NCBI GenBank assembly: GCA_934675585.1
Contig: CAKUQY010000009.1
Span: 7,924 to 71,923 of the forward strand
DNA: 64,000 nucleotides
Direction of reading: 5' to 3'
Source of the DNA: an uncultured Opitutales bacterium
GTDB taxonomy: Bacteria; Verrucomicrobiota; Verrucomicrobiia; Opitutales; UBA953
Position 1 is the stretch's first letter. Every line of letters starts with the position of its first letter. Below are positions 1 to 64,000 of the stretch, in pieces. Both the position numbers and the translations under genes were made by a program. The notes below the pieces were generated by a model, which ran no database searches, had not been told where the DNA came from, and saw only the letters and a program-made list of their open reading frames with translations.

Positions 1-2
1 AT

Positions 3-2039
3 ATTCCCGCGAACGCGCAAGACGCTTTGCCTTTGAATTTTGAACAGCCAGGAAAATCGCCGGCAGAAGCGCAGGGCTCGAAAATTTCGGCGCAGCTGAC
101 GCAGGACGAACAGGGGGCTTACAAAATTATTATTCATTTTCGGCAGAAACCAGGTTGGCACGTTTATTGGAAAAATCCTGGCGAGCTGGGTTATCCGCTT
201 TCGATTAATTGGCAGGGCATTCCCGCCGATGTAAAATTCGGCGAATGGCGCTGGTCAACGCCCGAATTTGATTTGACGAACGGCATCGTCAGTTTTGTTT
301 ACGGGCACGACGGCTATGTTGAAATTCCCGTGACGTTTGAAAATCCGACGACGATTTCTGGCGAAGCGTCTTGGCTCGCCTGCGACGCGGAGGGCTGTAA
401 ACCTTTCGACGCTTCGTTGTCGGTCGAGCTTAAAAAAGACGTTCCCGCGACGAGTTCGGTCGTTCCCGCGACCGCGTTCCCGCAAAAAAATCACAAAATC
501 AAAGCCGTTTCTGTTCGCAGCAACGACAAATTGCTCGTCGTCGAATTTTCGGGACTTGCCAAAGGCGAATATTCGACGGGATTTTTCCCAGATGGCGAAG
601 GCACGGGAGCGCAAGTAACAATTACAACGCGCGATGTTGACGCGGGAACGGTTGGCTATTTGGTCGAAGCGGAACCCAAAGTTTTGACGACGACGGGCGT
701 GCTCGTTACCGAATTTGGAGCTTATGAAATTGAAACTTCGCCAGCTCAAAAAGATGTTCCCGCCGCGAGCGTTCCCGCAACGGTGAAAAAGCAATCAGCG
801 AATGGCGAAGCGGCATTGGTTTGGAATCATTGGACGCTGGAAGCGCAAGAAGAAGCGCTCGCGCAGGGAAAAATTGTTTACGTTGATTTTACCGCGAGTT
901 GGTGCGCGACCTGTCAGGTGAACAAACGCATTTATTCGAATGACGAACTGGCAAAACTGCTTTCCGTCGAAGATGTCGTGCTTTTTAAGGCAGACTGGAC
1001 GCGCCGCGATCCCGCGATTACGAGCGAACTCGCAAAATACAATCGTTCGGCGGTGCCATTTAATATTTTCAAAAAAGCGGGAGCGCCCGACGTTATTTTG
1101 CCGTCGCTTTTTGCGGGAGCGCAAACGGTTATCGACGGGCTTGACGCGATTCGCGCGGGAACGGTTTTGGCTGTTGAGGAAGAAAATTCCTTCGGCTTGG
1201 TCGCGCTGGCGCTCGCGTTTGTCGGTGGTTTGATTTTGAATTTGATGCCTTGCGTTTTTCCCGTTTTGGGACTCAAAATTATGCATTTTGCAAACAACGC
1301 GGGACAAAATAAAAAGCAAGTTGCGGCGCATGGATTTGTTTTTGCGCTCGGCGTTTTGATTTCGTTTTGGTTTTTGGCAGGACTTTTGATTGCGTTGCGC
1401 GCGGGTGGCGAACAGCTCGGCTGGGGCTTTCAAATGCAGTCGCCCGTTTTTGTGCTTTGCATGACAATTTTGCTTTTCGTGTTTGGCTTGTCTTTGAGCG
1501 GCGTTTTTGAATTTGGCGCAAGCGCAACCAGCGTTGGCGGCGAATTGACCCACAAAAGCGGTTTCGCGGGAACGTTTTTCTCGGGCGTTTTGGCGGTCGT
1601 TGTTGCAACACCTTGTTCGGCTCCATTTTTGGCGCAAGCATTGGGCACGGCATTGACGTTGCCGGCGTTGCAATCGCTCGCGCTGTTTACGGCGATCGCG
1701 CTTGGTTTGGCAGCGCCGTATCTCATTTTGTCGTGCGTGCCGCAATGGTTAAAATTTTTGCCGAAGCCGGGCGCGTGGATGGAAACTTTCAAGCAGGCGA
1801 TGGCGTTTTTGCTTTACGCTCCCGCGATTTATTTTGCGTGGATTTTGATTGCGCAAATCGAAGATTCGCTCGCCGAACTTTGCGTGTTGATTTCGTTTAG
1901 CGTCATCGCGTTTGCGTGCTGGATTTACGGACGCTACGTTACGCCGATGCGGAGCGCGGGAACGCGTTGGCTCGCGGGAACGATCGCGCTTGTAATTTTT
2001 GTCGCAACGATAATTGCCGACATTTATTGGGTGCTTTAA
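3..2039 (+). CDS. DsbD-family thiol:disulfide interchange protein, 5' end cut by window
   Basis: The frame is open from base 3, so the true start and most of a signal peptide lie upstream; the TTG at 27 is probably not the start. Counting from that TTG, the parts are: an N-terminal periplasmic DsbD-alpha-like domain with a Cys pair near residues 119-124 (LACDAEGCKP); a thioredoxin-like domain at about 265-385 with the active site WCATC; then about eight hydrophobic segments from 388 to the end carrying the DsbD membrane cysteines (LMPCVFP and ATPCSAP). The family passes electrons from cytoplasmic thioredoxin to periplasmic substrates. The thioredoxin domain precedes the membrane domain, unlike Escherichia coli DsbD where it is C-terminal. 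Nine exact GCGGGAACG copies lie inside the gene. Confidence 0.85.
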   Translation: MPANAQDALPLNFEQPGKSPAEAQGSKISAQLTQDEQGAYKIIIHFRQKPGWHVYWKNPGELGYPLSINWQGIPADVKFGEWRWSTPEFDLTNGIVSFVYGHDGYVEIPVTFENPTTISGEASWLACDAEGCKPFDASLSVELKKDVPATSSVVPATAFPQKNHKIKAVSVRSNDKLLVVEFSGLAKGEYSTGFFPDGEGTGAQVTITTRDVDAGTVGYLVEAEPKVLTTTGVLVTEFGAYEIETSPAQKDVPAASVPATVKKQSANGEAALVWNHWTLEAQEEALAQGKIVYVDFTASWCATCQVNKRIYSNDELAKLLSVEDVVLFKADWTRRDPAITSELAKYNRSAVPFNIFKKAGAPDVILPSLFAGAQTVIDGLDAIRAGTVLAVEEENSFGLVALALAFVGGLILNLMPCVFPVLGLKIMHFANNAGQNKKQVAAHGFVFALGVLISFWFLAGLLIALRAGGEQLGWGFQMQSPVFVLCMTILLFVFGLSLSGVFEFGASATSVGGELTHKSGFAGTFFSGVLAVVVATPCSAPFLAQALGTALTLPALQSLALFTAIALGLAAPYLILSCVPQWLKFLPKPGAWMETFKQAMAFLLYAPAIYFAWILIAQIEDSLAELCVLISFSVIAFACWIYGRYVTPMRSAGTRWLAGTIALVIFVATIIADIYWVL

Positions 2040-2446
2040 AATTTTGTTGATCGCCGAAAACAATGATTTGTTTTAAATTTTTTTGTAATTGGCGAGCAGT
2101 GCAAAAGCAATTCAAATTTGCGCGGCTCAAGCGCTTGCAAAACTTGCGATTCATATTCGCTGACTACATTTTTTAGCAAACAACGCAAACGCGTTAAAAG
2201 CCAAAAACTAAAACCACGCGTATCGAGCGCAATAAATTCCGTTCCCGTGAAATTAATGTTCGCGGGAACGTTTTTTACAAGTTGCGAAATGTGTTCCCGT
2301 GAGCCGATAACGCAAAAATTTTGCGCACTACCGTTCCCGCAAGCATTTTCGCAAATCGCGCGAAAGGCGCGCAAAATGGCTGCGTTTCCCGCGTCCGCAT
2401 CTAATTTTTTCGGCTCGGGCAACAACAGACAAACGCGCGTTTTCAT
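2036..2446 (-). pseudogene. N-terminal remnant of a glycosyltransferase-like gene
   Basis: A 136-codon frame starts MKTRVCLLLPEPKKLDADAG, which resembles the start of a GT-B glycosyltransferase (family 4 style). The C-terminal part has no recognisable domain and no nucleotide-sugar-binding half, so this looks like a gene cut short. Its ATG overlaps the stop codon of the acyltransferase fragment upstream, as in a surface-polysaccharide operon, and its end touches the end of the dsbD-like gene. A deletion that fused this remnant to the dsbD side is likely. It could instead be a small unknown protein; I rate the glycosyltransferase origin as moderate. Confidence 0.4.
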
Positions 2447-2769
2447 ACTTTTATTTTATCTAAAAATGCTTTCCACGGGAACGCAAAAATAATCCAGTGC
2501 ATGATCATCGCCGCCACAAGCGAAAGCGCCGTCGTCGCTAAAAACACGTCGATGGCGCTTGGAATCGAATACAATTTGTGCCGCAAATAATAATACAAAA
2601 AGAAACTATGATTGAGCCACATCAAGCCCGAATATTTGCCGAAGAATTGAAAAATTTTCGCTGTGAACGTTCCCGTGGGAACGATGGAAATGAAAAGAAG
2701 AATTGTTGCAGGAAGAATGATTGAATTATTGTGATGAAATGAATCAATTACGAGAAAGATAACAAAATG
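2443..2769 (-). pseudogene. C-terminal remnant of an acyltransferase-3-like membrane protein
   Basis: The minus-strand frame is open from a TGA at 2770-2772 to the stop at 2443, but has no start codon before the ATG at 2625. The translation carries hydrophobic stretches (IILPATILLFISIVP, then FLATTALSLVAAMIMHWIIF) and the ending FPWKAFLDKIKV. The GKYSGLMWLNHSFFLYY segment is typical of the last membrane helices of acyltransferase-3 (OafA/WecH-like) proteins. About 110 residues remain of the usual 350 or so. It lies directly upstream of the glycosyltransferase-like remnant with overlapping stop and start, which suggests a decayed polysaccharide-modification operon. Confidence 0.5.
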
Positions 2770-2837
2770 TCAAAAAAACAGAGGGCAAGTTTTAATTTTG
2801 CAACGGCGTTCCCGCAAAAGTTCGTTCCCGCAAAATA

Positions 2838-2872
2838 AAAAAACCGCAAGTTTTGAAACTCGCGGTTTTTTT
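2838..2872 (-). terminator. Terminator downstream of tRNA-Lys
   Basis: A hairpin pairs AAACCGC with GCGGTTT, with an inner AGTTT/AAACT stem. It is flanked by T runs on both strands, so it may act in either direction. It begins one base after the CCA end of the tRNA. Confidence 0.75.
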
Positions 2873-2947
2873 TGGTAGGACGCTGGAGACTCGAACTCCA
2901 AACCAATTGCTTAAAAGGCAACTGCTCTACCATTGAGCTAGCGTCCC
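2873..2947 (-). tRNA. tRNA-Lys(UUU)
   Basis: The reverse complement folds as a cloverleaf. The acceptor stem is GGGACGC/GCGTCCT, followed by A and an encoded CCA. The D arm contains AGCTCAATGGTAGAGC. The anticodon stem is GTTGC/GCAAT around the loop CTTTTAA, giving anticodon TTT, and the T arm is TGGAG-TTCGAGT-CTCCA. The gene is 75 nt. A terminator follows immediately. No other tRNA is adjacent. Confidence 0.96.
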
Positions 2948-3025
2948 ATCTGCTTTCGTTTGTGAAAGTAAATACTATTTTACAGAAAAGTTTTTGTAAA
3001 TGCAAGCACTTTTTTCAAAAAATAA

Positions 3026-3060
3026 AAATCCCTGCGGAAAACGCGTTCCCGCAGGGATTG
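3026..3060 (-). terminator. dnaK terminator
   Basis: On the minus strand, 17 bases after the dnaK stop, AATCCCTGCGG pairs with CCGCAGGGATT, followed by TTTTATTTTTT. One arm contains a CGTTCCCGC copy, so the iterated 9-mer contributes to the hairpin. Confidence 0.8.
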
Positions 3061-3076
3061 TTTGGTTTTTTATTGT

Positions 3077-4993
3077 TTATTTTTTGTCGTCGTCAACAAC
3101 TTCAAAGTCCGCATCGACGGGTCCGTCTTTTTTGGCGTCGCCTGTTGGAGGAGGCGTTCCCGCGTCGGCTGCGCCTGCTTGTTGTTGTGCAGCGGCTTGT
3201 TGTGCGGCTTGCATAATTGCGTCAAACTTTGCAATTTGTGCGTTGATTGCGTCGAGCGTTGAAGCTTTATCATCGAGCAATTTCTTTGATTCTGCGATCA
3301 ATTTCTCGGCTTCTTCTTTTGCGTTTGCTGGCAATTTGTCGCCTGCGTCCTTGATTTGTTTTTCAAGTTGGAAGGTGTAAGCGTCGAGCTTGTTGCGAGC
3401 TTCTGCGGTTTCGCGCAAGACTTTATCTTCTGCAGCGTGCATTTCTGCTTCTTTGCGGAGTTTTTCGACTTCGTCTTTGCTCAAACCTGATGAGCCAGTG
3501 ATTGAGATTTCTTGTTTTTTGCCGGTGCCTTTATCGATTGCCGAGACGTGCAAAATGCCGTTTGCGTCGATGTCGAATGTAACTTCGATTTGTGGCGTGC
3601 CGCGCGGAGCAGCGCTGATGCCGTCGAGGCGGAACAAGCCGAGTTGCTTGTTGTCTTTTGCCATTGGGCGTTCGCCTTGCAAAACGCGAATATCAACAGC
3701 AGTTTGGTTGTCGGCATAGGTTGAGAAGATTTGCGATTTCTTTGAAGGAATCGTTGTGTTGCGATCGATCATTGGTGTTGAAACGCCGCCTGCGGTTTCG
3801 ATTGAAAGTGTGAGCGGGGTCACGTCGAGCAACAGCACGTCGCGCACGTCGCCTTTCAAAACGCCACCTTGAATTGAAGCGCCGATTGCAACGACTTCGT
3901 CAGGATTTACGCCTTTGTTTGCAGGTTTTCCCGCGAGACCGTTGGCGATTTCGACAACTTTTGGCATACGCGTCATACCGCCGACGAGCACGAGTTCGTT
4001 GATTTCGTTCATCGACAAATCAGCGTCTTTCAAGCATTTTTGGAATGGAATTTTTGTGCGTTCGAGCAGGTCGTCGCAAAGTTGTTCGAGTTTTGCGCGC
4101 GTCAATTGAACATTCAAGTGTTTTGGACCCGTTGCGTCTGCCGTGATAAATGGCAAGTTGATGTCGCAAGTGTTGGTTGAAGAAAGTGAAATTTTTGCTT
4201 TTTCAGCTTCTTCTTTCAAACGTTGCAATGCGATTGGGTCGTTGCGCAAATCGATGCCGTTTTCAGCTTTAAAACCGTCAACGAGCCACGAAATAATGCG
4301 TTCGTCAAAGTTGTCGCCACCGAGGTGTGTGTCGCCGTTAGTTGCTTTGACTTCGAAAACGCCGTCGCCGATTTCAAGAATTGACACGTCGAATGTACCA
4401 CCGCCCAAGTCGTAAACAGCGATTTTTTCGTCGCTCTTTTTATCCAAACCATAAGCCAATGAAGCCGCGGTTGGTTCGTTGATAATACGCAACACTTCAA
4501 GACCTGCGATTGCGCCAGCGTCTTTGGTTGCTTGGCGTTGCGCGTCGTTAAAATACGCGGGAACGGTGATGACTGCTTGCGTAATTTTTTCGCCCAAGAA
4601 AGCTTCTGCGTCGGCTTTCATTTTGCCGAGCACCATTGCAGAAATTTGTTCTGGCGCAAAAACTTCTTTTTTGCCATTGACTTCTGCTTGGATCGCCGCG
4701 TCGCCGTTTTTGCCTTCAACAACGGTGAACGGGAACGATTTTATTTCTTCTTGAACTTCGTTAAACTTACGACCAATCAAACGTTTTGCCGAGAAAATGG
4801 TGTTTTGTGGGTTGGTCACCGCTTGGCGTTTTGCAGCTTGACCTACCAAACGCTCACCATTTTTTGCAAACGCGACAACTGATGGAGTCGTACGTGCGCC
4901 TTCGCTGTTTGGGATGACTACAGGCTCGCCGCCTTCCATCACCGCCATACACGAATTGGTTGTTCCTAAATCGATACCTAATATTTTACTCAT
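3077..4993 (-). CDS. dnaK: Chaperone DnaK (Hsp70)
   Basis: At 638 residues it equals the usual DnaK length. The ATPase domain opens with GIDLGTTNS and has the phosphate-2 motif [11 protein letters not shown]. The substrate-binding domain follows from about residue 390 ([14 protein letters not shown]), and the C-terminal lid ends [12 protein letters not shown], the acidic GrpE/DnaJ-related tail. It is a cytosolic ATP-dependent protein-folding chaperone. The low-complexity lid linker ([16 protein letters not shown]) contains an Ala-Gly-Thr encoded by the 9-mer. An AAGGA lies nine bases before the ATG, one of the few clear ribosome-binding sites here. No grpE or dnaJ is adjacent, so it appears to be a single-gene unit. 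Confidence 0.98.
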
Positions 4994-5141
4994 AATTTTT
5001 TCCTTAATTTTTATTGTTAATAAATTGGTTAACTGAGTTCTAAGTGAACCTCATTTTCGTATGTAGCATTTTCCGTGCCAATTGAAAAATATCGCGCGTT
5101 CCCGCAAAATTTTTCGCTTGCTGTTTTGTTTCAGTTTTTAA

Positions 5142-5170
5142 TTGTCGTTCCCTCGCGACCGAATTATAAT
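5142..5170 (+). promoter_or_regulatory. Sigma-70-type promoter of the MBL gene, leaderless layout
   Basis: TTGTCG (5142-5147), a 17-bp spacer and TATAAT (5165-5170). The ATG at 5178 is 7 nt after the -10 box, so transcription should start at or beside the start codon. Confidence 0.65.
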
Positions 5171-5177
5171 AACTGTT

Positions 5178-6587
5178 ATGAGAATTACCCCATTTGGCGC
5201 CGCAGGAGGCGTAACCGGCTCGTGTTATTACATCACGACGAAAAAAGCAAAAATCGTAATTGATTGCGGCATTTTTCAAGGATTTTCGATTAGCGAAGAG
5301 CAAAATCGAATTCCGCCAAGCATTGACATTCCAGGGCTGTCGGCTGTCATTTTGACGCACGCGCACCTCGACCATTGCGGACGCTTGCCGTTGTTGGTAA
5401 AAGCGGGTTATCGCGGTCCTATTTTTGCGCTTGCGTCAGCAATTGAAGTGGCAAAATTGATTTTGCTCGATGCGGCTCACATTCAAGAAAGCGATACGAT
5501 TCGCGCCAATCGCCGTCGTGCGCGCGCGTTGCGCAAGCCGCGGGAACCGCTTTTTACCACCGAAGATGTCAAAAAAGTGTTCCCGCTTTTTCAAGCCGTT
5601 GAATACGAACAAGAAACGCCCGCGGGAACGGGATTTAAATTTAAATTTGTCGATGCTGGTCACCTTTTGGGTTCGTCGAGCGTCGAATTATTTGTGAATG
5701 ATCAAGGCGTGCAAAAATCGCTTTTGTTTAGTGGCGATTTGGGAAATTATAATTCTCCAATTATGCGCGACCCAAAAACGATCGACGATCACGATTTTGA
5801 TATGATTTTTGTCGAATCAACTTACGGCGATCGCGACCACCGCGATTTGGATGCGACCGTGCGCGAATTTTATGAACTTGTTAGCGCCGCAATCAAACGC
5901 AACGGAAAGGTGTTAATCCCAACATTTGCCGTTGGTCGAGCGCAACAATTGTTATTCCATCTTGGACAATTTTTTGCTTCGGGAACGCTCCCGCGCGTGC
6001 CCATTTATCTCGACAGCCCGATGGCGATTAAAGCGTCTCGGCTCTACAAAAACCATGTCGATGAAATCGATGAACAATTGAGCGTTCCCGCGACACAACA
6101 AATGTTGAAAGAAGGGCTCAAATCACTCAAAGTTTGCGAAACCGGCGAAGAATCGCAAGCCCTCAACGACAAGCCCGGACCTTTTATTGTTTTGGCGGGA
6201 GCGGGAATGTGCAACGGCGGACGCATTTTGCACCATTTTCGTCACGGACTTTGCAAATCTGAAAACACGGTAATTATTTGTGGTTACCAAGCCGAAGGTT
6301 CGCTCGGTCGTATGCTCGCAGAAGGCAAAAAACGTGTGCGCATTTACGGCGAAGAAATTGGCGTTGCCGCAACGGTGCGCACGCTGGGCGGTTTTTCGGC
6401 TCACGCAGGCCAAACAGAATTGATGAAATGGCTGACGCCACTTTGCCAAAAAAGCAAAGAAAAACGTCCGCGCGTCGTCGTCATTCACGGCGAAAATAAA
6501 CAGCGCGCCGCGCTTGCAGAATTGATTCATGTGCGCTTTGGTATTCGCCCGATGATTCCTTATTTGGGCGAAGCAATTATTTTGTAA
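5178..6587 (+). CDS. MBL-fold beta-CASP RNA-processing nuclease family protein
   Basis: 469 residues. The metallo-beta-lactamase zinc motif HAHLDH is at residues 61-66, followed by SGDLGNYNSP. The beta-CASP part has FAVGRAQQLL and GAGMCNGGRILHH, and the end carries FSAHAGQTEL, which supplies the last metal-binding His. This is the CPSF73-like bacterial class of RNA endo- or exonucleases (YsiA/TTHA0252-like). I chose the ATG at 5178 rather than an upstream one because the fold starts at MRITPFGAAGG and a promoter overlaps the upstream codons. It begins a same-strand run with the DUF192 gene 7 bp downstream. The native RNA target is not evident. Confidence 0.88.
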   Translation: MRITPFGAAGGVTGSCYYITTKKAKIVIDCGIFQGFSISEEQNRIPPSIDIPGLSAVILTHAHLDHCGRLPLLVKAGYRGPIFALASAIEVAKLILLDAAHIQESDTIRANRRRARALRKPREPLFTTEDVKKVFPLFQAVEYEQETPAGTGFKFKFVDAGHLLGSSSVELFVNDQGVQKSLLFSGDLGNYNSPIMRDPKTIDDHDFDMIFVESTYGDRDHRDLDATVREFYELVSAAIKRNGKVLIPTFAVGRAQQLLFHLGQFFASGTLPRVPIYLDSPMAIKASRLYKNHVDEIDEQLSVPATQQMLKEGLKSLKVCETGEESQALNDKPGPFIVLAGAGMCNGGRILHHFRHGLCKSENTVIICGYQAEGSLGRMLAEGKKRVRIYGEEIGVAATVRTLGGFSAHAGQTELMKWLTPLCQKSKEKRPRVVVIHGENKQRAALAELIHVRFGIRPMIPYLGEAIIL

Positions 6588-6594
6588 TCGAAAT

Positions 6595-7032
6595 ATGAAG
6601 CGCTTGTTTTTGGCGATTGGTTTATTTGCGGGAACGTTTTTTTGCGCTTGCGAAAAAACACTTGACGTTCCCGCAACAACGCCAATTGTTTTGAGCAACG
6701 GTGTACAAATTTTGGTCGAAATTGCCGACGATGACGCAACAAGAATGCGCGGTTTGCAAGGACGTAAAAATTTGCCAGAAAATCACGGCATGCTGTTTGT
6801 GTATTCGCGCGGAGATCGCCGAGCGTTTTGGATGAAAGACACGCTCATCGATTTGTCGATTGGCTATTTTGATTCGGCGGGAACGCTTGTCGAAATTTAT
6901 GATATGAAAGCGGGCGATGAAAATTCTACAATCTCACGTTCCCGCGATATTAAATATGTGCTTGAAATGCCCGCTGGCTGGTACGCGCGCCACGGCATTT
7001 CGGCGGGAACGGTAAGTTTAAAATTAAAATAA
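6595..7032 (+). CDS. DUF192 family secreted or lipoprotein
   Basis: 145 residues. The N-terminal hydrophobic segment (LFLAIGLFAGTFFCAC) has cysteines at 17 and 19 that could be lipidated. The body fits DUF192: MRGLQGRKNLPENHGMLFVY, then FWMKDTLIDLSIGYFD and a final MPAGWYARHGI. DUF192 proteins are small extracytoplasmic beta-barrel-like domains of unclear function. The Ala-Gly-Thr in the signal segment and Val-Pro-Ala just after it are both encoded by copies of the 9-mer. Its stop overlaps the next ATG by one base (TAATG), so the two are co-translated. Confidence 0.85.
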   Translation: MKRLFLAIGLFAGTFFCACEKTLDVPATTPIVLSNGVQILVEIADDDATRMRGLQGRKNLPENHGMLFVYSRGDRRAFWMKDTLIDLSIGYFDSAGTLVEIYDMKAGDENSTISRSRDIKYVLEMPAGWYARHGISAGTVSLKLK

Positions 7033-8357
7033 TGGAGCGAAAAGATTTTTTGAAATTGAGCGCTTTGGCGGGAATGGGTGTGGCTTTTGCGCCTAATATT
7101 TTGGCGGGAACGATCGGCGAAAAACACGTTCCCGCGAGCGAACGCATTTGTGTCGCGATGATTGGTTGCGGCTCACAAGGCAATGTTTTGCTCGATGCAA
7201 TTATGCGCGCAACAAAAACTTGCGGCATTGAAATCGTAGCCGTTTGCGATATTTGGAAATGGAAATTAGATGCCACCGCCAAGCGTCTCAAAGCCAATGG
7301 TCGCAATGTGCGCGCCTATCTCGATTATCGCGAATTGTTAGCAAACGAAAAATCGCTCGACGCAGTTTTTGTCGCGACGCCCGATTGCTGGCACGCGCAA
7401 ATCACTATTGATGCGCTCGCTGCGGGAACGCACGTTTATTGCGAAAAAATGATGGCGCACACGCTCGAAGCCGCACAAGCAATGACGACGGCTGCCGCGG
7501 GAACGCAAAAATTAGTGCAAATTGGACACCAACGCCACTCGAATCCCTACTACATTTGGGCGCACGAAAAATTGTTGCCAAGTGGCGCTCTCGGCGGGAT
7601 CACCGCGGCTTCGGGAGTTTGGAATCGCGCATTTCAAAAACCAATCGTCGCGCCTAAAAAATTCGTTCCCGATGCAAATTTGCTCAAAGAATTTGGCTAC
7701 GAAAACGTTCACGAATTTTTGAATTGGCGCGGTTTTAAGCGTTATTCGGGCGGGCCAATTTGTGATTTGGGCGGACATCAAATCGAAATTTTTAATTGGT
7801 TTCTTGGCGCTCCCGTCAGCGTAATGGCAACGGGCGGACGTGATTTTACGCCCGAATCTGACAGCGAATGGCCTGACAATATTCATTGCGTTTTTGATTA
7901 CAAAACAGCGCGCGGGAACGTGCGCGCGGTTTATTCGGTGCGCTTGCACACTGGTTTTGGAATCGGCTATCACGAAGTTTTGATGGGCGATTTTGGTTCC
8001 GTGCGTTTAGCAGAAAATCCTAATTTAATCACCGTGAGCAAAGAGCCGCGCGCGCTTGTTGATTGGAGCGATTTTGTGCGGCGCGGCATTTTAAAAAGTT
8101 CGCAAAACGTTCCTGTCAAAATGAATGAAGCCCTTGATGCGCGCGCGGTTGCGAGCGAGCCTGTAGAATTTTATTCGCCGCCCAATGTTGTTTCGCTCGG
8201 CAACAAAACCATTCATCAACCACATGTTGAAAACTTTTTACAAGCGATTCGCGGGAACGCCAAATTGACTTGTCCTATCGCCGAAGCATTTAAAACCGAA
8301 GCCCCCATTTATGCCGTTAATCGCGCAATCGAGGCGCAATGCAAAATTGATTTGTAA
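7032..8357 (+). CDS. Gfo/Idh/MocA family oxidoreductase with signal-like N-terminus
   Basis: 441 residues. The first 27 look like an export or Tat-style leader (ERKDFLKLSALAGMGVAFA), common in Planctomycete and Verrucomicrobial members. The Rossmann nucleotide motif GCGSQG is at about 45-50. EKMMAHTLEAAQAM replaces the usual EKP motif, and GGPICDLGGHQIEIFNWFLG is the characteristic second-domain segment. The family reduces or oxidises sugars and inositols with NAD(P). The substrate is unknown. The ATG overlaps the DUF192 stop. Several 9-mer copies are in frame as Ala-Gly-Thr and Gly-Asn. Confidence 0.88.
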   Translation: MERKDFLKLSALAGMGVAFAPNILAGTIGEKHVPASERICVAMIGCGSQGNVLLDAIMRATKTCGIEIVAVCDIWKWKLDATAKRLKANGRNVRAYLDYRELLANEKSLDAVFVATPDCWHAQITIDALAAGTHVYCEKMMAHTLEAAQAMTTAAAGTQKLVQIGHQRHSNPYYIWAHEKLLPSGALGGITAASGVWNRAFQKPIVAPKKFVPDANLLKEFGYENVHEFLNWRGFKRYSGGPICDLGGHQIEIFNWFLGAPVSVMATGGRDFTPESDSEWPDNIHCVFDYKTARGNVRAVYSVRLHTGFGIGYHEVLMGDFGSVRLAENPNLITVSKEPRALVDWSDFVRRGILKSSQNVPVKMNEALDARAVASEPVEFYSPPNVVSLGNKTIHQPHVENFLQAIRGNAKLTCPIAEAFKTEAPIYAVNRAIEAQCKIDL

Positions 8358-8380
8358 AAATTTAATCACACAAAAAATTT

Positions 8381-9580
8381 ATGAAATACAAAGAACTTGA
8401 AAATCTCTGCGACAAAAATCTAATTACGTTTGAACAACGCGATGCGATTGCAGAAGCGCTAAAAATTGGTCCATTTTCAAAAGCGCGCAATTACTTGTTT
8501 GTTTGCGCTTGCGCGTTGGGCGGCATTTTAGTTTTGGCGGGAATCATTATGCTGATTTCAGCAAATTGGGAAGACGTTCCCGCGCGCGTCAAGCAAATCG
8601 GCTCATCGATTTTGTTGCTTGGATTTTGGTTGGCGGGATTAAAATTTTTATTTCAAAAAAATCCTCGTCCCATCGTTGGCGAAATTTTTTGTTCGTTGGG
8701 CGCGGTGATGTTGTTGGTTTGCATCGCGCTTTACGGGCAAATTTATCAATTGTCGTCAGAAACTTGGAAGCCGCTATTTGCTTGGTTTGTCGGCATTGTG
8801 GCGTTCCCGTGGATTTTGAAATTGCGCGGCGTTTTTGTGATTTCGCTCATTGCGGGAACGGCGGCGATTTTAACTTATGCCAGCGAAAATTTTAATGGTA
8901 GCAATGCGTTTTTTATTACTTACGCAACGTTTATTTCGATTTTTGCTTTGGGCGTTTTTCTTAAAAATTGTTTGGGCGAAAAAGCGCGCAGCTACGCGGT
9001 GTTCCCGCGCGTGGGCGGGTTTTTGTGCGCGACAATGATGGCGTTTTTTGCGTGTTCTAGTGTTGTCAATTTCAAAATGTCCGCACTTTTAGTGTTCGCG
9101 GGAACGCTCGTATTTTTGGTGGCGCAAATTTGGAATGTTTTTTGCACGAGCGAAAATAATCGTCGCTTTGGTATTTTTGTTGCGGGAACGCAAGCGCTCT
9201 TTTTCGTGTTCCCGCTCATCGCCTCCGCTATTTGTTTTGGGAATAATATTTCTGAAATTTATTTTGGAGACAACAATGTGTTTGAAATTTTGATGATTGC
9301 GCTTTTCTTTGTAACAGGCGTTCTCACGATGATTTGGGGCGCAAAAATCAACGAAAAATTTCACATTAACACGGGAACGATTTTGGTGTTGCTTTCGGGC
9401 TTGGCGGTTTTGACGCGCGTCATCGAATCGCTTTCTACGAGCGGATTTGTGCTGATTTTTGCGGGAACGTTTTTTCTCGCGTTTGCTTACGCGTTGGCGC
9501 GTTCCCGCAAAATTTTAACCGAAAAAGTGGCGAATGAAAATACAAGCGTTCCCGCCGAAAAACCAACCGAAAATCAATAG
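8381..9580 (+). CDS. DUF2157-type multi-spanning membrane protein
   Basis: 399 residues. A short cytosolic head (LENLCDKNLITFEQRDAIAEAL) is followed by about ten hydrophobic helices starting with FVCACALGGILVLAGIIMLISANWEDVPA, the ISANW motif typical of DUF2157. The function of this family is unknown. The next gene encodes a GDYXXLXY-type protein, the usual partner of DUF2157/DUF4401 genes, which strengthens the call. Seven exact 9-mer copies fall in this 1.2-kb gene, encoding Val-Pro-Ala, Ala-Gly-Thr and Arg-Ser-Arg in or beside membrane segments. Confidence 0.8.
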   Translation: MKYKELENLCDKNLITFEQRDAIAEALKIGPFSKARNYLFVCACALGGILVLAGIIMLISANWEDVPARVKQIGSSILLLGFWLAGLKFLFQKNPRPIVGEIFCSLGAVMLLVCIALYGQIYQLSSETWKPLFAWFVGIVAFPWILKLRGVFVISLIAGTAAILTYASENFNGSNAFFITYATFISIFALGVFLKNCLGEKARSYAVFPRVGGFLCATMMAFFACSSVVNFKMSALLVFAGTLVFLVAQIWNVFCTSENNRRFGIFVAGTQALFFVFPLIASAICFGNNISEIYFGDNNVFEILMIALFFVTGVLTMIWGAKINEKFHINTGTILVLLSGLAVLTRVIESLSTSGFVLIFAGTFFLAFAYALARSRKILTEKVANENTSVPAEKPTENQ

Positions 9581-9591
9581 TTTTTTGACTT

Positions 9592-10308
9592 ATGAAATCA
9601 TTAAAAATCTTTTTAGTAATTGCGCTCGTCGTGGCGCAAATTGTCGCTATTTTTGTGCTTTCGTTTGCGCGGGAACGCGAGCGCGACAACGCCAAAACTT
9701 TTTATTTGCGTTGCGAAACTTACGACCCGCGAGATTTGTTGCGCGGACATTATTTTCCAGTCAATTTTGAAATCGATCGCGAAAAATTTTCGCTCTCAAA
9801 AATTGACGAATCGATTATCGATCCCGACGATTTAAAAAGCGCGAAAGAAAGTTTTGTGCTTTGGCAAAATGAAGATAAACCATTTAGTTGGAAAACTTTT
9901 AATTTGGAGCAAACGCGCTTAAAAATGGTGCTGATGCTTGATGAAAAAACGCGCATCGCTTACATTGCGGGCATTTACAAAAATGCGCCCGTTTACGATG
10001 AACGCAGCGAAGCTATCGTGCTCGATGTAAAGGCAGAATGTATTCGTTGGGAAGCAGATTATAAGGCGTCTGCAAAGTCTGCCACAAAAAAACCGAAATT
10101 TAATGATGGCGAAATTTATTTAAAGCCCGTGAATCACGAACGCCGTTTTTATGTTTCGGAAACGCGAGCAAAAGCGTTGGACAAACAGTTGGAAGAAGCA
10201 CGCAAAAATCCTGACGTTCCCGCAGAAATTTTAGCAGAAGTTTTCTTGCGTAGCGACGGCTCGCTTGGCATTAAAAATCTCATCGTGAACGGCGTTCCCG
10301 TAAAATAA
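9592..10308 (+). CDS. GDYXXLXY-family membrane-anchored protein
   Basis: 238 residues with one N-terminal membrane anchor (IFLVIALVVAQIVAIFVLSF), then an extracytoplasmic domain. The family hallmark DPRDLLRGDY...L.Y appears here as YDPRDLLRGHYFPVNFEI, with His in place of Asp. A second typical piece is RIAYIAGIY. It sits 11 bp after the DUF2157 gene and 1 bp before the CAT-like gene, so the three form one unit. The role is unknown. Confidence 0.78.
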   Translation: MKSLKIFLVIALVVAQIVAIFVLSFARERERDNAKTFYLRCETYDPRDLLRGHYFPVNFEIDREKFSLSKIDESIIDPDDLKSAKESFVLWQNEDKPFSWKTFNLEQTRLKMVLMLDEKTRIAYIAGIYKNAPVYDERSEAIVLDVKAECIRWEADYKASAKSATKKPKFNDGEIYLKPVNHERRFYVSETRAKALDKQLEEARKNPDVPAEILAEVFLRSDGSLGIKNLIVNGVPVK

Positions 10309-10309
10309 A

Positions 10310-10966
10310 ATGGCAGTTTTTTTTGATAACGATTTTCGGGAAATTCCGTTGGCGACTTGGAAGCGCGCGGAACTTTTCAACACATTTCGCGATTTTGCTG
10401 ATTCGCGTTTTGATGTGGGAGTTGAGATTGACGCGGAACCGTTGCACCATTTGGCGAAAGCGCGCGGCGATTCGTTTTTTCTGCTCGCGCTGTTTGCGAT
10501 TTCAAAGGCCTACAATAGCGTTCCCGAGATGCGCCAGCGCTTTTTGCGCGACAACGCGATTGCAGAATATGCGGTTTGCCATCCGAGTTCACCGCTGATG
10601 ACGGCTGACGGTGAAAATTTTTTACAAACAACGCTCCCGTATCGTGCAACATTTGCCGAATTTGCCGCTGAAGCCGTGCCGATTGTTGAAGCCGTTCGCC
10701 ACGGGAACGAGGCGGGAATGGAAATGGGAGTTAAAAGCCCAAACATTTTTTGCGCGTCGTGCGTGCCGTGGTTTTCGACGCAAACTTTCGTTCCCGCCGT
10801 TTATCGGCGCAATCAAGACACGCACGTTATTTCGTGGTTTAAAAAAAGTGCCGCGGGAACGGTGCTGGTGAGTTCCACTTTTAACCATTGTTTTACTGAT
10901 GGCTTGCACGTGGGAAAATTTTTTAACGCCGTCGCGGAAAACTTTAAAAATCCTGAAACGCTTTAA
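10310..10966 (+). CDS. Chloramphenicol-acetyltransferase-like (CatA fold) protein
   Basis: 218 residues, the usual length for the family. The active-site signature HxxxDG appears as NHCFTDGLHVGKFF with His at about 193 and Asp at about 197. Other family pieces are FFLLALFAISKAYNSVPEMRQR and CASCVPWFSTQTF. CatA-type enzymes transfer acetyl from acetyl-CoA to chloramphenicol hydroxyls, but many genomic homologues have no proven resistance role, so the substrate is open. It is the last gene of the DUF2157 unit. Confidence 0.8.
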   Translation: MAVFFDNDFREIPLATWKRAELFNTFRDFADSRFDVGVEIDAEPLHHLAKARGDSFFLLALFAISKAYNSVPEMRQRFLRDNAIAEYAVCHPSSPLMTADGENFLQTTLPYRATFAEFAAEAVPIVEAVRHGNEAGMEMGVKSPNIFCASCVPWFSTQTFVPAVYRRNQDTHVISWFKKSAAGTVLVSSTFNHCFTDGLHVGKFFNAVAENFKNPETL

Positions 10967-11113
10967 ATTATTATAAAAAAATCGTCGCTATTATCGCTTG
11001 GAATTTCCGCGCTTGTCGCCGCAAACGCGCGCGGGAACGCAGTCAAAATCGCGTTCTCGTGAAAATTCTTGACAGAGTGAACGAAAAAGTTTTTAATTAA
11101 AGATAAACTTGAT
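10967..11113 (+). promoter_or_regulatory. Promoter region of tRNA-Gln
   Basis: TTGACA at 11069-11074, a 17-bp spacer and TTTAAT at 11092-11097 place transcription start about 7 nt before the tRNA. A 9-mer copy lies at about 11032. I see no gene in this spacer. Confidence 0.6.
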
Positions 11114-11187
11114 TGTCCGATGGTGTAATGGCAGCACAATTGATTTTGGTTCAATTTGTCCAAGTTCGAATCTTGGTCGGACAACCA
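11114..11187 (+). tRNA. tRNA-Gln(UUG)
   Basis: The 74-nt cloverleaf has acceptor stem TGTCCGA/TCGGACA, then A and an encoded CCA. The D arm is TGGTGTAATGGCAGCA. The anticodon stem ATTGA/TCAAT encloses TTTTGGT, giving anticodon TTG. The T arm is CCAAG-TTCGAAT-CTTGG. The U1-A72 start fits bacterial tRNA-Gln. Confidence 0.96.
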
Positions 11188-11258
11188 TTTTAGAAAGCCC
11201 TTAAAATTTGGAAAAACGCTCTCGCGGGAACGCGCTTTTGCGGTTATAATTGTTTGAA

Positions 11259-11405
11259 ATGCAAAACAAAAATCAATCAATTCAAAAAACGCAAATTCGT
11301 TATCGTCGCCAAGCTAAAGATGTGTTTACAACGCTCATTTACGCGGGCGTCGTGGCTTTGCTGTTTGTTGAGTTTTTAGCGATGTTTTGCCTTGATATTT
11401 TTTAG
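11259..11405 (+). CDS. Small single-span membrane protein (48 aa) upstream of hisS
   Basis: ATG at 11259, stop TAG at 11403-11405. The sequence begins MQNKNQSIQKTQIRYRRQAK, a polar and basic head, followed by one hydrophobic helix (LIYAGVVALLFVEFLAMFCL) and a two-residue tail. The basic-inside rule predicts N-in topology. TATAAT at 11245-11250 is 8 nt before the ATG, so it has its own likely promoter. It is 26 bp before hisS and probably co-transcribed. I do not recognise a family. Confidence 0.55.
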   Translation: MQNKNQSIQKTQIRYRRQAKDVFTTLIYAGVVALLFVEFLAMFCLDIF

Positions 11406-11431
11406 TTTAATTTCAAAAATTATTAGTTCAA

Positions 11432-12826
11432 ATGGCCACATTTAAAGCATTGCCAGGTTTTCGCGATTTTTATCCAGAAGATTGCGCAGTTCGTAATTAC
11501 ACATTCGCTAATTGGCGAAATGTTGCACAAAAATTTGGGTTTCACGAATGGGACGCTCCCGCGTTGGAGCCGCTTGAGCTTTTTACCGAAAAAAGCGGTG
11601 AAGAAATTGTTTCGCAACTTTTTAATTTTGAAGACAAGGGCGGGCGTAAAGTTTCGTTGCGTCCAGAAATGACGCCAAGTTTGGCGCGTTTGGTGGGTGC
11701 GCGCGCGGGAACGCTTCGCCGTCCTATCAAGTGGTTTGGCATTGGCGAAAATTATCGTTATGAAAAGCAACAAAAGGGCCGTTTGCGCGCGTTTTATCAA
11801 TTTAATGCGGACATTTTTGGCGAGGCGGGAGCGTCGGCAGATGCTGAAATTATTGCGCTTTGCATCGAAGCGTTGCGTGCATTTGGCTTGCAAGAAAAAG
11901 ATTTTAAAATTCGTTTGAGCGACCGCACGCTTTGGTTTTTGTTTTTGGCGAGCATTGGTTTAAATGATGAAACGCTGGCGACGAAAGCGTTGGGCGTGGT
12001 GGATAAATTGGAGCGCGTTTCGGCTGAAGATGCGCTTGAAATGATGCAAAAAGCGCTCGCGGGAACGTCGCTCGACGCCGCGGGAACGCTTGCGCAAATT
12101 CGTGAATTTATCGCGATCGATTCGCTCGAAGCGTTAAAAACTCGTTTTAGCGGGAACGCAGAAATTGAGGCGCGTTTGGCAGATTGGACATTTTTGCTCG
12201 ACACTTTGAACGCGATGGGCGTGGGCGATTTTGTTGCGGTTGATTTGTTGATTGTGCGCGGGCTTGCGTATTACACGGGCTTTGTTTTTGAAGCGTTTCA
12301 GCTGGGCAGTGAAGGGCGCGCGCTCGCTGGCGGCGGTCGTTATGACAAATTGGTCAAAAAATTGGGCGGTCCCGAAATGCCCGCCGTTGGTTTTGGCATG
12401 GGCGATGTTACGCTGCGCAATTTGCTTGAAGAACGCGGTTTAATGCCGCAACTTTCTTTTGCGCCAGATTTTTACGCGATTACGCTTGCTGATGAATGTC
12501 GCAAAGCCGCGCTCGAAGATGTCGGGGAATTGCGCCGCGCGGGAATGCGCGTCGAATACGCATTTAAAACAGGCAAATTTGGTAAAATGATTCAAGCTGC
12601 CGAGCAGACGGGAACGCGTTTTGCGCTCATCTACGGCATCGATGAATTGTCTGCGGGCGTTGTAAAAGTGCGCGACACACAAGAGCGCCGCGAAATCGCG
12701 TTCCCGCGCAATCAACTTTTGGCAGCGTTGAGCGATGTGCTCGCGAATGGTTTGCCTGTTGTTGAGGAACCTACTTGCCACGGCGACGGCAATTGTGAAC
12801 ATTGCACTTGTGGCAAAAAATCATAA
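11432..12826 (+). CDS. hisS: Histidine--tRNA ligase with Cys-rich tail
   Basis: 464 residues of class II histidyl-tRNA synthetase. Motif 1 region begins PGFRDFYPED. Motif 2 is GENYRYEKQQKGRLRAFYQFNADIFG. The His-specific signature RGLAYYTGFVFE and the Gly-rich GGGRYDKL motif follow, then the anticodon-binding domain. The extreme C-terminus has four cysteines and two histidines (Cys 449, 455, 458 and 460), which looks like a small metal-binding tail and is unusual for HisRS. The product charges tRNA-His. The aroB gene begins 20 bp downstream. Confidence 0.95.
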   Translation: MATFKALPGFRDFYPEDCAVRNYTFANWRNVAQKFGFHEWDAPALEPLELFTEKSGEEIVSQLFNFEDKGGRKVSLRPEMTPSLARLVGARAGTLRRPIKWFGIGENYRYEKQQKGRLRAFYQFNADIFGEAGASADAEIIALCIEALRAFGLQEKDFKIRLSDRTLWFLFLASIGLNDETLATKALGVVDKLERVSAEDALEMMQKALAGTSLDAAGTLAQIREFIAIDSLEALKTRFSGNAEIEARLADWTFLLDTLNAMGVGDFVAVDLLIVRGLAYYTGFVFEAFQLGSEGRALAGGGRYDKLVKKLGGPEMPAVGFGMGDVTLRNLLEERGLMPQLSFAPDFYAITLADECRKAALEDVGELRRAGMRVEYAFKTGKFGKMIQAAEQTGTRFALIYGIDELSAGVVKVRDTQERREIAFPRNQLLAALSDVLANGLPVVEEPTCHGDGNCEHCTCGKKS

Positions 12827-12846
12827 TCGCGTTCCCGCAAAAAATT

Positions 12847-13932
12847 ATGAAAAATTTAGAAGTTTCGTTAGGCGCGCGCACTTATCCGATTGAGATCGGT
12901 TCGGCGCTCGTTCCCGCACAATTGCAACGTTGGCTGGCGCCGTATGTCGAAAAAAAGCGTCCCATCGCGGTCGTTACGTGTCCGCGCTTGCTTGAGCTTT
13001 ACCCTGCAATTTTTAAAGCGCTTGATGAAATTGCTTGTGTGATTTATGTGACGAGTGTTGATGGCGAAAAGGCAAAATCGACGGGCGAATTGATCAATCT
13101 TTGGGAAACGCTTGCGCAGGCGCACATCGATCGCAGTGGCGTTTTGGTGGCGATTGGCGGCGGTGTTGTTGGCGATTTGACGGGTTTTGCGGCGGCATCG
13201 TTTTTGCGCGGGATCGATTTTATTCAGGTTCCGACGACGCTTTTGTCGATGGTTGATAGTTCTGTCGGTGGCAAAACAGCGGTTAATTTGGTGGCGGGCA
13301 AAAATTTAGTAGGCGCATTTTATCAGCCCAAAGTGGTGCTCGCGGATATGGATTTGCTTAAAACTTTGCCCGCGAACGAATTTGCGGCAGGTATGGGCGA
13401 AGTGATCAAATACGGAATGCTCGGCGATGCAAAACTTTTTGAAACGCTCGAAAAAACAAACGCAGAAAATCTGGCTGCGATTGTTCGTCGTTGTTGCGAA
13501 ATTAAAGCGACAATCGTTGCTGCCGATGAACGCGAAACCGCGAGCGATGGCGGACGTGCCTTGCTCAATTTAGGACATACTTTTGGACACGCGATTGAAA
13601 AAGTTGCGGGCTATGGCAGTTATTTGCATGGCGAAGCGGTTGGCGTGGGCTTGATGGCGATTGCGCGTTTGTCTGAAATTTTAGGACTCGCGCCTAATTA
13701 TTCATTTTCGCCGCGCGTGGAAGCGTTGTTAAAAAAATATAATTTGCCAACACAATTGCGCCAACCATTGCCGCTCGAAGCGTTGATGGAAGCGATGGCG
13801 TCGGACAAAAAAGTTTCTGCGGGAACGTTAAAATTTGTGTTGATGCGTGCGATTGGCGATGCGTTCACGAGCAAAGCCGTTCCTGCCGAAAGCGTGCGCG
13901 CGGTTTGGCAAGAATTAGGGGCGACAAAATAA
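12847..13932 (+). CDS. aroB: 3-dehydroquinate synthase
   Basis: 361 residues. The NAD-binding segment GGGVVGDLTGFAAASFLRGIDFIQVPTTLLSMVDSSVGGK is seen in pieces from about residue 100. The metal-binding His residues lie in LLNLGHTFGHAIE and GEAVGVGL. The enzyme converts DAHP to 3-dehydroquinate, second step of the shikimate pathway. I start at 12847 (MKNLEVSLGARTYPIEIG) because the family begins there, not 15 codons upstream inside hisS. It ends one base before the following ATG. Confidence 0.96.
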   Translation: MKNLEVSLGARTYPIEIGSALVPAQLQRWLAPYVEKKRPIAVVTCPRLLELYPAIFKALDEIACVIYVTSVDGEKAKSTGELINLWETLAQAHIDRSGVLVAIGGGVVGDLTGFAAASFLRGIDFIQVPTTLLSMVDSSVGGKTAVNLVAGKNLVGAFYQPKVVLADMDLLKTLPANEFAAGMGEVIKYGMLGDAKLFETLEKTNAENLAAIVRRCCEIKATIVAADERETASDGGRALLNLGHTFGHAIEKVAGYGSYLHGEAVGVGLMAIARLSEILGLAPNYSFSPRVEALLKKYNLPTQLRQPLPLEALMEAMASDKKVSAGTLKFVLMRAIGDAFTSKAVPAESVRAVWQELGATK

Positions 13933-15057
13933 ATGAAAAAGCGAACAATTATTGGAATTATTTTTGCCGTTCCCGCCATTTTGTTGGCGATTGCGTTGAT
14001 GATTTTAGCGAGCGATGGCGTGCAAAAATCAATCATTGTTTCAGCTTTAAAAAGTGCAAAAATCGACGCTGAATGCGAAACATTTGAAGTCGATTATTTT
14101 TCAAATTATCGCATGAGCGCGGTAAAAATGAAATTTGAAGATGGCACGATTTTGAGCGCGCCGACTTTGCATCTTGATTCTAATTTTTGGGGATTGCTTT
14201 TTACGGGAACGCTTCATTTGTCGGAGCCCGCGGCGATTGTCGCAGAGCACAAACATTGGCGCGTTCCCGCCACGCTTAATTCGCTGTTGCTCGATTTTAA
14301 TTTTGGTTTTTTCAAAAAAATAAACGTCGGTTTTAAAATTGAAGAACTCGCGGGAACGCCGATTCGCGTTGAAAATGGCGTTGTTAATTTTGAAGACGAT
14401 GTCGCGCAAGTCAACTTAACTTTGCGCGATAAAAACGGCGCGTATTGTTTTTTTAACACGCAAAAAATAATGCGCGATAAAAGCACGGGAACGTTTTTTG
14501 CGCAAGGTAATTTGACGCTCGTAAATCTTGATTTTAAAACTTGGTTGCGCGGGAACGATTTTGTGCGCCCAACGCTCGAACGCGCGCAGGCAAATTTTCG
14601 CTTGGTCATCAATGAAACCAACAACAAAGCCGAATTGAAATTGGCGAGCATTAACGCTCGCGTAAAAAATGAATTTTCAAAAACAAACAAAAACGCGCGC
14701 GCGGTAAGCGGGCTTTTTGATGTTGGCGGTATTTTGGCGGGAACGCTCGCCGAAAAAACAAATTCGATTCAGGCAGCAAAAACGCTTAACGGATTCGCGA
14801 TTTTTCACGATTATTTTCGCCAATTGACAATTGATGACGGACATGTCGCGTTCATTTTTAACGGCAAAAATAAATTGATAGTGCGCGATTTGTTTTTGAT
14901 AAACGATTCGTTGCAATTGCGCGGGAACGGCAATATTGATGCGCGTTCCCGTCAAATTTTCTTTGGCGGGCAAGTCGATGCGCAAGGCGATTTGGGCAAT
15001 TTGCTCGAAACGTTTGGGCAAAATCCGTTCCCGATTGATTTTCAGCGCGCGTGGTAA
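13933..15057 (+). CDS. AsmA-like envelope protein, poorly recognised
   Basis: 374 residues. One N-terminal membrane segment (TIIGIIFAVPAILLAIALMIL) is followed by a long beta-rich region with repeated hydrophobic alternation (VDYFSNYRMSAVKMKFEDG, TGTLHLSEPAAIVAEH, GVVNFEDDVAQVNLTL). That pattern resembles AsmA/TamB-type periplasmic proteins that help lipid or protein transfer to the outer membrane. I see no signature motif, so the assignment is tentative. Starts directly at the aroB stop and ends 6 bp before mutL. Confidence 0.45.
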   Translation: MKKRTIIGIIFAVPAILLAIALMILASDGVQKSIIVSALKSAKIDAECETFEVDYFSNYRMSAVKMKFEDGTILSAPTLHLDSNFWGLLFTGTLHLSEPAAIVAEHKHWRVPATLNSLLLDFNFGFFKKINVGFKIEELAGTPIRVENGVVNFEDDVAQVNLTLRDKNGAYCFFNTQKIMRDKSTGTFFAQGNLTLVNLDFKTWLRGNDFVRPTLERAQANFRLVINETNNKAELKLASINARVKNEFSKTNKNARAVSGLFDVGGILAGTLAEKTNSIQAAKTLNGFAIFHDYFRQLTIDDGHVAFIFNGKNKLIVRDLFLINDSLQLRGNGNIDARSRQIFFGGQVDAQGDLGNLLETFGQNPFPIDFQRAW

Positions 15058-15063
15058 AAATTT

Positions 15064-16872
15064 ATGGCAAAAGTTAAAATATTATCTGAGCATGTCGCCA
15101 ATCAAATCGCCGCGGGCGAAGTGGTTGAGCGTCCAATGTCGGTAATTAAAGAACTTTTGGAAAACGCGATTGATTCGGGCGCGACGCGTATTAAAATTTG
15201 TTTTAACGATGCGGGACGCAGTTTTATTTCGATTGAAGACAACGGTTGTGGCATGACGCGCGAAGACGCAATGACCGCGCTCGAACGCCACGCAACTTCC
15301 AAGCTTGAAACTTCGAGCGATTTAGATAATATTCACACCTTCGGTTTTCGCGGAGAGGCGCTCCCGTCAATCGCGTCGATTTCGCGCTTTTGTCTTAAAA
15401 CTCGACCCAGTGATCAAGAATTAGGAACCGAAATTGCGATCCATGGCGGACGTTATTTGTATTGTCGCGAATGTGGCATGAGCGCGGGAACGTTGATTAC
15501 TGTTGAAGGTTTATTTTTTAACGTTCCTGCGCGTTTAAAATTTTTAAAAGCGGCTTCGACAGAATCGGCTCATGTGACTCGCGTGGTGCGGCTTTATGCG
15601 TTGGCGCATCCAAATATTCATTTCGTTTTGATCGCCGATGGCAAACAGGTTTTTATGTCGCCCGCAAACATCGATTTGCTCGATCGCGTTTGTAAGATTT
15701 GGGGAAATCAATTGTTCGCAGATTTGATGGTTTTGCCGCCCAAAGAAGTTCCGGGTATGAAATTGTCTGGACTTTTGGGGAAGCCGGGCGTGAGCCGCGC
15801 AAGTCGTCAGGAAATTGTTACGATTGTGAATGGACGCCCGATTGATAGCCGTTTGATGGTAAACACGCTCATCGAAAGTTATCACACGCTGATCCCGCGC
15901 GCGCGTTATCCGTTGGCATATTTATTTCTTGAAATTGCCCCGCACGCAATCGATGTCAATGTGCATCCTGCCAAGCGAGAAATTCGTTTTCGCGATGAAT
16001 CAAAAGTGCGCAATTTTATTATGGTTGCGATTTTGTCTGCTTTGGGATTGATGCGCGATGAAACAAATGCCGAAAAAAATGAATCCAGCGCGCCACAAGC
16101 AATTGCTTTCGCGGGAACGCCTGTAATTGACGCAAAACCAATTGCAGAAACACATTTTGAACCAGCGAAAAATAACGTTCCCGCGCCCGCAAAAACCATT
16201 CTCGCGCCCGCAATTCCCGTTCCCGTAAAATCAATTCCCGTTCCCGCAAGCGTAAAACGCGTTCCCGCAACAGATTTGCAATTTAAAAATTGGCGTTATT
16301 TGGGACAAATGACTAACGAAAATGTCGTTCTATTTCAAGCGCATGAAAATTTGATTTTGTTTAACATCAAATACGCACGGGAACGCATTATTTACGAGCG
16401 CATTTTACGTCAATTTAAGAGTGAAAAATTAATGCCTTCGCAACAATTGTTGATGCCGGAATTGCTCGAATTGCCACCACTGTTGAGTGATTTGTTGACA
16501 CAGTCGATTAAAATTTTTGACGGTGCGGGATTCGAAATCGAATTGTTTGGACGAGACGTTTTTCGCATTAAATCGATTCCCGAATGGTTGGGAGAAAACG
16601 AAGACCCCAAAATTTTTGTGTGCGATTTGCTCGATCGTATTCAACGCTTTCCCGTCAATTATTCACGCAGCAATATCGCCACTGAAACATTGGCAAAAAT
16701 GGCGTGTTCCCGCGCAGGAAACAAAATAGAAATACTCGATCGCGAAAAAACATTGCTGTTATTGACTCAACTTTTTGAATGCGAACAGCCAAATACCAGC
16801 CCGCGTGGATTTAAAATTTTTGCAGAAATTTCGCGCGATGATATTTTTAGCAAATTCGGTCTCGCTAATTAG
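15064..16872 (+). CDS. mutL: DNA mismatch repair protein MutL, endonuclease motif degenerate
   Basis: 602 residues. The GHKL ATPase is intact: ENAIDSGA at 33-40, EDNGCGM at about 58-64, GFRGEALPS at about 94-102, then the transducer domain with DVNVHPAKREIRF. The linker at about 345-405 is packed with Val-Pro-Ala/Val-Pro-Val encoded by copies of the 9-mer. In the C-terminal domain the endonuclease motif DQHA...E is replaced by NIKYARERIIYE near residue 434, and the zinc-binding CPHGRP is SPRGFK near 578. It probably acts without its own nicking activity. Last gene of the hisS-aroB unit, convergent with the SGNH gene. Confidence 0.94.
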   Translation: MAKVKILSEHVANQIAAGEVVERPMSVIKELLENAIDSGATRIKICFNDAGRSFISIEDNGCGMTREDAMTALERHATSKLETSSDLDNIHTFGFRGEALPSIASISRFCLKTRPSDQELGTEIAIHGGRYLYCRECGMSAGTLITVEGLFFNVPARLKFLKAASTESAHVTRVVRLYALAHPNIHFVLIADGKQVFMSPANIDLLDRVCKIWGNQLFADLMVLPPKEVPGMKLSGLLGKPGVSRASRQEIVTIVNGRPIDSRLMVNTLIESYHTLIPRARYPLAYLFLEIAPHAIDVNVHPAKREIRFRDESKVRNFIMVAILSALGLMRDETNAEKNESSAPQAIAFAGTPVIDAKPIAETHFEPAKNNVPAPAKTILAPAIPVPVKSIPVPASVKRVPATDLQFKNWRYLGQMTNENVVLFQAHENLILFNIKYARERIIYERILRQFKSEKLMPSQQLLMPELLELPPLLSDLLTQSIKIFDGAGFEIELFGRDVFRIKSIPEWLGENEDPKIFVCDLLDRIQRFPVNYSRSNIATETLAKMACSRAGNKIEILDREKTLLLLTQLFECEQPNTSPRGFKIFAEISRDDIFSKFGLAN

Positions 16873-16888
16873 TTGGCGGGAACGCGCT

Positions 16889-17788
16889 TTAATTCAAACC
16901 TTCCGCCTCAATTCGTCTCGCAAGTTCCCGCGAAAAAATCTCCGCACCCCATTGGTTGAGGTGGTTAAAATCTCGCCAACAATTATCGTCTGGAATTGAA
17001 AATTCTTGATAGTTCCAATATTCGACATTTGAAAATTCGCGGGAACGTAATTTTTCAAAAAAATCAATATCGTAAAAGATTTCTGCGTTGCGAATTGGCG
17101 TGTTGATGAAAATTATTTTTGCGTTGTGTTTTTTTACAAGCTCGACGATTTTGTGAAGATATTCTAATTGCAAGCTATTGCTTGAAATGCTGTGTTCCCG
17201 CTCCATTTTTGCTTTCATTTCTTCGATTGTTTTTTTGTGAAGTCCGCGAACTGTATTGTTTTTTGTGCTTTCATCTCTGCCGAGTCTTGAAAGTAAAAAT
17301 TCATCTGATTTAATTGCTTTTCCCAAAATGTTGCGCGGTTTCTCAAACATAAATTTGAAAACACGTATTGGCGAATGCGTTAATTGTAATGCCCATTCTT
17401 TGCTCGAATAGAGCGGAAAATTATAAACGAATCGGGTTTGCATTCCATAATTATTAAAAAAACGACTATCACCCGTTGGCGCGAGCGATGACGGCCAACA
17501 TGTGACGAAAACTGTTTTGATTTGAGGATTTTCAGCGAGCAATTTTTTTAATCTTAAATATTGATTGATGTAATGGTCGCCGTGTTCCGAGAAATTATAA
17601 GAATTTGGGATAATTTCGGAATTTATTCCTGTTGTAAAATGTGAATCGCCGCAAAAAACGATTGTTTTATCATCGGGAATTTTGAATGAAATTGAGCGCA
17701 GGCGGAAAAAGAAAATGAGCGTTGGGACGAGCAAAAGCGTTCCCGCGAGTCCGAAGAAAATGCCGCAGTTGATTAAAAATTTTTTCAT
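16889..17788 (-). CDS. SGNH/DltD-AlgX-like protein partner of the MBOAT acyltransferase
   Basis: 299 residues with one N-terminal membrane anchor (INCGIFFGLAGTLLLVPTLIFFF). An SGNH-type nucleophile motif is visible as VFCGDSHFTTGI. The C-terminal catalytic pair is seen in NCWRDFNHLNQWGAEIF (Asp and His). Proteins of this kind complete the transfer of acyl groups to surface polymers after an MBOAT protein has moved them across the membrane. The gene starts 12 bp after the MBOAT stop, which supports a shared function. The acceptor polymer is unknown. Confidence 0.65.
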   Translation of the reverse strand: MKKFLINCGIFFGLAGTLLLVPTLIFFFRLRSISFKIPDDKTIVFCGDSHFTTGINSEIIPNSYNFSEHGDHYINQYLRLKKLLAENPQIKTVFVTCWPSSLAPTGDSRFFNNYGMQTRFVYNFPLYSSKEWALQLTHSPIRVFKFMFEKPRNILGKAIKSDEFLLSRLGRDESTKNNTVRGLHKKTIEEMKAKMEREHSISSNSLQLEYLHKIVELVKKHNAKIIFINTPIRNAEIFYDIDFFEKLRSREFSNVEYWNYQEFSIPDDNCWRDFNHLNQWGAEIFSRELARRIEAEGLN

Positions 17789-17800
17789 AGATTTAAAGCG

Positions 17801-19237
17801 TTAAAATTGGAAATAGATGAATTGGGTTGCGCCACCGTCGTATTGCAAAATGAAAAACATAAACGCGCCGTAAAATGCCCAGCGGAGAATTTGGTTTTTG
17901 GCGGGAACGTGTTCGAGTGCGAATTCGTTGCGGCGGGAGAGCCATTCGGCGAGAATTAAAAACGCGAGCGCGGGAACGATAATTCGCGGACAATTTAAGT
18001 CGAGCGGCATTTCAAGCCAAGTTCCCGAGCAGAGCATTCGTTTTGTAAAATTCCACGCGTCGGTGATTGTTGGGGCGCGGAAAATGATCCAGCCGAAAAC
18101 GACGGCAATGAACGTTCCCGCGACTTGAAAAAATTCTTTGATTGATGGGAAAAATTTTGCGTCGGAGGCGACGATGTCGAGATTTTTGCGATTACGTTTT
18201 GTGAGCAAAAGCGGGATAAAAAGCGCGGCGTTAAAAAGTCCCCAAACGATGTAAGTCCAGTTCGCGCCGTGCCAAAGTCCGCAAACTGCAAAAATGATGA
18301 AAGTGTTTCGCAGCGTTTTTAGCATTCCCGCGCGCGAGCCGCCGAGCGGAATGTAGAGATAATCGCGAAACCAGGTGTTGAGCGAAATGTGCCAGCGGCG
18401 CCAGAATTCTGCGATGTCGCGCGAAAAATATGGATAATGAAAATTCTTTTTTAGCGAGATGCCGAAAAGTTTTGCGCAGCCGATTGCGATGTCTGAATAG
18501 CCAGAAAAATCGCCGTAGATTTGGAACGCGAAAAGGATTGCGGCGATTGCGAGTGCGCTGGCGGGAAGATTTTCGTAATTTGCCCAAACGGTATCGACGG
18601 CTTTGGCGCAATTATCGGCGATGACCATTTTTTTGAAAAATCCCCAAAGCATTTGGCGAAGTCCGTCAATGGCTTGAGCGTAGTCAAAATGGCGTTCCCG
18701 CGCGAATTGCGGGAGCAGGTTGGTCGCGCGTTCGATGGGTCCCGCGACGAGCTGCGGAAAAAAGCTGACGTAAGCAAAAAACTGCACGCAATCGCGCGTG
18801 GCTTTGATGTTCCCGCGAAAAACGTCGATCGAATAACTGAGCGCCTGAAATGTGTAAAATGAGATGCCGACGGGCAGAATGACGTTGATGAGCCAGCTTT
18901 CGGAGTTCCCGCCAAAAACGAGTTGTGTAAATTCTATAACGAAAAAGTTGTAATATTTGAAAATGCCGAGAATAGCGAGATTGACGACGATATTTGCGCC
19001 GCAAATGAGTTTTTTAGCGTTCCCGCGGGAACGTTCGATGGCGATTCCCGAAGCCCACGAGCAAAAACTTGTGAACGCGATTAAAAACAGAAATCGCCAA
19101 TCCCACCAGCCGTAAAAAATGTAGCTGACGACGACTACAAAAATGTTTTGCAATTTGTAGTTGCGGTTAAAGACAAACCAATACAAGAGAAAAACAATTG
19201 GCAAAAAGAGCGCAAATTCGATCGAGTTGAAAATCAT
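17801..19237 (-). CDS. MBOAT family membrane-bound O-acyltransferase (AlgI-like)
   Basis: About 478 residues with ten or more membrane helices. The MBOAT signatures are FWRRWHISLNTWFRDYLYIPLGGSR in pieces, and the catalytic-histidine segment CGLWHGANWTYIVWG. The family moves acyl groups from the cytosol onto cell-surface polysaccharides such as alginate. I start at MIFNSIEFALFLP (19237) because this is where AlgI-like proteins begin; an ATG five codons upstream is possible. The SGNH gene follows as the probable periplasmic partner. Confidence 0.88.
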   Translation of the reverse strand: MIFNSIEFALFLPIVFLLYWFVFNRNYKLQNIFVVVVSYIFYGWWDWRFLFLIAFTSFCSWASGIAIERSRGNAKKLICGANIVVNLAILGIFKYYNFFVIEFTQLVFGGNSESWLINVILPVGISFYTFQALSYSIDVFRGNIKATRDCVQFFAYVSFFPQLVAGPIERATNLLPQFARERHFDYAQAIDGLRQMLWGFFKKMVIADNCAKAVDTVWANYENLPASALAIAAILFAFQIYGDFSGYSDIAIGCAKLFGISLKKNFHYPYFSRDIAEFWRRWHISLNTWFRDYLYIPLGGSRAGMLKTLRNTFIIFAVCGLWHGANWTYIVWGLFNAALFIPLLLTKRNRKNLDIVASDAKFFPSIKEFFQVAGTFIAVVFGWIIFRAPTITDAWNFTKRMLCSGTWLEMPLDLNCPRIIVPALAFLILAEWLSRRNEFALEHVPAKNQILRWAFYGAFMFFILQYDGGATQFIYFQF

Positions 19238-19540
19238 AATTTTTTGAAACAATGCTAAAATTTAGAATGTCAAAAAAAAAACAAAAGGCAAACTTTAATT
19301 TCGCGGGAACGTCGGGAACGCAGGAATGCGTTTTTTCGACTACGAACAGACGCGTACCGAGCGAAGCGACATCCCCGCCATTTAAATTTTTTGAACACAG
19401 ATGAAACAGATTTTTGACAGATTTCACAGAGTTTTTTGATGTTGCGCGGGAACGTTTTTTTTTTGAAGACAAAAAATACGGGCTTAACATCAATTGACGT
19501 TAAGCCCGCGTTATTTAAATTTTAACTTTCAACTTTTTAA
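19238..19540. other. Spacer with degenerate dispersed repeats
   Basis: No gene seen. It holds a copy of the AATGTCAAAAAAA...GGCAA..TTTAATTT repeat (19268-19310, also at 2765-2805), two adjacent 9-mer copies, an ACCGAGCGAAGC word shared with 25291, and a stretch with ACACAGATGAAACAGA and ACAGATTTCACAGAG. Confidence 0.6.
19479..19508 (-). terminator. Terminator downstream of the HlyD-like gene
   Basis: A perfect 10-bp stem CGGGCTTAAC/GTTAAGCCCG with a 10-nt loop, followed on the minus strand by TATTTTTTG. It lies 33 bases after the adaptor gene stop. Confidence 0.85.
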
Positions 19541-20710
19541 TTACATCGGAGGAGGTCCGCCAGGACCTGCATTTGAGGCTTTGTGTTTGGCGTTCCCGCG
19601 GTCAGAAATTGCGTTCCCGTTGGCATCAAAAATTTCAGAGCGTGAAGGGCGTGTGGTTGAAATTGTTTCGTTGATTTTTGCGCCTTCGAGAATTTGAACA
19701 AAGTCGAGATTGCTGATGCCGGCTTTGATTTCTCGGCGCTCAAAATGATGTTCTCCCGTTTTTACGAAAATGTAGCGTTTATTGTTTTCTATAAAAATCG
19801 CGCTGGAGGGAACGGCGGGAACGTTTTGGGCATCGTTCACCAAAATTGCCAGGTTCGCGCTCGTGCCAGGACGGACGAGAACGCCGCTCGTTTTAAAATT
19901 GACGCGCACGGGAAATTTGTAGAGCGTCGAACTTGTGCTGTCTTGAACGCCGAACGAGGAAAGGTAGTTGACCGTTCCCGTGAAACTTGTCGTCGGCAGC
20001 GAGTCGAAAGTGAGTTCCGCGCTGGCGCCGAGTTTGATTTTGTTGCATTCAATTTCGTTGAGATCGGCTTCGACACGCAAGATGTTCATGTCGTTGATTT
20101 TCATCAGCGTTGTGCCGTTTGAGAATGAGCCCGCGCCAGAAATTACGTTCCCGACATAGATATCGAGGTCTGAAATCATGCCATCGTGCGGCGCGAGAAT
20201 TTTAGTTTTTGCGAGTTCGATTTTTGCGTTGTCGAGTGCGGCTTGTGCGATTTCGAGTTGTAATTTATCGCTTTCGTAGGTTGTGATTGCGTTTAAGTAA
20301 TCTTCTTCGGACGAAAAATCGTTTTCGAAAAGTTGTTTGATGCGCTTCATGTCACGTTCTGATTTTTCGACAGAAAGTTGGCGTTGGCGCACGGTGCGTT
20401 CGTGAGAATCGACTGTGGTTTGGTAAGTTTGCGGGTCGATTTCGCAAAGCAGGTCGTCTTTTTTGACGAATTGTCCGTTTTCAACAGGAATTCTAATGAG
20501 GCGTCCGTTGATTTCAGATTTGATTTCGGTAATGGTTTCAGGTTTTACAAAGCCAGAAACATTGACGGTTTCTTTGAGATCGCGTGCGCTAATGGTGATG
20601 GTTGGGACTTTGGGCAAATTGCTGTTCCCGCCAACAGTGTCATCACAGCCAACCCACAACGCGGGAACGGCGATTAATAATGAAATTGCAAAGATTGATT
20701 TTTTGTTCAT
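19541..20710 (-). CDS. HlyD/MacA-type periplasmic adaptor lipoprotein
   Basis: 389 residues. The N-terminal lipoprotein signal ends at LWVGC. A beta-barrel/lipoyl half is seen at about 45-100 (GFVKPETITEIKSEINGRLIRIPVENGQFVKK in pieces), then a coiled-coil hairpin (about 105-175) and the second lipoyl half AKTKILAPHDGMISDL. Such adaptors link an inner-membrane pump to a TolC-like channel for efflux. It is 6 bp downstream of the TolC-like gene in one operon. No pump gene follows, so the ABC or RND partner must be elsewhere. The C-terminus is rich in Pro and Gly. Confidence 0.88.
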   Translation of the reverse strand: MNKKSIFAISLLIAVPALWVGCDDTVGGNSNLPKVPTITISARDLKETVNVSGFVKPETITEIKSEINGRLIRIPVENGQFVKKDDLLCEIDPQTYQTTVDSHERTVRQRQLSVEKSERDMKRIKQLFENDFSSEEDYLNAITTYESDKLQLEIAQAALDNAKIELAKTKILAPHDGMISDLDIYVGNVISGAGSFSNGTTLMKINDMNILRVEADLNEIECNKIKLGASAELTFDSLPTTSFTGTVNYLSSFGVQDSTSSTLYKFPVRVNFKTSGVLVRPGTSANLAILVNDAQNVPAVPSSAIFIENNKRYIFVKTGEHHFERREIKAGISNLDFVQILEGAKINETISTTRPSRSEIFDANGNAISDRGNAKHKASNAGPGGPPPM

Positions 20711-20716
20711 AAATTT

Positions 20717-22300
20717 TTATTCCTCCCAAATGTAGCCGTAATCGCTGAGAATGCGTCCGTCGAGACGATGAATTTTTGCGCGTGCGGTGGCAACGTCGTA
20801 GGCGGCTTGAATGAGATCGAGTCGCGCGCTGTCGAGATTATCTTGTGCGGAAAGCACGTCTGTAATTGAGCAAGCGCCGACATCGTATTTTGCGATTTGT
20901 GCTTCGAAAGCTTCGTATTGCATGCGAAAAGAAGTTTTAGAGGCGTCGAGGCGTTCCCGCGCGGCTTCGTCAGAACGCCACGCGGCTCGCGCGCTAAACA
21001 TTGCATTTTGTTCGGCTTGGGCAATTGAGATTTGGGCGCTTTCGCGGGAACGTTGGGCTTGGCGCAAAGCGGCTTTTTCGGCGCGAAAACCGATTGGCAT
21101 CGAAAAACGAACGCCCGCAGAAAGATTGTAGCCCGTGCGATCGACGATCCCGCCAACAGCATAATGCGGCGAACTTTCACGTCCGTTGGCTTCGGCGCCG
21201 AGCACGAGGTCGAGCGAAGGCTTGTCGTTGTTTTCGGCGATTTTGATATCGAGTTCGGCTTTTTCGCGTTCGAGTTGTTTAATTTGTGCGTCGATGTCGA
21301 AAGCGCGCACTTGTTTGATCCAAGTTTGAAATTCTGGCATTTTAGATTGAATGTCGTTGAGCAGGGCGGCGACTTCGTAAACTTCAAACGTTCCCGTGCC
21401 GTCTTGTCCTAAAAGTTTGCGCAATGCATCGTCGGCATCTTGAACTGCTTGTTTTGCAGAAACGAGCGAAACGCGGCGGCTGGCGACATCTGCCTCTGCG
21501 CGCAAAACTTCTTCTTTGGTGGCAGATTTTAAACTGCGTTTTTTCTTGGCTTGTTCGAGTACAAATTCGGCGTAGCGCAACGAAGAAAGTCGAGCAAAGA
21601 CTAAGGCATAACTTGCTGAAAGATTCCAATAAGCCAATTCGGTGTCGTGAATTAAATCGAGCGTGGTTTTGCGCAAGTCGAGCGAACTTTGCGTAATATT
21701 TTTTTGGGCGCGCACCACCGAAGCGAGATTGATTTCGCTACCAAAATTTTTTAATAAAGGTTGAGAAATTTCAACGCCAACCGCGGCGCCAGATGCGGGA
21801 TCGGGCTCGGTGCTGACATTGTATTGACGGTTAAAATCGGCGTAAACTTTGGCTTCTGTTCCCGTTTCAAATTTTTTAGAAACGGCGACTTCATTGGTCC
21901 ACAATTGCGTCGAGCTTCCGTGATTTTGATTGCGCAAATAGGGCGTTCCCGTGTTGGTGTAATTACTTGAAACAGAAACGGTGGGGTCAAAATCAGCTTT
22001 GGCGATTTCGAGTGATTCTTGCGTTCCCGCGTGATTGGTGCGCGAAATTGAGAGTCCAAGATTTTTTTTGAGTGCGAGCGGAATTGTTTCGGCGAGCTCG
22101 ATTTTTGTTCCCGCGCGGACTAATTTTTTGACTTCGTCGGCGCTAACGGGTTGCGCTAAGATACTTTTGTTTTCAAATTTTTTTGTTTGAAAATTTAGGA
22201 AATCGTCAGCGGCTGAATTATTTTGTTTTTCAGCGTTGATAGATTCTGCGTTTAGGAATGGAGCAATAATTGTGGTAGCGATAAAAAGGATGCGCTTCAT
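20717..22300 (-). CDS. TolC-like outer membrane efflux channel
   Basis: 527 residues. A signal peptide (MKRILFIATTIIAPFLNAES) is followed by about 80 low-complexity residues, then two TolC repeats of long alpha-helical hairpins with short beta segments (AVSKKFETGTEAKVYADFNRQ, PSLDLVLGAEANGR, SAGVRFSMPIG). Trimers form an outer-membrane beta-barrel and periplasmic tunnel for efflux. It is first gene of a two-gene operon with the HlyD-like adaptor, with a consensus promoter just before the ATG. Confidence 0.88.
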   Translation of the reverse strand: MKRILFIATTIIAPFLNAESINAEKQNNSAADDFLNFQTKKFENKSILAQPVSADEVKKLVRAGTKIELAETIPLALKKNLGLSISRTNHAGTQESLEIAKADFDPTVSVSSNYTNTGTPYLRNQNHGSSTQLWTNEVAVSKKFETGTEAKVYADFNRQYNVSTEPDPASGAAVGVEISQPLLKNFGSEINLASVVRAQKNITQSSLDLRKTTLDLIHDTELAYWNLSASYALVFARLSSLRYAEFVLEQAKKKRSLKSATKEEVLRAEADVASRRVSLVSAKQAVQDADDALRKLLGQDGTGTFEVYEVAALLNDIQSKMPEFQTWIKQVRAFDIDAQIKQLEREKAELDIKIAENNDKPSLDLVLGAEANGRESSPHYAVGGIVDRTGYNLSAGVRFSMPIGFRAEKAALRQAQRSRESAQISIAQAEQNAMFSARAAWRSDEAARERLDASKTSFRMQYEAFEAQIAKYDVGACSITDVLSAQDNLDSARLDLIQAAYDVATARAKIHRLDGRILSDYGYIWEE

Positions 22301-22306
22301 AATTTA

Positions 22307-22335
22307 ATTATAGTTTCTATGAAAAAGCGTCGCAA
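22307..22335 (-). promoter_or_regulatory. Promoter of the tolC-like operon, leaderless layout
   Basis: Minus strand: TTGCGA (22335-22330), 17-bp spacer, TATAAT (22312-22307). Only 6 nt separate the -10 box from the ATG at 22300. Confidence 0.65.
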
Positions 22336-22439
22336 AAAAAATAATTGATAGTTTTTGGTCTCGGCGATGCTTATTGGTTATAAAGTAAAACGCACGGGAA
22401 CGGAAAAAGTTTCAAAATCGTCGTTTGGATGTGAAAATA

Positions 22440-22467
22440 GGCTCTCATTCAGGTTGGCTGAAAAATC
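22440..22467. repeat. Solo terminal repeat of the ISL3-type element
   Basis: These 28 bases match exactly the outer end of the element at 33805 and, inverted, at 34588. No transposase or second end is nearby, so it is a footprint of a lost copy. It ends a 36-codon frame that starts at 22369 (MLIGYKVKRTGTEK), which may be a truncated gene. Confidence 0.8.
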
Positions 22468-22547
22468 AGCTTTTTAGAAAAATCTTGATTTTATTAAAAT
22501 AAAAGATTAGAATTGATTAAATTATTAACAATTATTATTATTAAATC

Positions 22548-22958
22548 ATGAAAAAGACAGTGAAAAAAACAACCGCAAAGAAGGCTACGACAGCAGCAAA
22601 GACTTGCAAAACAACGAAAACCGCTACGTCTAAGACTGTGGCGAAAAAGCCAACGGCTATCGAAAAGCCCAAGGCAAAAACTACGGTGAAGGCGGCGGCA
22701 AACAAAATCACCCGCGTGGTTGCTCGCATTGACGTTGGATGGGGACACGCTCTCTACATCCGCGGCGAAGGCGCAGGTTTGAGCTGGCAACAAGGCGTGC
22801 CAATGATTTGTGAAAAAGACAATGAATGGCATTGGGTTGCTGAAACCAATATCAGCCCAATCGTTTTCAAATTGCTCATTGACGACAAAGTGTGGTCGGC
22901 GGGCGAAAATGTAACGATCAATGCTGGCGATATTCATCTTTCAGAACCAAAGTTCTAA
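22548..22958 (+). CDS. Lysine-rich tail plus carbohydrate-binding-like domain protein
   Basis: 136 residues. The first 55 are Lys/Thr/Ala-rich like histone H1 tails (KKTVKKTTAKKATTAAK). The remaining 80 have the look of a small beta-sandwich of CBM20/CBM48 type: VGWGHALYIRGEGAGLSWQQG, NEWHWVAE, FKLLIDDKVWSAGENVTI. I infer a nucleic-acid- or envelope-binding tail joined to a starch-binding-like fold; no enzyme motif is seen. A terminator made from two copies of the 9-mer follows, so this is a single-gene unit. The tail itself contains no 9-mer copy, unlike the RpoD tail. Confidence 0.65.
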   Translation: MKKTVKKTTAKKATTAAKTCKTTKTATSKTVAKKPTAIEKPKAKTTVKAAANKITRVVARIDVGWGHALYIRGEGAGLSWQQGVPMICEKDNEWHWVAETNISPIVFKLLIDDKVWSAGENVTINAGDIHLSEPKF

Positions 22959-22983
22959 TTTTTAAAGATTAAGAACTATAAGG

Positions 22984-23026
22984 GCGTTCCCGTGGAGAAT
23001 TTACTTCGCGGGAACGCTTTTTTTTT
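22984..23026 (+). terminator. Terminator built from an inverted pair of the 9-mer
   Basis: GCGTTCCCG pairs with CGGGAACGC across a 16-nt loop and is followed by nine Ts. It lies 25 bases after the stop of the lysine-rich gene. Confidence 0.9.
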
Positions 23027-23446
23027 GTGGGGGGATTAAAAGTTGAAATTTTGCGGGACAGGATTTGTATGAGTGAAAAAATCCACAGATTTGAGGATTT
23101 TAAAGATTTTTTTGGGGGCGGGAACGCTCTGCGGTTCGGTGTTTATTTTTTTATCTAACGCAGAGGTGCAGGGACGCAGAGAATTGTTTTCTCAAAATGA
23201 CGCCTTAGCGACATTTTCTTCGCGCCTTCGGGTTCTTCGTATGAGATTTTTGGGCGGGTTTTGGCGTTCCCGTCAATTAACAAAAAATCTTAGTTTCTCT
23301 TAAAATTTCCGTAGTTTTCTTAGATGAAAAATTTCGTTCCCGCGAACTCTCGGTTTTTCAATTCCAGCCTTCCCGCGTGATTTTACATTTGCCGTTTTCT
23401 TTGGGTTGTTTTATGATGGAATGACGTTTCACCCTACTATTTGTTT
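23027..23446. other. Repeat-bearing spacer before the sulfatase
   Basis: No convincing gene. It contains a GGTGCAGGGACGCAGAG-type degenerate repeat near 23164 and, at about 23288-23345, a copy of the TTAGTTTC...TAGATGAAAA intergenic repeat ending in a 9-mer copy. A weak -10 (TACTAT, 23435-23440) lies 6 nt before the sulfatase ATG. Confidence 0.6.
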
Positions 23447-25210
23447 ATGAAATTATCACATATTTTTTCTACGATTGCGCTTTCGACTTTGGGCTGTGGT
23501 TTGGCTACGGCGGCAAATGAGCGTCCAAACATCATTTACATTATGAGTGACGACCATGCCGTGCAAGCAATTTCGGCTTATGGTCATCCTATTTCTCAAT
23601 TGGCGCCAACGCCTAATATTGACCGCATCGCAAACAATGGCGTGCTTTTTATGCGCAATTATTGTGCAAATTCGATTTCGGGGCCTTCGCGCGCTTGCAT
23701 TATTACGGGCAAACATTCTCACGCAAATGGCTACATGAGCAACGAATGGGGTGGATTTGATGCGCGCCAAAATAATGTTGCCAAAATTTTTCGCAAAAAT
23801 GGTTACCAAACCAGCATTGTTGGCAAATGGCACATTCCTGCCGACCCAACAGGATTTGATAATTGGCAAGTTTTCCACGAGCAAGGCGTTTATGTTAATC
23901 CCGATTTGCATTGTGGCACGGCGAACGGACGCGTTCCCGCGGGAACGCAAGTGAATTTGGGCAACGACCAAATTGTGCGTGCGGGCAAAAATGGCGTTGC
24001 GGTACCAGAAGGTTATTCAACCGAAATCGTTACTTCGCGCGCGATTGAATGGCTTGAAAACGAACGCGATAAAACGAAGCCATTTTTCTTTATGGTGCAT
24101 TACAAAGCGCCACACCGCAATTGGATTCCCAAGGCAAAAAATTACAATCGCTATGATAACGTAAAATTCCCAGAACCTAAAAATTTCTTTGATAATTACG
24201 AAGGTCGCCAAGCGGCAAAAGCGCAAGATATGACGCTTTTGTGGACGATGCGTTGGGAAGAAGATTTAAAATTGTTCCCGAGCAAAGATCGTCACGAATT
24301 TTTGCGCGGCACGCTCCCGCCACGTATGACGCCAGAGCAACGACAAGAGTTTATTGACGCTTATGTTGCGAAAAACAATGCATTTTTTGACGCGAATATT
24401 TGTTCCCGCGAAGAATGGGAAGAATGGCGTGCGCATCGTAGCGACCCAAAATGGCTTGCTGAAAACGCAAAAAAATTGGAAAAATTTCAAAGCTGGGCTT
24501 ATCAGCGCTATTTGCAAGATTATCTCGCAACGATTTGTGGCGTTGACGATGGCGTTGGCGATTTGCTCGATTATTTGAAAAAATCGGGACTCGATAAAAA
24601 TACAATTGTTTGCTACGCGGCGGACCAAGGTTTTTATCTTGGCGAACACGGCTGGTTTGACAAGCGTTTTGCTTACGAAGAATCGTTCCGCATGCCAATG
24701 ATGATGACGGGACCAGGCATTGCGCAAGGCAAAAAAATTGAACAATTGACGCAAAATATTGACTTTGCGCCAACGTTCCTTGAATTGGCGGGCATTCCTG
24801 TTCCCGCAGAAATGCAAGGCGAATCGTTCAAAAAATTGCTCGACGGTGAAATGCATCCCGATTGGCGCAACTCGCTTTATTATCAATATTACGAGTTCCC
24901 GGCAGAACACTGGGTAAAACGTCATTGCGCGGTCAATTTCCGTTCGCACGACGGTAAAGAAGATTGGAAATTGATTCATTTTTACAAGGAAGACGTTTGG
25001 GAACTTTACAATCTTAAAAACGACCCGACAGAAATGAAAAATCTTTACGGCGTTGCGGGAACGGAAAACGCAACCAAAATGCTCAAAGCAGAAATGGCGC
25101 GTTTGCAAGAAAAATATCAAGTTCCCGCCGAATACACCAGATCGGGCGTGCCACGTCGCAACGATGACGATTTGAATTTGACAGCGTCTTTGCGCAAGCC
25201 AACAGAATAA
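23447..25210 (+). CDS. Secreted sulfatase (type I, formylglycine family)
   Basis: 587 residues with a signal peptide (MKLSHIFSTIALSTLGCGLATA). The metal-site start RPNIIYIMSDDHA and the formylglycine motif S-G-P-S-R (SISGPSRACIITGKHSH) are intact; the modified residue is Ser, so an anSME-type maturase would be needed. Later motifs are VGKWHI, YKAPHR and DQGFYLGEHGWFDKR. The C-terminal half ends with the usual WELYNLKNDPTEMKNL. It probably releases sulfate from host or algal glycans. Upstream TTG (23441) is less likely than this ATG. A 9-mer-pair terminator follows. Confidence 0.93.
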   Translation: MKLSHIFSTIALSTLGCGLATAANERPNIIYIMSDDHAVQAISAYGHPISQLAPTPNIDRIANNGVLFMRNYCANSISGPSRACIITGKHSHANGYMSNEWGGFDARQNNVAKIFRKNGYQTSIVGKWHIPADPTGFDNWQVFHEQGVYVNPDLHCGTANGRVPAGTQVNLGNDQIVRAGKNGVAVPEGYSTEIVTSRAIEWLENERDKTKPFFFMVHYKAPHRNWIPKAKNYNRYDNVKFPEPKNFFDNYEGRQAAKAQDMTLLWTMRWEEDLKLFPSKDRHEFLRGTLPPRMTPEQRQEFIDAYVAKNNAFFDANICSREEWEEWRAHRSDPKWLAENAKKLEKFQSWAYQRYLQDYLATICGVDDGVGDLLDYLKKSGLDKNTIVCYAADQGFYLGEHGWFDKRFAYEESFRMPMMMTGPGIAQGKKIEQLTQNIDFAPTFLELAGIPVPAEMQGESFKKLLDGEMHPDWRNSLYYQYYEFPAEHWVKRHCAVNFRSHDGKEDWKLIHFYKEDVWELYNLKNDPTEMKNLYGVAGTENATKMLKAEMARLQEKYQVPAEYTRSGVPRRNDDDLNLTASLRKPTE

Positions 25211-25222
25211 TTTCTCGGCGAT

Positions 25223-25267
25223 AAAAAAGCGTTCCCGCGAGTAAAATTTGCGGGAACGCTTTTTTTT
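25223..25267 (+). terminator. Sulfatase terminator from an inverted 9-mer pair
   Basis: AAAAAAGCGTTCCCGC pairs with GCGGGAACGCTTTTTT across an 11-nt loop. The stem of 16 bp and the T run of 8 make it strong and usable from both sides. Confidence 0.92.
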
Positions 25268-25288
25268 GCGGGAACGGGAAATTTTAAG

Positions 25289-25335
25289 GCATACCGAGCG
25301 AAGCAATATTTAACATTTCGCTTCGCTCGGTATGC
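25289..25335. repeat. Perfect 16-bp inverted repeat, possible holA-side terminator
   Basis: GCATACCGAGCGAAGC and its exact complement GCTTCGCTCGGTATGC are separated by 15 nt, between the sulfatase terminator and the end of holA. No long T run follows. The ACCGAGCGAAGC core recurs at 19354. Confidence 0.8.
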
Positions 25336-25347
25336 GTTAAAAATGTG

Positions 25348-26508
25348 TTAGCCGAGGCAATCGGTTACTAATTCGCGCATAATGGCTTCGTCTTCGCGTG
25401 GACGGGCGATGAGCGATTCAAACGCTTGCATAAGTGCCAATTGCCAATCGATGAGTTTTTTTAAATTTATTCCAGGCAATGTTAGCGTTTGGTAGGCGAC
25501 TTTGGTTCCCAAATACCAAGCGTTTTGCGAAAAAATATTGTAGGGTGATTTTTCATCGTTCCCGCCATACATTGGCAAGAATGTTTCAGACGCTTGGGCG
25601 AACGCGGTTTTATTGATGCCAAAACGTTCGCTCAATGAAATCTTTTTGGTTGCTAAAAGTGATTGCACTTGAATGAGCATACTCAAACGGCGTTGCATTG
25701 AAATTAACAGCGGGCGCGCCGAATCATTATTGTAAAAATAACGATGCAGGGCTTCAAGTGTTTGCGTCAAATCGCCTGAAAAGAAAAATTCCACCGGCTC
25801 AAAAAAATCACCTTCGCCAAAAACAGGAACCATTTTGATGACAATTTCGTCGTCAATTTTGCCGCCTTTGCCAACATAGCAAGCGAGTTTTTCTAATTCT
25901 ACAAAACTCATGCGCGTGCTGTTGTTTACTTTGGTCGCGAGCAATTTTGCTGCGTTGGCGGTGATTTTTACGCCAAGTCGTTCGGCTTCGGTTTCGAGAG
26001 AATCGCCGAGATCTGCGGGATCGTCGTTCCCGCGAATTTCTTGGAGTTCCCGTGCTAATTTAAAAAAGTTTTTGGTTGTGTTTTTGCGGCTGTCGGGTTT
26101 GATGATTGAAACGATTGCGCAAACTTCATCGGAATTAAGCGTTCCCGCAGCTTGTAAAAGTCGCGCGACGCCTTCGCTGGCTTTTTCAGACCCGCCGAGC
26201 GCGCCTTCTGAAAACCAATTAACATTTCGCAACCAAACAAATTTTTTGCCACCAAACATTGGCAAAGTATTCGCGGCTTCCAAAAAACGATCAACAATTT
26301 CGCTAACATCGTCCACGCGCAACGCTACGCCTTCAACAATATCTTTGGACATATCGTCAAATGCTTCGGCGCTTTCGCGTTCCCAATATTCACTTGCGGC
26401 GCGATTAACCAAAAAATCATCGTTCCCAGCAAAAACGACATAGCCAAATCCCGCTGGAATTTCTGCGGAAACGTCGTTTTTTTCGCTTGTTTTTTTTGCG
26501 CGTGCCAT
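25348..26508 (-). CDS. holA: DNA polymerase III delta subunit (clamp loader)
   Basis: 386 residues. The protein starts with a basic stretch (MARAKKTSEK), then the HolA pattern: YVVFAGNDDFLVNRAA, DMSKDIVEG, TLPMFGGKKFVWLRNVNWF, and the domain 2-3 boundary SFVELEKLACYVGKGGKID. The C-terminal collar helix region includes LLISMQRRLSMLIQ. Delta opens the sliding clamp within the clamp-loader complex. I start at 26508 because the 12 upstream codons are encoded partly by a 9-mer copy and are not family-like. Transcribed divergently from gyrB. Confidence 0.88.
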   Translation of the reverse strand: MARAKKTSEKNDVSAEIPAGFGYVVFAGNDDFLVNRAASEYWERESAEAFDDMSKDIVEGVALRVDDVSEIVDRFLEAANTLPMFGGKKFVWLRNVNWFSEGALGGSEKASEGVARLLQAAGTLNSDEVCAIVSIIKPDSRKNTTKNFFKLARELQEIRGNDDPADLGDSLETEAERLGVKITANAAKLLATKVNNSTRMSFVELEKLACYVGKGGKIDDEIVIKMVPVFGEGDFFEPVEFFFSGDLTQTLEALHRYFYNNDSARPLLISMQRRLSMLIQVQSLLATKKISLSERFGINKTAFAQASETFLPMYGGNDEKSPYNIFSQNAWYLGTKVAYQTLTLPGINLKKLIDWQLALMQAFESLIARPREDEAIMRELVTDCLG

Positions 26509-26602
26509 AAAAATAATTTTAAAGTCCAACACGCGTTCCCGCAACGGAAATAATGCGGGCTTGGCGGGAACGCTGTTAGCTTGCGGGAACGAGATTTGGT
26601 GC

Positions 26603-26631
26603 TTTACGCACGCGCGCGTGTGTAATATAAT
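26603..26631 (+). promoter_or_regulatory. gyrB promoter with alternating purine-pyrimidine spacer
   Basis: TTTACG (26603-26608), 17-bp spacer, TATAAT (26626-26631), ATG 26 nt later. Bases 26605-26624 alternate pyrimidine and purine without a break (TACGCACGCGCGCGTGTGTA), a sequence class that can form Z-DNA under negative supercoiling. Confidence 0.6.
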
Positions 26632-26636
26632 AGTAG

Positions 26637-29264
<2,628 letters not shown>

Positions 29265-29297
29265 TTCATTCACGGGAACACTTAATTTATTACAATT

Positions 29298-31775
29298 ATG
29301 GCAGAAAATACAGAAATTTCGGAAAACATCCAGCCCGCTAATATTAAAAATATTATGGAAACGGCCTACATCGATTATTCGATGTCGGTCATCGTGGCGC
29401 GCGCCTTGCCAGATGTGCGCGACGGTTTAAAACCTGTGCAACGTCGCGTGATTTATGCGATGGCAAAAGAAGGTCTTACACACAGTGGCGGTTTTGACAA
29501 ATGCGCGGGCGTTGTGGGTGAAGTTTTGAAAAATTACCACCCTCACGGCGACTTGTCGGTTTACGACACGCTTGTGCGTTTGGCGCAAGATTGGGTTATG
29601 CGTTATCCGTTGATCGTGCCACAAGGCAACTTTGGTTCGATCGAAGGCGACTCGGCGGCGGCTTATCGTTATACCGAATGTAAATTGCAAACACTCGCAG
29701 AAGATTTGTTGAGCGACATTAAAGAAGACACCGTCGATTTTATGCCCAACTACAAAGAATCGACTGTCGAGCCGACCGTTTTGCCGTCGGCGCTCCCAAA
29801 TTTGTTGATGAATGGCTCAACGGGTATTGCTGTGGGTATGGCAACCAATATTCCGCCACACAACAGCAAAGAATTGGTTGATTTTGCGTGCGCGTTAATC
29901 GATAATCCATCAATGAGTTTTGAAGAAGTCGAAACCTATTTAAAAGGTCCTGACTTCCCAACAGGTGGCATCATCAACGGCTACGAAGGTATTCGCGAAT
30001 ATTTCCGCACAGGACGTGGCAAAGTGCGCGTTCGTGGCGTTGCAGAGGCAGAAGAGGTCGATGGTCGCCAAGCGGTCGTCATTAAAGAAATTCCTTACAA
30101 CGTCAATCGCGCCGAACTCGTGAAACGCATTGCCGAACTCGTCAAAGACAAAGTGTTGCCGGAAGTTTCGGATCTGCGAAACGAATCTTCGGAAGACGAC
30201 GGAACGCGAATTGTAATCGAGTTGAAAAAAGGCACCGCCGAACGCGTTGTCATCAACAAACTTTACAAGCACACACAACTTGAAACGACTTTTGGTGTTA
30301 TTTTGCTCGCGCTCGATCGCAATCGTCCAAAGCAAATGAACATCAAAGAAATGATGGAATGCTTTATCGAGCACCGTCGCGATGTTACCAAGCGCCGCAC
30401 GGCGTATCGTTTGCGTGAAGCTGAAATGCGCGCTCATATTCTCGAGGGCTATAAAATCGCCTATCGCAATATGGATGAAATTATCAAGCTCATTCGCAAA
30501 TCGTCAAACGATGAAGAAGCCATTGCAAATATGATGTCGCGCTATGGTTTGAGCGAAATCCAAGCCAAGAGTATTCTTGACATGAAATTGCGTCAATTGA
30601 CACAATTGGCAATTGATAAAATTGAAGACGAATATCAAGCATTGCTCGTTAAAATTGCAGGGCTCAAAGATATTTTGGCAAATGAACACACCTTGTTGCA
30701 ATTGGTCAAAAGTGAATTGCGCGAAGCTGGCAAAAAATACAACAGCGACCGCAAAACAATTATCCAACCCGCAGAAGGCGAATACAATCCTGAAGACTTC
30801 ATCAAAAACGAACCTTGCGCGATTGTTTGTTCCCACGACGGATTCATTAAACGCGTCGCGATGGATCAATTCCGTTTGCAAAATCGTAAAGGCACGGGAA
30901 CGAAAGGAAATACCCACGATAACGATTTCGTGGAATACGCGTTCTCGACGATGACTCACGACCGCATTATGTTCTTCACCAACAAAGGTCGCGTTTATGT
31001 TCAAAAAGCATACGAAATTCCGGAAGGTTCGCGCACTTCTATGGGGCGCGCTTTGACTAATGTTCTTGAATTGCAAGAAGGCGAAACACTCGCAACCTTG
31101 ATGCCAATTAAAGAATTTAGCGAAGAACAAAACGTTTTCTTTGCAACGGCTGAAGGTCAAGTTAAGAAAACCGTTTTGGCAGAATACAAAAACTGCAACC
31201 GCCGCGGCATTATTGCAATCAATCTCCACGAAGGCGACCAGCTCGTTTCTGTGCGCTTGACTCGCGGGAACGACCAAGTGATGCTCTTTACCGAACAAGG
31301 CAAAGCAATTCGCTTTGAAGAAACAGAAGCGCGCCAACTCGGCCGTTCTGCATCGGGCGTGATTGGTATGCGTTTAGGTGAAGGCGATAAAGTCGTCGCG
31401 CTCGAAATCGTTGATCAAGTTCCGGAATCATCTTCAACCATTCTTATCGTTGGCAAAAACGGCAAGGGCAAACGCACTTACTTCAACGATAAAGAGGGCG
31501 AAGTTTTTCGCACACAACATCGTGGCGGCGTTGGCATCATCGCAATCAAAAACGATTCAGGCGTCGCGGGAGCGGTAGAAGTTACCGACGACGATCAAGT
31601 GATGGTGATCACGACGACGGGACAAAGCATTCGCTTCAAAGTCCGCAAAATTCGTAAGACAGGACGCACTTCGCAGGGCGTTATCCTGATGGATCTCAGT
31701 GGCGAAAAAGACGTTGGCGAAATCGCGGCACTCGTCAAAGTTGCTTCTGTCGAAGACGACGAAGACGCTGAATAA
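29298..31775 (+). CDS. gyrA: DNA gyrase subunit A
   Basis: 825 residues. The breakage-reunion domain starts MSVIVARALPDVRDGLKPVQRR in pieces, and the catalytic Tyr lies in AAAYRYTECKL, preceded by GDSAAAYRY. The quinolone-region segment is HPHGDLSVYDTLVRLAQ. The C-terminal beta-pinwheel contains the GyrA box-like QNRKGTGTKGN (canonical QRRGGKG). Operon with gyrB. It contains only one exact 9-mer copy (31264), fitting strong constraint on the protein. Confidence 0.98.
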   Translation: MAENTEISENIQPANIKNIMETAYIDYSMSVIVARALPDVRDGLKPVQRRVIYAMAKEGLTHSGGFDKCAGVVGEVLKNYHPHGDLSVYDTLVRLAQDWVMRYPLIVPQGNFGSIEGDSAAAYRYTECKLQTLAEDLLSDIKEDTVDFMPNYKESTVEPTVLPSALPNLLMNGSTGIAVGMATNIPPHNSKELVDFACALIDNPSMSFEEVETYLKGPDFPTGGIINGYEGIREYFRTGRGKVRVRGVAEAEEVDGRQAVVIKEIPYNVNRAELVKRIAELVKDKVLPEVSDLRNESSEDDGTRIVIELKKGTAERVVINKLYKHTQLETTFGVILLALDRNRPKQMNIKEMMECFIEHRRDVTKRRTAYRLREAEMRAHILEGYKIAYRNMDEIIKLIRKSSNDEEAIANMMSRYGLSEIQAKSILDMKLRQLTQLAIDKIEDEYQALLVKIAGLKDILANEHTLLQLVKSELREAGKKYNSDRKTIIQPAEGEYNPEDFIKNEPCAIVCSHDGFIKRVAMDQFRLQNRKGTGTKGNTHDNDFVEYAFSTMTHDRIMFFTNKGRVYVQKAYEIPEGSRTSMGRALTNVLELQEGETLATLMPIKEFSEEQNVFFATAEGQVKKTVLAEYKNCNRRGIIAINLHEGDQLVSVRLTRGNDQVMLFTEQGKAIRFEETEARQLGRSASGVIGMRLGEGDKVVALEIVDQVPESSSTILIVGKNGKGKRTYFNDKEGEVFRTQHRGGVGIIAIKNDSGVAGAVEVTDDDQVMVITTTGQSIRFKVRKIRKTGRTSQGVILMDLSGEKDVGEIAALVKVASVEDDEDAE

Positions 31776-31794
31776 AATTCAAAATAAATAAAAC

Positions 31795-31836
31795 GCGTTC
31801 CCGTGAAATTCGTTTCGCGGGAACGCTTTTTTTTTT
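31795..31836 (+). terminator. gyrBA terminator from an inverted 9-mer pair
   Basis: GCGTTCCCG pairs with CGGGAACGC across a 14-nt loop and ten Ts follow. It lies 20 bases after the gyrA stop. The rest of the spacer to 31959 holds AT-rich degenerate repeats (GAAAGCTTTCAGCTTTC). Confidence 0.92.
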
Positions 31837-31959
31837 GAGGAGAGTTAAAATTTAAAAGTTAAGAGTTTCCGTTCCCGCGCGAATCACGATTCGCGTTCCC
31901 GCCAATCGCTCATCTTATTACGTAGAAAGCTTTCAGCTTTCAGTTATCAGTTATTTTCA

Positions 31960-31989
31960 TTGCCAAGAGAAAAGGCGAAACCTTATAAT
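31960..31989 (+). promoter_or_regulatory. nadK promoter, leaderless layout
   Basis: TTGCCA (31960-31965), 18-bp spacer, TATAAT (31984-31989), with the ATG 6 nt further on at 31996. Confidence 0.7.
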
Positions 31990-31995
31990 CTAATT

Positions 31996-32814
31996 ATGAA
32001 AATTTCGCGAATTGCTATTATTTGGAATCGCACAAAAACAGGCGCAGAAACTTGCGCGGGAACGGTTGCCGAACAAGCTAAAAAACACGGCATCGACGTG
32101 CGCATCGCGCAAGAATTTCCTGTAAAAAAAGAAACACTTTCCGATTGCCAATTGTGTTGCGTGATTGGTGGCGATGGTACAATTTTGGGCGTTGTTTCAA
32201 GTGCAGTCGCAAATGACGTTCCCATTTTTGGCATCAATCTTGGCAAGTTGGGTTATCTCGCCAATTATGCTGCAAAAAATATCGAGCGCGATTTGGCGGC
32301 GATTTTCAAGGGGGATTATCGTTTGGTACCACATACTTTGCTCGAATGCAAACTGGGCGCGGGAACATCTTTGCTGGCACTCAACGATATTGTAATCAAA
32401 GCCAAAGATCCATTTCGTTTGACAACTTTGCGCGTCGATTCTTGCGAATGTGGCGAGATCAACACTTTTCGTGGTGACGGTTTGATTTTCACCACCTCGA
32501 CTGGCTCAACTGCGTATTCGCTCAGCGCGGGCGGTCCGCTGATTCATTCAGAAACCGATGTTTTTGCGATGACGCCGTTGAGCCCGCACACACTTTCTAA
32601 CCGCTCAATTGTTTTGCCGCGCGCCATGAGTTTGCAAGTGCTAAACGAAAACGAAAGCGTTCCCGTCGCCCTTGCTGTCGATGGAAATGTTTTGATTGAA
32701 CCTTGTGAAAACGAAAAAATTTTCATCAAACTTTCCGAAAAAAAGTTGAATATTTTGCAGCCAAAATCACTGTCCGAATTTGAAATTTTGCGCACAAAAC
32801 TAAAATGGGTGTAA
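31996..32814 (+). CDS. nadK: NAD kinase
   Basis: 272 residues. The catalytic GGDGT motif is at 58-62, followed by FGINLGKLGYLAN and the Gly-rich TSTGSTAYSLSAGGP, all diagnostic for ATP-NAD kinases. It phosphorylates NAD to NADP in the cytosol. Start chosen at MKISRIAI (31996) since it is the family start and the promoter overlaps the 12 upstream codons. The next gene begins 4 bp after the stop. Confidence 0.95.
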   Translation: MKISRIAIIWNRTKTGAETCAGTVAEQAKKHGIDVRIAQEFPVKKETLSDCQLCCVIGGDGTILGVVSSAVANDVPIFGINLGKLGYLANYAAKNIERDLAAIFKGDYRLVPHTLLECKLGAGTSLLALNDIVIKAKDPFRLTTLRVDSCECGEINTFRGDGLIFTTSTGSTAYSLSAGGPLIHSETDVFAMTPLSPHTLSNRSIVLPRAMSLQVLNENESVPVALAVDGNVLIEPCENEKIFIKLSEKKLNILQPKSLSEFEILRTKLKWV

Positions 32815-32818
32815 TCGT

Positions 32819-33685
32819 ATGAAAAAATTTGGAATAATTTTGTTAGGATTTTTTATTTTCGCGGGAACGCTTTTTGCACAGTCGCGATTGAATGCGGGAG
32901 CGCGCCAATTAGAGCCCGAAGTCGCAGCGCAACAACTCGCCGAATTTAAAAATTTTCGTATGCCAGGCGATTTTTGCTTGCAATTTCGCATCGTTCACAA
33001 ACCGCGCAACAGCGACGAAGAACGTCATTTTGCGGGAACGCTTTGGGGCACGTGGATTGACGGCGCGCTGCGTATGCGCATCACTTTGCGACGCTTGCTC
33101 GAAACTGGCGACACACTTGTTTCTCCAACGCAAACATCGCGCCGTTTGCTGATGATTGGCGGTGAAAAACCTGAATTGTGGGAAGCCAACGAACAGGGCG
33201 TTCCCGTGAAAATCGACGCGAAAAACACCGAGCCATTTTTTGACGGCATCGTCATCGCGCCGTTTGATTTGCAAACGCCATTTATTTATTGGAAAGATTT
33301 TGAATATTTGAGAACCGAACGTTTGCGCGGACGCGTTTCGCACTTTTATAAATTCTTCCCGCCACAAGATTTTAAAGTTGCACATCCCGAAATTGCCGCG
33401 GTGCAAATCGCGATGGACCGCACTTACAACGCGCTCGTCAACGTCGCAACGCTCGGCGGGAACGATAAAATGTTGAAAAATTTTTTGCTTGGTTCAGTCA
33501 AAAAAGTAAACGAAGATTACATTTTTAAAACGCTCGACGTGCGCGACGAGTGTTCCCGCGACAAAGACACTTTCGAGGTAAAAAAAGCCGCCTTGCGCCT
33601 CGCTTTGCCCGCCGATTATTTCGTTCCCGCCGCCCTCGAAAAACCCGACCTACAAATGCCTGTTAGCATTTTTGAAAAATTGTAA
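32819..33685 (+). CDS. Secreted protein, LolA/outer-membrane-lipoprotein-sorting-like
   Basis: 288 residues with a signal peptide ending at FAGTLFAQ, where the Ala-Gly-Thr comes from a 9-mer copy. The rest is beta-rich: FCLQFRIVHKPRNSDEERHFAGTLWGTW in pieces, LLMIGGEKPELWEAN, PFDLQTPFIYWKDFEY, RLRGRVSHFYKFFPP. The pattern of a lipid-carrier half-barrel (LolA/RseB fold) fits, especially the RGR..F.. strand, but no diagnostic motif is present. Likely co-transcribed with nadK. Confidence 0.5.
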   Translation: MKKFGIILLGFFIFAGTLFAQSRLNAGARQLEPEVAAQQLAEFKNFRMPGDFCLQFRIVHKPRNSDEERHFAGTLWGTWIDGALRMRITLRRLLETGDTLVSPTQTSRRLLMIGGEKPELWEANEQGVPVKIDAKNTEPFFDGIVIAPFDLQTPFIYWKDFEYLRTERLRGRVSHFYKFFPPQDFKVAHPEIAAVQIAMDRTYNALVNVATLGGNDKMLKNFLLGSVKKVNEDYIFKTLDVRDECSRDKDTFEVKKAALRLALPADYFVPAALEKPDLQMPVSIFEKL

Positions 33686-33707
33686 TTTTTAATTGTATAA
33701 AGTTGTC

Positions 33708-33863
33708 ATGAATATCCTTGATAATATTAATACTCGTATTGGCGATGCTTTAAAAGAAGATTTATGCGAAGGGGCAAGGCTTTGTGTTATTGCTGAAAAT
33801 TTTTGGCTCTCATTCAGGTTGGCTGAAAAATCGGGCACGGCAAAAATAAAAATGTTGTCTTAA
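33708..33863 (+). pseudogene. 5' stub of a helicase-like gene truncated by the ISL3 element
   Basis: The frame starts MNILDNINTRIGDALKEDL and runs about 32 codons to 33804, where the mobile element begins; it then reads through the terminal repeat to a stop at 33861. The opening resembles the first residues of large PLD-nuclease/SNF2-type helicases found in restriction and defence loci (D-N-I-N-T...L...L). No continuation exists on the far side of the element at 34589, so the rest was deleted. The assignment to a helicase is from memory of this N-terminal pattern and is moderate. Confidence 0.45.
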
Positions 33864-34588
33864 TTTGAGAAACAAATAATCAACGTCGGAAACGCCGCAG
33901 GCCTTGCTAATTATACGTTTTAGTGTCGCGTTTGTTGCTTCAATTTTGCCTGAATTTACCTTGTAAACAAATGCGTTTGCAATTTGACGAAAATGCAATT
34001 CTATTTTTCGGGCAAATTTTTGAACCCGAGAAATGCCCGATTTGAACGCTATTTTTATCCACGAACCCAACGCCAATTGCGCTTCCAACGCGTCTTTAAT
34101 TTTGAAAATCGCGCGAAATTGTTCTTTGAGCAAATAAGTTTTGTTGAGCGTCTCGTTCGATTTGAGCAACAGCGCTAATTTTTTTTTTCGCGGGAACGCT
34201 CAAAAACTCCGAACGCCGCACAGAAAAAAGCGCGGGTCGTGGCGTGTAAAATTTGCCGCATTGGGGGCAACAAAACTGAATCGTTTCTACGTCGTAGCGC
34301 GTTTCTTTGTCGAGAACTGGCAGGTCGAGCACATTGCAAATCTGCTTTTTCATATGTTTTTTCATGCGCTCGCCGCAGTGTGAACACGTGCAGCCGAATC
34401 GTGCGTCGAATTTGTAATTGACGATAATGTTTTTAGCTTCTACAATAATTCCAACAACACACCAGTTGGCAATTTTAAATAAGTTTTTCATTCTCTATTT
34501 GTATAAAAATTACAAATAATTTGCGAGCTTGGTGTGTTGCCTTTTTTATTTTTGCCGTGCCGATTTTTCAGCCAACCTGAATGAGAGC
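33805..34588 (-). mobile_element. Internally deleted ISL3-family insertion sequence
   Basis: Near-identical inverted ends of about 45 bp (GGCTCTCATTCAGGTTGG...) bound 784 bp, differing by one G. The flanking 8-mers AAATTTTT and ATTTTTTT agree at six of eight positions, in line with but not proving an 8-bp target duplication. The transposase inside lacks its catalytic core. A solo end lies at 22440. The element is probably non-autonomous, moved only if a full copy exists elsewhere. Confidence 0.88.
33810..34491 (-). pseudogene. ISL3-family transposase with catalytic core deleted
   Basis: Two pieces remain. The N-terminal zinc ribbon (34491 to about 34210) has two CxxC pairs, CTCSHCGERM and FCCPQCGKFYTPRP. 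The C-terminal part (34169 to 33810, other frame) has LNKTYLLKEQFRAIFKIKDALE and NSGKIEATNATLKRIISKACG, the end of the DDE domain. The HTH and the first two acidic residues of the DDE triad are missing. The join at about 34180-34205 carries a CGTTCCCGC copy followed by ten As. Confidence 0.85.
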
Positions 34589-34663
34589 CATTTTTTTGCT
34601 TTACAATGACTTGAAAATGCGCGAAAATGGAATAACAACTTTTAACATTAACCAATAAAAATA

Positions 34664-34762
34664 ATGGGCAATCTCAAGAAAAAACGTCGTCTTAAGATGA
34701 ACAAACACAAGCGCCGTAAGCGTTCTAAGGCAAATCGCCACAAGAAACGCCTTTGGGGCTAA
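34664..34762 (+). CDS. bS22-like / AURKAIP1-COX24 domain mini-protein (32 aa)
   Basis: ATG at 34664, TAA at 34760-34762. The peptide begins [20 protein letters not shown] and ends RHKKRLWG: almost wholly basic, matching the AURKAIP1/COX24 (bS22-type) small ribosome-associated proteins of several phyla. It is too short for most gene finders. It is followed by a structured 3' region and a terminator. Confidence 0.82.
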
Positions 34763-34862
34763 ACCGCGATGCGGTTTGTGTTGTCCTTGGGCGAAAAAAA
34801 AACTCGAGGACATCATCTCCAGCGAACAATGCCCACGCTTCAAACCGTGGGCGCTTTTTTTA
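34763..34862 (+). terminator. Structured 3' region and terminator of the mini-protein gene
   Basis: After the stop come a small ACCGC/GCGGT hairpin, a TGTCCT/AGGACA stem enclosing an A9 loop, then a terminator GCCCACG/CGTGGGC (34831-34852) with seven Ts. The first two hairpins could belong to a small RNA or mRNA-stabilising element; it matches none of 4.5S, 6S or tmRNA. Confidence 0.75.
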
Positions 34863-34867
34863 TAATA

Positions 34868-35521
34868 ATGTTAGGTAAAATCGCAAACTTTTTCTTTGGT
34901 CCGCGCAATGCTCAAAAGCACGCATTGGTCGTTTTTTCTCCAACACAATCATTTAAAGGCGAAGCTAATATCGTTTCGGCACTTTTTCGTGAAGGGCTGA
35001 CAGTTTATCATTTGCGCCGTCCGCGTTGGAGTGCACAACAAATTATAACTTGGGTAAAATCGATTCCAGAAGATTTGCGGGAACGCATTATTTTGCATCA
35101 ACATCCAGAGTTAGTGGCGCGTTTGGGCGTGGCAGGTTTTTGTGCGGAGAGTCCAAAATCGCTCCCGCCAAAATCGCTCGATTGTGGTGTGCGCATGGCG
35201 ATTTGCCAATCGTATGATGATTTGTTGGAAGTGCGAAAACAATGTGTGGCGGTGCTTTTGGGACCGTTATTTTTGAGTAGTCATCGCGATTTAACCGTTC
35301 CCGCGCGCACACCTGAGGAATTGGTGGCGACGGTTGCTTATTTTCGCAAGTATTTTCCGAATAGCCCTTTGCGCATTTTTGCGTATGGTGGGGTCAATTG
35401 TGCGCAATCGGTGCGCGCTTGTCGCGATTTGGCTTGTTTTGATGGTTTTGCTTCGATGAGTGGTATTTGGAACGATGGCGAGCCGATTGAAAACTTTAAA
35501 AAATTGTGCAAACAGTGGTAA
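34868..35521 (+). CDS. Thiamine-phosphate-synthase-like (ThiE/TenI fold) protein
   Basis: 217 residues. Pieces of a TIM barrel of ThiE type are seen: LRRPRWSAQQIITWVKSI, RIILHQHPELVARLGVAGF, and FAYGGVNCAQSVRACRDL near the end, where ThiE has the Gly-rich phosphate site. The usual ThiE diphosphate-binding residues are not clearly conserved, so it may be a TenI-like homologue without synthase activity. I start at 34868 (MLGKIANFFFGPRN) because the longer frame runs back through the upstream terminator. Confidence 0.6.
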   Translation: MLGKIANFFFGPRNAQKHALVVFSPTQSFKGEANIVSALFREGLTVYHLRRPRWSAQQIITWVKSIPEDLRERIILHQHPELVARLGVAGFCAESPKSLPPKSLDCGVRMAICQSYDDLLEVRKQCVAVLLGPLFLSSHRDLTVPARTPEELVATVAYFRKYFPNSPLRIFAYGGVNCAQSVRACRDLACFDGFASMSGIWNDGEPIENFKKLCKQW

Positions 35522-35544
35522 TGTTTGCGACGCTTTAAAAATAA

Positions 35545-36606
35545 ATGGCTCTTGAAGATACAAAAGCGATTTTGCTTTCTTGCCCTGGCGATTTGCTGAC
35601 GGCGATTTGGGTTTCTGCGACTTTTGATGCGTTGAAAAAAAAGTTTGCGGGAACGCGTTTGTATTTGCTTGTCAAAAAAGCGAATGCAAGTATTTTTAGT
35701 GAGCACCCTGTCTTGGATGGGCTATTGACGCTTACGTCAGAAACAAAAATTGAAGACATCGCGCAATATTTTAAGCGTTTGCAAATTGATACGCTTGTGC
35801 ATGTGGTTTATGACGAACGCGTGGCGTTGGCGGGAGCGGCAGCCGCGATTGAAAATACATTCGCGTTTGCAGAAAAAAAATCGTCTGAAATCAAGGCGAA
35901 AACATTAGTGGAGCGTTCCCGTGATTTTGATGACGAGCATCCTGTTTTTCACAGCTTTGAATTGCTTGCGCCGTTGGGTATTAGCGTTCCCGCGCCAGCA
36001 GAATTAAAATTAAATTTGTCGGTCAGCAATACCGAGCGCCATGATTTGTTTGAAAAATTAAAGCGTTATGATATGAATTTTGATTCGCATTATGCGGTTG
36101 TTTGCTTGGACGCTGGGCGCAATGGGCATTTTGTCGATGTGCAAATTTTTGCAAAGGTGGCAAAATATTTACACGGTTTAAGAAAAGATTTGCCTATTAT
36201 TTTGGTAAGTTTTGAAGGCAAAAATGCAAAAACTTCAAGGCGTATGATCGACTTTGTGAGTCGCGCTTCGGGCATTAATTTGGTGAATTTCTTTTTGCTC
36301 GAAGATAAAAATGATGAATTGTCGCCTGCGCAAGTTGCAGAACTCTTGAAGCACGCAGATATTTGTATCGCCACAGATAATGCCGTAGCTTATTTAGCAA
36401 ATTTTGAACAATGCCCATTGGTGACATTGGTGGTAGACCCGCCAGAACGCCGTTATTTCCCACGCGCAATTAAATCAGAGGTCGTTTATACCTCGGCGCA
36501 AAAGATTCCGTGGTTTGAGTTGCCTGGATTTTTTCATTGGCGCGCATCGCATTCTTTTTCAATCGCAAAAATCCGCGACGCGGTTGATTATGTTCTGTCG
36601 TTTTAA
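35545..36606 (+). CDS. Glycosyltransferase family 9 (heptosyltransferase-like)
   Basis: 353 residues. The start AILLSCPGDLLTAIWVSATFDALKKKF in pieces, and LYLLVKKANASIFSEHP, resemble the GT9 N-terminal domain. HADICIATDNAVAYLANFEQCPLVTLV is the C-terminal donor-site segment (canonical D..GP.HlAa). GT9 enzymes add ADP-heptose to lipid A-core. The canonical GPxH is changed to NAVA here, so donor use may differ. It starts 23 bp after the ThiE-like gene. Confidence 0.78.
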   Translation: MALEDTKAILLSCPGDLLTAIWVSATFDALKKKFAGTRLYLLVKKANASIFSEHPVLDGLLTLTSETKIEDIAQYFKRLQIDTLVHVVYDERVALAGAAAAIENTFAFAEKKSSEIKAKTLVERSRDFDDEHPVFHSFELLAPLGISVPAPAELKLNLSVSNTERHDLFEKLKRYDMNFDSHYAVVCLDAGRNGHFVDVQIFAKVAKYLHGLRKDLPIILVSFEGKNAKTSRRMIDFVSRASGINLVNFFLLEDKNDELSPAQVAELLKHADICIATDNAVAYLANFEQCPLVTLVVDPPERRYFPRAIKSEVVYTSAQKIPWFELPGFFHWRASHSFSIAKIRDAVDYVLSF

Positions 36607-36659
36607 TTGCTTGACTTGCGGGAACGCGATTGCTAAAATGGAATTTACCAATTTAAAAT

Positions 36660-36736
36660 GGTCGCGTAGCTCAGTTGGTTAGAGCGCAACATTCACATTG
36701 TTGAGGTCGATAGTTCGAGCCTATTCGCGACTACCA
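36660..36736 (+). tRNA. tRNA-Val(CAC)
   Basis: The 77-nt cloverleaf has acceptor GGTCGCG/CGCGACT with A and encoded CCA, D arm AGCTCAGTTGGTTAGAGC, anticodon stem CAACA/TGTTG around TTCACAT (anticodon CAC) and T arm GATAG-TTCGAGC-CTATT. CAC reads the GUG codon. Confidence 0.95.
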
Positions 36737-36742
36737 TTTTTG

Positions 36743-36773
36743 AAAACCTTGTCGGTAACGGCAAGGTTTTTTT
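36743..36773 (+). terminator. tRNA-Val terminator
   Basis: AAAACCTTG pairs with CAAGGTTTT around a 10-nt loop and is followed by Ts. Confidence 0.85.
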
Positions 36774-36812
36774 GTTGTCAAAAGCGTTCCCGTAGCGCAA
36801 AATAAAAAACAA

Positions 36813-37198
36813 GCCTTTAAAGTGCGCAACACATTCGCTCGCGACGCAATAATCGCGAGAGGAAAGTCCGGACACCACAGGGCAGAATTCCTTTTGAAAA
36901 AGAGGGCGACGATTGTAATGATCGCCGACGAACAGTGTCACAGAAAACAAACCGCCCGCAAGGGTAAGGGTGAAAAGGCGGGGTAAGAGCCCACCGCGTT
37001 GATGGCGACATCAGCGGCTTGATAAACTCAATTCGGTGCAAGGTAAAATAGGTGAGTGAGCGGCCCGCTTACGACCTCACGGGTAAACCGCATCGTCAGC
37101 AATGGCGAAATCTCGCAAGAGATTAGAGAAATGAATGTGGCTCACGGGAACGTAAGTTTTCGTTGTAGAACAGAATTCGGCTTACGCACTTTAAAGAC
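36813..37198 (+). ncRNA. rnpB: RNase P RNA (class A)
   Basis: The ends pair as CTTTAAAGTGCG (36815-36826) with CGCACTTTAAAG (37185-37196), helix P1. Class A landmarks are GAGGAAAGTCCGGAC and CACAGGGCAG near the 5' end, GGGTAAGGGTGAAAAGGCGG, GGTAAGAGCCCACCGC, GGTAAACCGC and the 3' ACAGAATTCGGCTTA. It processes 5' ends of tRNA precursors. A CACGGGAACG variant of the 9-mer sits at about 37143 in a peripheral helix. Confidence 0.95.
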
Positions 37199-37302
37199 TT
37201 ACTTTTTTTATTGCAAGTAAAATGCGTTGTTTGTTGGCGTGTCGCCGTTATTTTATATGAAAAAACGCTTGATAAGCGTTCCCGCGAGTGTCATAATCTT
37301 AC

Positions 37303-37332
37303 TTGACAAATTACATTAGGGCATATTATACC
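37303..37332 (+). promoter_or_regulatory. glgB promoter
   Basis: A consensus TTGACA (37303-37308) and, 17-18 bp later, TTATACC. The ATG is about 30 nt downstream; no Shine-Dalgarno is seen. Confidence 0.7.
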
Positions 37333-37362
37333 CTCAAATCTTAAATCCTCCTAATAAAAATT

Positions 37363-39564
37363 ATGATTATCTCGCAAGCAGAACTCGAATCGTTTACCTC
37401 TGTCGTGCAATCGCACCCGCATGATTTCTTGGGAATGCACCAAGCAGTTGTTGACGGAAAAACCGGCATCGTTGTGCGCGCTTATTTGAAAGACGCAAAA
37501 TCGGTGAAGGTAAAAAATCTTAAAACTAATAAATCGTACGCGATGGAGCGTTTGAGTGAGGATGGATTTTTTGAGCTGTGGTTGCCACGCAATAAAACGG
37601 CGTTCGATTATCGCTTTGTCGTTGAGAGTTATGCGGGCGGAACGCGTGAAATTGCGGACGCATATTCGTTTTGGCCAACGATTTCAGAGCAAGATTTGTA
37701 TTTAATCAATCAAGGCACCGACCACCAGGTTTACAATAAATTGGGCGCACATTTGCGTGAAATTAATGGCGTAAAAGGTGTTTCGTTTGCTGTTTGGGCG
37801 CCTTCGGCGCGTCGCGTTTCAGTTGTAGGCGATTTTAATGAATGGGACGGGCGTTACCATGCGATGCGCATGTTGGGCGCGTCGGGCATTTGGGAATTGT
37901 TTGTTCCAGGTGTTGTTGCGGGAGCGAAATATAAATTTGAATTGCTCAATCAATACAATCCTGCGCCGTATTGCAAAATTGACCCATACGCAGTTTCTTT
38001 TGAGCCCCCGCCAAACAATGCTTGTATCGTTTGCGATTTGTCGCAATTTAAATGGAATGATGCGAAATGGATTGAAAAACGTGACGCAACTAAATGGGTT
38101 GAAAAGCCAATTTCTGTTTATGAAATGCATTTGGATTCGTGGAAACGCGTTCCCGAAGACGGCAATCGTCCATTGAATTATCGCGAGCTCGGCGACGAAC
38201 TTTCAAAATATTGCAAGGAAATGGGATTCACGCACGTGGAAATGTTGCCACCGACAGAATATCCGTTCCCGCCAAGTTGGGGTTATCAAGTTACTGGTTT
38301 TTACGCGCCAACTAATCGCTATGGCACGCCAACAGATTTTATGGCGATGGTTGATAAATTGCACGAGAACGATATTGGCGTGATTATCGACTGGGTGCCA
38401 GCGCACTTCCCGCGCGATGATTGGGCTTTGGCTGGTTATGATGGAACTCATCTTTATGATCACGCAGACCCACGTCAAGGCGCACAGCCCGATTGGGGAA
38501 CTTTGCTTTTTAATTTTGGACGTTGCGAAGTGCGCGGATTTATGCAAGGTAGCGCGTTGTCGTGGATTGAACGTTTTCACGTTGACGGTTTGCGTGTTGA
38601 TGCTGTGGCAGCGATGCTTTATCTCGATTATTCACGCAAAGATGGCGAATGGATTCCAAATCAGTATGGTGGACACGAAAATCTTGAAAATATTGCGTTT
38701 TTGCGCAGTACCAATGATTTAGTGCACCATTATCATCCTGGTGTGATTACGATTGCAGAAGAATCAACCTCGTTTGGCGGCGTAACGCATCCAACGCGTG
38801 ATTATGGTTTAGGTTTTGACTTTAAATGGGCGATGGGCTGGATGCACGACACGCTCGCGTATATGAAGGAAGACCCAATTAACCGCAAATACAATCATAA
38901 CAAAATGACATTTGCGATGTTGTACCAATATTCTGAAAAATTTATGTTGGCGCTTTCACATGACGAAGTTGTGCACGGTAAAGCTTCACTCATTAACAAA
39001 ATGCCTCAGTCTGATATGACAAGCAAAGCCGCAAACTTGCGCGCGCTTTATGGTTATATGTGGACTTGGCCAGGTAAGAAAACCTTGTTTATGGGCGGCG
39101 AGTTTGGACAAAGCCACGAATGGAAATATGATTCTTCGCTCGATTGGCATTTGCTCGAATATCAAGATCACAAAGGCGTGCAACTTGCGGTAAAAGATTT
39201 GAACGATTTGTATTGCAACACTCCTGAAATCGCGGCACTCGATCAAGATTATCACGGCTTTGAATGGATTAACGCAAACGATGGCGAAAATTCAGTTTAT
39301 TCGTTTGTGCGTAAAAGTCAAAACGATAAAACAACTTGGGTGGTTGTAAGCAACTTTACACCAGTAGCGCGCACTTATCGCGTGGGCGTTCCCGCAATGG
39401 GCGATTGGACAGAAGTCTTCAATTCTGATTCAACGCGTTATGGCGGTTCGGGCATGACAAATACTGGCGTTCGCGCAGAATCGATTCCGTGGAACGATCG
39501 TCCGCAATCAATCGAAATCGCGCTCCCGCCGCTCGCGACACTTATTTTCCAACACAAACAATAA
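37363..39564 (+). CDS. glgB: 1,4-alpha-glucan branching enzyme
   Basis: 733 residues. An N-terminal GlgB N1 module (PHDFLGMHQAVVDGKTGIVVRAY in pieces) is followed by CBM48 (VSFAVWAPSARRVSVVGDFNEWDG) and the GH13 barrel: VIIDWVPAHFPRDDWAL, GLRVDAVAAMLYLDYSR with nucleophile Asp, ITIAEESTSFGGVT with acid Glu, and ALSHDEVVHGK. It makes alpha-1,6 branches in glycogen. Stand-alone, with its own promoter and terminator; no other glg gene is in the window. Confidence 0.97.
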   Translation: MIISQAELESFTSVVQSHPHDFLGMHQAVVDGKTGIVVRAYLKDAKSVKVKNLKTNKSYAMERLSEDGFFELWLPRNKTAFDYRFVVESYAGGTREIADAYSFWPTISEQDLYLINQGTDHQVYNKLGAHLREINGVKGVSFAVWAPSARRVSVVGDFNEWDGRYHAMRMLGASGIWELFVPGVVAGAKYKFELLNQYNPAPYCKIDPYAVSFEPPPNNACIVCDLSQFKWNDAKWIEKRDATKWVEKPISVYEMHLDSWKRVPEDGNRPLNYRELGDELSKYCKEMGFTHVEMLPPTEYPFPPSWGYQVTGFYAPTNRYGTPTDFMAMVDKLHENDIGVIIDWVPAHFPRDDWALAGYDGTHLYDHADPRQGAQPDWGTLLFNFGRCEVRGFMQGSALSWIERFHVDGLRVDAVAAMLYLDYSRKDGEWIPNQYGGHENLENIAFLRSTNDLVHHYHPGVITIAEESTSFGGVTHPTRDYGLGFDFKWAMGWMHDTLAYMKEDPINRKYNHNKMTFAMLYQYSEKFMLALSHDEVVHGKASLINKMPQSDMTSKAANLRALYGYMWTWPGKKTLFMGGEFGQSHEWKYDSSLDWHLLEYQDHKGVQLAVKDLNDLYCNTPEIAALDQDYHGFEWINANDGENSVYSFVRKSQNDKTTWVVVSNFTPVARTYRVGVPAMGDWTEVFNSDSTRYGGSGMTNTGVRAESIPWNDRPQSIEIALPPLATLIFQHKQ

Positions 39565-39581
39565 TTGTTTAATGCGTTGAA

Positions 39582-39647
39582 AAAGATTCAAAAAAACGAA
39601 GTGTTGGGCTTCGTTTAAGTCAATTTTAAACTTTTTTTGAATCTTTG
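39582..39647 (+). terminator. Long hairpin after glgB
   Basis: AAAGATTCAAAAAAA and TTTTTTTGAATCTTT form the outer stem, and AACGAAG/CTTCGTTT an inner one. It lies 18 bases after the glgB stop. Confidence 0.75.
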
Positions 39648-39694
39648 AAAGCGCGATAGAAACGCATCATCGCAACCGCGTTGCGACTTAAAAA

Positions 39695-40477
39695 ATGACA
39701 ACAAAAATCTTCTCAATTGCAAATCAAAAAGGCGGCGTCGGCAAAACGACAACCGCCGTCAACTTGGCCTGTGGCTTGGCAAAACAGGGCGTTCCCACGC
39801 TTTTGATCGACCTCGATTCTCAAGGCAATGCTTCAAGCGCGCTCGGCATCGAACGCAGCGAAAATTGCAGTCTTTACAATGTTTTTCTCGGGAACGATAA
39901 AATCTCCGAAAAAATTGTTGATAGCGGACGTAAACATTTGGATATGATCCCGTCGGAACCAGATTTGGCGACGCTCGAATCATTGTTGTTGCAACAAGGC
40001 GGCAATTATTTAGCGCGTTTGCGTGAGATTTTAACGTCGATAAAACGTTCTGGAAAATATGGCGCGATTATTATTGATTGCCCGCCCGCGTTGGGTTTAT
40101 TGACGATGAATAGCTTGGCTGCCGCAGATTATGTTTTAGTTACTTTGCAATGCGAATATTTGGCGCTCGAAGGCTTGAGCCAATGTTTGGGGCTCATTGA
40201 GGAAATTCGCGACTCAAAAGCAAATGCCGATTTGAAATTGGGCGGTATTTTAATGACGATGTATGATGTGCGCACCTCGCTTTCAAAAGCAATTGTCGAT
40301 GAAGTCGCAAAAGCGTTCCCGAAAGAAATTTTGAAAACGCGGATTCCGCGCACCGTGCGCTTAGGCGAAGCGCCAAGTCATGGCAAAAGTATTTTTGAAT
40401 ACGATGAACGTTGCATGGGCGCGTATGCTTATGCCGCTTTGACCAAAGAAGTCATCAAGCGTTTTTCGCTTAAATAA
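39695..40477 (+). CDS. ParA/Soj-family chromosome-partitioning ATPase
   Basis: 260 residues. The deviant Walker A motif is NQKGGVGKTTTAVNLA, the A' motif LLIDLDSQGNAS, and Walker B AIIIDCPPALGLLT. The ending VRLGEAPSHGKSIFEYD is typical of Soj. Such proteins bind DNA as ATP dimers and segregate the chromosome with ParB. No parB follows; the next gene is an LptF/G-like permease 16 bp downstream. Confidence 0.92.
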   Translation: MTTKIFSIANQKGGVGKTTTAVNLACGLAKQGVPTLLIDLDSQGNASSALGIERSENCSLYNVFLGNDKISEKIVDSGRKHLDMIPSEPDLATLESLLLQQGGNYLARLREILTSIKRSGKYGAIIIDCPPALGLLTMNSLAAADYVLVTLQCEYLALEGLSQCLGLIEEIRDSKANADLKLGGILMTMYDVRTSLSKAIVDEVAKAFPKEILKTRIPRTVRLGEAPSHGKSIFEYDERCMGAYAYAALTKEVIKRFSLK

Positions 40478-40493
40478 AAATCTCGTGTAAAAA

Positions 40494-41618
40494 ATGCCGA
40501 TTTTAGACAAATATATTTTTGGCGAATGGCTAAAAATTTTCCTCATGGTGCTTGGCGCTATGGTCGGAATGTTGTCGATCTCTGCGATTTATAACAATTT
40601 GAAAGATTTGATGGAATGGGGCGTTCCCGCGTTGCCAACGATTGAATTCTTTTTGATGACCGCGGTTGGATTTTTGCCGGTGATTATTCCTGTTTCAATG
40701 TTGGTGTCGTTGTTGTTTATTTTGGGACACTTTCATAAAAGTCAAGAATTATCGGCTTGGCGCGCAGCGGGTTTGAGTATTTTTCGCATTACGCGTTCGT
40801 TGTGGATTGCGGGATTTGGAATGTCGGTTTTAATGTTGGCGCTCAACGCAACGCTCGTTCCCTACGCGACAGAATGCACCGCCGAAATCGCCGCTCACTA
40901 TGAATTGCTTTATCGCCAAGCTCATGGTGAAAACGTCAAAACGCGCACACAAGGTAAATTCCTTTTTTACAACAACATCGCAAAAAATCGCTTGTGGATG
41001 ATTGGCAATTTTAGTCAATACACGGGAACGGGATTTAATGTTAATATTTTTGAATACGACAAAAATGGACGCGCATTAACGAGAGAAATTATTGCAGAGC
41101 GCGGAGATTACGACGATTTTGCGCGCGTGTGGACTTTGAAAAATGGCCGTGAAATTATTTATGAAGACGGCGTTGCCGTTCCCGTAAAACAGCCCGCGTT
41201 TAAAGAAAAAAAGTTTTATCATTTTGATGAAAATCCGCGCATTATGGCACTCGTGAATGAAGATGTTGACGACTTGACGATCCCAGAAATTAACGAAATT
41301 GTTCGCGGCGTTAAAGACAATAGCGAAAACTCAAAGCAATTGTCGAGTTATGCGGTGCGTTATCATTCCATTTTGGCAAGTCCATTTTGTTGTTTAATTG
41401 TTGTCGGGATCGCGATTCCGTTTGCGGTTGCGGGAGTGCGCACCAATCCGATGGTTGGCGTTTCCAAATCGATCGGTTTGTTTGCGTTGTATTTTGTTTT
41501 TACAAATATCTTCAATATGTTGGGCGCAAAAATGTTTTTGCCCGCCGTGATTGCTGCATGGGCACCTAATTTGATTCTCTTGGTTTATGCAATTTGGCTT
41601 TGCCGAAAAATTAATTAA
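40494..41618 (+). CDS. LptF/LptG (YjgP/YjgQ) family permease
   Basis: 374 residues. Three N-terminal membrane helices surround the family segment SMLVSLLFILGHFHKSQELSAWRAAGLSIFRI in pieces; a periplasmic beta-jellyroll lies at about 130-290; three more helices end the protein (FCCLIVVGIAIPFAVAG). LptF and LptG extract lipopolysaccharide from the inner membrane with LptB. Only one is here, so whether it is LptF or LptG is not decided. Confidence 0.88.
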   Translation: MPILDKYIFGEWLKIFLMVLGAMVGMLSISAIYNNLKDLMEWGVPALPTIEFFLMTAVGFLPVIIPVSMLVSLLFILGHFHKSQELSAWRAAGLSIFRITRSLWIAGFGMSVLMLALNATLVPYATECTAEIAAHYELLYRQAHGENVKTRTQGKFLFYNNIAKNRLWMIGNFSQYTGTGFNVNIFEYDKNGRALTREIIAERGDYDDFARVWTLKNGREIIYEDGVAVPVKQPAFKEKKFYHFDENPRIMALVNEDVDDLTIPEINEIVRGVKDNSENSKQLSSYAVRYHSILASPFCCLIVVGIAIPFAVAGVRTNPMVGVSKSIGLFALYFVFTNIFNMLGAKMFLPAVIAAWAPNLILLVYAIWLCRKIN

Positions 41619-41640
41619 CCGTTCCCGCAAATTTTAAAAA

Positions 41641-43554
41641 ATGCCATTCATTTCACGAAAAACTATTGATGAGGTTTACGCCAATGCGAGTATGTTGGCG
41701 TTGGCGCAAGATTATACGGCAATGACGCGCGCGGGAAGTCAATGGAAAGGGCTGAGTCCATTTGCCGCCGAAAAAACGCCTTCATTTTTTGTGAATGAAG
41801 AAAAAAAATGCTATTACTGCTATTCGACGGCGCAGGGCGGTGGCGTGGTAAATTTTGTGATGAAGCTCGAAAATTTATCGTTCCCAGAAGCGATTGAGCG
41901 TTTGGCGCGCCGTTTTGGAATCACGGTTGAATACGAACAACGCGGGAACGATGGGCGGCCGTCAATTTTTAAATCATTGTTAGAGTTGCACGCGTTTGCG
42001 TTGGGCTATTTTACGAATGCGTTTAATGCAAAAACAGCCGAAGCGCAAGCGGTGCGCGATTATTGGTTAAACGAACGTAAATTTACCAAAGAAACGGCGT
42101 ATAATTTTAGTATCGGCTATTTGCCCAAAGTTGGTTCCCGCGCGTTTTTGAAAGCGTTACTCGACAAAGGTTTTAAAGAAGATGTGATTTTGCATTCGGG
42201 TATGTTTGGCAATATTGCCAATGCAAAACCAATGCCGTTGCTTGAACGCCACGTGCAATTTGAAGCGCGCTTGATTATTCCAATTCACGATATGCTCAAT
42301 CGCGTCATCGCATTCACCGCACGTAAAATTCCCGGTATTACGCCCGACGTCGTTTGGGAAGAGGCAAAATATAAAAATTCCGCCGAAACCGAAATTTTCA
42401 AAAAAAGCAAAACGCTTTTTAATCTTAATCGCGCAAAACTCGAATATCAACTTGTGCACGAAAAAGCCAAAGCCGATGAACGCAGTTCGCGGGAACGCGA
42501 ACTAAAGCGCAAACCATTTCTTATTGTTGAAGGTCAATTAGACGCGATGCGCTGCTACGAAAACGGCTTGCACACGACGGTGGCGGGACAAGGCACGAGC
42601 ATTACGCAAGACCACATGGCATTACTCGCGCGCTATTCTACGCGCTTGGATTGCTTGCTCGATGCTGACGCTGCGGGACAAAAAGCAGCGTTGCGATTGA
42701 TGCCGTTGGCGTTTAAGGCGGGACTTGAAATTTGCTTTTTAGCCGTTCCTGATGGTAAAGATCCCGATGAATTTTTAGCAATTCATGGCGAGCAGGGCGT
42801 TGAAGAAATTTTGAAAACGCGCGTTCCCGCGACGACTTTGTTGGCGCGCCGTTTTGATGATTCGTCGCTTTCTGAAGTTGAGCGTCAGCAATTATTTAAC
42901 GAATGTTTTGAAGTATTTTCGGCGATTGATTCGGCGGTTTCGCGCGAAGAAGCGGTCAATGAATTGGCGCGTCGCGTGGGCGTAATGCCGATGGCGTTAG
43001 TGCAAGATTTTCGCAAATTTATGGCAAAAAAAGCGGCGGAAAATTCAGCGCGCAACGGCGTTCCCGTGAGAGCCGCCGAACAGCCCAACGCAATTGAAGC
43101 TAACGAAAATTTGCAAGTGATGAGCGCCGAAGCCGATATTTTGCTCGTGTTGTTTAAATTGCACGAGCGCTCAGTTTTAGATCCGTTTATTGACGGCACG
43201 TTGCCGGTGGACAGCGTCGATGCGTCTTTGTGCGCGGGAACGCTTTTAAATCGTATAATTATAAAAGTAAGCGAGGGTTATGATTTACAAAATTGTGCGA
43301 TTGAAAATTTAGCAGAAAACAATGAAGAAAGTTCGTTTTTATCGCAACTATTTATGCGCGAGTTCGAATCTAACAATGTCGATTCGCGTTCGCTTGCGCG
43401 TGCAGCTTTGCGACGCTTTTGTAAAGATTATTGCTTTCGCGAAAACAAACGCATTCGCAAAGAATTTGCAAATTTACAATCAGGAGATCGCGAAAAATTT
43501 GCGCAATTAAGCGAAGCGCGTCGCCGTGTTCAACAAATCGAAAAACTCTTTTAA
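41641..43554 (+). CDS. dnaG: DNA primase with degenerate zinc-binding domain
   Basis: 637 residues. The N-terminal domain follows the primase pattern ([20 protein letters not shown], then [18 protein letters not shown]), but the canonical CPFH...YxCFGC ligands are reduced: SPFA replaces CPFH and YST replaces FGC. The catalytic core is intact: [27 protein letters not shown] (Toprim Glu) and [16 protein letters not shown]. The C-terminal helicase-interaction part is diverged. It synthesises RNA primers for replication. It forms the dnaG-rpoD pair seen in many bacteria (14 bp apart). Confidence 0.93.
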
Positions 43555-43568
43555 TTCAAATCAAAGTT

Positions 43569-45704
43569 ATGGCATCAAAAAAACCAGTTACTAAAAAAGT
43601 CTGTGCGACAAAATCAAAACCAGTCGCAAAAAAAAGCGTTCCCGCGAAAACCGCAAAATCCGTTCCCGCAAAGAGCGCTAAAAAAAGCGTTCCCGCAAAG
43701 AGCGTGAAAAAGGTTGTTCCCGCAAAGAACGCAAAAGTTGCAAAACCTGTTCCCGCCAAGAAAAAGGCAACGCCTGTTGTGGCGCCTAAAACTAAGCCCG
43801 CAAAAAAAGTTAAGGAAGAAAAAGAAATTAAAAAAGTTGTGCCCGCAATTCAACCAGAAATTGGTGAAGTTTACAATGCGCGCACAACAGAAGTTAAGCT
43901 TTCTCCGCGCGACCGCAAACGCTTGGCGGCTCAAAACAAAGAAGCCGAAGCCGCAAAAAAACGCATTTTAGACCGTTTGCGCACTTCGTCAAATGCGCTC
44001 AGTAATATTGACCAAGAAGAGATGAATCTTCACATCGAAAATCTCAAAGCATTGGGCAATAAAAATGGTTATGTTACCTTAGAAGATATTAACAATGAAT
44101 TGCCTGCCATCGAAACCGATGCGGCACTTTACGAAAATATTTTCGACATTTTGAATCTTTCAAATATTCGCTATCTCGATTCCGACGAAGAAGATGCGAC
44201 TAATTTGAAATTGTCGCAAGAAGAGCAAGACGCACTTATGAAAAGCAATGCGCGTTCAGACGCGCTTGACGATCCCGTGCGTATGTATTTGCACCAAATG
44301 GGGCAAACAAAATTGCTCGAAAAACAACAAGAAATTGAAATTTCAACGCGCATCGAAGATTGCCAAACGAGTGCGTTGCGAGCCATTTGTTCGGTTTGGT
44401 TTACATTGCCAGATCAAATTGCGCTCGCAAAAGACGTGCTCGACAAAGCCGACCGCTACGATCGCGTCGTGCTCGACAAACGAGTAAAATCGCGCGAAGA
44501 TTACATAAAACATTTGCCTCGTGTGATTAAAAATGCAGAACGTTTGAATGACGATATTCAAAAAGCTTGGGATAAATATTCAAAAGCAACGCGCGTTGAA
44601 GATAAAAAATCGGCACTCGCGTATGTTGAAAAATTGGAACAAAGTATTCTCAAAATTACAAAAGAATTTTGCTTTAAACCTTCCATTTTTGAAGAAATCG
44701 AAGCCAAGTACAAAGAAGACATCGACAACGCGCGCGACTTGCTCCACAAACGTGATTTGATTCTCAAAAAAGACCGTCGCGCAATTAATATTCCAATCGA
44801 ATCTGTCAAAAAAGAATTGGCAAAGATTGAGAAAAAAATGCACGTCGATCCCGAAAAATTAGTCGAAGTTCACCGCGAATTTGTCAAAGCAAACGAAGGC
44901 GCAAGCAAAGCAAAAACCGAAATGATCGTCGCAAATTTGCGTCTTGTAATTTCGATTGCAAAAAAATACACCAATCGCGGACTCGTCTTCCTCGACCTCA
45001 TTCAAGAAGGCAACATGGGCTTGATGAAAGCTGTTGATAAATTTGAACACAATCGCGGTTTTAAATTTTCAACTTACGCAACATGGTGGATTCGCCAAGC
45101 AATCACGCGCTCAATCGCCGACCAAGCACGCACCATTCGCATTCCCGTGCACATGATCGAAACTTTGAACAAAGTGATGCAAACGCAAAAAATGTTGTTC
45201 CAAGAAAAAGGTCACGAACCCACTATCGAAGAACTCGCGCAAAATGTGGAAATGCCCGTTGAAAAAGTGCAACAAATTTTGAAAATGGCGCAACAACCAA
45301 TTTCGCTGAACACTCCAGTCGGCGATGGTGAAGATACCAGCTTTGGCGATTTCATCGAAGACAAAAGCGCAGAAGACCCATACGACAAAGCCGCGGGAGC
45401 GCTCTTGCGCGACAAAATCGAACAAGTGCTCGCAACTTTGAGCGACCGCGAAAGCGAAGTTTTGCGTTATCGTTTTGGACTCAAAGACGGCATCGCTCAC
45501 ACACTCGAAGATGTCGGAAAAATCTTTGATGTTACGCGGGAACGCATTCGCCAAATTGAAGCAAAAGCATTGCGTAAAATGCGCCACCCAACGCGCTTGC
45601 GCCAATTGCACGGTTTCTTTGAAAATGGCGACGACCAAGACGGTCCGGGCTTTAACCAATTAGTCAACCACGACGACGAAGACGAGGGCGACGATAATAA
45701 TTAA
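43569..45704 (+). CDS. rpoD: Primary sigma factor RpoD with histone-like N-terminal tail
   Basis: 711 residues. The first 75 are a Lys/Val/Pro/Ala tail with at least five VPAK repeats ([19 protein letters not shown] and so on), encoded by three exact and two near copies of CGTTCCCGC. Sigma region 1.2 is [11 protein letters not shown]. Region 2 has [33 protein letters not shown] and [13 protein letters not shown]. Region 4 has [16 protein letters not shown] and [17 protein letters not shown] start at 43569 rather than 46 codons earlier inside dnaG. It directs transcription of housekeeping genes. Confidence 0.96.
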
Positions 45705-45712
45705 AAAAACTC

Positions 45713-45738
45713 TGCGGGAACGTGCTTGCGTTCCCGCA
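45713..45738. repeat. Inverted 9-mer pair between rpoD and xseB
   Basis: TGCGGGAACG and CGTTCCCGCA are separated by 6 nt and followed by As, not Ts, on the plus strand. It should fold in RNA but not terminate rightward transcription, so xseB and pyrF can be co-transcribed with rpoD. Confidence 0.8.
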
Positions 45739-45752
45739 AAAAAAATTAAAAA

Positions 45753-45980
45753 ATGGCAAAAGAACTCTCATTTGAACAAGAATTAAAAAAGCTTGAAACA
45801 ATTGTTGAATCGCTTGAATCGGGTGATGTTTCGTTGGCAGATTTAGTAAAACGCTACGAAGAAGGGATGACTCATCTCAAAAATTGCCAAGCAAAACTCG
45901 CAGACGCAGAATTGCGAATCCAACAACTTAAATCCGTCGATGCCGGCGGGAACGCAAAAACCGAAGACGCATCTTTTTAA
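45753..45980 (+). CDS. xseB: Exodeoxyribonuclease VII small subunit
   Basis: 75 residues in two helices: LSFEQELKKLETIVESLESGD, then SLADLVKRYEEGMTHLKNCQAKL. This is the XseB pattern. It combines with XseA, encoded at 58140, to degrade single-stranded DNA. A 9-mer copy near the end gives Gly-Gly-Asn-Ala. pyrF begins 3 bp after the stop. Confidence 0.93.
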   Translation: MAKELSFEQELKKLETIVESLESGDVSLADLVKRYEEGMTHLKNCQAKLADAELRIQQLKSVDAGGNAKTEDASF

Positions 45981-45983
45981 AAA

Positions 45984-46673
45984 ATGAAAACTCAACTTAT
46001 TTTAGCTGTCGATTTAGAAGACAAAGAACAAGCCAAAGCCATGCTCGAAAAATTGCGCGGCAAATTGACTTACATTAAAATCGGACTCCAATTGTTCACC
46101 AAATACGGTCCCGCAATCGTCGATGAATTTGCGGCAATGGGATTCAAAATTTTTCTCGATTTAAAACTTCACGATATTCCCAACACCGTCGCCAGCGCGA
46201 TTAAAAGTTTGCGCGGCAAACCCATTGAATTGTTGACAATTCATACGCTTGGCGGGAACGCGATGATGGCAAAAGCCGTTGAAACCGCCAAAGAGGTATT
46301 GCCAAATACACGCGTGCTCGGCGTTACCGTTTTGACATCGATGGACACCGCGCAACTCAACGGAATTGGCATCGCGCGCGAACCAATGCAACAAGTCGAA
46401 TTGCTCGCAAAATTGGCGGTCGCATCGGGACTCAAAGGGCTCGTTTGTTCGCCACTCGAATTGCCCGCATTGCACAAATTTTTAGGTGAAGAAATTGCGC
46501 TCGTTACGCCTGGCATTCGTCCAAAAACAGCATCGCTTGATGATCAAAGTCGCATTATGACACCCGCCGATGCTGCCGCTGCGGGAGCATCTTACATCGT
46601 CGTAGGTCGCCCAATTCTCAAAGCCGACGATCCCGCCGCCGTTGCTTTGGCAATCCAAGCCGAGCTCGAATAA
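45984..46673 (+). CDS. pyrF: Orotidine 5'-phosphate decarboxylase
   Basis: 229 residues, family I. The catalytic DLKLHD motif is at residues 59-64 (Asp59, Lys61, Asp64), after the N-terminal LAVDLEDKEQAK. The phosphate-binding end is VTPGIRPK and SYIVVGRPIL. It produces UMP in de novo pyrimidine synthesis. Last gene of the dnaG-rpoD-xseB group. Confidence 0.96.
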   Translation: MKTQLILAVDLEDKEQAKAMLEKLRGKLTYIKIGLQLFTKYGPAIVDEFAAMGFKIFLDLKLHDIPNTVASAIKSLRGKPIELLTIHTLGGNAMMAKAVETAKEVLPNTRVLGVTVLTSMDTAQLNGIGIAREPMQQVELLAKLAVASGLKGLVCSPLELPALHKFLGEEIALVTPGIRPKTASLDDQSRIMTPADAAAAGASYIVVGRPILKADDPAAVALAIQAELE

Positions 46674-47077
46674 TTGAACGTTTTGAATTAAAAACAGAGA
46701 GTTAAAAGTTGGCACTGCCGATTTTTTTTCTCAACGAGGGAAACTAAGGTTTTTTATTTGTTGCTTGCGCGGGAACGTGGATTTTAACTTTTTTAAGTGC
46801 CGAAGGCACTAAAATTGCGGGAACGCGTTCCCGCAATGGCTAACCCCTACAAAAGCGAGCGAATTTTATTTCAGTTATTTTCAAACTCGCTCATCGTCAT
46901 TGTCATCGTCATAGTCGCGCGAATGCGCGTCTCGCCTGTGGGGGAAAACAAAAAAAATCAGTCCCAACGGGAGTGAACTAAAAAACACAGGATTAGTTTC
47001 CTTTAAATTTTCCCGTAGTTTCCATAGTTGAAAAAATCCCGCGTTCCCGCAACAGCGTTCCCGCGTTCCCAAAAAAT
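46674..47077. repeat. Repeat cluster upstream of fucK
   Basis: No gene seen. It contains a partial reverse copy of the TTAGTTTCC repeat (46737-46770), a GTGCCGAAGGCAC hairpin unit with an inverted 9-mer pair in its loop (46797-46870), a CAGTCCCAACGGGAGTGAAC unit (46960-46985) and a forward TTAGTTTCC unit (46992-47041). The same units, in another order, lie at 63684-63893. Confidence 0.75.
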
Positions 47078-47106
47078 TCGACAGTGTTGGCTGATTTCAC
47101 TATAAT
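47078..47106 (+). promoter_or_regulatory. fucK promoter
   Basis: TCGACA (47078-47083), 17-bp spacer, TATAAT (47101-47106). The ATG at 47140 is 33 nt after the -10 box, so this mRNA has a leader. Confidence 0.7.
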
Positions 47107-47139
47107 ATTTTGCAGTTAAAATTCAAAAAATCTCCAAAA

Positions 47140-48558
47140 ATGCTTACCCTCTGTCTTGATTGTGGCGCGACCAATGTTCGCGCGATGCTTGTTGATAACA
47201 ACGGAAAAATCGTTGGCAAAGCGTCATCTCCTAACGCGACAATCCCCGGCGTCGAAAATCCTGATTTTCACGTTTGGGACGCGGATCGCATTTTGAATCA
47301 GCTTGAAACTTGCGCGCAAAAAGCACTCACGGGCTTGGACGCTTCGCAAGTCAAAGCCGTGACGATTACGACTTTTGGCGTTGACGGCGCGCTGGTCGAT
47401 GCCGCAGGAACGCAACTTTATCCCGTGATTTCGTGGAAATGTCCGCGCACGGCGGCAGTGATGGCGAACATCGAAAAATATTTGCCACAGGCGGAACTCA
47501 ACCGCATTTCGGGCGTGGGCGCGTTCGCGTTCAATACAATTTACAAATTGATTTGGATCAAAGAAAATCGTCCAGAATTGCTCGAAAAAGCGCACGCTTG
47601 GCTGTTTATTTCAAACTTGCTCGCGTTTCGTTTGACGGGAACGATGGCGACCGACCGCACAATGGCGGGAACGTCGCAATTAACCGATCTCGCGACGGGC
47701 GAATTTTCCGAAAAAATTCTCGGCGCGATTGGCTTGAAAAAATCGTTGTTCCCGCCAATGGTCGATGCAGGAAAAATTATCGGGAACGTCACGCCCGAAG
47801 CCGCGAAAAAACTCGGCATTCCCGCGGGAACGCCAGTGATTTCGGCGGGACACGACACGCAGTTCGCCGTTTTCGGCTCGGGAGCGGGCAAGGACGAGCC
47901 CGTGCTTTCTTCGGGAACGTGGGAAATTTTGATGGCGCGCTCTTCTCGCGCGGTGCTTTCTCCCGAAGATTACAAAGATGGCGCGACGGCGGAACTCGAC
48001 GCCGATCCCGCGTTGAGAAATCCCGGCTTGCAATGGATTGGTTCGGGCATTATCGAATGGGTGAAAGCACTTTTTTACAAGGGCGAAAGTTTTGATACGA
48101 TGGACGCGGAAGCGGCGGAAATTCCGTCAGGAAGCAACGGTGTGAAACTCGTTCCCGACTTTCTTCCGACCGACCCGAACGGTGGCGCGATTACGGGGCT
48201 TGTACTCGGCAGAACGCGCGCGCATGTTTATCGCGCGGCGATGGAGGCGCTGACTTTCCGTTTGCGTTCCCGCCTGGCGCGACTCGAAGCCGTGGGCGGT
48301 TTCAAAAGTGAATCGCTGGTGCTTGTCGGCGGCGGTGCGCGCAATAAAATTTGGACGCAGATGCGCGCCGACATTCTCGGCATTCCCGTAAAAGTTTCAA
48401 AAGTTTCTGAAAGCACAGTTTTGGGCGCGGCGATGTTCGCGTTTGCTGGCGCGGGAGCGTTCCCGTCGCCCGAAGCCGCCCGCGAAGCCTTCGGCATCGA
48501 ATATGAAACGTATTTGCCAACGAATAATTACGCAGAGATTTTGTCCCGTGCTAAATAA
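47140..48558 (+). CDS. fucK: L-fuculokinase
   Basis: 472 residues, FGGY family. It matches Escherichia coli FucK closely in recalled segments: LCLDCGATNVRAM, TFGVDGALVD, SWKCPRTAAVM, ISGVGAFAFNTIYKL, ISAGHDTQFAVFGSGAG, PVLSSGTWEILM and LVLVGGGARNKIW. It phosphorylates L-fuculose. fucA and fucU lie 2 kb downstream in the same direction, split off by the restriction-modification genes. Start at 47140 because the upstream in-frame TTG lies inside the leader. Confidence 0.93.
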   Translation: MLTLCLDCGATNVRAMLVDNNGKIVGKASSPNATIPGVENPDFHVWDADRILNQLETCAQKALTGLDASQVKAVTITTFGVDGALVDAAGTQLYPVISWKCPRTAAVMANIEKYLPQAELNRISGVGAFAFNTIYKLIWIKENRPELLEKAHAWLFISNLLAFRLTGTMATDRTMAGTSQLTDLATGEFSEKILGAIGLKKSLFPPMVDAGKIIGNVTPEAAKKLGIPAGTPVISAGHDTQFAVFGSGAGKDEPVLSSGTWEILMARSSRAVLSPEDYKDGATAELDADPALRNPGLQWIGSGIIEWVKALFYKGESFDTMDAEAAEIPSGSNGVKLVPDFLPTDPNGGAITGLVLGRTRAHVYRAAMEALTFRLRSRLARLEAVGGFKSESLVLVGGGARNKIWTQMRADILGIPVKVSKVSESTVLGAAMFAFAGAGAFPSPEAAREAFGIEYETYLPTNNYAEILSRAK

Positions 48559-48569
48559 CTTGATAGAAT
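48541..48569 (+). promoter_or_regulatory. Promoter of the DNA methyltransferase gene, leaderless layout
   Basis: TTGTCC (48541-48546), 17-bp spacer, TAGAAT (48564-48569), ATG 6 nt later. The -35 lies inside the end of fucK. Confidence 0.55.
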
Positions 48570-48575
48570 ACCTAC

Positions 48576-49850
48576 ATGACTAAACACACAATAATTAATG
48601 GCGATTGCCGTCAAATGAAGGAATTAGCAGATAATTCAGTTCATTTGATTGTTACTTCGCCACCTTATTGGCAGTTGAAAGATTATGGAAGTTCAGAACA
48701 AATTGGTTTTAACGATTCGTATGAAGAGTATGTAAACAATTTGAATTTGGTTTGGAAAGAATGTTTTCGTGTTTTGCATGATGGTTGTCGTTTGTGTATA
48801 AACATTGGTGATCAGTTTGCGCGCTCGGTTTATTATGGACGTTATAAAGTAATTCCTATCCACTCTGAAATTATTCGTTTTTGCGAGGCGGCAGGGTTTG
48901 ATTTTATGGGTCAAATTATTTGGCAAAAATCGACGACGATGAATACGACTGGTGGTGGAGCCGTGATGGGGAGTTTTCCGTTCCCGCGCAATGGTATCGT
49001 AAAATTAGATTTTGAGTATATTTTGCTTTTTAAAAAGCAGGGCAAGGCACCGATGCCAGCTTTAGAGCAAAAGAAAAATTCAGAAATGACAAATGCAGAA
49101 TGGAATACTTATTTTAGTGGTCATTGGTATTTTAATGGAGCCAAACAAGATAAGCATTTGGCGATGTTTCCAGAAGAATTGCCAAAGCGTTTGATTAAAA
49201 TGTTTTCATTTGAAGGTGAAACCATCTTGGATCCATTTTTGGGAAGTGGAACAACTGCGTTGGCTGCAAAAAATTTAGGGAGAAATTCTGTCGGCTACGA
49301 AATTAATTCAGATTTTATTCCAATAATTAAGGAAAAAATTGGCGGTAACACACTTTTGGAAACTTGCGAAATTAGAGAATTGAAACAAAATTTAACAGAA
49401 AAAGAAGAGATTTTGTCTGCGATAAAATCGTTGCCGTATCAATTTGTCGATGTTCATAAAATTGACAAAAAAATTGATGTGAAAAAGCTACAATACGGTT
49501 CAAAAATTGATGCAAAATCTACGGGAACGCGCGAGGAGCTTTTTACGGTTAAAGAAATTATTTCGCCAGAATTATTGCGGCTTAGCAATGATTTGGTAGT
49601 GCGTTTAATTGGTGTAAAACAAGATTCACAAGTTAACGGGAACGCAATTGTGTATTTGAGAGAAAAACTTCACAAAAAACGTGTGTTTTTGCGTTATGAC
49701 GAGCAAAAATACGATGCTCAAAATAATTTGTTAGTTTATCTTTATTTGGAAAATAAAACATTTGTGAATGCGCATTTGATTCGCGACAAAATGGCTCTTA
49801 TCGATGACGGTATGAATTTTAAATATAAACAAAAATTTCAAAACTTGTAA
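48576..49850 (+). CDS. Type II DNA methyltransferase, beta-class (TSPPYW)
   Basis: 424 residues. The catalytic motif IV TSPPYW comes first (about residue 28), and the AdoMet motif I region LDPFLGSGTTALAAKNLGR follows at about 217, the order of beta-class N4-cytosine/N6-adenine enzymes. SPPY favours N4-cytosine. A C-terminal extension of about 150 residues is unassigned. It is AT-rich with few GC-ending codons, unlike fucK, consistent with transfer. It still contains two or three 9-mer-type copies (48981 exact, ACGGGAACG at 49522 and 49637). Pairs with the nuclease gene 4 bp downstream. Confidence 0.88.
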   Translation: MTKHTIINGDCRQMKELADNSVHLIVTSPPYWQLKDYGSSEQIGFNDSYEEYVNNLNLVWKECFRVLHDGCRLCINIGDQFARSVYYGRYKVIPIHSEIIRFCEAAGFDFMGQIIWQKSTTMNTTGGGAVMGSFPFPRNGIVKLDFEYILLFKKQGKAPMPALEQKKNSEMTNAEWNTYFSGHWYFNGAKQDKHLAMFPEELPKRLIKMFSFEGETILDPFLGSGTTALAAKNLGRNSVGYEINSDFIPIIKEKIGGNTLLETCEIRELKQNLTEKEEILSAIKSLPYQFVDVHKIDKKIDVKKLQYGSKIDAKSTGTREELFTVKEIISPELLRLSNDLVVRLIGVKQDSQVNGNAIVYLREKLHKKRVFLRYDEQKYDAQNNLLVYLYLENKTFVNAHLIRDKMALIDDGMNFKYKQKFQNL

Positions 49851-49854
49851 TAAT

Positions 49855-50493
49855 ATGGGAAAAGAATGGATATTAAATAGTGCAATGAATAGATTTCAGC
49901 TTAATTTTAAGCGAAATGTCGGTCCAACTTCAGAGTCAATTAGAAAATGCTCGCCAAAATCTTTGCAAGAATGGCAAAAATTTTATTATGAAAATGTGAA
50001 AAGTGAAGCTCATATTGAAGAGCTCGGTAGAAAGCTTTATATTAAAATTAGCGAAGTGCTTCAAAAAGAAATTGTAGAAATTACCGAGCAAGATTGTATT
50101 GATTATATGAAAAATCTTGTAATCAATAGAACTTATGATGGTTATACAACTGAAATTTCAACAATTTATGGACAATTGGAGAAAATTTTAAATGTAAAAA
50201 TTGAACCAGCCACAGACGAATGGGATCGTCTGTTTAATGTTGATTTTTTTATTCAAATTAGTGAAAAATTTATTGGTTTGCAAATAAAGCCAATTAATAA
50301 AGGTGTTCAAATCCCTGAAATTTTTAAAGAGTATTCATTGCAAGAAAAAACTCATAAAAATTTTACAGAAAAATTTGGAGGAAACGTTTTTTATATTTTT
50401 TCACAGAAAAATGACAATAATAAAAAAGAAATTGTAAACAAGGAAGTTTTTCCTGAAATCGAAAAAGAAATTGAGCGTTTGAAATCCCTTTAA
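49855..50493 (+). CDS. Restriction endonuclease, MjaI-like family
   Basis: 212 residues. The sequence begins MGKEWILNSAMNRFQLNFKR and has NVGPTSESIRKCSPKSLQEW, INRTYDGYTTEISTIYGQL, then the nuclease-like core EWDRLFNVDFFIQI...GLQIKP (an Asp and a Q-x-K pair). These segments fit the MjaI restriction enzyme family, whose named member cuts CTAG; specificity here is inferred only. Strongly AT-rich and free of the 9-mer. It ends 24 bp before fucA. Confidence 0.7.
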   Translation: MGKEWILNSAMNRFQLNFKRNVGPTSESIRKCSPKSLQEWQKFYYENVKSEAHIEELGRKLYIKISEVLQKEIVEITEQDCIDYMKNLVINRTYDGYTTEISTIYGQLEKILNVKIEPATDEWDRLFNVDFFIQISEKFIGLQIKPINKGVQIPEIFKEYSLQEKTHKNFTEKFGGNVFYIFSQKNDNNKKEIVNKEVFPEIEKEIERLKSL

Positions 50494-50517
50494 TTTTAAA
50501 TTTAACCCAAAAAACTT

Positions 50518-51342
50518 ATGAGTAATAATGATTCAGACTGGTCAATCAAACCAGAACTCCCTAACTACGTTTTCCCGTGGGAAAAACACGATCCGCGTTC
50601 CCGCGAGGAAGTCGAAGCGTTTTTCAACTGCGACGAAATTCGCGTAATCAAAGAACGTATGTGCGACATCGGTCGCCGCCTTTGGAAGCGCGAATATGTT
50701 GACGGGAACGGCGGAAACATTTCCGTTCGCGTGGCTAAAAATCTTCTTCTTTGCTCGCCGACGCTTTGTTCCAAGGGCTTTATGCGTCCCGAAGACATTT
50801 GCATGGTCGATATGGAAGCGCGCCAAAAAGCTGGCATCCGTCCTTCGACGAGCGAAGTCAAAACGCACATCGCGATGATGAAATCGGTCGGCGTTAATTC
50901 GTGTATTCACGCGCATCCGCCGCACTGCAACGCGTTTTTGTTCGCGGGAATCGTGCCACCGTCGGGCATCAATCCCGAAGCGGACATTTTCTTGGGGCAC
51001 ATCGCGCTCGCGCCTTACGGCACGCCTGGTTCACCCGAAACCGCTGAAGCCGTCGCCAAAGCGGCGAAGCAATCGACCGTCGTTTTCATGGAAAATCACG
51101 GCGTAATTACGGGCGCGCGCCACGTTGAAGAGGCATATTGGTTTATGGAAAATGCGGACGCTTACAGCCGCATGGTTTTGCTCGCCGCGGGACACAAAGC
51201 GCCGCTCAATCAGGTCGGGCCGCAAGGCGTGGCGGATTTTCTCGCGATTCGCAAATCGATCGGCTATGCCGTTCCCGAAAACCAGCCGCTTTACAATATG
51301 GAAACCTTTGCTGGCTACAAAATGGGCAAGGCGGGAAAATAG
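50518..51342 (+). CDS. fucA: L-fuculose-phosphate aldolase-type class II aldolase
   Basis: 274 residues, longer than E. coli FucA (215) through an N-terminal extension. Class II aldolase motifs: GNGGNISVRV, the catalytic/zinc segment IHAHPPHCNAFLFAG, and ENHGVITGARHVEEAYWFMEN supplying the last zinc His. The enzyme splits L-fuculose 1-phosphate into DHAP and L-lactaldehyde. fucU follows 24 bp later and fucK precedes the restriction genes, supporting the fucose role. Confidence 0.82.
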   Translation: MSNNDSDWSIKPELPNYVFPWEKHDPRSREEVEAFFNCDEIRVIKERMCDIGRRLWKREYVDGNGGNISVRVAKNLLLCSPTLCSKGFMRPEDICMVDMEARQKAGIRPSTSEVKTHIAMMKSVGVNSCIHAHPPHCNAFLFAGIVPPSGINPEADIFLGHIALAPYGTPGSPETAEAVAKAAKQSTVVFMENHGVITGARHVEEAYWFMENADAYSRMVLLAAGHKAPLNQVGPQGVADFLAIRKSIGYAVPENQPLYNMETFAGYKMGKAGK

Positions 51343-51366
51343 TTTAACCTTTAATTTTTACGCAAA

Positions 51367-51786
51367 ATGTTAAAAGGAATTTCTCCGTTTATCGGTCCCG
51401 AACTTTTGAAAATTCTCGCGGAAATGGGCCACGGCGATGAAATCGTCATTTCCGACGCGCATTTTCCCGCGCACACGTTTAACGCGCGAGTTGTGCGCGC
51501 GGACGGCGTTCCCGCGGACTCGCTTTTGGCTGGTATTGTTCCGCTTTTCGAACTGGACGCTTATGCCGTTCCCGTCGTGATGATGGCTCCCGTTCCCGGC
51601 GATTCGCTCGACCCTAAGGTTGAAGAAAAATATCGCAAGGCGCTGGATTATTCTGGCGAAATCGAACGCATGGAGCGCTACGCGTTTTACGAGCGCGCGA
51701 AAAAGGCCTACGCGGTTGTCATTTCTGGCGAAACGGCAAAGTACGGGAACGTTATTTTGAAAAAAAGCGTTACACCCTGCGCTTAA
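51367..51786 (+). CDS. fucU: L-fucose mutarotase (FucU/RbsD family)
   Basis: 139 residues, as usual. Family segments: [34 protein letters not shown] in pieces, where His22 and Asp30 are the conserved catalytic area, and [10 protein letters not shown] at the end. It interconverts alpha and beta L-fucose for the isomerase. It is the last native gene before the GC-rich block. Confidence 0.92.
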
Positions 51787-51801
51787 CAAAATGATCATGT
51801 A

Positions 51802-53466
51802 ATGAAAAAACAATCGAAGAATCCGACGAAATACGTCTTCATCACCGGCGGCGTGGTGAGTTCCCTCGGCAAGGGTATCACGAGCGCGTCCCTGGCGCTG
51901 CTCCTGAAGAGCCGGGGGTACAAGGTGTTCATGCAGAAGCTCGATCCATACCTGAACGTCGATCCGGGCACGATGAGCCCGTACCAGCACGGCGAGGTGT
52001 TCGTGACGGACGACGGGGCGGAGACGGACCTCGACCTCGGCCACTACGAGCGCTTCGCGGGGGTGACCTGCTCGAAGGCGTCGAACTACACGTCGGGGCG
52101 CATCTACTCGGTCGTCCTTGCGCGCGAGCGCGCGGGCGGCTACCTGGGAGGTACGGTGCAGGTGGTGCCGCACATCACGAACGAGATCAAGGACGCCATC
52201 AAGTCCGCCGGCGAGCATGACTGCGACATCGTCCTCTGCGAGATCGGCGGCGTCTCGGGCGACATCGAGTCGCTGCCGTTCCTGGAGGCGGCGCGGCAGT
52301 TCCGCTTCGAGCAGGGCTACGACAACACGTGCTTCGTCCACCTCACGCTCGTTCCCTACCTGAAGGCGGCGGGCGAGCTGAAGACGAAGCCCTCACAGCA
52401 TTCCGTCGGGCAGCTCCGCGCCATCGGCATCATCCCCGACATCCTTGTGTGCCGCACGGAGATGCCGATCCCGCAGGAACACCTTGCCAAGCTTGCGCTC
52501 TTCTGCAACGTGCGTCCCGAGCGCGTCATCGAGGAGAGGGACGTGACGGACTCCGTCTACGCGATCCCGCGCGAACTCCGCAAGCAGGGACTGGACGAAG
52601 AGGTGCTGAAGCAGCTGCACCTCGACATCTGGCCGATCAAGCACACGGTGTGGGATACGCTCGTGAAGAAGGCGACACAGCCGAAGAAGAGCTGCACGAT
52701 CGCGCTCGTCGGCAAGTACATCGCGATCCGCGACGCCTACAAGTCGGTCCACGAGGCCCTGCACCATGCGGGCATGGCGCATGACTGTAAGGTCCACGTG
52801 AAGTGCATCGAGGCGGAGGAGCTGGAGAAGAATCCGTCGCTCCTCAAGGGCGTGGACGGCATCCTCGTGCCGGGCGGCTTCGGCAGCCGCGGCGTGCCGG
52901 GCAAGTGCCTCGCGATCAAGTATGCGCGCGAACACAAGATTCCGTTCCTCGGAATCTGCCTGGGGATGCAGTGTACGGCGATCGAGTACGCGCGCGATGT
53001 CGTCGGCTGGTCGGATGCGAACTCGACGGAGTTCGATCCGAAGACGGCGCATCCCGTCATCGACCTCATGGAGACGCAGAAGGGCGTCACGCAGAAGGGC
53101 GGCACGATGCGCCTCGGCGCGTACCCGTGCGTCGTCCGGAAGGGCACACTCGCGGCGAGGCTCTACGCGCCCGCCTACGGCGAGAAGGGCAAGGAGGACT
53201 TCACGATCTCCGAACGCCACCGCCACCGCTACGAGCTCAACTACGACTCGGAGGGCCGCAAGGCGCTGGAGGCGGCGGGGCTGAAGGTGTCCGGCACGTC
53301 GCCGGACGGCACGCTCGTCGAGATCGTCGAGCTGCCGGATCACCCGTATTTCATCGCGGGGCAGTTCCATCCCGAGTTCAAGAGCCGCCCCACCGCGCCG
53401 CACCCGCTTTTCGACGGACTCGTCGCGGCGGCACTGAAGCAGAAGCAGAAGAAGGGCGCGAAGTAG
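51802..53466 (+). CDS. pyrG: CTP synthase
   Basis: 554 residues, full length. The synthetase half starts [22 protein letters not shown] in pieces with [15 protein letters not shown]; the glutaminase half has the nucleophile Cys in LGICLGMQC and the final [11 protein letters not shown]. It aminates UTP to CTP with glutamine. Its codons are extremely GC-rich after about codon 10, while the first codons (ATGAAAAAACAA) look native, so the left join may lie within the start of this gene. glmS follows 12 bp later. Confidence 0.93.
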
Positions 53467-53470
53467 GAGG
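53464..53470 (+). promoter_or_regulatory. Strong Shine-Dalgarno of glmS
   Basis: AGGAGGG sits 8 bases before the glmS ATG and overlaps the pyrG stop. Native genes in this window mostly lack such a site. Confidence 0.8.
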
Positions 53471-53478
53471 GACACGCC

Positions 53479-54429
53479 ATGTACGGCATCGTCGGATTCT
53501 CCAGTCACACGCAGGGCGCCTGCCGCCCGCTCGTCAACGGCCTGCGCCGGCTCGAATACCGGGGCTACGATTCGGTGGGCGTCGCCCTGGAGTCGGCGGA
53601 CGACCTGCGCGTCTTCAAGCGGACGGGCAAGGTCGCCGAACTCGACAAGCTCCTCGCGCGGGAACTCCCGGAGGCCGAGCGCGGCAAGTACACGCTGAGC
53701 ATCGCCCACACGCGCTGGGCGACGCACGGCCTGCCGACGGAGGCGAACGCGCACCCGCAGGTCGCGGACGGCGGGCGGCTCGCGCTCGTCCACAACGGCA
53801 TCATCATCGAGAACTACGCCGCCCTGCGCGCGAAACTGGAGAAGCGGGGCTGTGTCTTCGTCTCGCAGACCGACACCGAGGTTCTTGCGCACCTCATCGC
53901 GACGTTCGATACGGGCGACTTCATGGCGGCCGTCTCGCAGGCCCTGAAGCAGGTCGAGGGCACCTATGGCCTCGCCGTCCTCTCCCGCCGCCACCCGGGC
54001 GAAATGATCGTCGCCCGCCGGGGCTCGCCGCTCATCATCGGCGTCGGCGAGGGCGTAACCGTCGTCGCGAGCGACGTCTCGGCCATCGTCTCGCATACGC
54101 GGCAGGTCGTCTACCTCGAGGACGGCGACATCGCCCGCATCACGCCGGAGGGGGCGGACATCTTCACGCTCGACAACGCGCCCGTCGCGCGCGACGTCCA
54201 GGAGATCGAGTGGGACGCGGCGGCGGAGAAGGACGGCTACGACCATTTCATGCTCAAGGAGATCTTCGAGCAGCCCGAAGCGCTCCGCAACGCAATCCGC
54301 GGGCGGCTCGACCACGCAGGCGGCACGGCCGTCCTCGCGGGCCTCAACCTGCCGCCGCGCGAGCTCGCGACGATCCGCCGCGCCGTCACTTCCCAGGTGT
54401 CGTTGGAAATTTTGCGCGTGGCGACGTAA
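53479..54429 (+). pseudogene. glmS: Glucosamine-6-phosphate synthase, truncated (GlmS')
   Basis: Only 316 codons of the usual 600 or so. The glutaminase domain is complete: Cys nucleophile in MYGIVGF, RRLEYRGYDSVGVAL, AHTRWATHG and HNGIIIENY. The frame follows GlmS to PRELATIRRAV (about 54388), where ACGTS of the isomerase domain should follow; instead 14 foreign codons (SQVSLEILRVAT) run to a stop. Both SIS sugar-isomerase domains are lost, so it cannot make glucosamine 6-phosphate. The break coincides with the edge of the GC-rich block. Confidence 0.9.
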
Positions 54430-54836
54430 ACGCCGCCTTGCGAAGCGGGGTCAGAAATCGCCGCCGTTCCCGTTTCCACCAGCCAAACATCGCGGTAAAT
54501 TCCGCCGAAATACGAAAAATCTAATTGTTCTTGCGGTTTTCCCGGAGGAAAATCGGGGTCGTTCGAATTGTCGCAAATTACTCGCAGTTCGTTCCCGCGC
54601 GCTTTTAGTTTTCCCGTTACTTCGAGATGAATCGGGTGAAAGCCACCGAAGCGTTCGCCGATTTTTTCGCCGTTCAGGAAAATTTCGCTTTTGCCCATGA
54701 TCGCTTCGAAATGCAGAAACTGACGGCGGTTTGTCGTTTTGAAGTCGAAGCGTTTTATGTATTCCGCGCGTCCTTGATAATTGCTCCCGCCAGAAACTTC
54801 AAAATCTGTGACGTTCAGCGTGTGCGGCAGATTCAC
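54388..54836 (-). pseudogene. N-terminal fragment of a GH2 (beta-galactosidase-like) gene
   Basis: From 54836 the minus strand reads VNLPHTLNV, then RQFLHFEAIMGKSEIFLNGEKI and GNELRVICDNS, DFSYFGGIYRDVWLVE: the sugar-binding jelly-roll of glycoside hydrolase family 2. Near NDTWEVT it runs into the reverse of glmS and the barrel with the catalytic Glu residues is missing. Upstream the frame stays open to about 54960 without a clear start, in part through 9-mer-encoded Gly-Gly-Asn repeats. The native base composition shows it belonged to this genome. Probably cut by the block insertion or by the chimeric join. Confidence 0.8.
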
Positions 54837-55013
54837 GCGCGCTTTGAAGCCGTTCCCGCGATGATTAGCAGTGCCGCGCCGAATGCCGTTCCCGCCGCGC
54901 GTATTTTCGCCAAACAGTGCGTTAAAAAAACCGTAAAATATTCGCTTCTCATGGCGCTCATTGTATTATTTTTTTGCCTGTTTCGCGAACGTTTTTTTGG
55001 GCGTTGCTGTCGT

Positions 55014-55042
55014 TTGCGGGAACGTTTTTTTGCTGTTATAAT
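55014..55042 (+). promoter_or_regulatory. Promoter of the S9 peptidase gene, leaderless layout
   Basis: TTGCGG (55014-55019), 17-bp spacer, TATAAT (55037-55042), ATG 7 nt later. The -35 overlaps a 9-mer copy. Confidence 0.6.
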
Positions 55043-55049
55043 TTGCTGT

Positions 55050-57734
55050 ATGAACAGATTTTTTATTACCCTCGCGTTAACATTGGCTCCGTTTGCGGCG
55101 TTTGCCGAAGACGTATCAAAATCTGCGGATTCGTCGCCAGTCGCCGTTCCCGCCGACAAAGCCGTTCCCGCCAAAAATACGGCTGAAAAAAAACAGACAA
55201 AAATTGTTTTGGCGGCGGAATCCTGCGAAGCTTCGAAGCCACTCTCGTTGTTTCGCGCGGCGTTTGTTGACGAGGGAAATCTGGACGGCAAAAAATACAG
55301 CGACGACGAGATTTTGAACGAGGAAATTATCGACAAAGAATTTTCGGCGGGAACGTCTTCTGCGACGGCCGTCGGCGAATGGATCGTTCCCGTGAAAGAC
55401 GTTCCCGCCGCGCAGAGAAATTATTTTCGCGTTTACCGTTTCCGCGTGGCGTCGGACATTTTTGCGAAGGCGAAAATCCGCGTGAAATCTCCGCAGAAAG
55501 CTCAGATTTTTATTGAGGATAAATTTATCGCGAACAAACTGACCGCGGAAGATTCGTTTGAAAAATCGGGCGAATTGCTCGCGGATCTCACGCTTGAAAC
55601 GCGTAGCTACGATATTTACGTGAAAACGCTGGCGGGAGAAAACGCGAAGATTCCAGAGGGAATTTGCGTTGAAGTCGAAACTGAAAAAGGCATTGAAAAA
55701 ACGGGATTGCGCTTTTTGAAAAACGGCGAAAAGCGTTCCCTGAACCTGGCGGATTTTAACGAAGGGCGGCGCATTGCCGATAGCGCGCTTTCCCCGAACG
55801 GAAAATATTTGATGGCGAAATATTCATCGATGCAGCCCGACGGCTCGCGCTTGTGGGATTTTGAGGTGCGCGATTTGAAAACGGGAAAAATCGTTTACGC
55901 GGCGGCGGGAACGCCCGCGGCTTGGATGCCCAATGGCGCGCGCTTGTATTGGTCGGCGGTTTCCGGCGAGCGCAAATCGTATTACGAATACAATCTTGAA
56001 ACGCAGACGCGTCGAGTTTTGGCGGAAAATTTGCCGAACGCAAATTGCGAATACGTCTGGCTGCCCGATGAATCTGGATTCATCGTGAAACGCAAGGAAG
56101 TTTACGCGAATCCAACGGATCAGTGGGGGCGCGTTGAAAATATTGCGGACCGTCGTCCTGGCTACCGCGACCGAACTTATTTGTATCTTTACAAATTTGA
56201 CGGGAACGTGATGACGCGCATAACTGCAGGACACCACAATTGCCAACTGCAAAGCGTGTCGCTCGACGGAAAGCGCATTTTGGTCGCGACTCAGGATGTT
56301 GATTATTCCCGCCCGCAGTATCAAAAAGGAAATCTTTACGAAATAAATCTTGAAACTGCCGAAACGGTAAAAATTATCGACGGCGAATCTTACGAATTTT
56401 TCTGCGATTATTCGCCCGACGGCAAAAAAATTCTTATTCTCGCGGGAGCGAATTTCAAAAACAATTTGGGTTCGGCGTTGCCAGAGGGAATGCTTCCCAA
56501 TTCGTTTGACCAACAACTTTACGTTATGGACGCCGCGACGCGCGAAATCGAAGCGGTCTCAAAGTCATTCGATCCTTCGATCACTTCCGCGCAATGGGGC
56601 GGAGACGGACGCATTTATTTGCTCGCGGAAGCGGGCGACCGCAAGCACGCGTTCGTTTATGATTTGACGCAAAAGAAATTCGAACCGATTAAAGTGTTGA
56701 ACGGCGAATTTGACAATATTTACAAAATTTCGCTCGTTGAGCGTCCGCGGGATTTCGTTCCTGTAATCGTCGCTCACGGCTCGAACATTGACGACACGGG
56801 TAAGGGAATCGTTCTCGATCTTGCTGGCGGGAACGCGACGGTTTTTTATCGGCAGGAACGCCCGTTCTCGTCGTTTATCGAAATGGGAACGACGCACGAC
56901 TGGAATTTCGTCTCCAAAGTTTCGGGTTCTGAGGGCGACACGATTTCGGGCTATTATTATTTGCCGCCAAAATTTGACGCGAACAAAAAATATCCGATGA
57001 TCGTTTATTATTACGGCGGCACTTCGCCGACGGTGCGTAGTTTCAACGCGCATTATCCGTTCTTCCTTTGGGCGTCGCACGGCTATGTCGTTTACGTGGT
57101 TAATCCCAGTGGCGCGACGGGTTTCGGTCAGGAGTTTGCGGCGCGCCACGTGAACGCGTGGGGCAAGGTTACTGCCGACGAAATCATTCAGGGAACGAAA
57201 CAATTTTGCGACGAGCATCCGTTTGTCGATCGCAAAAAAATCGGTTGCATCGGCGCTTCTTACGGCGGTTTTATGACAATGTATTTGCAAACGCGCAGCG
57301 ACATTTTCGCCGCCGCGGTTTCTCACGCGGGAATTAGCAACATTTCGAGCTATTGGGGCGGCGGCTATTGGGGTGTTGATTATAACGCGACCGCCGCTGC
57401 GGGATCGCAACCTTGGAGCCATCGGGGCGTTTTTGTCGAGCAGTCGCCGTTGTTCTGGGCAGACAAAATCAACACACCGATTCTTTTTTGCCACGGGCAG
57501 AAAGACACCAACGTTCCGCCGCTTGAATCGCATCAAATGTTTGCGGCTTTGCGCTTGCTTGGCAAAACGACAGAATTGATTACGTTCAAAGATGAAGACC
57601 ACGGCATCATGGATTATAAGCGCCGTTTGCAGTGGGGCAAGTCGCACATGGCGTGGTTTGACCGCTTTTTGAAAAATGATGAAGATTGGTGGTTTGAACT
57701 TTGGCCGAGCGATAAAAAATTATTGAATAATTAA
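55050..57734 (+). CDS. Secreted S9 family prolyl oligopeptidase
   Basis: 894 residues. Signal peptide MNRFFITLALTLAPFAAFA, then a low-complexity Val-Pro-Ala stretch from 9-mer copies, a beta-propeller region from about 230 to 640 (SPNGKYLMAKYSS, SPDGKKILIL), and the alpha/beta-hydrolase domain: nucleophile GASYGG at about 735, Asp in HGQKDTNVP and His in DEDHGIMDYKR. It cleaves short peptides, often after proline, probably in the periplasm. The start was set at 55050 since the upstream frame lies antisense to the GH2 fragment. The next gene is 4 bp away. Confidence 0.92.
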   Translation: MNRFFITLALTLAPFAAFAEDVSKSADSSPVAVPADKAVPAKNTAEKKQTKIVLAAESCEASKPLSLFRAAFVDEGNLDGKKYSDDEILNEEIIDKEFSAGTSSATAVGEWIVPVKDVPAAQRNYFRVYRFRVASDIFAKAKIRVKSPQKAQIFIEDKFIANKLTAEDSFEKSGELLADLTLETRSYDIYVKTLAGENAKIPEGICVEVETEKGIEKTGLRFLKNGEKRSLNLADFNEGRRIADSALSPNGKYLMAKYSSMQPDGSRLWDFEVRDLKTGKIVYAAAGTPAAWMPNGARLYWSAVSGERKSYYEYNLETQTRRVLAENLPNANCEYVWLPDESGFIVKRKEVYANPTDQWGRVENIADRRPGYRDRTYLYLYKFDGNVMTRITAGHHNCQLQSVSLDGKRILVATQDVDYSRPQYQKGNLYEINLETAETVKIIDGESYEFFCDYSPDGKKILILAGANFKNNLGSALPEGMLPNSFDQQLYVMDAATREIEAVSKSFDPSITSAQWGGDGRIYLLAEAGDRKHAFVYDLTQKKFEPIKVLNGEFDNIYKISLVERPRDFVPVIVAHGSNIDDTGKGIVLDLAGGNATVFYRQERPFSSFIEMGTTHDWNFVSKVSGSEGDTISGYYYLPPKFDANKKYPMIVYYYGGTSPTVRSFNAHYPFFLWASHGYVVYVVNPSGATGFGQEFAARHVNAWGKVTADEIIQGTKQFCDEHPFVDRKKIGCIGASYGGFMTMYLQTRSDIFAAAVSHAGISNISSYWGGGYWGVDYNATAAAGSQPWSHRGVFVEQSPLFWADKINTPILFCHGQKDTNVPPLESHQMFAALRLLGKTTELITFKDEDHGIMDYKRRLQWGKSHMAWFDRFLKNDEDWWFELWPSDKKLLNN

Positions 57735-57738
57735 TTTT

Positions 57739-58131
57739 ATGGTTCGCGAAGAAATTGAAACGCGCGTGCTCGATTTGGTACGCTTGAAAGCGAAGGGCGG
57801 GAACGCCAAACGCAAATATTTCATCGGCCAAACTTACACATTTGTGATGGACGCGCTCGAACGCGCTTCGCAAATTGCGCGCGAGAAAAATCCTGCTCAC
57901 GGCAAATCGCTTTCGGGGCAGGAACTCGCGGCGGGCGTTTGCGATTTCGCGAAAGAAATTTACGGGCCGATGGCATGGACGGTTTTTAAAGATTGGGGAT
58001 TTCTCACCACGCGCGACATCGGCGAAGCGGTTTACGGGCTGATTGATATTGGCATTTTCTTTGATGATCCCAACGATAAAATCGAAGATTTCGACGATGT
58101 TTTTGACGTTCCCGCGCGCTTAAATAGTTAG
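57739..58131 (+). CDS. Minf_1886-type conserved protein (Planctomycete/Verrucomicrobia family)
   Basis: 130 residues. FIGQTYTFVMDALERASQIAR, HVTG-like GQELAAGVCDFAKEIYGPMAWTVFKDWG in pieces, TTRDIGEAVYGLID and the acidic ending (DPNDKIEDFDDVFD) match the Minf_1886 protein family as I recall it, restricted to the Planctomycete-Verrucomicrobia group. Function unknown. Lies between the S9 peptidase and xseA, 9 bp from xseA. Confidence 0.82.
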   Translation: MVREEIETRVLDLVRLKAKGGNAKRKYFIGQTYTFVMDALERASQIAREKNPAHGKSLSGQELAAGVCDFAKEIYGPMAWTVFKDWGFLTTRDIGEAVYGLIDIGIFFDDPNDKIEDFDDVFDVPARLNS

Positions 58132-58139
58132 TTCCCACA

Positions 58140-59420
58140 ATGATTGATTTGTTCGATTTGCAAAATAATCCGCGTCCGCTCAGCGTTAGCGAAGTCAACG
58201 CGCGCATGAAAGCGTTTGCAAATAGCATGGGTGAAATTGAAGTGAGCGGTGAAATTTCTGGCTGTCGCGGCGCGGGAACGAGCGGACACCTTTATTTTTC
58301 GCTCAAAGACGCCGCGGGAACGCCCTCGTTGCTTTCGGTCGCGATTTGGCGCAGCAACGCGATGCGCCTGCGCGTTTTGCCGCGCGATGGGATGAAAGTG
58401 GTGCTCACGGGACGTTTAGACGTTTACGAACCGCGCGGCACTTATCAATTGATTGCAACAAAATTGCGCGAAGAGGGCAAAGGCGATTTGATGGCGCAAT
58501 TTGAAGCGCTCAAAGCCAAACTTACGGCGGAGGGACTTTTTGACGCGGCGACCAAGCGCGCCATTCCCGCGTTCGTAAAAAAAGTTGCGTTCGTTACCGC
58601 GCCGTCGGGAGCGGTTATTCACGATTTTTGTCAAATTTTGCGCAATCATCATTTTGCGGGAACGGTGATTCTTGTTCCCGCCAAAGTGCAAGGTGCGGGC
58701 GCGGCAGAAGAAATTGTGCGTGGTATTCAATTGGCAAATAAAATTCGCGATTTGGATTTACTCGTTGTCGGTCGCGGTGGCGGTTCGCTCGAAGATTTGT
58801 GGTGTTTTAATGAAGAAATCCTCGCGCGCGCGGTCAAGGCGAGTCGCGTTCCCGTGATTTCGGCGGTCGGGCACGAAACCGATTTTACGCTTTGCGATTT
58901 TGCAGCGGACAAGCGCGCGGAAACGCCTTCCGCCGCCGCACAAATTATCGCGCAAGCGCAAAATGATTTGCGGGAACGCCTCGAAGACGCCGCGGGAACG
59001 CTCGAGCAAGCGACCGAAAATTATTTGAATTTGCGGGAACAAGATTTGGAAATGCTCGCTTTGCGACTTGAAAAACACGCACCGCACAATTATTTGCGCA
59101 ACGCGGCGTTAAAAATGGAAACCTTGAAATCGCGCTTAAATGCGTCGCGGGAACGCGTTTTCGCGCGCGCTCAACAACAATTCGCAAATTTACAAGCGCG
59201 ATTCGATGCGCAAAATCCACAAAATATTTGCAAACATCACGCAACATTGTTGAAACAACTCGAAGCGCGTTTGCGCGCGAGCGGTTTGGAATCGACGCTC
59301 AACCGCGGATTTGCCGCCGTTTTTGAAGCCGAAAAAAACATTCCAATTACCTCGGCGGGAACGGCAAAAATGCAAAAAACATTGCGCATTCGTTTTAAAG
59401 ACGGCGAAATCGAAAAATAA
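58140..59420 (+). CDS. xseA: Exodeoxyribonuclease VII large subunit
   Basis: 426 residues. N-terminal OB fold (LSVSEVNARMKAFANS, GEISGCRGAGTSGHLYFSLKD in pieces), catalytic domain KRAIPAFVKKVAFVTAPSGAVIHDF, then VVGRGGGSLEDLWCFNEE and SAVGHETDFTLCDFAADKRAETPSAAA in pieces, and a long coiled coil to about residue 380. It forms the single-strand exonuclease with XseB (45753). The coiled coil contains Arg-Glu-Arg and Ala-Gly-Thr triplets from several 9-mer copies. Confidence 0.94.
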   Translation: MIDLFDLQNNPRPLSVSEVNARMKAFANSMGEIEVSGEISGCRGAGTSGHLYFSLKDAAGTPSLLSVAIWRSNAMRLRVLPRDGMKVVLTGRLDVYEPRGTYQLIATKLREEGKGDLMAQFEALKAKLTAEGLFDAATKRAIPAFVKKVAFVTAPSGAVIHDFCQILRNHHFAGTVILVPAKVQGAGAAEEIVRGIQLANKIRDLDLLVVGRGGGSLEDLWCFNEEILARAVKASRVPVISAVGHETDFTLCDFAADKRAETPSAAAQIIAQAQNDLRERLEDAAGTLEQATENYLNLREQDLEMLALRLEKHAPHNYLRNAALKMETLKSRLNASRERVFARAQQQFANLQARFDAQNPQNICKHHATLLKQLEARLRASGLESTLNRGFAAVFEAEKNIPITSAGTAKMQKTLRIRFKDGEIEK

Positions 59421-59436
59421 CAAAAATCGCGACAAC

Positions 59437-59520
59437 GCGGGAATTTTCATCTAAGGCAACTACGGGAAAATTAAAGGGAAACTAAGAATTTTTGTTTGTT
59501 GCTCGGGAACGGCGGGAACG
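59437..59520 (-). repeat. Reverse copy of the TTAGTTTCC...TAGATGAAAA intergenic repeat
   Basis: The reverse complement reads AACAAACAAAAATTCTTAG, TTTCCCTTTAATTTTCCCG, TAGTTGCCTTAGATGAAAAT. It closely matches 63675-63745. Flanked by 9-mer copies on both sides. The remaining spacer to 59712 holds further 9-mer copies and no gene. Confidence 0.8.
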
Positions 59521-59712
59521 GGATAATTTCAAAAGCGCTTTTCGCGAAAAGCGTGTTCCCGCAAAAATAAAATCAGTCGCAAAATTTCAACTTTCTCCCC
59601 GTTCCCGCGAACGTTAATGAGCGAGTGTAAGCTACTCGCAATCGGTGTTAAAAACGTTCCCGCGAGCAAGCCCACGGGAACGACAAAACAATATGAAAAA
59701 ATTCTTTTCAAA

Positions 59713-60447
59713 TTAGCGACGGCGACGACGCGCGCCAACCAACGCCAACGCACCCAAGCCCGCCAACAAACCAAACGCCGATGGCTCAGGAACTGCCGAA
59801 GTCGTCGAAGCATAAGCCAACGTAATTTTAGAAAATTGCTCTGCTCCATTGTTGGTCCAAAGACGAGATGTATTACTTCCTCCCTCTTTTAAAAATGTCA
59901 AATCTCCCTGGTCTTTCCCAACTTCAAACTCTACGTTTTGCGAAGTAGTAGTTTCAGAATTATCATATATTGAAAGAACAAACTTTCCTGCTTTTGATTT
60001 GCTTGTAGCCGTAGCATCGTCATACTTCAAAAATGTCAACATCACGCTTTGACCAGTTGTAAAGGTTATAGATTGGCCTAAACTCGATCCTCCCTTGCCG
60101 TTAAGAAGTTCAATTTTTTTTGAAGCTGAATCAGAACAATCCAAGGTAAGTACAAGGCCAGTCGCTCCACCACGTGTAGCACTTGTTGAAAAAACATCCT
60201 TTTTGCCAGAATCACTAGTTCTTTTCAACGTAAACAAAAGCGACCAGCTTTCTGTCAAATTGCTTTGTTCTCCGTTCCAATTAAATCCCGAGTTGCCTGT
60301 TTTCAATTTGCCGCCCGCTGGAGTCGTGAGAGTCAATTGATTCCAGGTAAGACCACCGAAGTTATCACCTGGTTTTAAGGCTGTCTCTGCGTTAGCAGCA
60401 ATTGCACCTGCAGCGATGAGCGCTGTAATTGTAATGAGATTTTTCAT
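59713..60447 (-). CDS. PEP-CTERM sorting domain secreted protein
   Basis: 244 residues. Signal peptide MKNLITITALIAAGAIAANAE, then a Ser/Thr/Gly-rich beta-type domain (TWNQLTLTTPAGGKLKTG in part), and a C-terminal sorting signal: VPEPSAFG at about 219-226, a hydrophobic helix LLAGLGALALVG and a run of Arg. Exosortase would cut near PEP. Such proteins end up in the envelope or extracellular matrix. The gene has no exact 9-mer copy, unlike its neighbours. Confidence 0.92.
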   Translation of the reverse strand: MKNLITITALIAAGAIAANAETALKPGDNFGGLTWNQLTLTTPAGGKLKTGNSGFNWNGEQSNLTESWSLLFTLKRTSDSGKKDVFSTSATRGGATGLVLTLDCSDSASKKIELLNGKGGSSLGQSITFTTGQSVMLTFLKYDDATATSKSKAGKFVLSIYDNSETTTSQNVEFEVGKDQGDLTFLKEGGSNTSRLWTNNGAEQFSKITLAYASTTSAVPEPSAFGLLAGLGALALVGARRRRR

Positions 60448-60484
60448 ATATTTTATAATTTTTTTGTTTAAGATTTAAGATTTC

Positions 60485-60505
60485 GTTTGAAGACCATCTT
60501 CAAAC
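60485..60505. promoter_or_regulatory. 9-bp perfect inverted repeat upstream of the PEP-CTERM gene
   Basis: GTTTGAAGA-CCA-TCTTCAAAC lies 37 bases upstream of the PEP-CTERM start, in the promoter zone, and has no T run. It looks like a dimeric regulator site. The rest of 60448-60673 is AT-rich, with one 9-mer-type pair near 60650. Confidence 0.45.
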
Positions 60506-60673
60506 TTGAAACATTCTAAATTCAAAAAAAAAAACGCAAGCATAAAATTTTAAAACCCAGTTTTCTCGATTTTAATAAAAGCAAAGACTCTCTTCGTTTT
60601 CTTTAGCAAGCGAACGCGAGTAGGTGCTTTTGATTTCTTTTTTTGGCGTTCCCGTTCCCGCGAAAAAATAGCG

Positions 60674-60702
60674 TTGAGGGCTGGAAGATTAAAAATTATA
60701 AT
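60674..60702 (+). promoter_or_regulatory. Promoter of the 3'-5' exonuclease gene
   Basis: TTGAGG (60674-60679), 17-bp spacer, TATAAT (60697-60702), ATG 11 nt later at 60714. Confidence 0.6.
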
Positions 60703-60713
60703 TAAAATTTATT

Positions 60714-61541
60714 ATGGATAATGTGGCGATTGAAGCTTTAAGAAAGCAAAATGAAAAATTAGGCGCAACGGTTGAAAATGGCTGTTTTCATGTTGATAAA
60801 AACGCTATCGCGAATTTGCCGTTGGCGCAATACAAAGGCCGCATCGTTTTGGTAACCGATTTAGCGGCGGCAAAAAAAGCGGTTAAAGAATTGTCGCGCG
60901 AAAAGATTTTGGGTTTTGACACCGAGACGCGTCCTATTTTTTCGGCGGGAACGCCTTATTTAGTTTCGTTGGTGCAGCTTTGCAGTTCCCGCGCGGTTTA
61001 TTTATTTCGTTTGGATTATTGTGGCGGGGTGGCTCCGCTGATTCCGCTTTTTGAAAATAAAAACATTATCAAAACGGGTGTGGCGGTGCGTGATGATGTG
61101 CGTCATTTGAAACATCGTGCGCCGTTTGATGATGCGGGCTTTGTTGATTCGACGATTTATTCGCGCCAAATTAAAATTGAAAATACGGGTTTGCGCGCGT
61201 TGTTTGCTTACTTTTTTGGCAAGCGCATTTCTAAAAACGCGCAAGTTTCTAACTGGGCGGCGGTAAAATTAAATGATCAGCAAATTGTTTATGCGGCGAC
61301 TGATGCTTGGACTTCGCGGGAACTCTTTTTGAAATTGCAAGCGCTCGGGGTTGTTCCCGCAAGTGTTACGCAAGGTTCGCTTTTTGACGTTCCCGCCAAT
61401 GAAATGCGCGATGCCGAAGAAGCCGCCGCAGCAGAGGGCGTTCCCGCAAAACGTCGCCGCCGTCGCGGTCCGCGTCGTCGTTATTTAAAAGCGATGAAAG
61501 CTGAAGCTGCCGCCAACGAAGAAAACGTTCAACAAGCATAA
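60714..61541 (+). CDS. RNase D-like 3'-5' exonuclease (DEDD family)
   Basis: 275 residues. DEDD motif I is GFDTETRP (Asp69, Glu71), motif II KTGVAVRDDVRHLKH with a conserved Asp, and motif III YAATDAWTSRELF with Tyr and Asp. It lacks the HRDC domains of RNase D, so it is the short Rnd-like type. The tail is very basic (KRRRRRGPRRRYLKAMK), which may bind RNA, and begins with a 9-mer-encoded Val-Pro-Ala. The POT gene starts 2 bp after its stop. Confidence 0.88.
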   Translation: MDNVAIEALRKQNEKLGATVENGCFHVDKNAIANLPLAQYKGRIVLVTDLAAAKKAVKELSREKILGFDTETRPIFSAGTPYLVSLVQLCSSRAVYLFRLDYCGGVAPLIPLFENKNIIKTGVAVRDDVRHLKHRAPFDDAGFVDSTIYSRQIKIENTGLRALFAYFFGKRISKNAQVSNWAAVKLNDQQIVYAATDAWTSRELFLKLQALGVVPASVTQGSLFDVPANEMRDAEEAAAAEGVPAKRRRRRGPRRRYLKAMKAEAAANEENVQQA

Positions 61542-61543
61542 AA

Positions 61544-63118
61544 ATGAGTTCAAATTCGTTTCCCAAACGCGCATTGTTAATTGTCGGCACAGAGGCGTGC
61601 GAGCGTTTTAGTTTTTACGGGATGCGCTCGATTTTGACGCTTTACATCGTCACGGTGCTTTTTAAAGAAATGAATCGCGATGTTGCCGAAGATATTGCGA
61701 CGCAGATTGGACACTTGTTTAACATGGGCGTTTATTTTATGCCGTTGTTGGGCGCGTGGATTGCTGATAAATTTTGGGGACGTTATTGGACGATTTTGGT
61801 GATGTCGTTATTTTATTGCGCCGGGAACGCGGTTTTGGCGTTGACGGTTGGGCAAGAATGGGGACTCGGCGTAGGTTTGGGCTTGATTGCGTTTGGTTCT
61901 GGCGGTATTAAACCTTGCGTTTCGGCGTTTATGGGCGACCAATTTTCAAAAGACCAAACAGCATTTTTGACGCGCGCGTTTAACATGTTTTATTGGGCGA
62001 TTAATTTTGGCTCGTTTTTTGCATTTATTGCGATCCCGCCGATTAAAGACGCGTTTGGCTACATGTGGGCGTTTGCGTTGCCAGGCATTTTTATGGGGCT
62101 CGCCACGTTGATTTTTTTGACGGGAACGCGTTATTACAATCGCGGTTTGGGCGAATGGATGACGATGTCATTTAAACGCATCGCGGGAAACGTCTTTGCG
62201 TCGGCGGCACTTTATGGTGCGTTGCCGGGAACGTTTTTTGCGGGATTGATGTTGCTTGTCGAGCAAGAAGAAATCGCACAATTTTGTCCGCTCGCGGGAA
62301 CGGCTCCATTGCAATTTTTAGTGCTCGCGGCGGGAACGGCATTTTTGTTTGTTTTTGTGATTTTTGCATTGGCGGCAATTTTTGCGCGTGGACTTTGCGC
62401 GTTTGTTAAAAATAACGTTCCCGCCGAGCAAAAAGACGTTCCCGCGACGCAAGAAACAGCGGCGCCAACGAGTTTGTGTGAACGTTTTTGCGCGATTAAA
62501 GGCATTTTGTTGTTGTTTGCGATTACGCCAGTTTTTTGGGCGCTTTATGATCAACAAAGCACGACTTGGATTTTGCTCGGGAACGAGATGAACGCCAGCG
62601 ATCTTTTTGGGTATCCCATTAACACCGAAACGATTCAGGGCTTGAATCCAGTGGTCGTGATGATGTTGATTCCGATTTTCTCGTTTTTGCTTTATCCATT
62701 TTTAAACAAAACGTGCGTGTTTGCGGCGACGCCGTTGCGACGCATGACGGTTGGAATGTTTTTGACGGCGGCATCGTTTGTGATTTGCGGTTTGTTGCAA
62801 CACACGCTTGACGCGGGAACGCAAATTTCGGTTTGGTGGATGGCGTTGCCGGTGGTGGTTTTGACGACGGGCGAAATTTTGTTTTCGGCGACGGGACTTG
62901 AATTTGCGTATTCGCAAGCGCCATCGTACATGCGTTCGACGATCACATCGCTGTGGCAATTGACGACGACGGTTGGCAATTTTTTTGTCGTGATTTTTAT
63001 CGCATTGGCAAATGATTTGAGCAATGAAATGCGCTTTTATTTCTTTGCGGGAGCGATGGCAATTTTGGCAATTTTGTTTGGCATTGTTTCTATTTTTTAC
63101 AAATACAAAAATGAATAG
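61544..63118 (+). CDS. POT/PTR2-family proton-coupled peptide transporter
   Basis: 524 residues, about fourteen helices. PTR2 signatures: ERFSFYGMRSILTLYIV (ExxERFxYYG type), GGIKPCVSAFMGDQF, and FNMFYWAINFGSFF. A loop at about 295-315 has two Val-Pro-Ala units from 9-mer copies. It imports di- and tripeptides with protons. The S9 peptidase in the neighbourhood would produce such peptides. The stop overlaps the next start by 8 bp. Confidence 0.92.
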   Translation: MSSNSFPKRALLIVGTEACERFSFYGMRSILTLYIVTVLFKEMNRDVAEDIATQIGHLFNMGVYFMPLLGAWIADKFWGRYWTILVMSLFYCAGNAVLALTVGQEWGLGVGLGLIAFGSGGIKPCVSAFMGDQFSKDQTAFLTRAFNMFYWAINFGSFFAFIAIPPIKDAFGYMWAFALPGIFMGLATLIFLTGTRYYNRGLGEWMTMSFKRIAGNVFASAALYGALPGTFFAGLMLLVEQEEIAQFCPLAGTAPLQFLVLAAGTAFLFVFVIFALAAIFARGLCAFVKNNVPAEQKDVPATQETAAPTSLCERFCAIKGILLLFAITPVFWALYDQQSTTWILLGNEMNASDLFGYPINTETIQGLNPVVVMMLIPIFSFLLYPFLNKTCVFAATPLRRMTVGMFLTAASFVICGLLQHTLDAGTQISVWWMALPVVVLTTGEILFSATGLEFAYSQAPSYMRSTITSLWQLTTTVGNFFVVIFIALANDLSNEMRFYFFAGAMAILAILFGIVSIFYKYKNE

Positions 63119-63575
63119 CGAATTGGTTAAAACAATTTTTGCGCGCGCGGGAACGCAAACATTCGCGTGCGCAGAATCGTTTACGGGAGGAAAAATCGCC
63201 GACGCATTTGTTTCGGTTGCTGGCGCAAGCGTATTTTTCAAGGGCGGAATCGTCGCTTATGAAACCGCGCTCAAAACAAAAATTCTTGGCGTTCCCGCAG
63301 AATTGATTGAACAATTTAGCGTTTTTTCTGAACCCGTCGCGCGAGCCATGGCTGAACAAGTCGCAAAACTTTGTGGCACAACTTGCGGGATCGGCACCAC
63401 AGGCGTTGCTGGACCCGACGACCAAGACGGCGTTCCCGCGGGAACGGTTTTTATCGCCGTCAAAACGCCCGCGGGAACGTTCGCACAAAAACTCGAAATC
63501 AAAAATCGTTCCCGCGAAGCCGTGCGCGAAATCGCTACGCGCGCAGCACTCGAATTGTTGCGGGAACATTTGTAA
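63111..63575 (+). CDS. CinA C-terminal domain protein (NMN amidohydrolase-like)
   Basis: 154 residues. The family pattern is clear: FACAESFTGGKIADAFVSVAGASVFFKGGIVAYE in pieces, then GTTGVAGPDDQDGVPAGTVFIAV. The first 260 residues of full CinA are absent, as in PncC. It deamidates nicotinamide mononucleotide in NAD recycling. I start at 63111 (MNSELVKTIF); the longer frame runs back inside the POT gene. Confidence 0.9.
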   Translation: MNSELVKTIFARAGTQTFACAESFTGGKIADAFVSVAGASVFFKGGIVAYETALKTKILGVPAELIEQFSVFSEPVARAMAEQVAKLCGTTCGIGTTGVAGPDDQDGVPAGTVFIAVKTPAGTFAQKLEIKNRSREAVREIATRAALELLREHL

Positions 63576-63683
63576 ATCCGCGTGTTTCTCAAAACCCTTT
63601 TCGCCGCAGACACTTTCGCTTGGTTCGCGTTTACTTCGCGTAAATTCGTGGTTAAAAAAATCCCGTTCCTGCCATTCCCGTGG

Positions 63684-63893
63684 CAACAAACAAAAATTCT
63701 TAGTTTCCTTTAATTTTCCCATAGTTGCCTTAGATGAAAAAATCCGCGCTCCTGCCGTTCCCGCTTTCCCGCGAAGTTTTTTAGTTCACTCCCTTCGGGA
63801 CTGATTTTATTTTTGTTTACCCCCCCCCCATGCTCGCATTCGCTCGCTTTTGTGGGGGTTAGTCATCGCAAGCGATTTTAGTGCCTTCGGCAC
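63684..63893. repeat. Repeat cluster matching the one at 46737-47041
   Basis: In order: TTAGTTTCC...TAGATGAAAA unit (63684-63747), CACTCCCTTCGGGACTG unit (63787-63803), a run of ten C (63820-63829) and a reverse GTGCCGAAGGCAC unit with CGCTCGCTTTTGTGGGGGTTAG (63838-63893). No gene in 63576-63957. Confidence 0.75.
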
Positions 63894-63930
63894 AAACAAC
63901 GTTCCTATTTCATCCTATTGAACCTTATGT

Positions 63931-63957
63931 AATAGTAATTGTTCCTCAATTACTATT
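63931..63957. repeat. Perfect 11-bp inverted repeat touching an ATG
   Basis: AATAGTAATTG-TTCCT-CAATTACTATT ends one base before the ATG at 63958. It could be an operator or an RNA hairpin that hides the start. Confidence 0.6.
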
Positions 63958-64000
63958 ATGAAAACATTTAACCGGTTTCATTTTTTATATAAAAGTGATA
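63958..64000 (+). CDS. Possible gene start, cut by window end
   Basis: ATG at 63958 opens a frame MKTFNRFHFLYKSD that is still open at the window edge. Only 14 codons are visible, so nothing can be said of its product; it may be chance. Confidence 0.25.
   Translation, partial: MKTFNRFHFLYKSD

Follow-up and report, generated by a model that had tools for sequence, protein, structure and literature searches.

DNA uptake codes have been described mainly in two families of proteobacteria, and whether such codes evolve through drive or through selection therefore has to be judged from few cases. The DUS of the Neisseriaceae is a word of the GCCGTCTGAA type, and the USS of the Pasteurellaceae has the core AAGTGCGGT, which is flanked by T-rich segments. 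Two other kinds of word have to be considered alongside them: HIP1 of cyanobacteria (GCGATCGC), and Chi, which shows a strong leading-strand orientation bias. Uptake words are described in PMC1939737 as having no palindrome and no orientation bias, and as being commoner in non-coding DNA. A CTG core is reported for the DUS of the Neisseriaceae, and kingDUS of Kingella oralis is given as 5,918 copies in 2.4 Mb (PMC3630211).

Here we analyze the 9-mer GCGGGAACG, which was originally predicted to saturate the genome from which the 64,000-nt stretch studied here (the window) was taken, a member of the Opitutales (Verrucomicrobiota). Like uptake sequences as a class, GCGGGAACG is in genome-wide excess, occurs on both strands and is densest in unconstrained DNA, and the natural transformation machinery that accompanies such sequences is present in the genomes of the genus. 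With the DUS it shares the features of an asymmetric word of about ten bases that is present in thousands of copies and is lineage-specific, with a strict core, tolerant edges and a density near that of kingDUS; ComEC and pilus ATPases are found in this genus too. It differs in that it is unrelated in sequence, contains no CTG and belongs to another phylum, and in that no ComP match was obtained, although the controls were silent as well. The USS resembles it in having a 9-mer core, in being present on both strands and in being more frequent in non-coding DNA, and may also do so in its adjoining T-rich positions; its core, however, is unrelated to GCGGGAACG, and it too belongs to another phylum. 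A literature search turned up no previous report, and the original prediction knew of no description for this lineage.

Results

Within the window, GCGGGAACG is present in 177 exact copies (96 on the + strand and 81 on the - strand); 100 dinucleotide-preserving shuffles averaged 1.28 and never exceeded 5. Its core 8-mer CGGGAACG is present in 242 copies; neither word is self-complementary. The copies claimed for positions 1-2039 (nine) and 8381-9580 (seven) were all recovered. The excess also survives the codon-matched comparison that the original prediction had named as decisive, because 40 ORFs chosen in the window contain 123 copies, whereas 200 synonymous-codon shuffles yielded 5.19 on average and never more than 11. 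All six coding phases are occupied, as had been claimed, and two of them are strongly favoured (48 and 36 of the 123 copies): Ala-Gly-Thr and x-Val-Pro-Ala, which together account for 84. The density is 2.25/kb inside these ORFs versus 5.75/kb outside them, and conserved genes have few copies (Table 1). The claim that the density is higher than in known analogues holds only in part: the overall 2.77/kb exceeds the usual one per kb, but kingDUS is nearly equal.

Table 1. Positions of GCGGGAACG copies and related features in the window
Feature	Position	Strand	Remarks
GCGGGAACG field	1..64000		177 exact copies; 242 of core CGGGAACG
GCGGGAACG triplet in 44 bases	440..483	-	inside DsbD-like ORF 27-2039 (nine copies total)
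Stretch outside the 40 chosen ORFs	6628..7011		five GCGGGAACG copies, both orientations
DUF2157 membrane-protein ORF	8381..9580	+	seven copies, 5.8/kb; highest density among the 40 ORFs
Overlapping head-to-head GCGGGAACG pair	19018..19033		perfect palindrome CGTTCCCGCGGGAACG
Palindromic CGTTCCCGCGGGAACG pair	23932..23947		two GCGGGAACG overlapping head-to-head
gyrB and gyrA	26658..31775	+	2 and 1 GCGGGAACG copies; 0.77 and 0.40/kb
Two abutting GCGGGAACG copies, opposed orientation	46817..46834		outside the 40 chosen ORFs
DNA methylase and MjaI-type restriction enzyme, likely acquired	48576..50493	+	one GCGGGAACG in 1.9 kb
GCGGGAACG-free stretch	51516..54589		spans CTP synthase (51802-53466) and GlmS N-terminal-like ORF
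Palindromic CGTTCCCGCGGGAACG pair	63431..63446		outside the 40 chosen ORFs

The flanks of GCGGGAACG show only short T-rich positions and no further conserved extension; at the 54 sites outside ORFs, T is found 32 times at position -1, 29 times at position 13 (where C is absent), 26 times at position 14 and 25 times at position 15. One-base variants at positions 2-6 lie at background or close to it in the window and in the genus genome G011 alike (excess per intact copy no higher than 0.05), whereas positions 1 and 7 are tolerant.

Eight genomes of the Opitutales genus from which the window comes were compared, and 79 genomes of the family were counted. Enrichment of GCGGGAACG is found in eight of the 79, all belonging to one genus, and the remaining 71 have background counts; the word is thus specific to one genus within its family. 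Six of the eight are motif-rich, with 3,060-4,396 copies each versus 44-60 for the reversed word as a control; in G001, the nearest relative of the window among the genomes compared, the figures are 3,488 in 1.6 Mb and 48. The two motif-poor members are G012 (743 copies) and G014 (336 copies). Over 400 kb of one contig, in which the GC skew is negative in all ten bins, 327 copies lie on the + strand and 381 on the - strand; the suggested check of strands and replichores thus gave both strands in use and no clear replichore bias. The core 8-mer averages 30.8 copies per 10 kb along 480 kb of G011, with a variance of 31.4. The sole strongly depleted bin (180-190 kb; nine core copies and a gap of 4,565 bases) encodes RexA-, HSDR_N-, Cas1- and Mrr-like ORFs, and this CRISPR/restriction (defence) island looks foreign.

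Single stretches of 20 other family genomes, one of which (L042) had no readable bases, contained no comparably frequent word that might represent a sister code; the strongest came from L046, with 30 copies of CACCCTCA and 14 of GCACGCTC. Likewise, no sister code was seen at 25 loci outside the genus. A scan of viral contigs for paired motifs matched at least 171 stretches; the fifteen densest among the matches listed have two to five copies, with a maximum of 3.1/kb in a 1.3-kb stretch, and we read them as chance or short host pieces.

Between most motif-rich species, GCGGGAACG is maintained site by site beyond composition-matched controls: its sites are retained about twice as frequently as matched words, and as much as five times as frequently over the deepest split. 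Thus, 131 of 167 G011 sites are still intact in G010 (control 264/802; P 1e-27), and 30 of 103 G001 sites are still intact in G011 (control 27/457; P 5e-10). Conservation is weak in species pairs involving G008, and the window itself lends little support, since seven of its 15 sites are intact in G001 and so are seven of 17 controls. Parallel gains could be partly responsible for the sites shared by deep lineages.

G012 and G014 behave differently, in that they retain the sites of other species about as poorly as controls. In G012, 15 of 161 G011 sites are intact (control 138/759), as are five of 108 G009 sites (control 96/617); of 30 sites of its own, 15 are shared with G011. At positions 5-9, the excess of one-mismatch variants for every intact copy amounts to 0.26-0.37 in G012 versus 0.00-0.13 in G011. 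Based on this control-like retention and on the one-mismatch relics in G012, GCGGGAACG was probably ancestral, actively maintained, and then released in the lines leading to G012 and G014. A new dialect in G012 is ruled out, and the pattern there is one of decay and not of a switch, because CGGGAACG is still its most over-represented 8-mer (4.8-fold). For G014, whose top words derive from a GGGTTGGTGG-type repeat in local clusters, a word switch is possible.

The original prediction had also suggested a search for comEC, dprA and pilin genes. All eight genomes of the genus contain PilB/PilT-type ATPases, DprA, ComEC and seven pilin families, and seven contain a secretin, G008 being the exception. 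ComEC is found in 73 of the 79 family genomes, most of them without the motif. The ComP_DUS model (PF16732) matched none of the eight genomes, and it gave no match in control genomes either. Net charge beyond residue 35 is negative in all 54 pilins for which it was computed, out of 56, so that none of these 54 is a ComP-like positively charged pilin. Comparison of pilin identities singled out no family as matching the motif loss.

Discussion

We consider GCGGGAACG to be a putative DNA uptake sequence, a means of self-recognition that biased uptake and recombination would have spread, and we give this reading a probability of about 0.6. It is favoured because the word is non-palindromic, has no clear replichore bias and is sparse in conserved genes and in the foreign-looking island, and because its sites are maintained one by one in genomes that have type IV pilus ATPases, ComEC and DprA. 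Uptake was among the functions originally proposed and fits best, with the reservation that the competence genes examined are also present in the two species that lost the motif. The process would operate as follows. A receptor predicted to sit on the cell surface, as part of the type IV pilus machinery for DNA import, would recognize GCGGGAACG as a self tag; cells would preferentially import fragments bearing the tag and recombine them into the chromosome; tagged alleles would displace untagged or mutated ones; and copies would accumulate wherever protein sequence permits (molecular drive). In G012 and G014 this specificity may have been lost, with the copies there decaying.

A different explanation for the same maintenance is that a reader within the cell, likely a methyltransferase, a repair protein or a nucleoid protein, recognizes GCGGGAACG and that selection on this function keeps the word, as similar site conservation could result from any genome-wide binding protein under selection. 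In being genome-wide, site-conserved, restricted to a lineage and scarce in some relatives, the word matches the description of HIP1 (PMC4390886), and the two also share a very high density. However, HIP words are palindromic and linked to methylases; being asymmetric, GCGGGAACG falls outside that class. Furthermore, no single N6_N4_Mtase gene appears to track the motif, with the proviso that assemblies may be incomplete: these genes (PF01555, the only methylase family searched) are patchy across the genus, and the one match in G010 and the one in G011 fall in different groups, that of G011 also including the motif-poor G014. This comparison comprised ten matches of 18, and the ORF chosen for G001 matched nothing. 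We regard such an intracellular reader as unlikely. A Chi-like signal directing the RecBCD or AddAB nuclease appears very improbable. GCGGGAACG is indeed short, asymmetric and over-represented, as Chi is, and it is lineage-specific, but its near-equal use of the strands over 400 kb, without clear replichore bias, disfavours this reading, and 2-3 copies per kb is about ten times the density of Chi in E. coli.

The gathering of copies where sequence can vary freely would also be expected of a non-functional product of mutation or repair that propagates itself, another of the original suggestions. Set against this are the contrast between positions 2-6, whose variants stay near background, and the tolerant positions 1 and 7, the conservation of sites above composition-matched controls in most motif-rich pairs, and the end of this maintenance in G012 and G014, and we find such a product very improbable. 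A codon or composition artefact could draw on the two favoured coding phases, but this reading, which also takes in a dispersed transposon-like repeat, is refuted by the synonymous shuffles (123 copies versus 5), by the higher density outside ORFs and by flanks that lack a conserved extension beyond the short T-rich positions.

If the uptake reading is correct, an uptake code arose outside the two well-known proteobacterial families, and frequent gene exchange within the genus is implied. We see evenly balanced odds that GCGGGAACG represents a third code for DNA self-recognition, one that evolved independently in Verrucomicrobiota and would predate the genus, use a receptor unlike ComP and have been lost in two lineages that would constitute natural knock-outs. 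Because motif-rich species stand beside two in which maintenance was lost, such a code in a further phylum would make drive versus selection testable by comparison, which could address the gene that differs in G012 and G014, the rate at which copies decay and the protection of copies elsewhere. GCGGGAACG could also be used as a tag to sort metagenomic contigs of the genus and to design DNA for transformation.

We considered whether the motif was lost because competence genes had disappeared, and rejected this for the genes examined: ComEC, DprA, the pilus ATPases and the seven pilin families are all present in G012 and G014, and these genes therefore do not explain it. The two genomes also have in common an extra T2SS-like gene set.

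Abundance and placement of the motif

The 9-mer GCGGGAACG is present in 177 exact copies in the 64,000 bases of the window, vs a mean of 1.28 and a largest count of 5 in 100 dinucleotide-preserving shuffles. A direct count confirmed the original prediction of nine copies in 1-2039 and seven in 8381-9580. Its core 8-mer, CGGGAACG, occurs 242 times in the window, and an A directly precedes just two of the 177 copies. Single-base variants in the window lie mostly at position 1 (65), position 7 (33) and position 9 (29). Position 8 has 10 of them, and the counts for the individual positions 2-6 range from 0 to 5.

The excess extends to coding DNA. The 40 chosen ORFs, which cover 85% of the window and from which some real genes are possibly absent, contain 123 copies, whereas 200 synonymous-codon shuffles gave a mean of 5.19 (sd 2.25) and a maximum of 11. 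Of these ORFs, 36 match a family at E 0.001 or better. Copies are denser outside these ORFs than inside (5.75 vs 2.25 per kb), and the conserved genes gyrA, gyrB and CTP synthase have 0.40, 0.77 and 0 per kb, respectively. The reading phases are unequal: 48 of the 123 copies encode Ala-Gly-Thr and 36 x-Val-Pro-Ala. Around the 54 non-ORF sites, T is the commonest base at -2, -1 and 13-15, and C at 0 and 10. Inverted pairs are rare in the 999 kb compared (the window plus five relatives, 1,877 sites). The head-to-head pairs include 13 that make up the palindrome CGTTCCCGCGGGAACG, and 25 pairs in this orientation are 20-29 bases apart vs 7 at 30-39.

Distribution in the genus and family

The best match to the window's GyrB, at 90% identity, comes from G001 (Opitutales MAG RUI087, locus L001); the next match is at 66%. 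Six of the eight genomes sampled from the genus are motif-rich, and G012 and G014 are motif-poor (see the table below). Counts in the remaining 71 of the 79 family genomes range from 9 to 172 and reach no more than 1.6 times the reversed-word control of the same genome; the highest ratios are 16 vs 10 and 13 vs 8, and the genome with 172 copies has a control of 141. In 20 kb from a GC-rich relative (locus L046, G024), CACCCTCA has 30 copies and GCACGCTC has 14; these may represent a family of repeats or a different code. Short stretches of four viral contigs (L265, L235, L350 and L367) carry 1.7-3.1 motif copies per kb; these may reflect chance, host pieces or proviruses of the genus.

Copies of the 9-mer (forward plus reverse) with reversed-word control, and sites intact in the motif-poor genomes vs control words (Fisher P in brackets)
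Genome	Copies	Control	Intact in G012	Intact in G014
G001	3,488	48	4/52 vs 14/286	5/37 vs 16/225
G008	4,396	44	1/22 vs 29/248	1/17 vs 25/228
G009	3,907	48	5/108 vs 96/617 (0.001)	2/38 vs 50/272
G010	3,353	52	9/62 vs 67/422	4/27 vs 32/242
G011	3,060	46	15/161 vs 138/759 (0.005)	4/39 vs 49/287 (0.36)
G013	3,514	60	3/37 vs 37/326	3/31 vs 32/250
G012	743	62
G014	336	37
Window			1/18 vs 1/76	1/2 vs 0/16

Maintenance and loss of sites

Reciprocal-best ORFs from sampled stretches of the eight genomes and the window were codon-aligned, with the 204 permutations of the 9-mer that contain two CpG as control words; the Fisher P values assume independent sites. Between most motif-rich genomes, sites are intact more often than control words. 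Those of G011 are intact in G010 at 131/167 (control 264/802), in G013 at 91/139 (198/715) and in its close relative G009 at 480/522 (1282/1988); G009 sites are intact in G010 at 100/154 (234/771), and G010 sites in G013 at 206/268 (520/1207). Across the deepest motif-rich split, at about 64% nucleotide identity, G001 sites are intact in G011 at 30/103 (27/457), G009 at 18/73 (20/349), G010 at 13/41 (24/247), G013 at 10/40 (12/218) and G008 at 8/27 (25/146). The case is weaker in G008 for sites of G009 (4/12 vs 29/150), G013 (4/13 vs 25/145) and G010 (11/28 vs 36/210), in contrast to those of G011 (16/27 vs 34/192). Window sites do not differ from control in G001 (7/15 vs 7/17), and the reverse direction gives 7/8 vs 7/32; the other window comparisons are weaker or adverse, namely G011 (5/32 vs 7/83), G009 (5/28 vs 6/62), G010 (1/12 vs 3/24), G013 (1/5 vs 1/11) and G008 (2/2 vs 6/12).

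In G012 and G014, sites of the other genomes are mostly not intact, those of G011 falling below control in G012; sites of G001 and of the window are slightly above control in both. The few sites that these two genomes possess are frequently shared: G012 sites are intact in G011 at 15/30 vs 138/933 (P 1e-5), and G014 sites in G001 at 5/7 vs 16/236 (P 6e-5) and in G010 at 4/5 vs 32/216 (P 0.003). A smaller sample of DNA alignments gave the same outcome and indicated that most changes at G011 sites in G012 are substitutions, because gaps were found at 5/54 only. The one-mismatch excess per intact copy at positions 5-9 is 0.26-0.37 in G012 vs 0.00-0.13 in G011, and the top 8-mer of G012 is still CGGGAACG. 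In G014, a GGGTTGGTGGTG-type repeat is clustered locally (L139, L188, L221, L223 and other stretches), and GGGTTGGT has 80 copies in 122 kb of this genome vs 2.3 expected.

In a 13-protein tree, for which the window contributed three proteins and the outgroups one or two, the window groups with G001, and G012 is the sister of G008, G009, G010, G011 and G013 (99.4/99); the placement of G014 and the root are not settled (21/56). GyrB by itself groups G012 with G011 (92/90). Thus, the code was probably already there before the two motif-rich lineages diverged, and was probably lost in the G012 line; loss in G014 is likely but falls short of proof. Some of the site sharing could be due to parallel gain at near-motif sites.

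Competence and pilus genes

ComEC was found in 73 of the 79 family genomes and, like DprA, in all eight of the genus. All eight also have three clustered T2SSE ATPases, taken from size and order as PilB-PilT-PilB, and in G011 a PilC-like T2SSF protein adjoins them. A secretin was found in seven, the exception being the short contigs of G008. At E 0.1 there are 64 pilin-like proteins, one of them below the family cut-off: seven per motif-rich genome and 11 each in G012 and G014. Seven families are common to all eight genomes, and four pseudopilins occur in the motif-poor pair only. G012 and G014 also have a second secretin close to the pseudopilins and an additional GspE-like ATPase on a separate contig, a T2SS-like set (contigs C36 and C66 of G012, C62 and C75 of G014; L186, L137, L188, L139, L395 and L396) that was not found in the motif-rich genomes. 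We regard it as a lead, not a cause, because it separates two from six related genomes. None of the competence genes checked accounts for G012 and G014.

A proposed uptake code or a chromosomal reader

In 400 kb of one G011 contig, the two strands carry 327 and 381 copies, and GC skew is negative in 10/10 40-kb bins. Over 480 kb of this contig, the core 8-mer has a mean of 30.8 per 10 kb and a variance of 31.4; leaving out a single depleted bin (180-190 kb, 9 core copies) brings the variance-to-mean ratio to 0.71, which does not reach significance (P 0.07). In this bin, a gap of 4,565 bases without the core, of which 0.001 would be expected, is followed by two further gaps of about 2.4 kb each, reaching 195,246. 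The first gap contains RexA-like and HSDR_N-like ORFs, and beyond it lie Cas1 (I-C-like), an Mrr-like protein and an ankyrin-Schlafen protein; each scan of the depleted region took in ten ORFs, of which Pfam named 6 and PADLOC 5. The last gap overlaps an ordinary gene, an adenylosuccinate synthetase-like ORF.

A putative DNA uptake code would account jointly for the absence of a clear strand bias and the preference for unconstrained DNA, and also for the scarcity in the defence island, the maintenance of sites, the tolerance profile with its strict core, and the loss in two lineages. Published uptake words have the same traits, with a molecular-drive account (PMC1939737); DUS dialects and kingDUS density are treated in PMC3630211. 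The main rival is that the word is read by a chromosomal reader instead of an uptake receptor. The methylase comparison that bears on such a reader covers the N6_N4_Mtase family, in which G010 and G011 each have a single match, the two falling into different groups (10 of 18 matches compared). As for the receptor of an uptake code, ComN is a predicted USS receptor according to the title of PMC12616744, whose abstract calls the receptor unknown. In titles and abstract openings of the open-licence literature, neither GCGGGAACG nor any comparable word from Verrucomicrobiota was found to be described.

Defence-related features

In the window, a DNA methylase and an MjaI-type restriction enzyme form a pair flanked by sugar genes. 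The best NCBIfam match of a Beta-CASP ribonuclease-like ORF is a type VII Cas14 model, far below cut-off, and this ORF is probably an ordinary MBL-fold RNase.

Coordinates of features in the window and on the G011 contig
Feature	Sequence	Position	Remark
Beta-CASP ribonuclease-like ORF	Window	5142-6587
Fuculokinase-like	Window	47110-48558	adjoins methylase/restriction pair
Methylase/restriction pair	Window	48576-50493
Aldolase-like	Window	50518-51342	adjoins methylase/restriction pair
First gap	G011 contig	180,845-185,409
Defence island	G011, L083	1-14000	contig C11, about 180-194 kb
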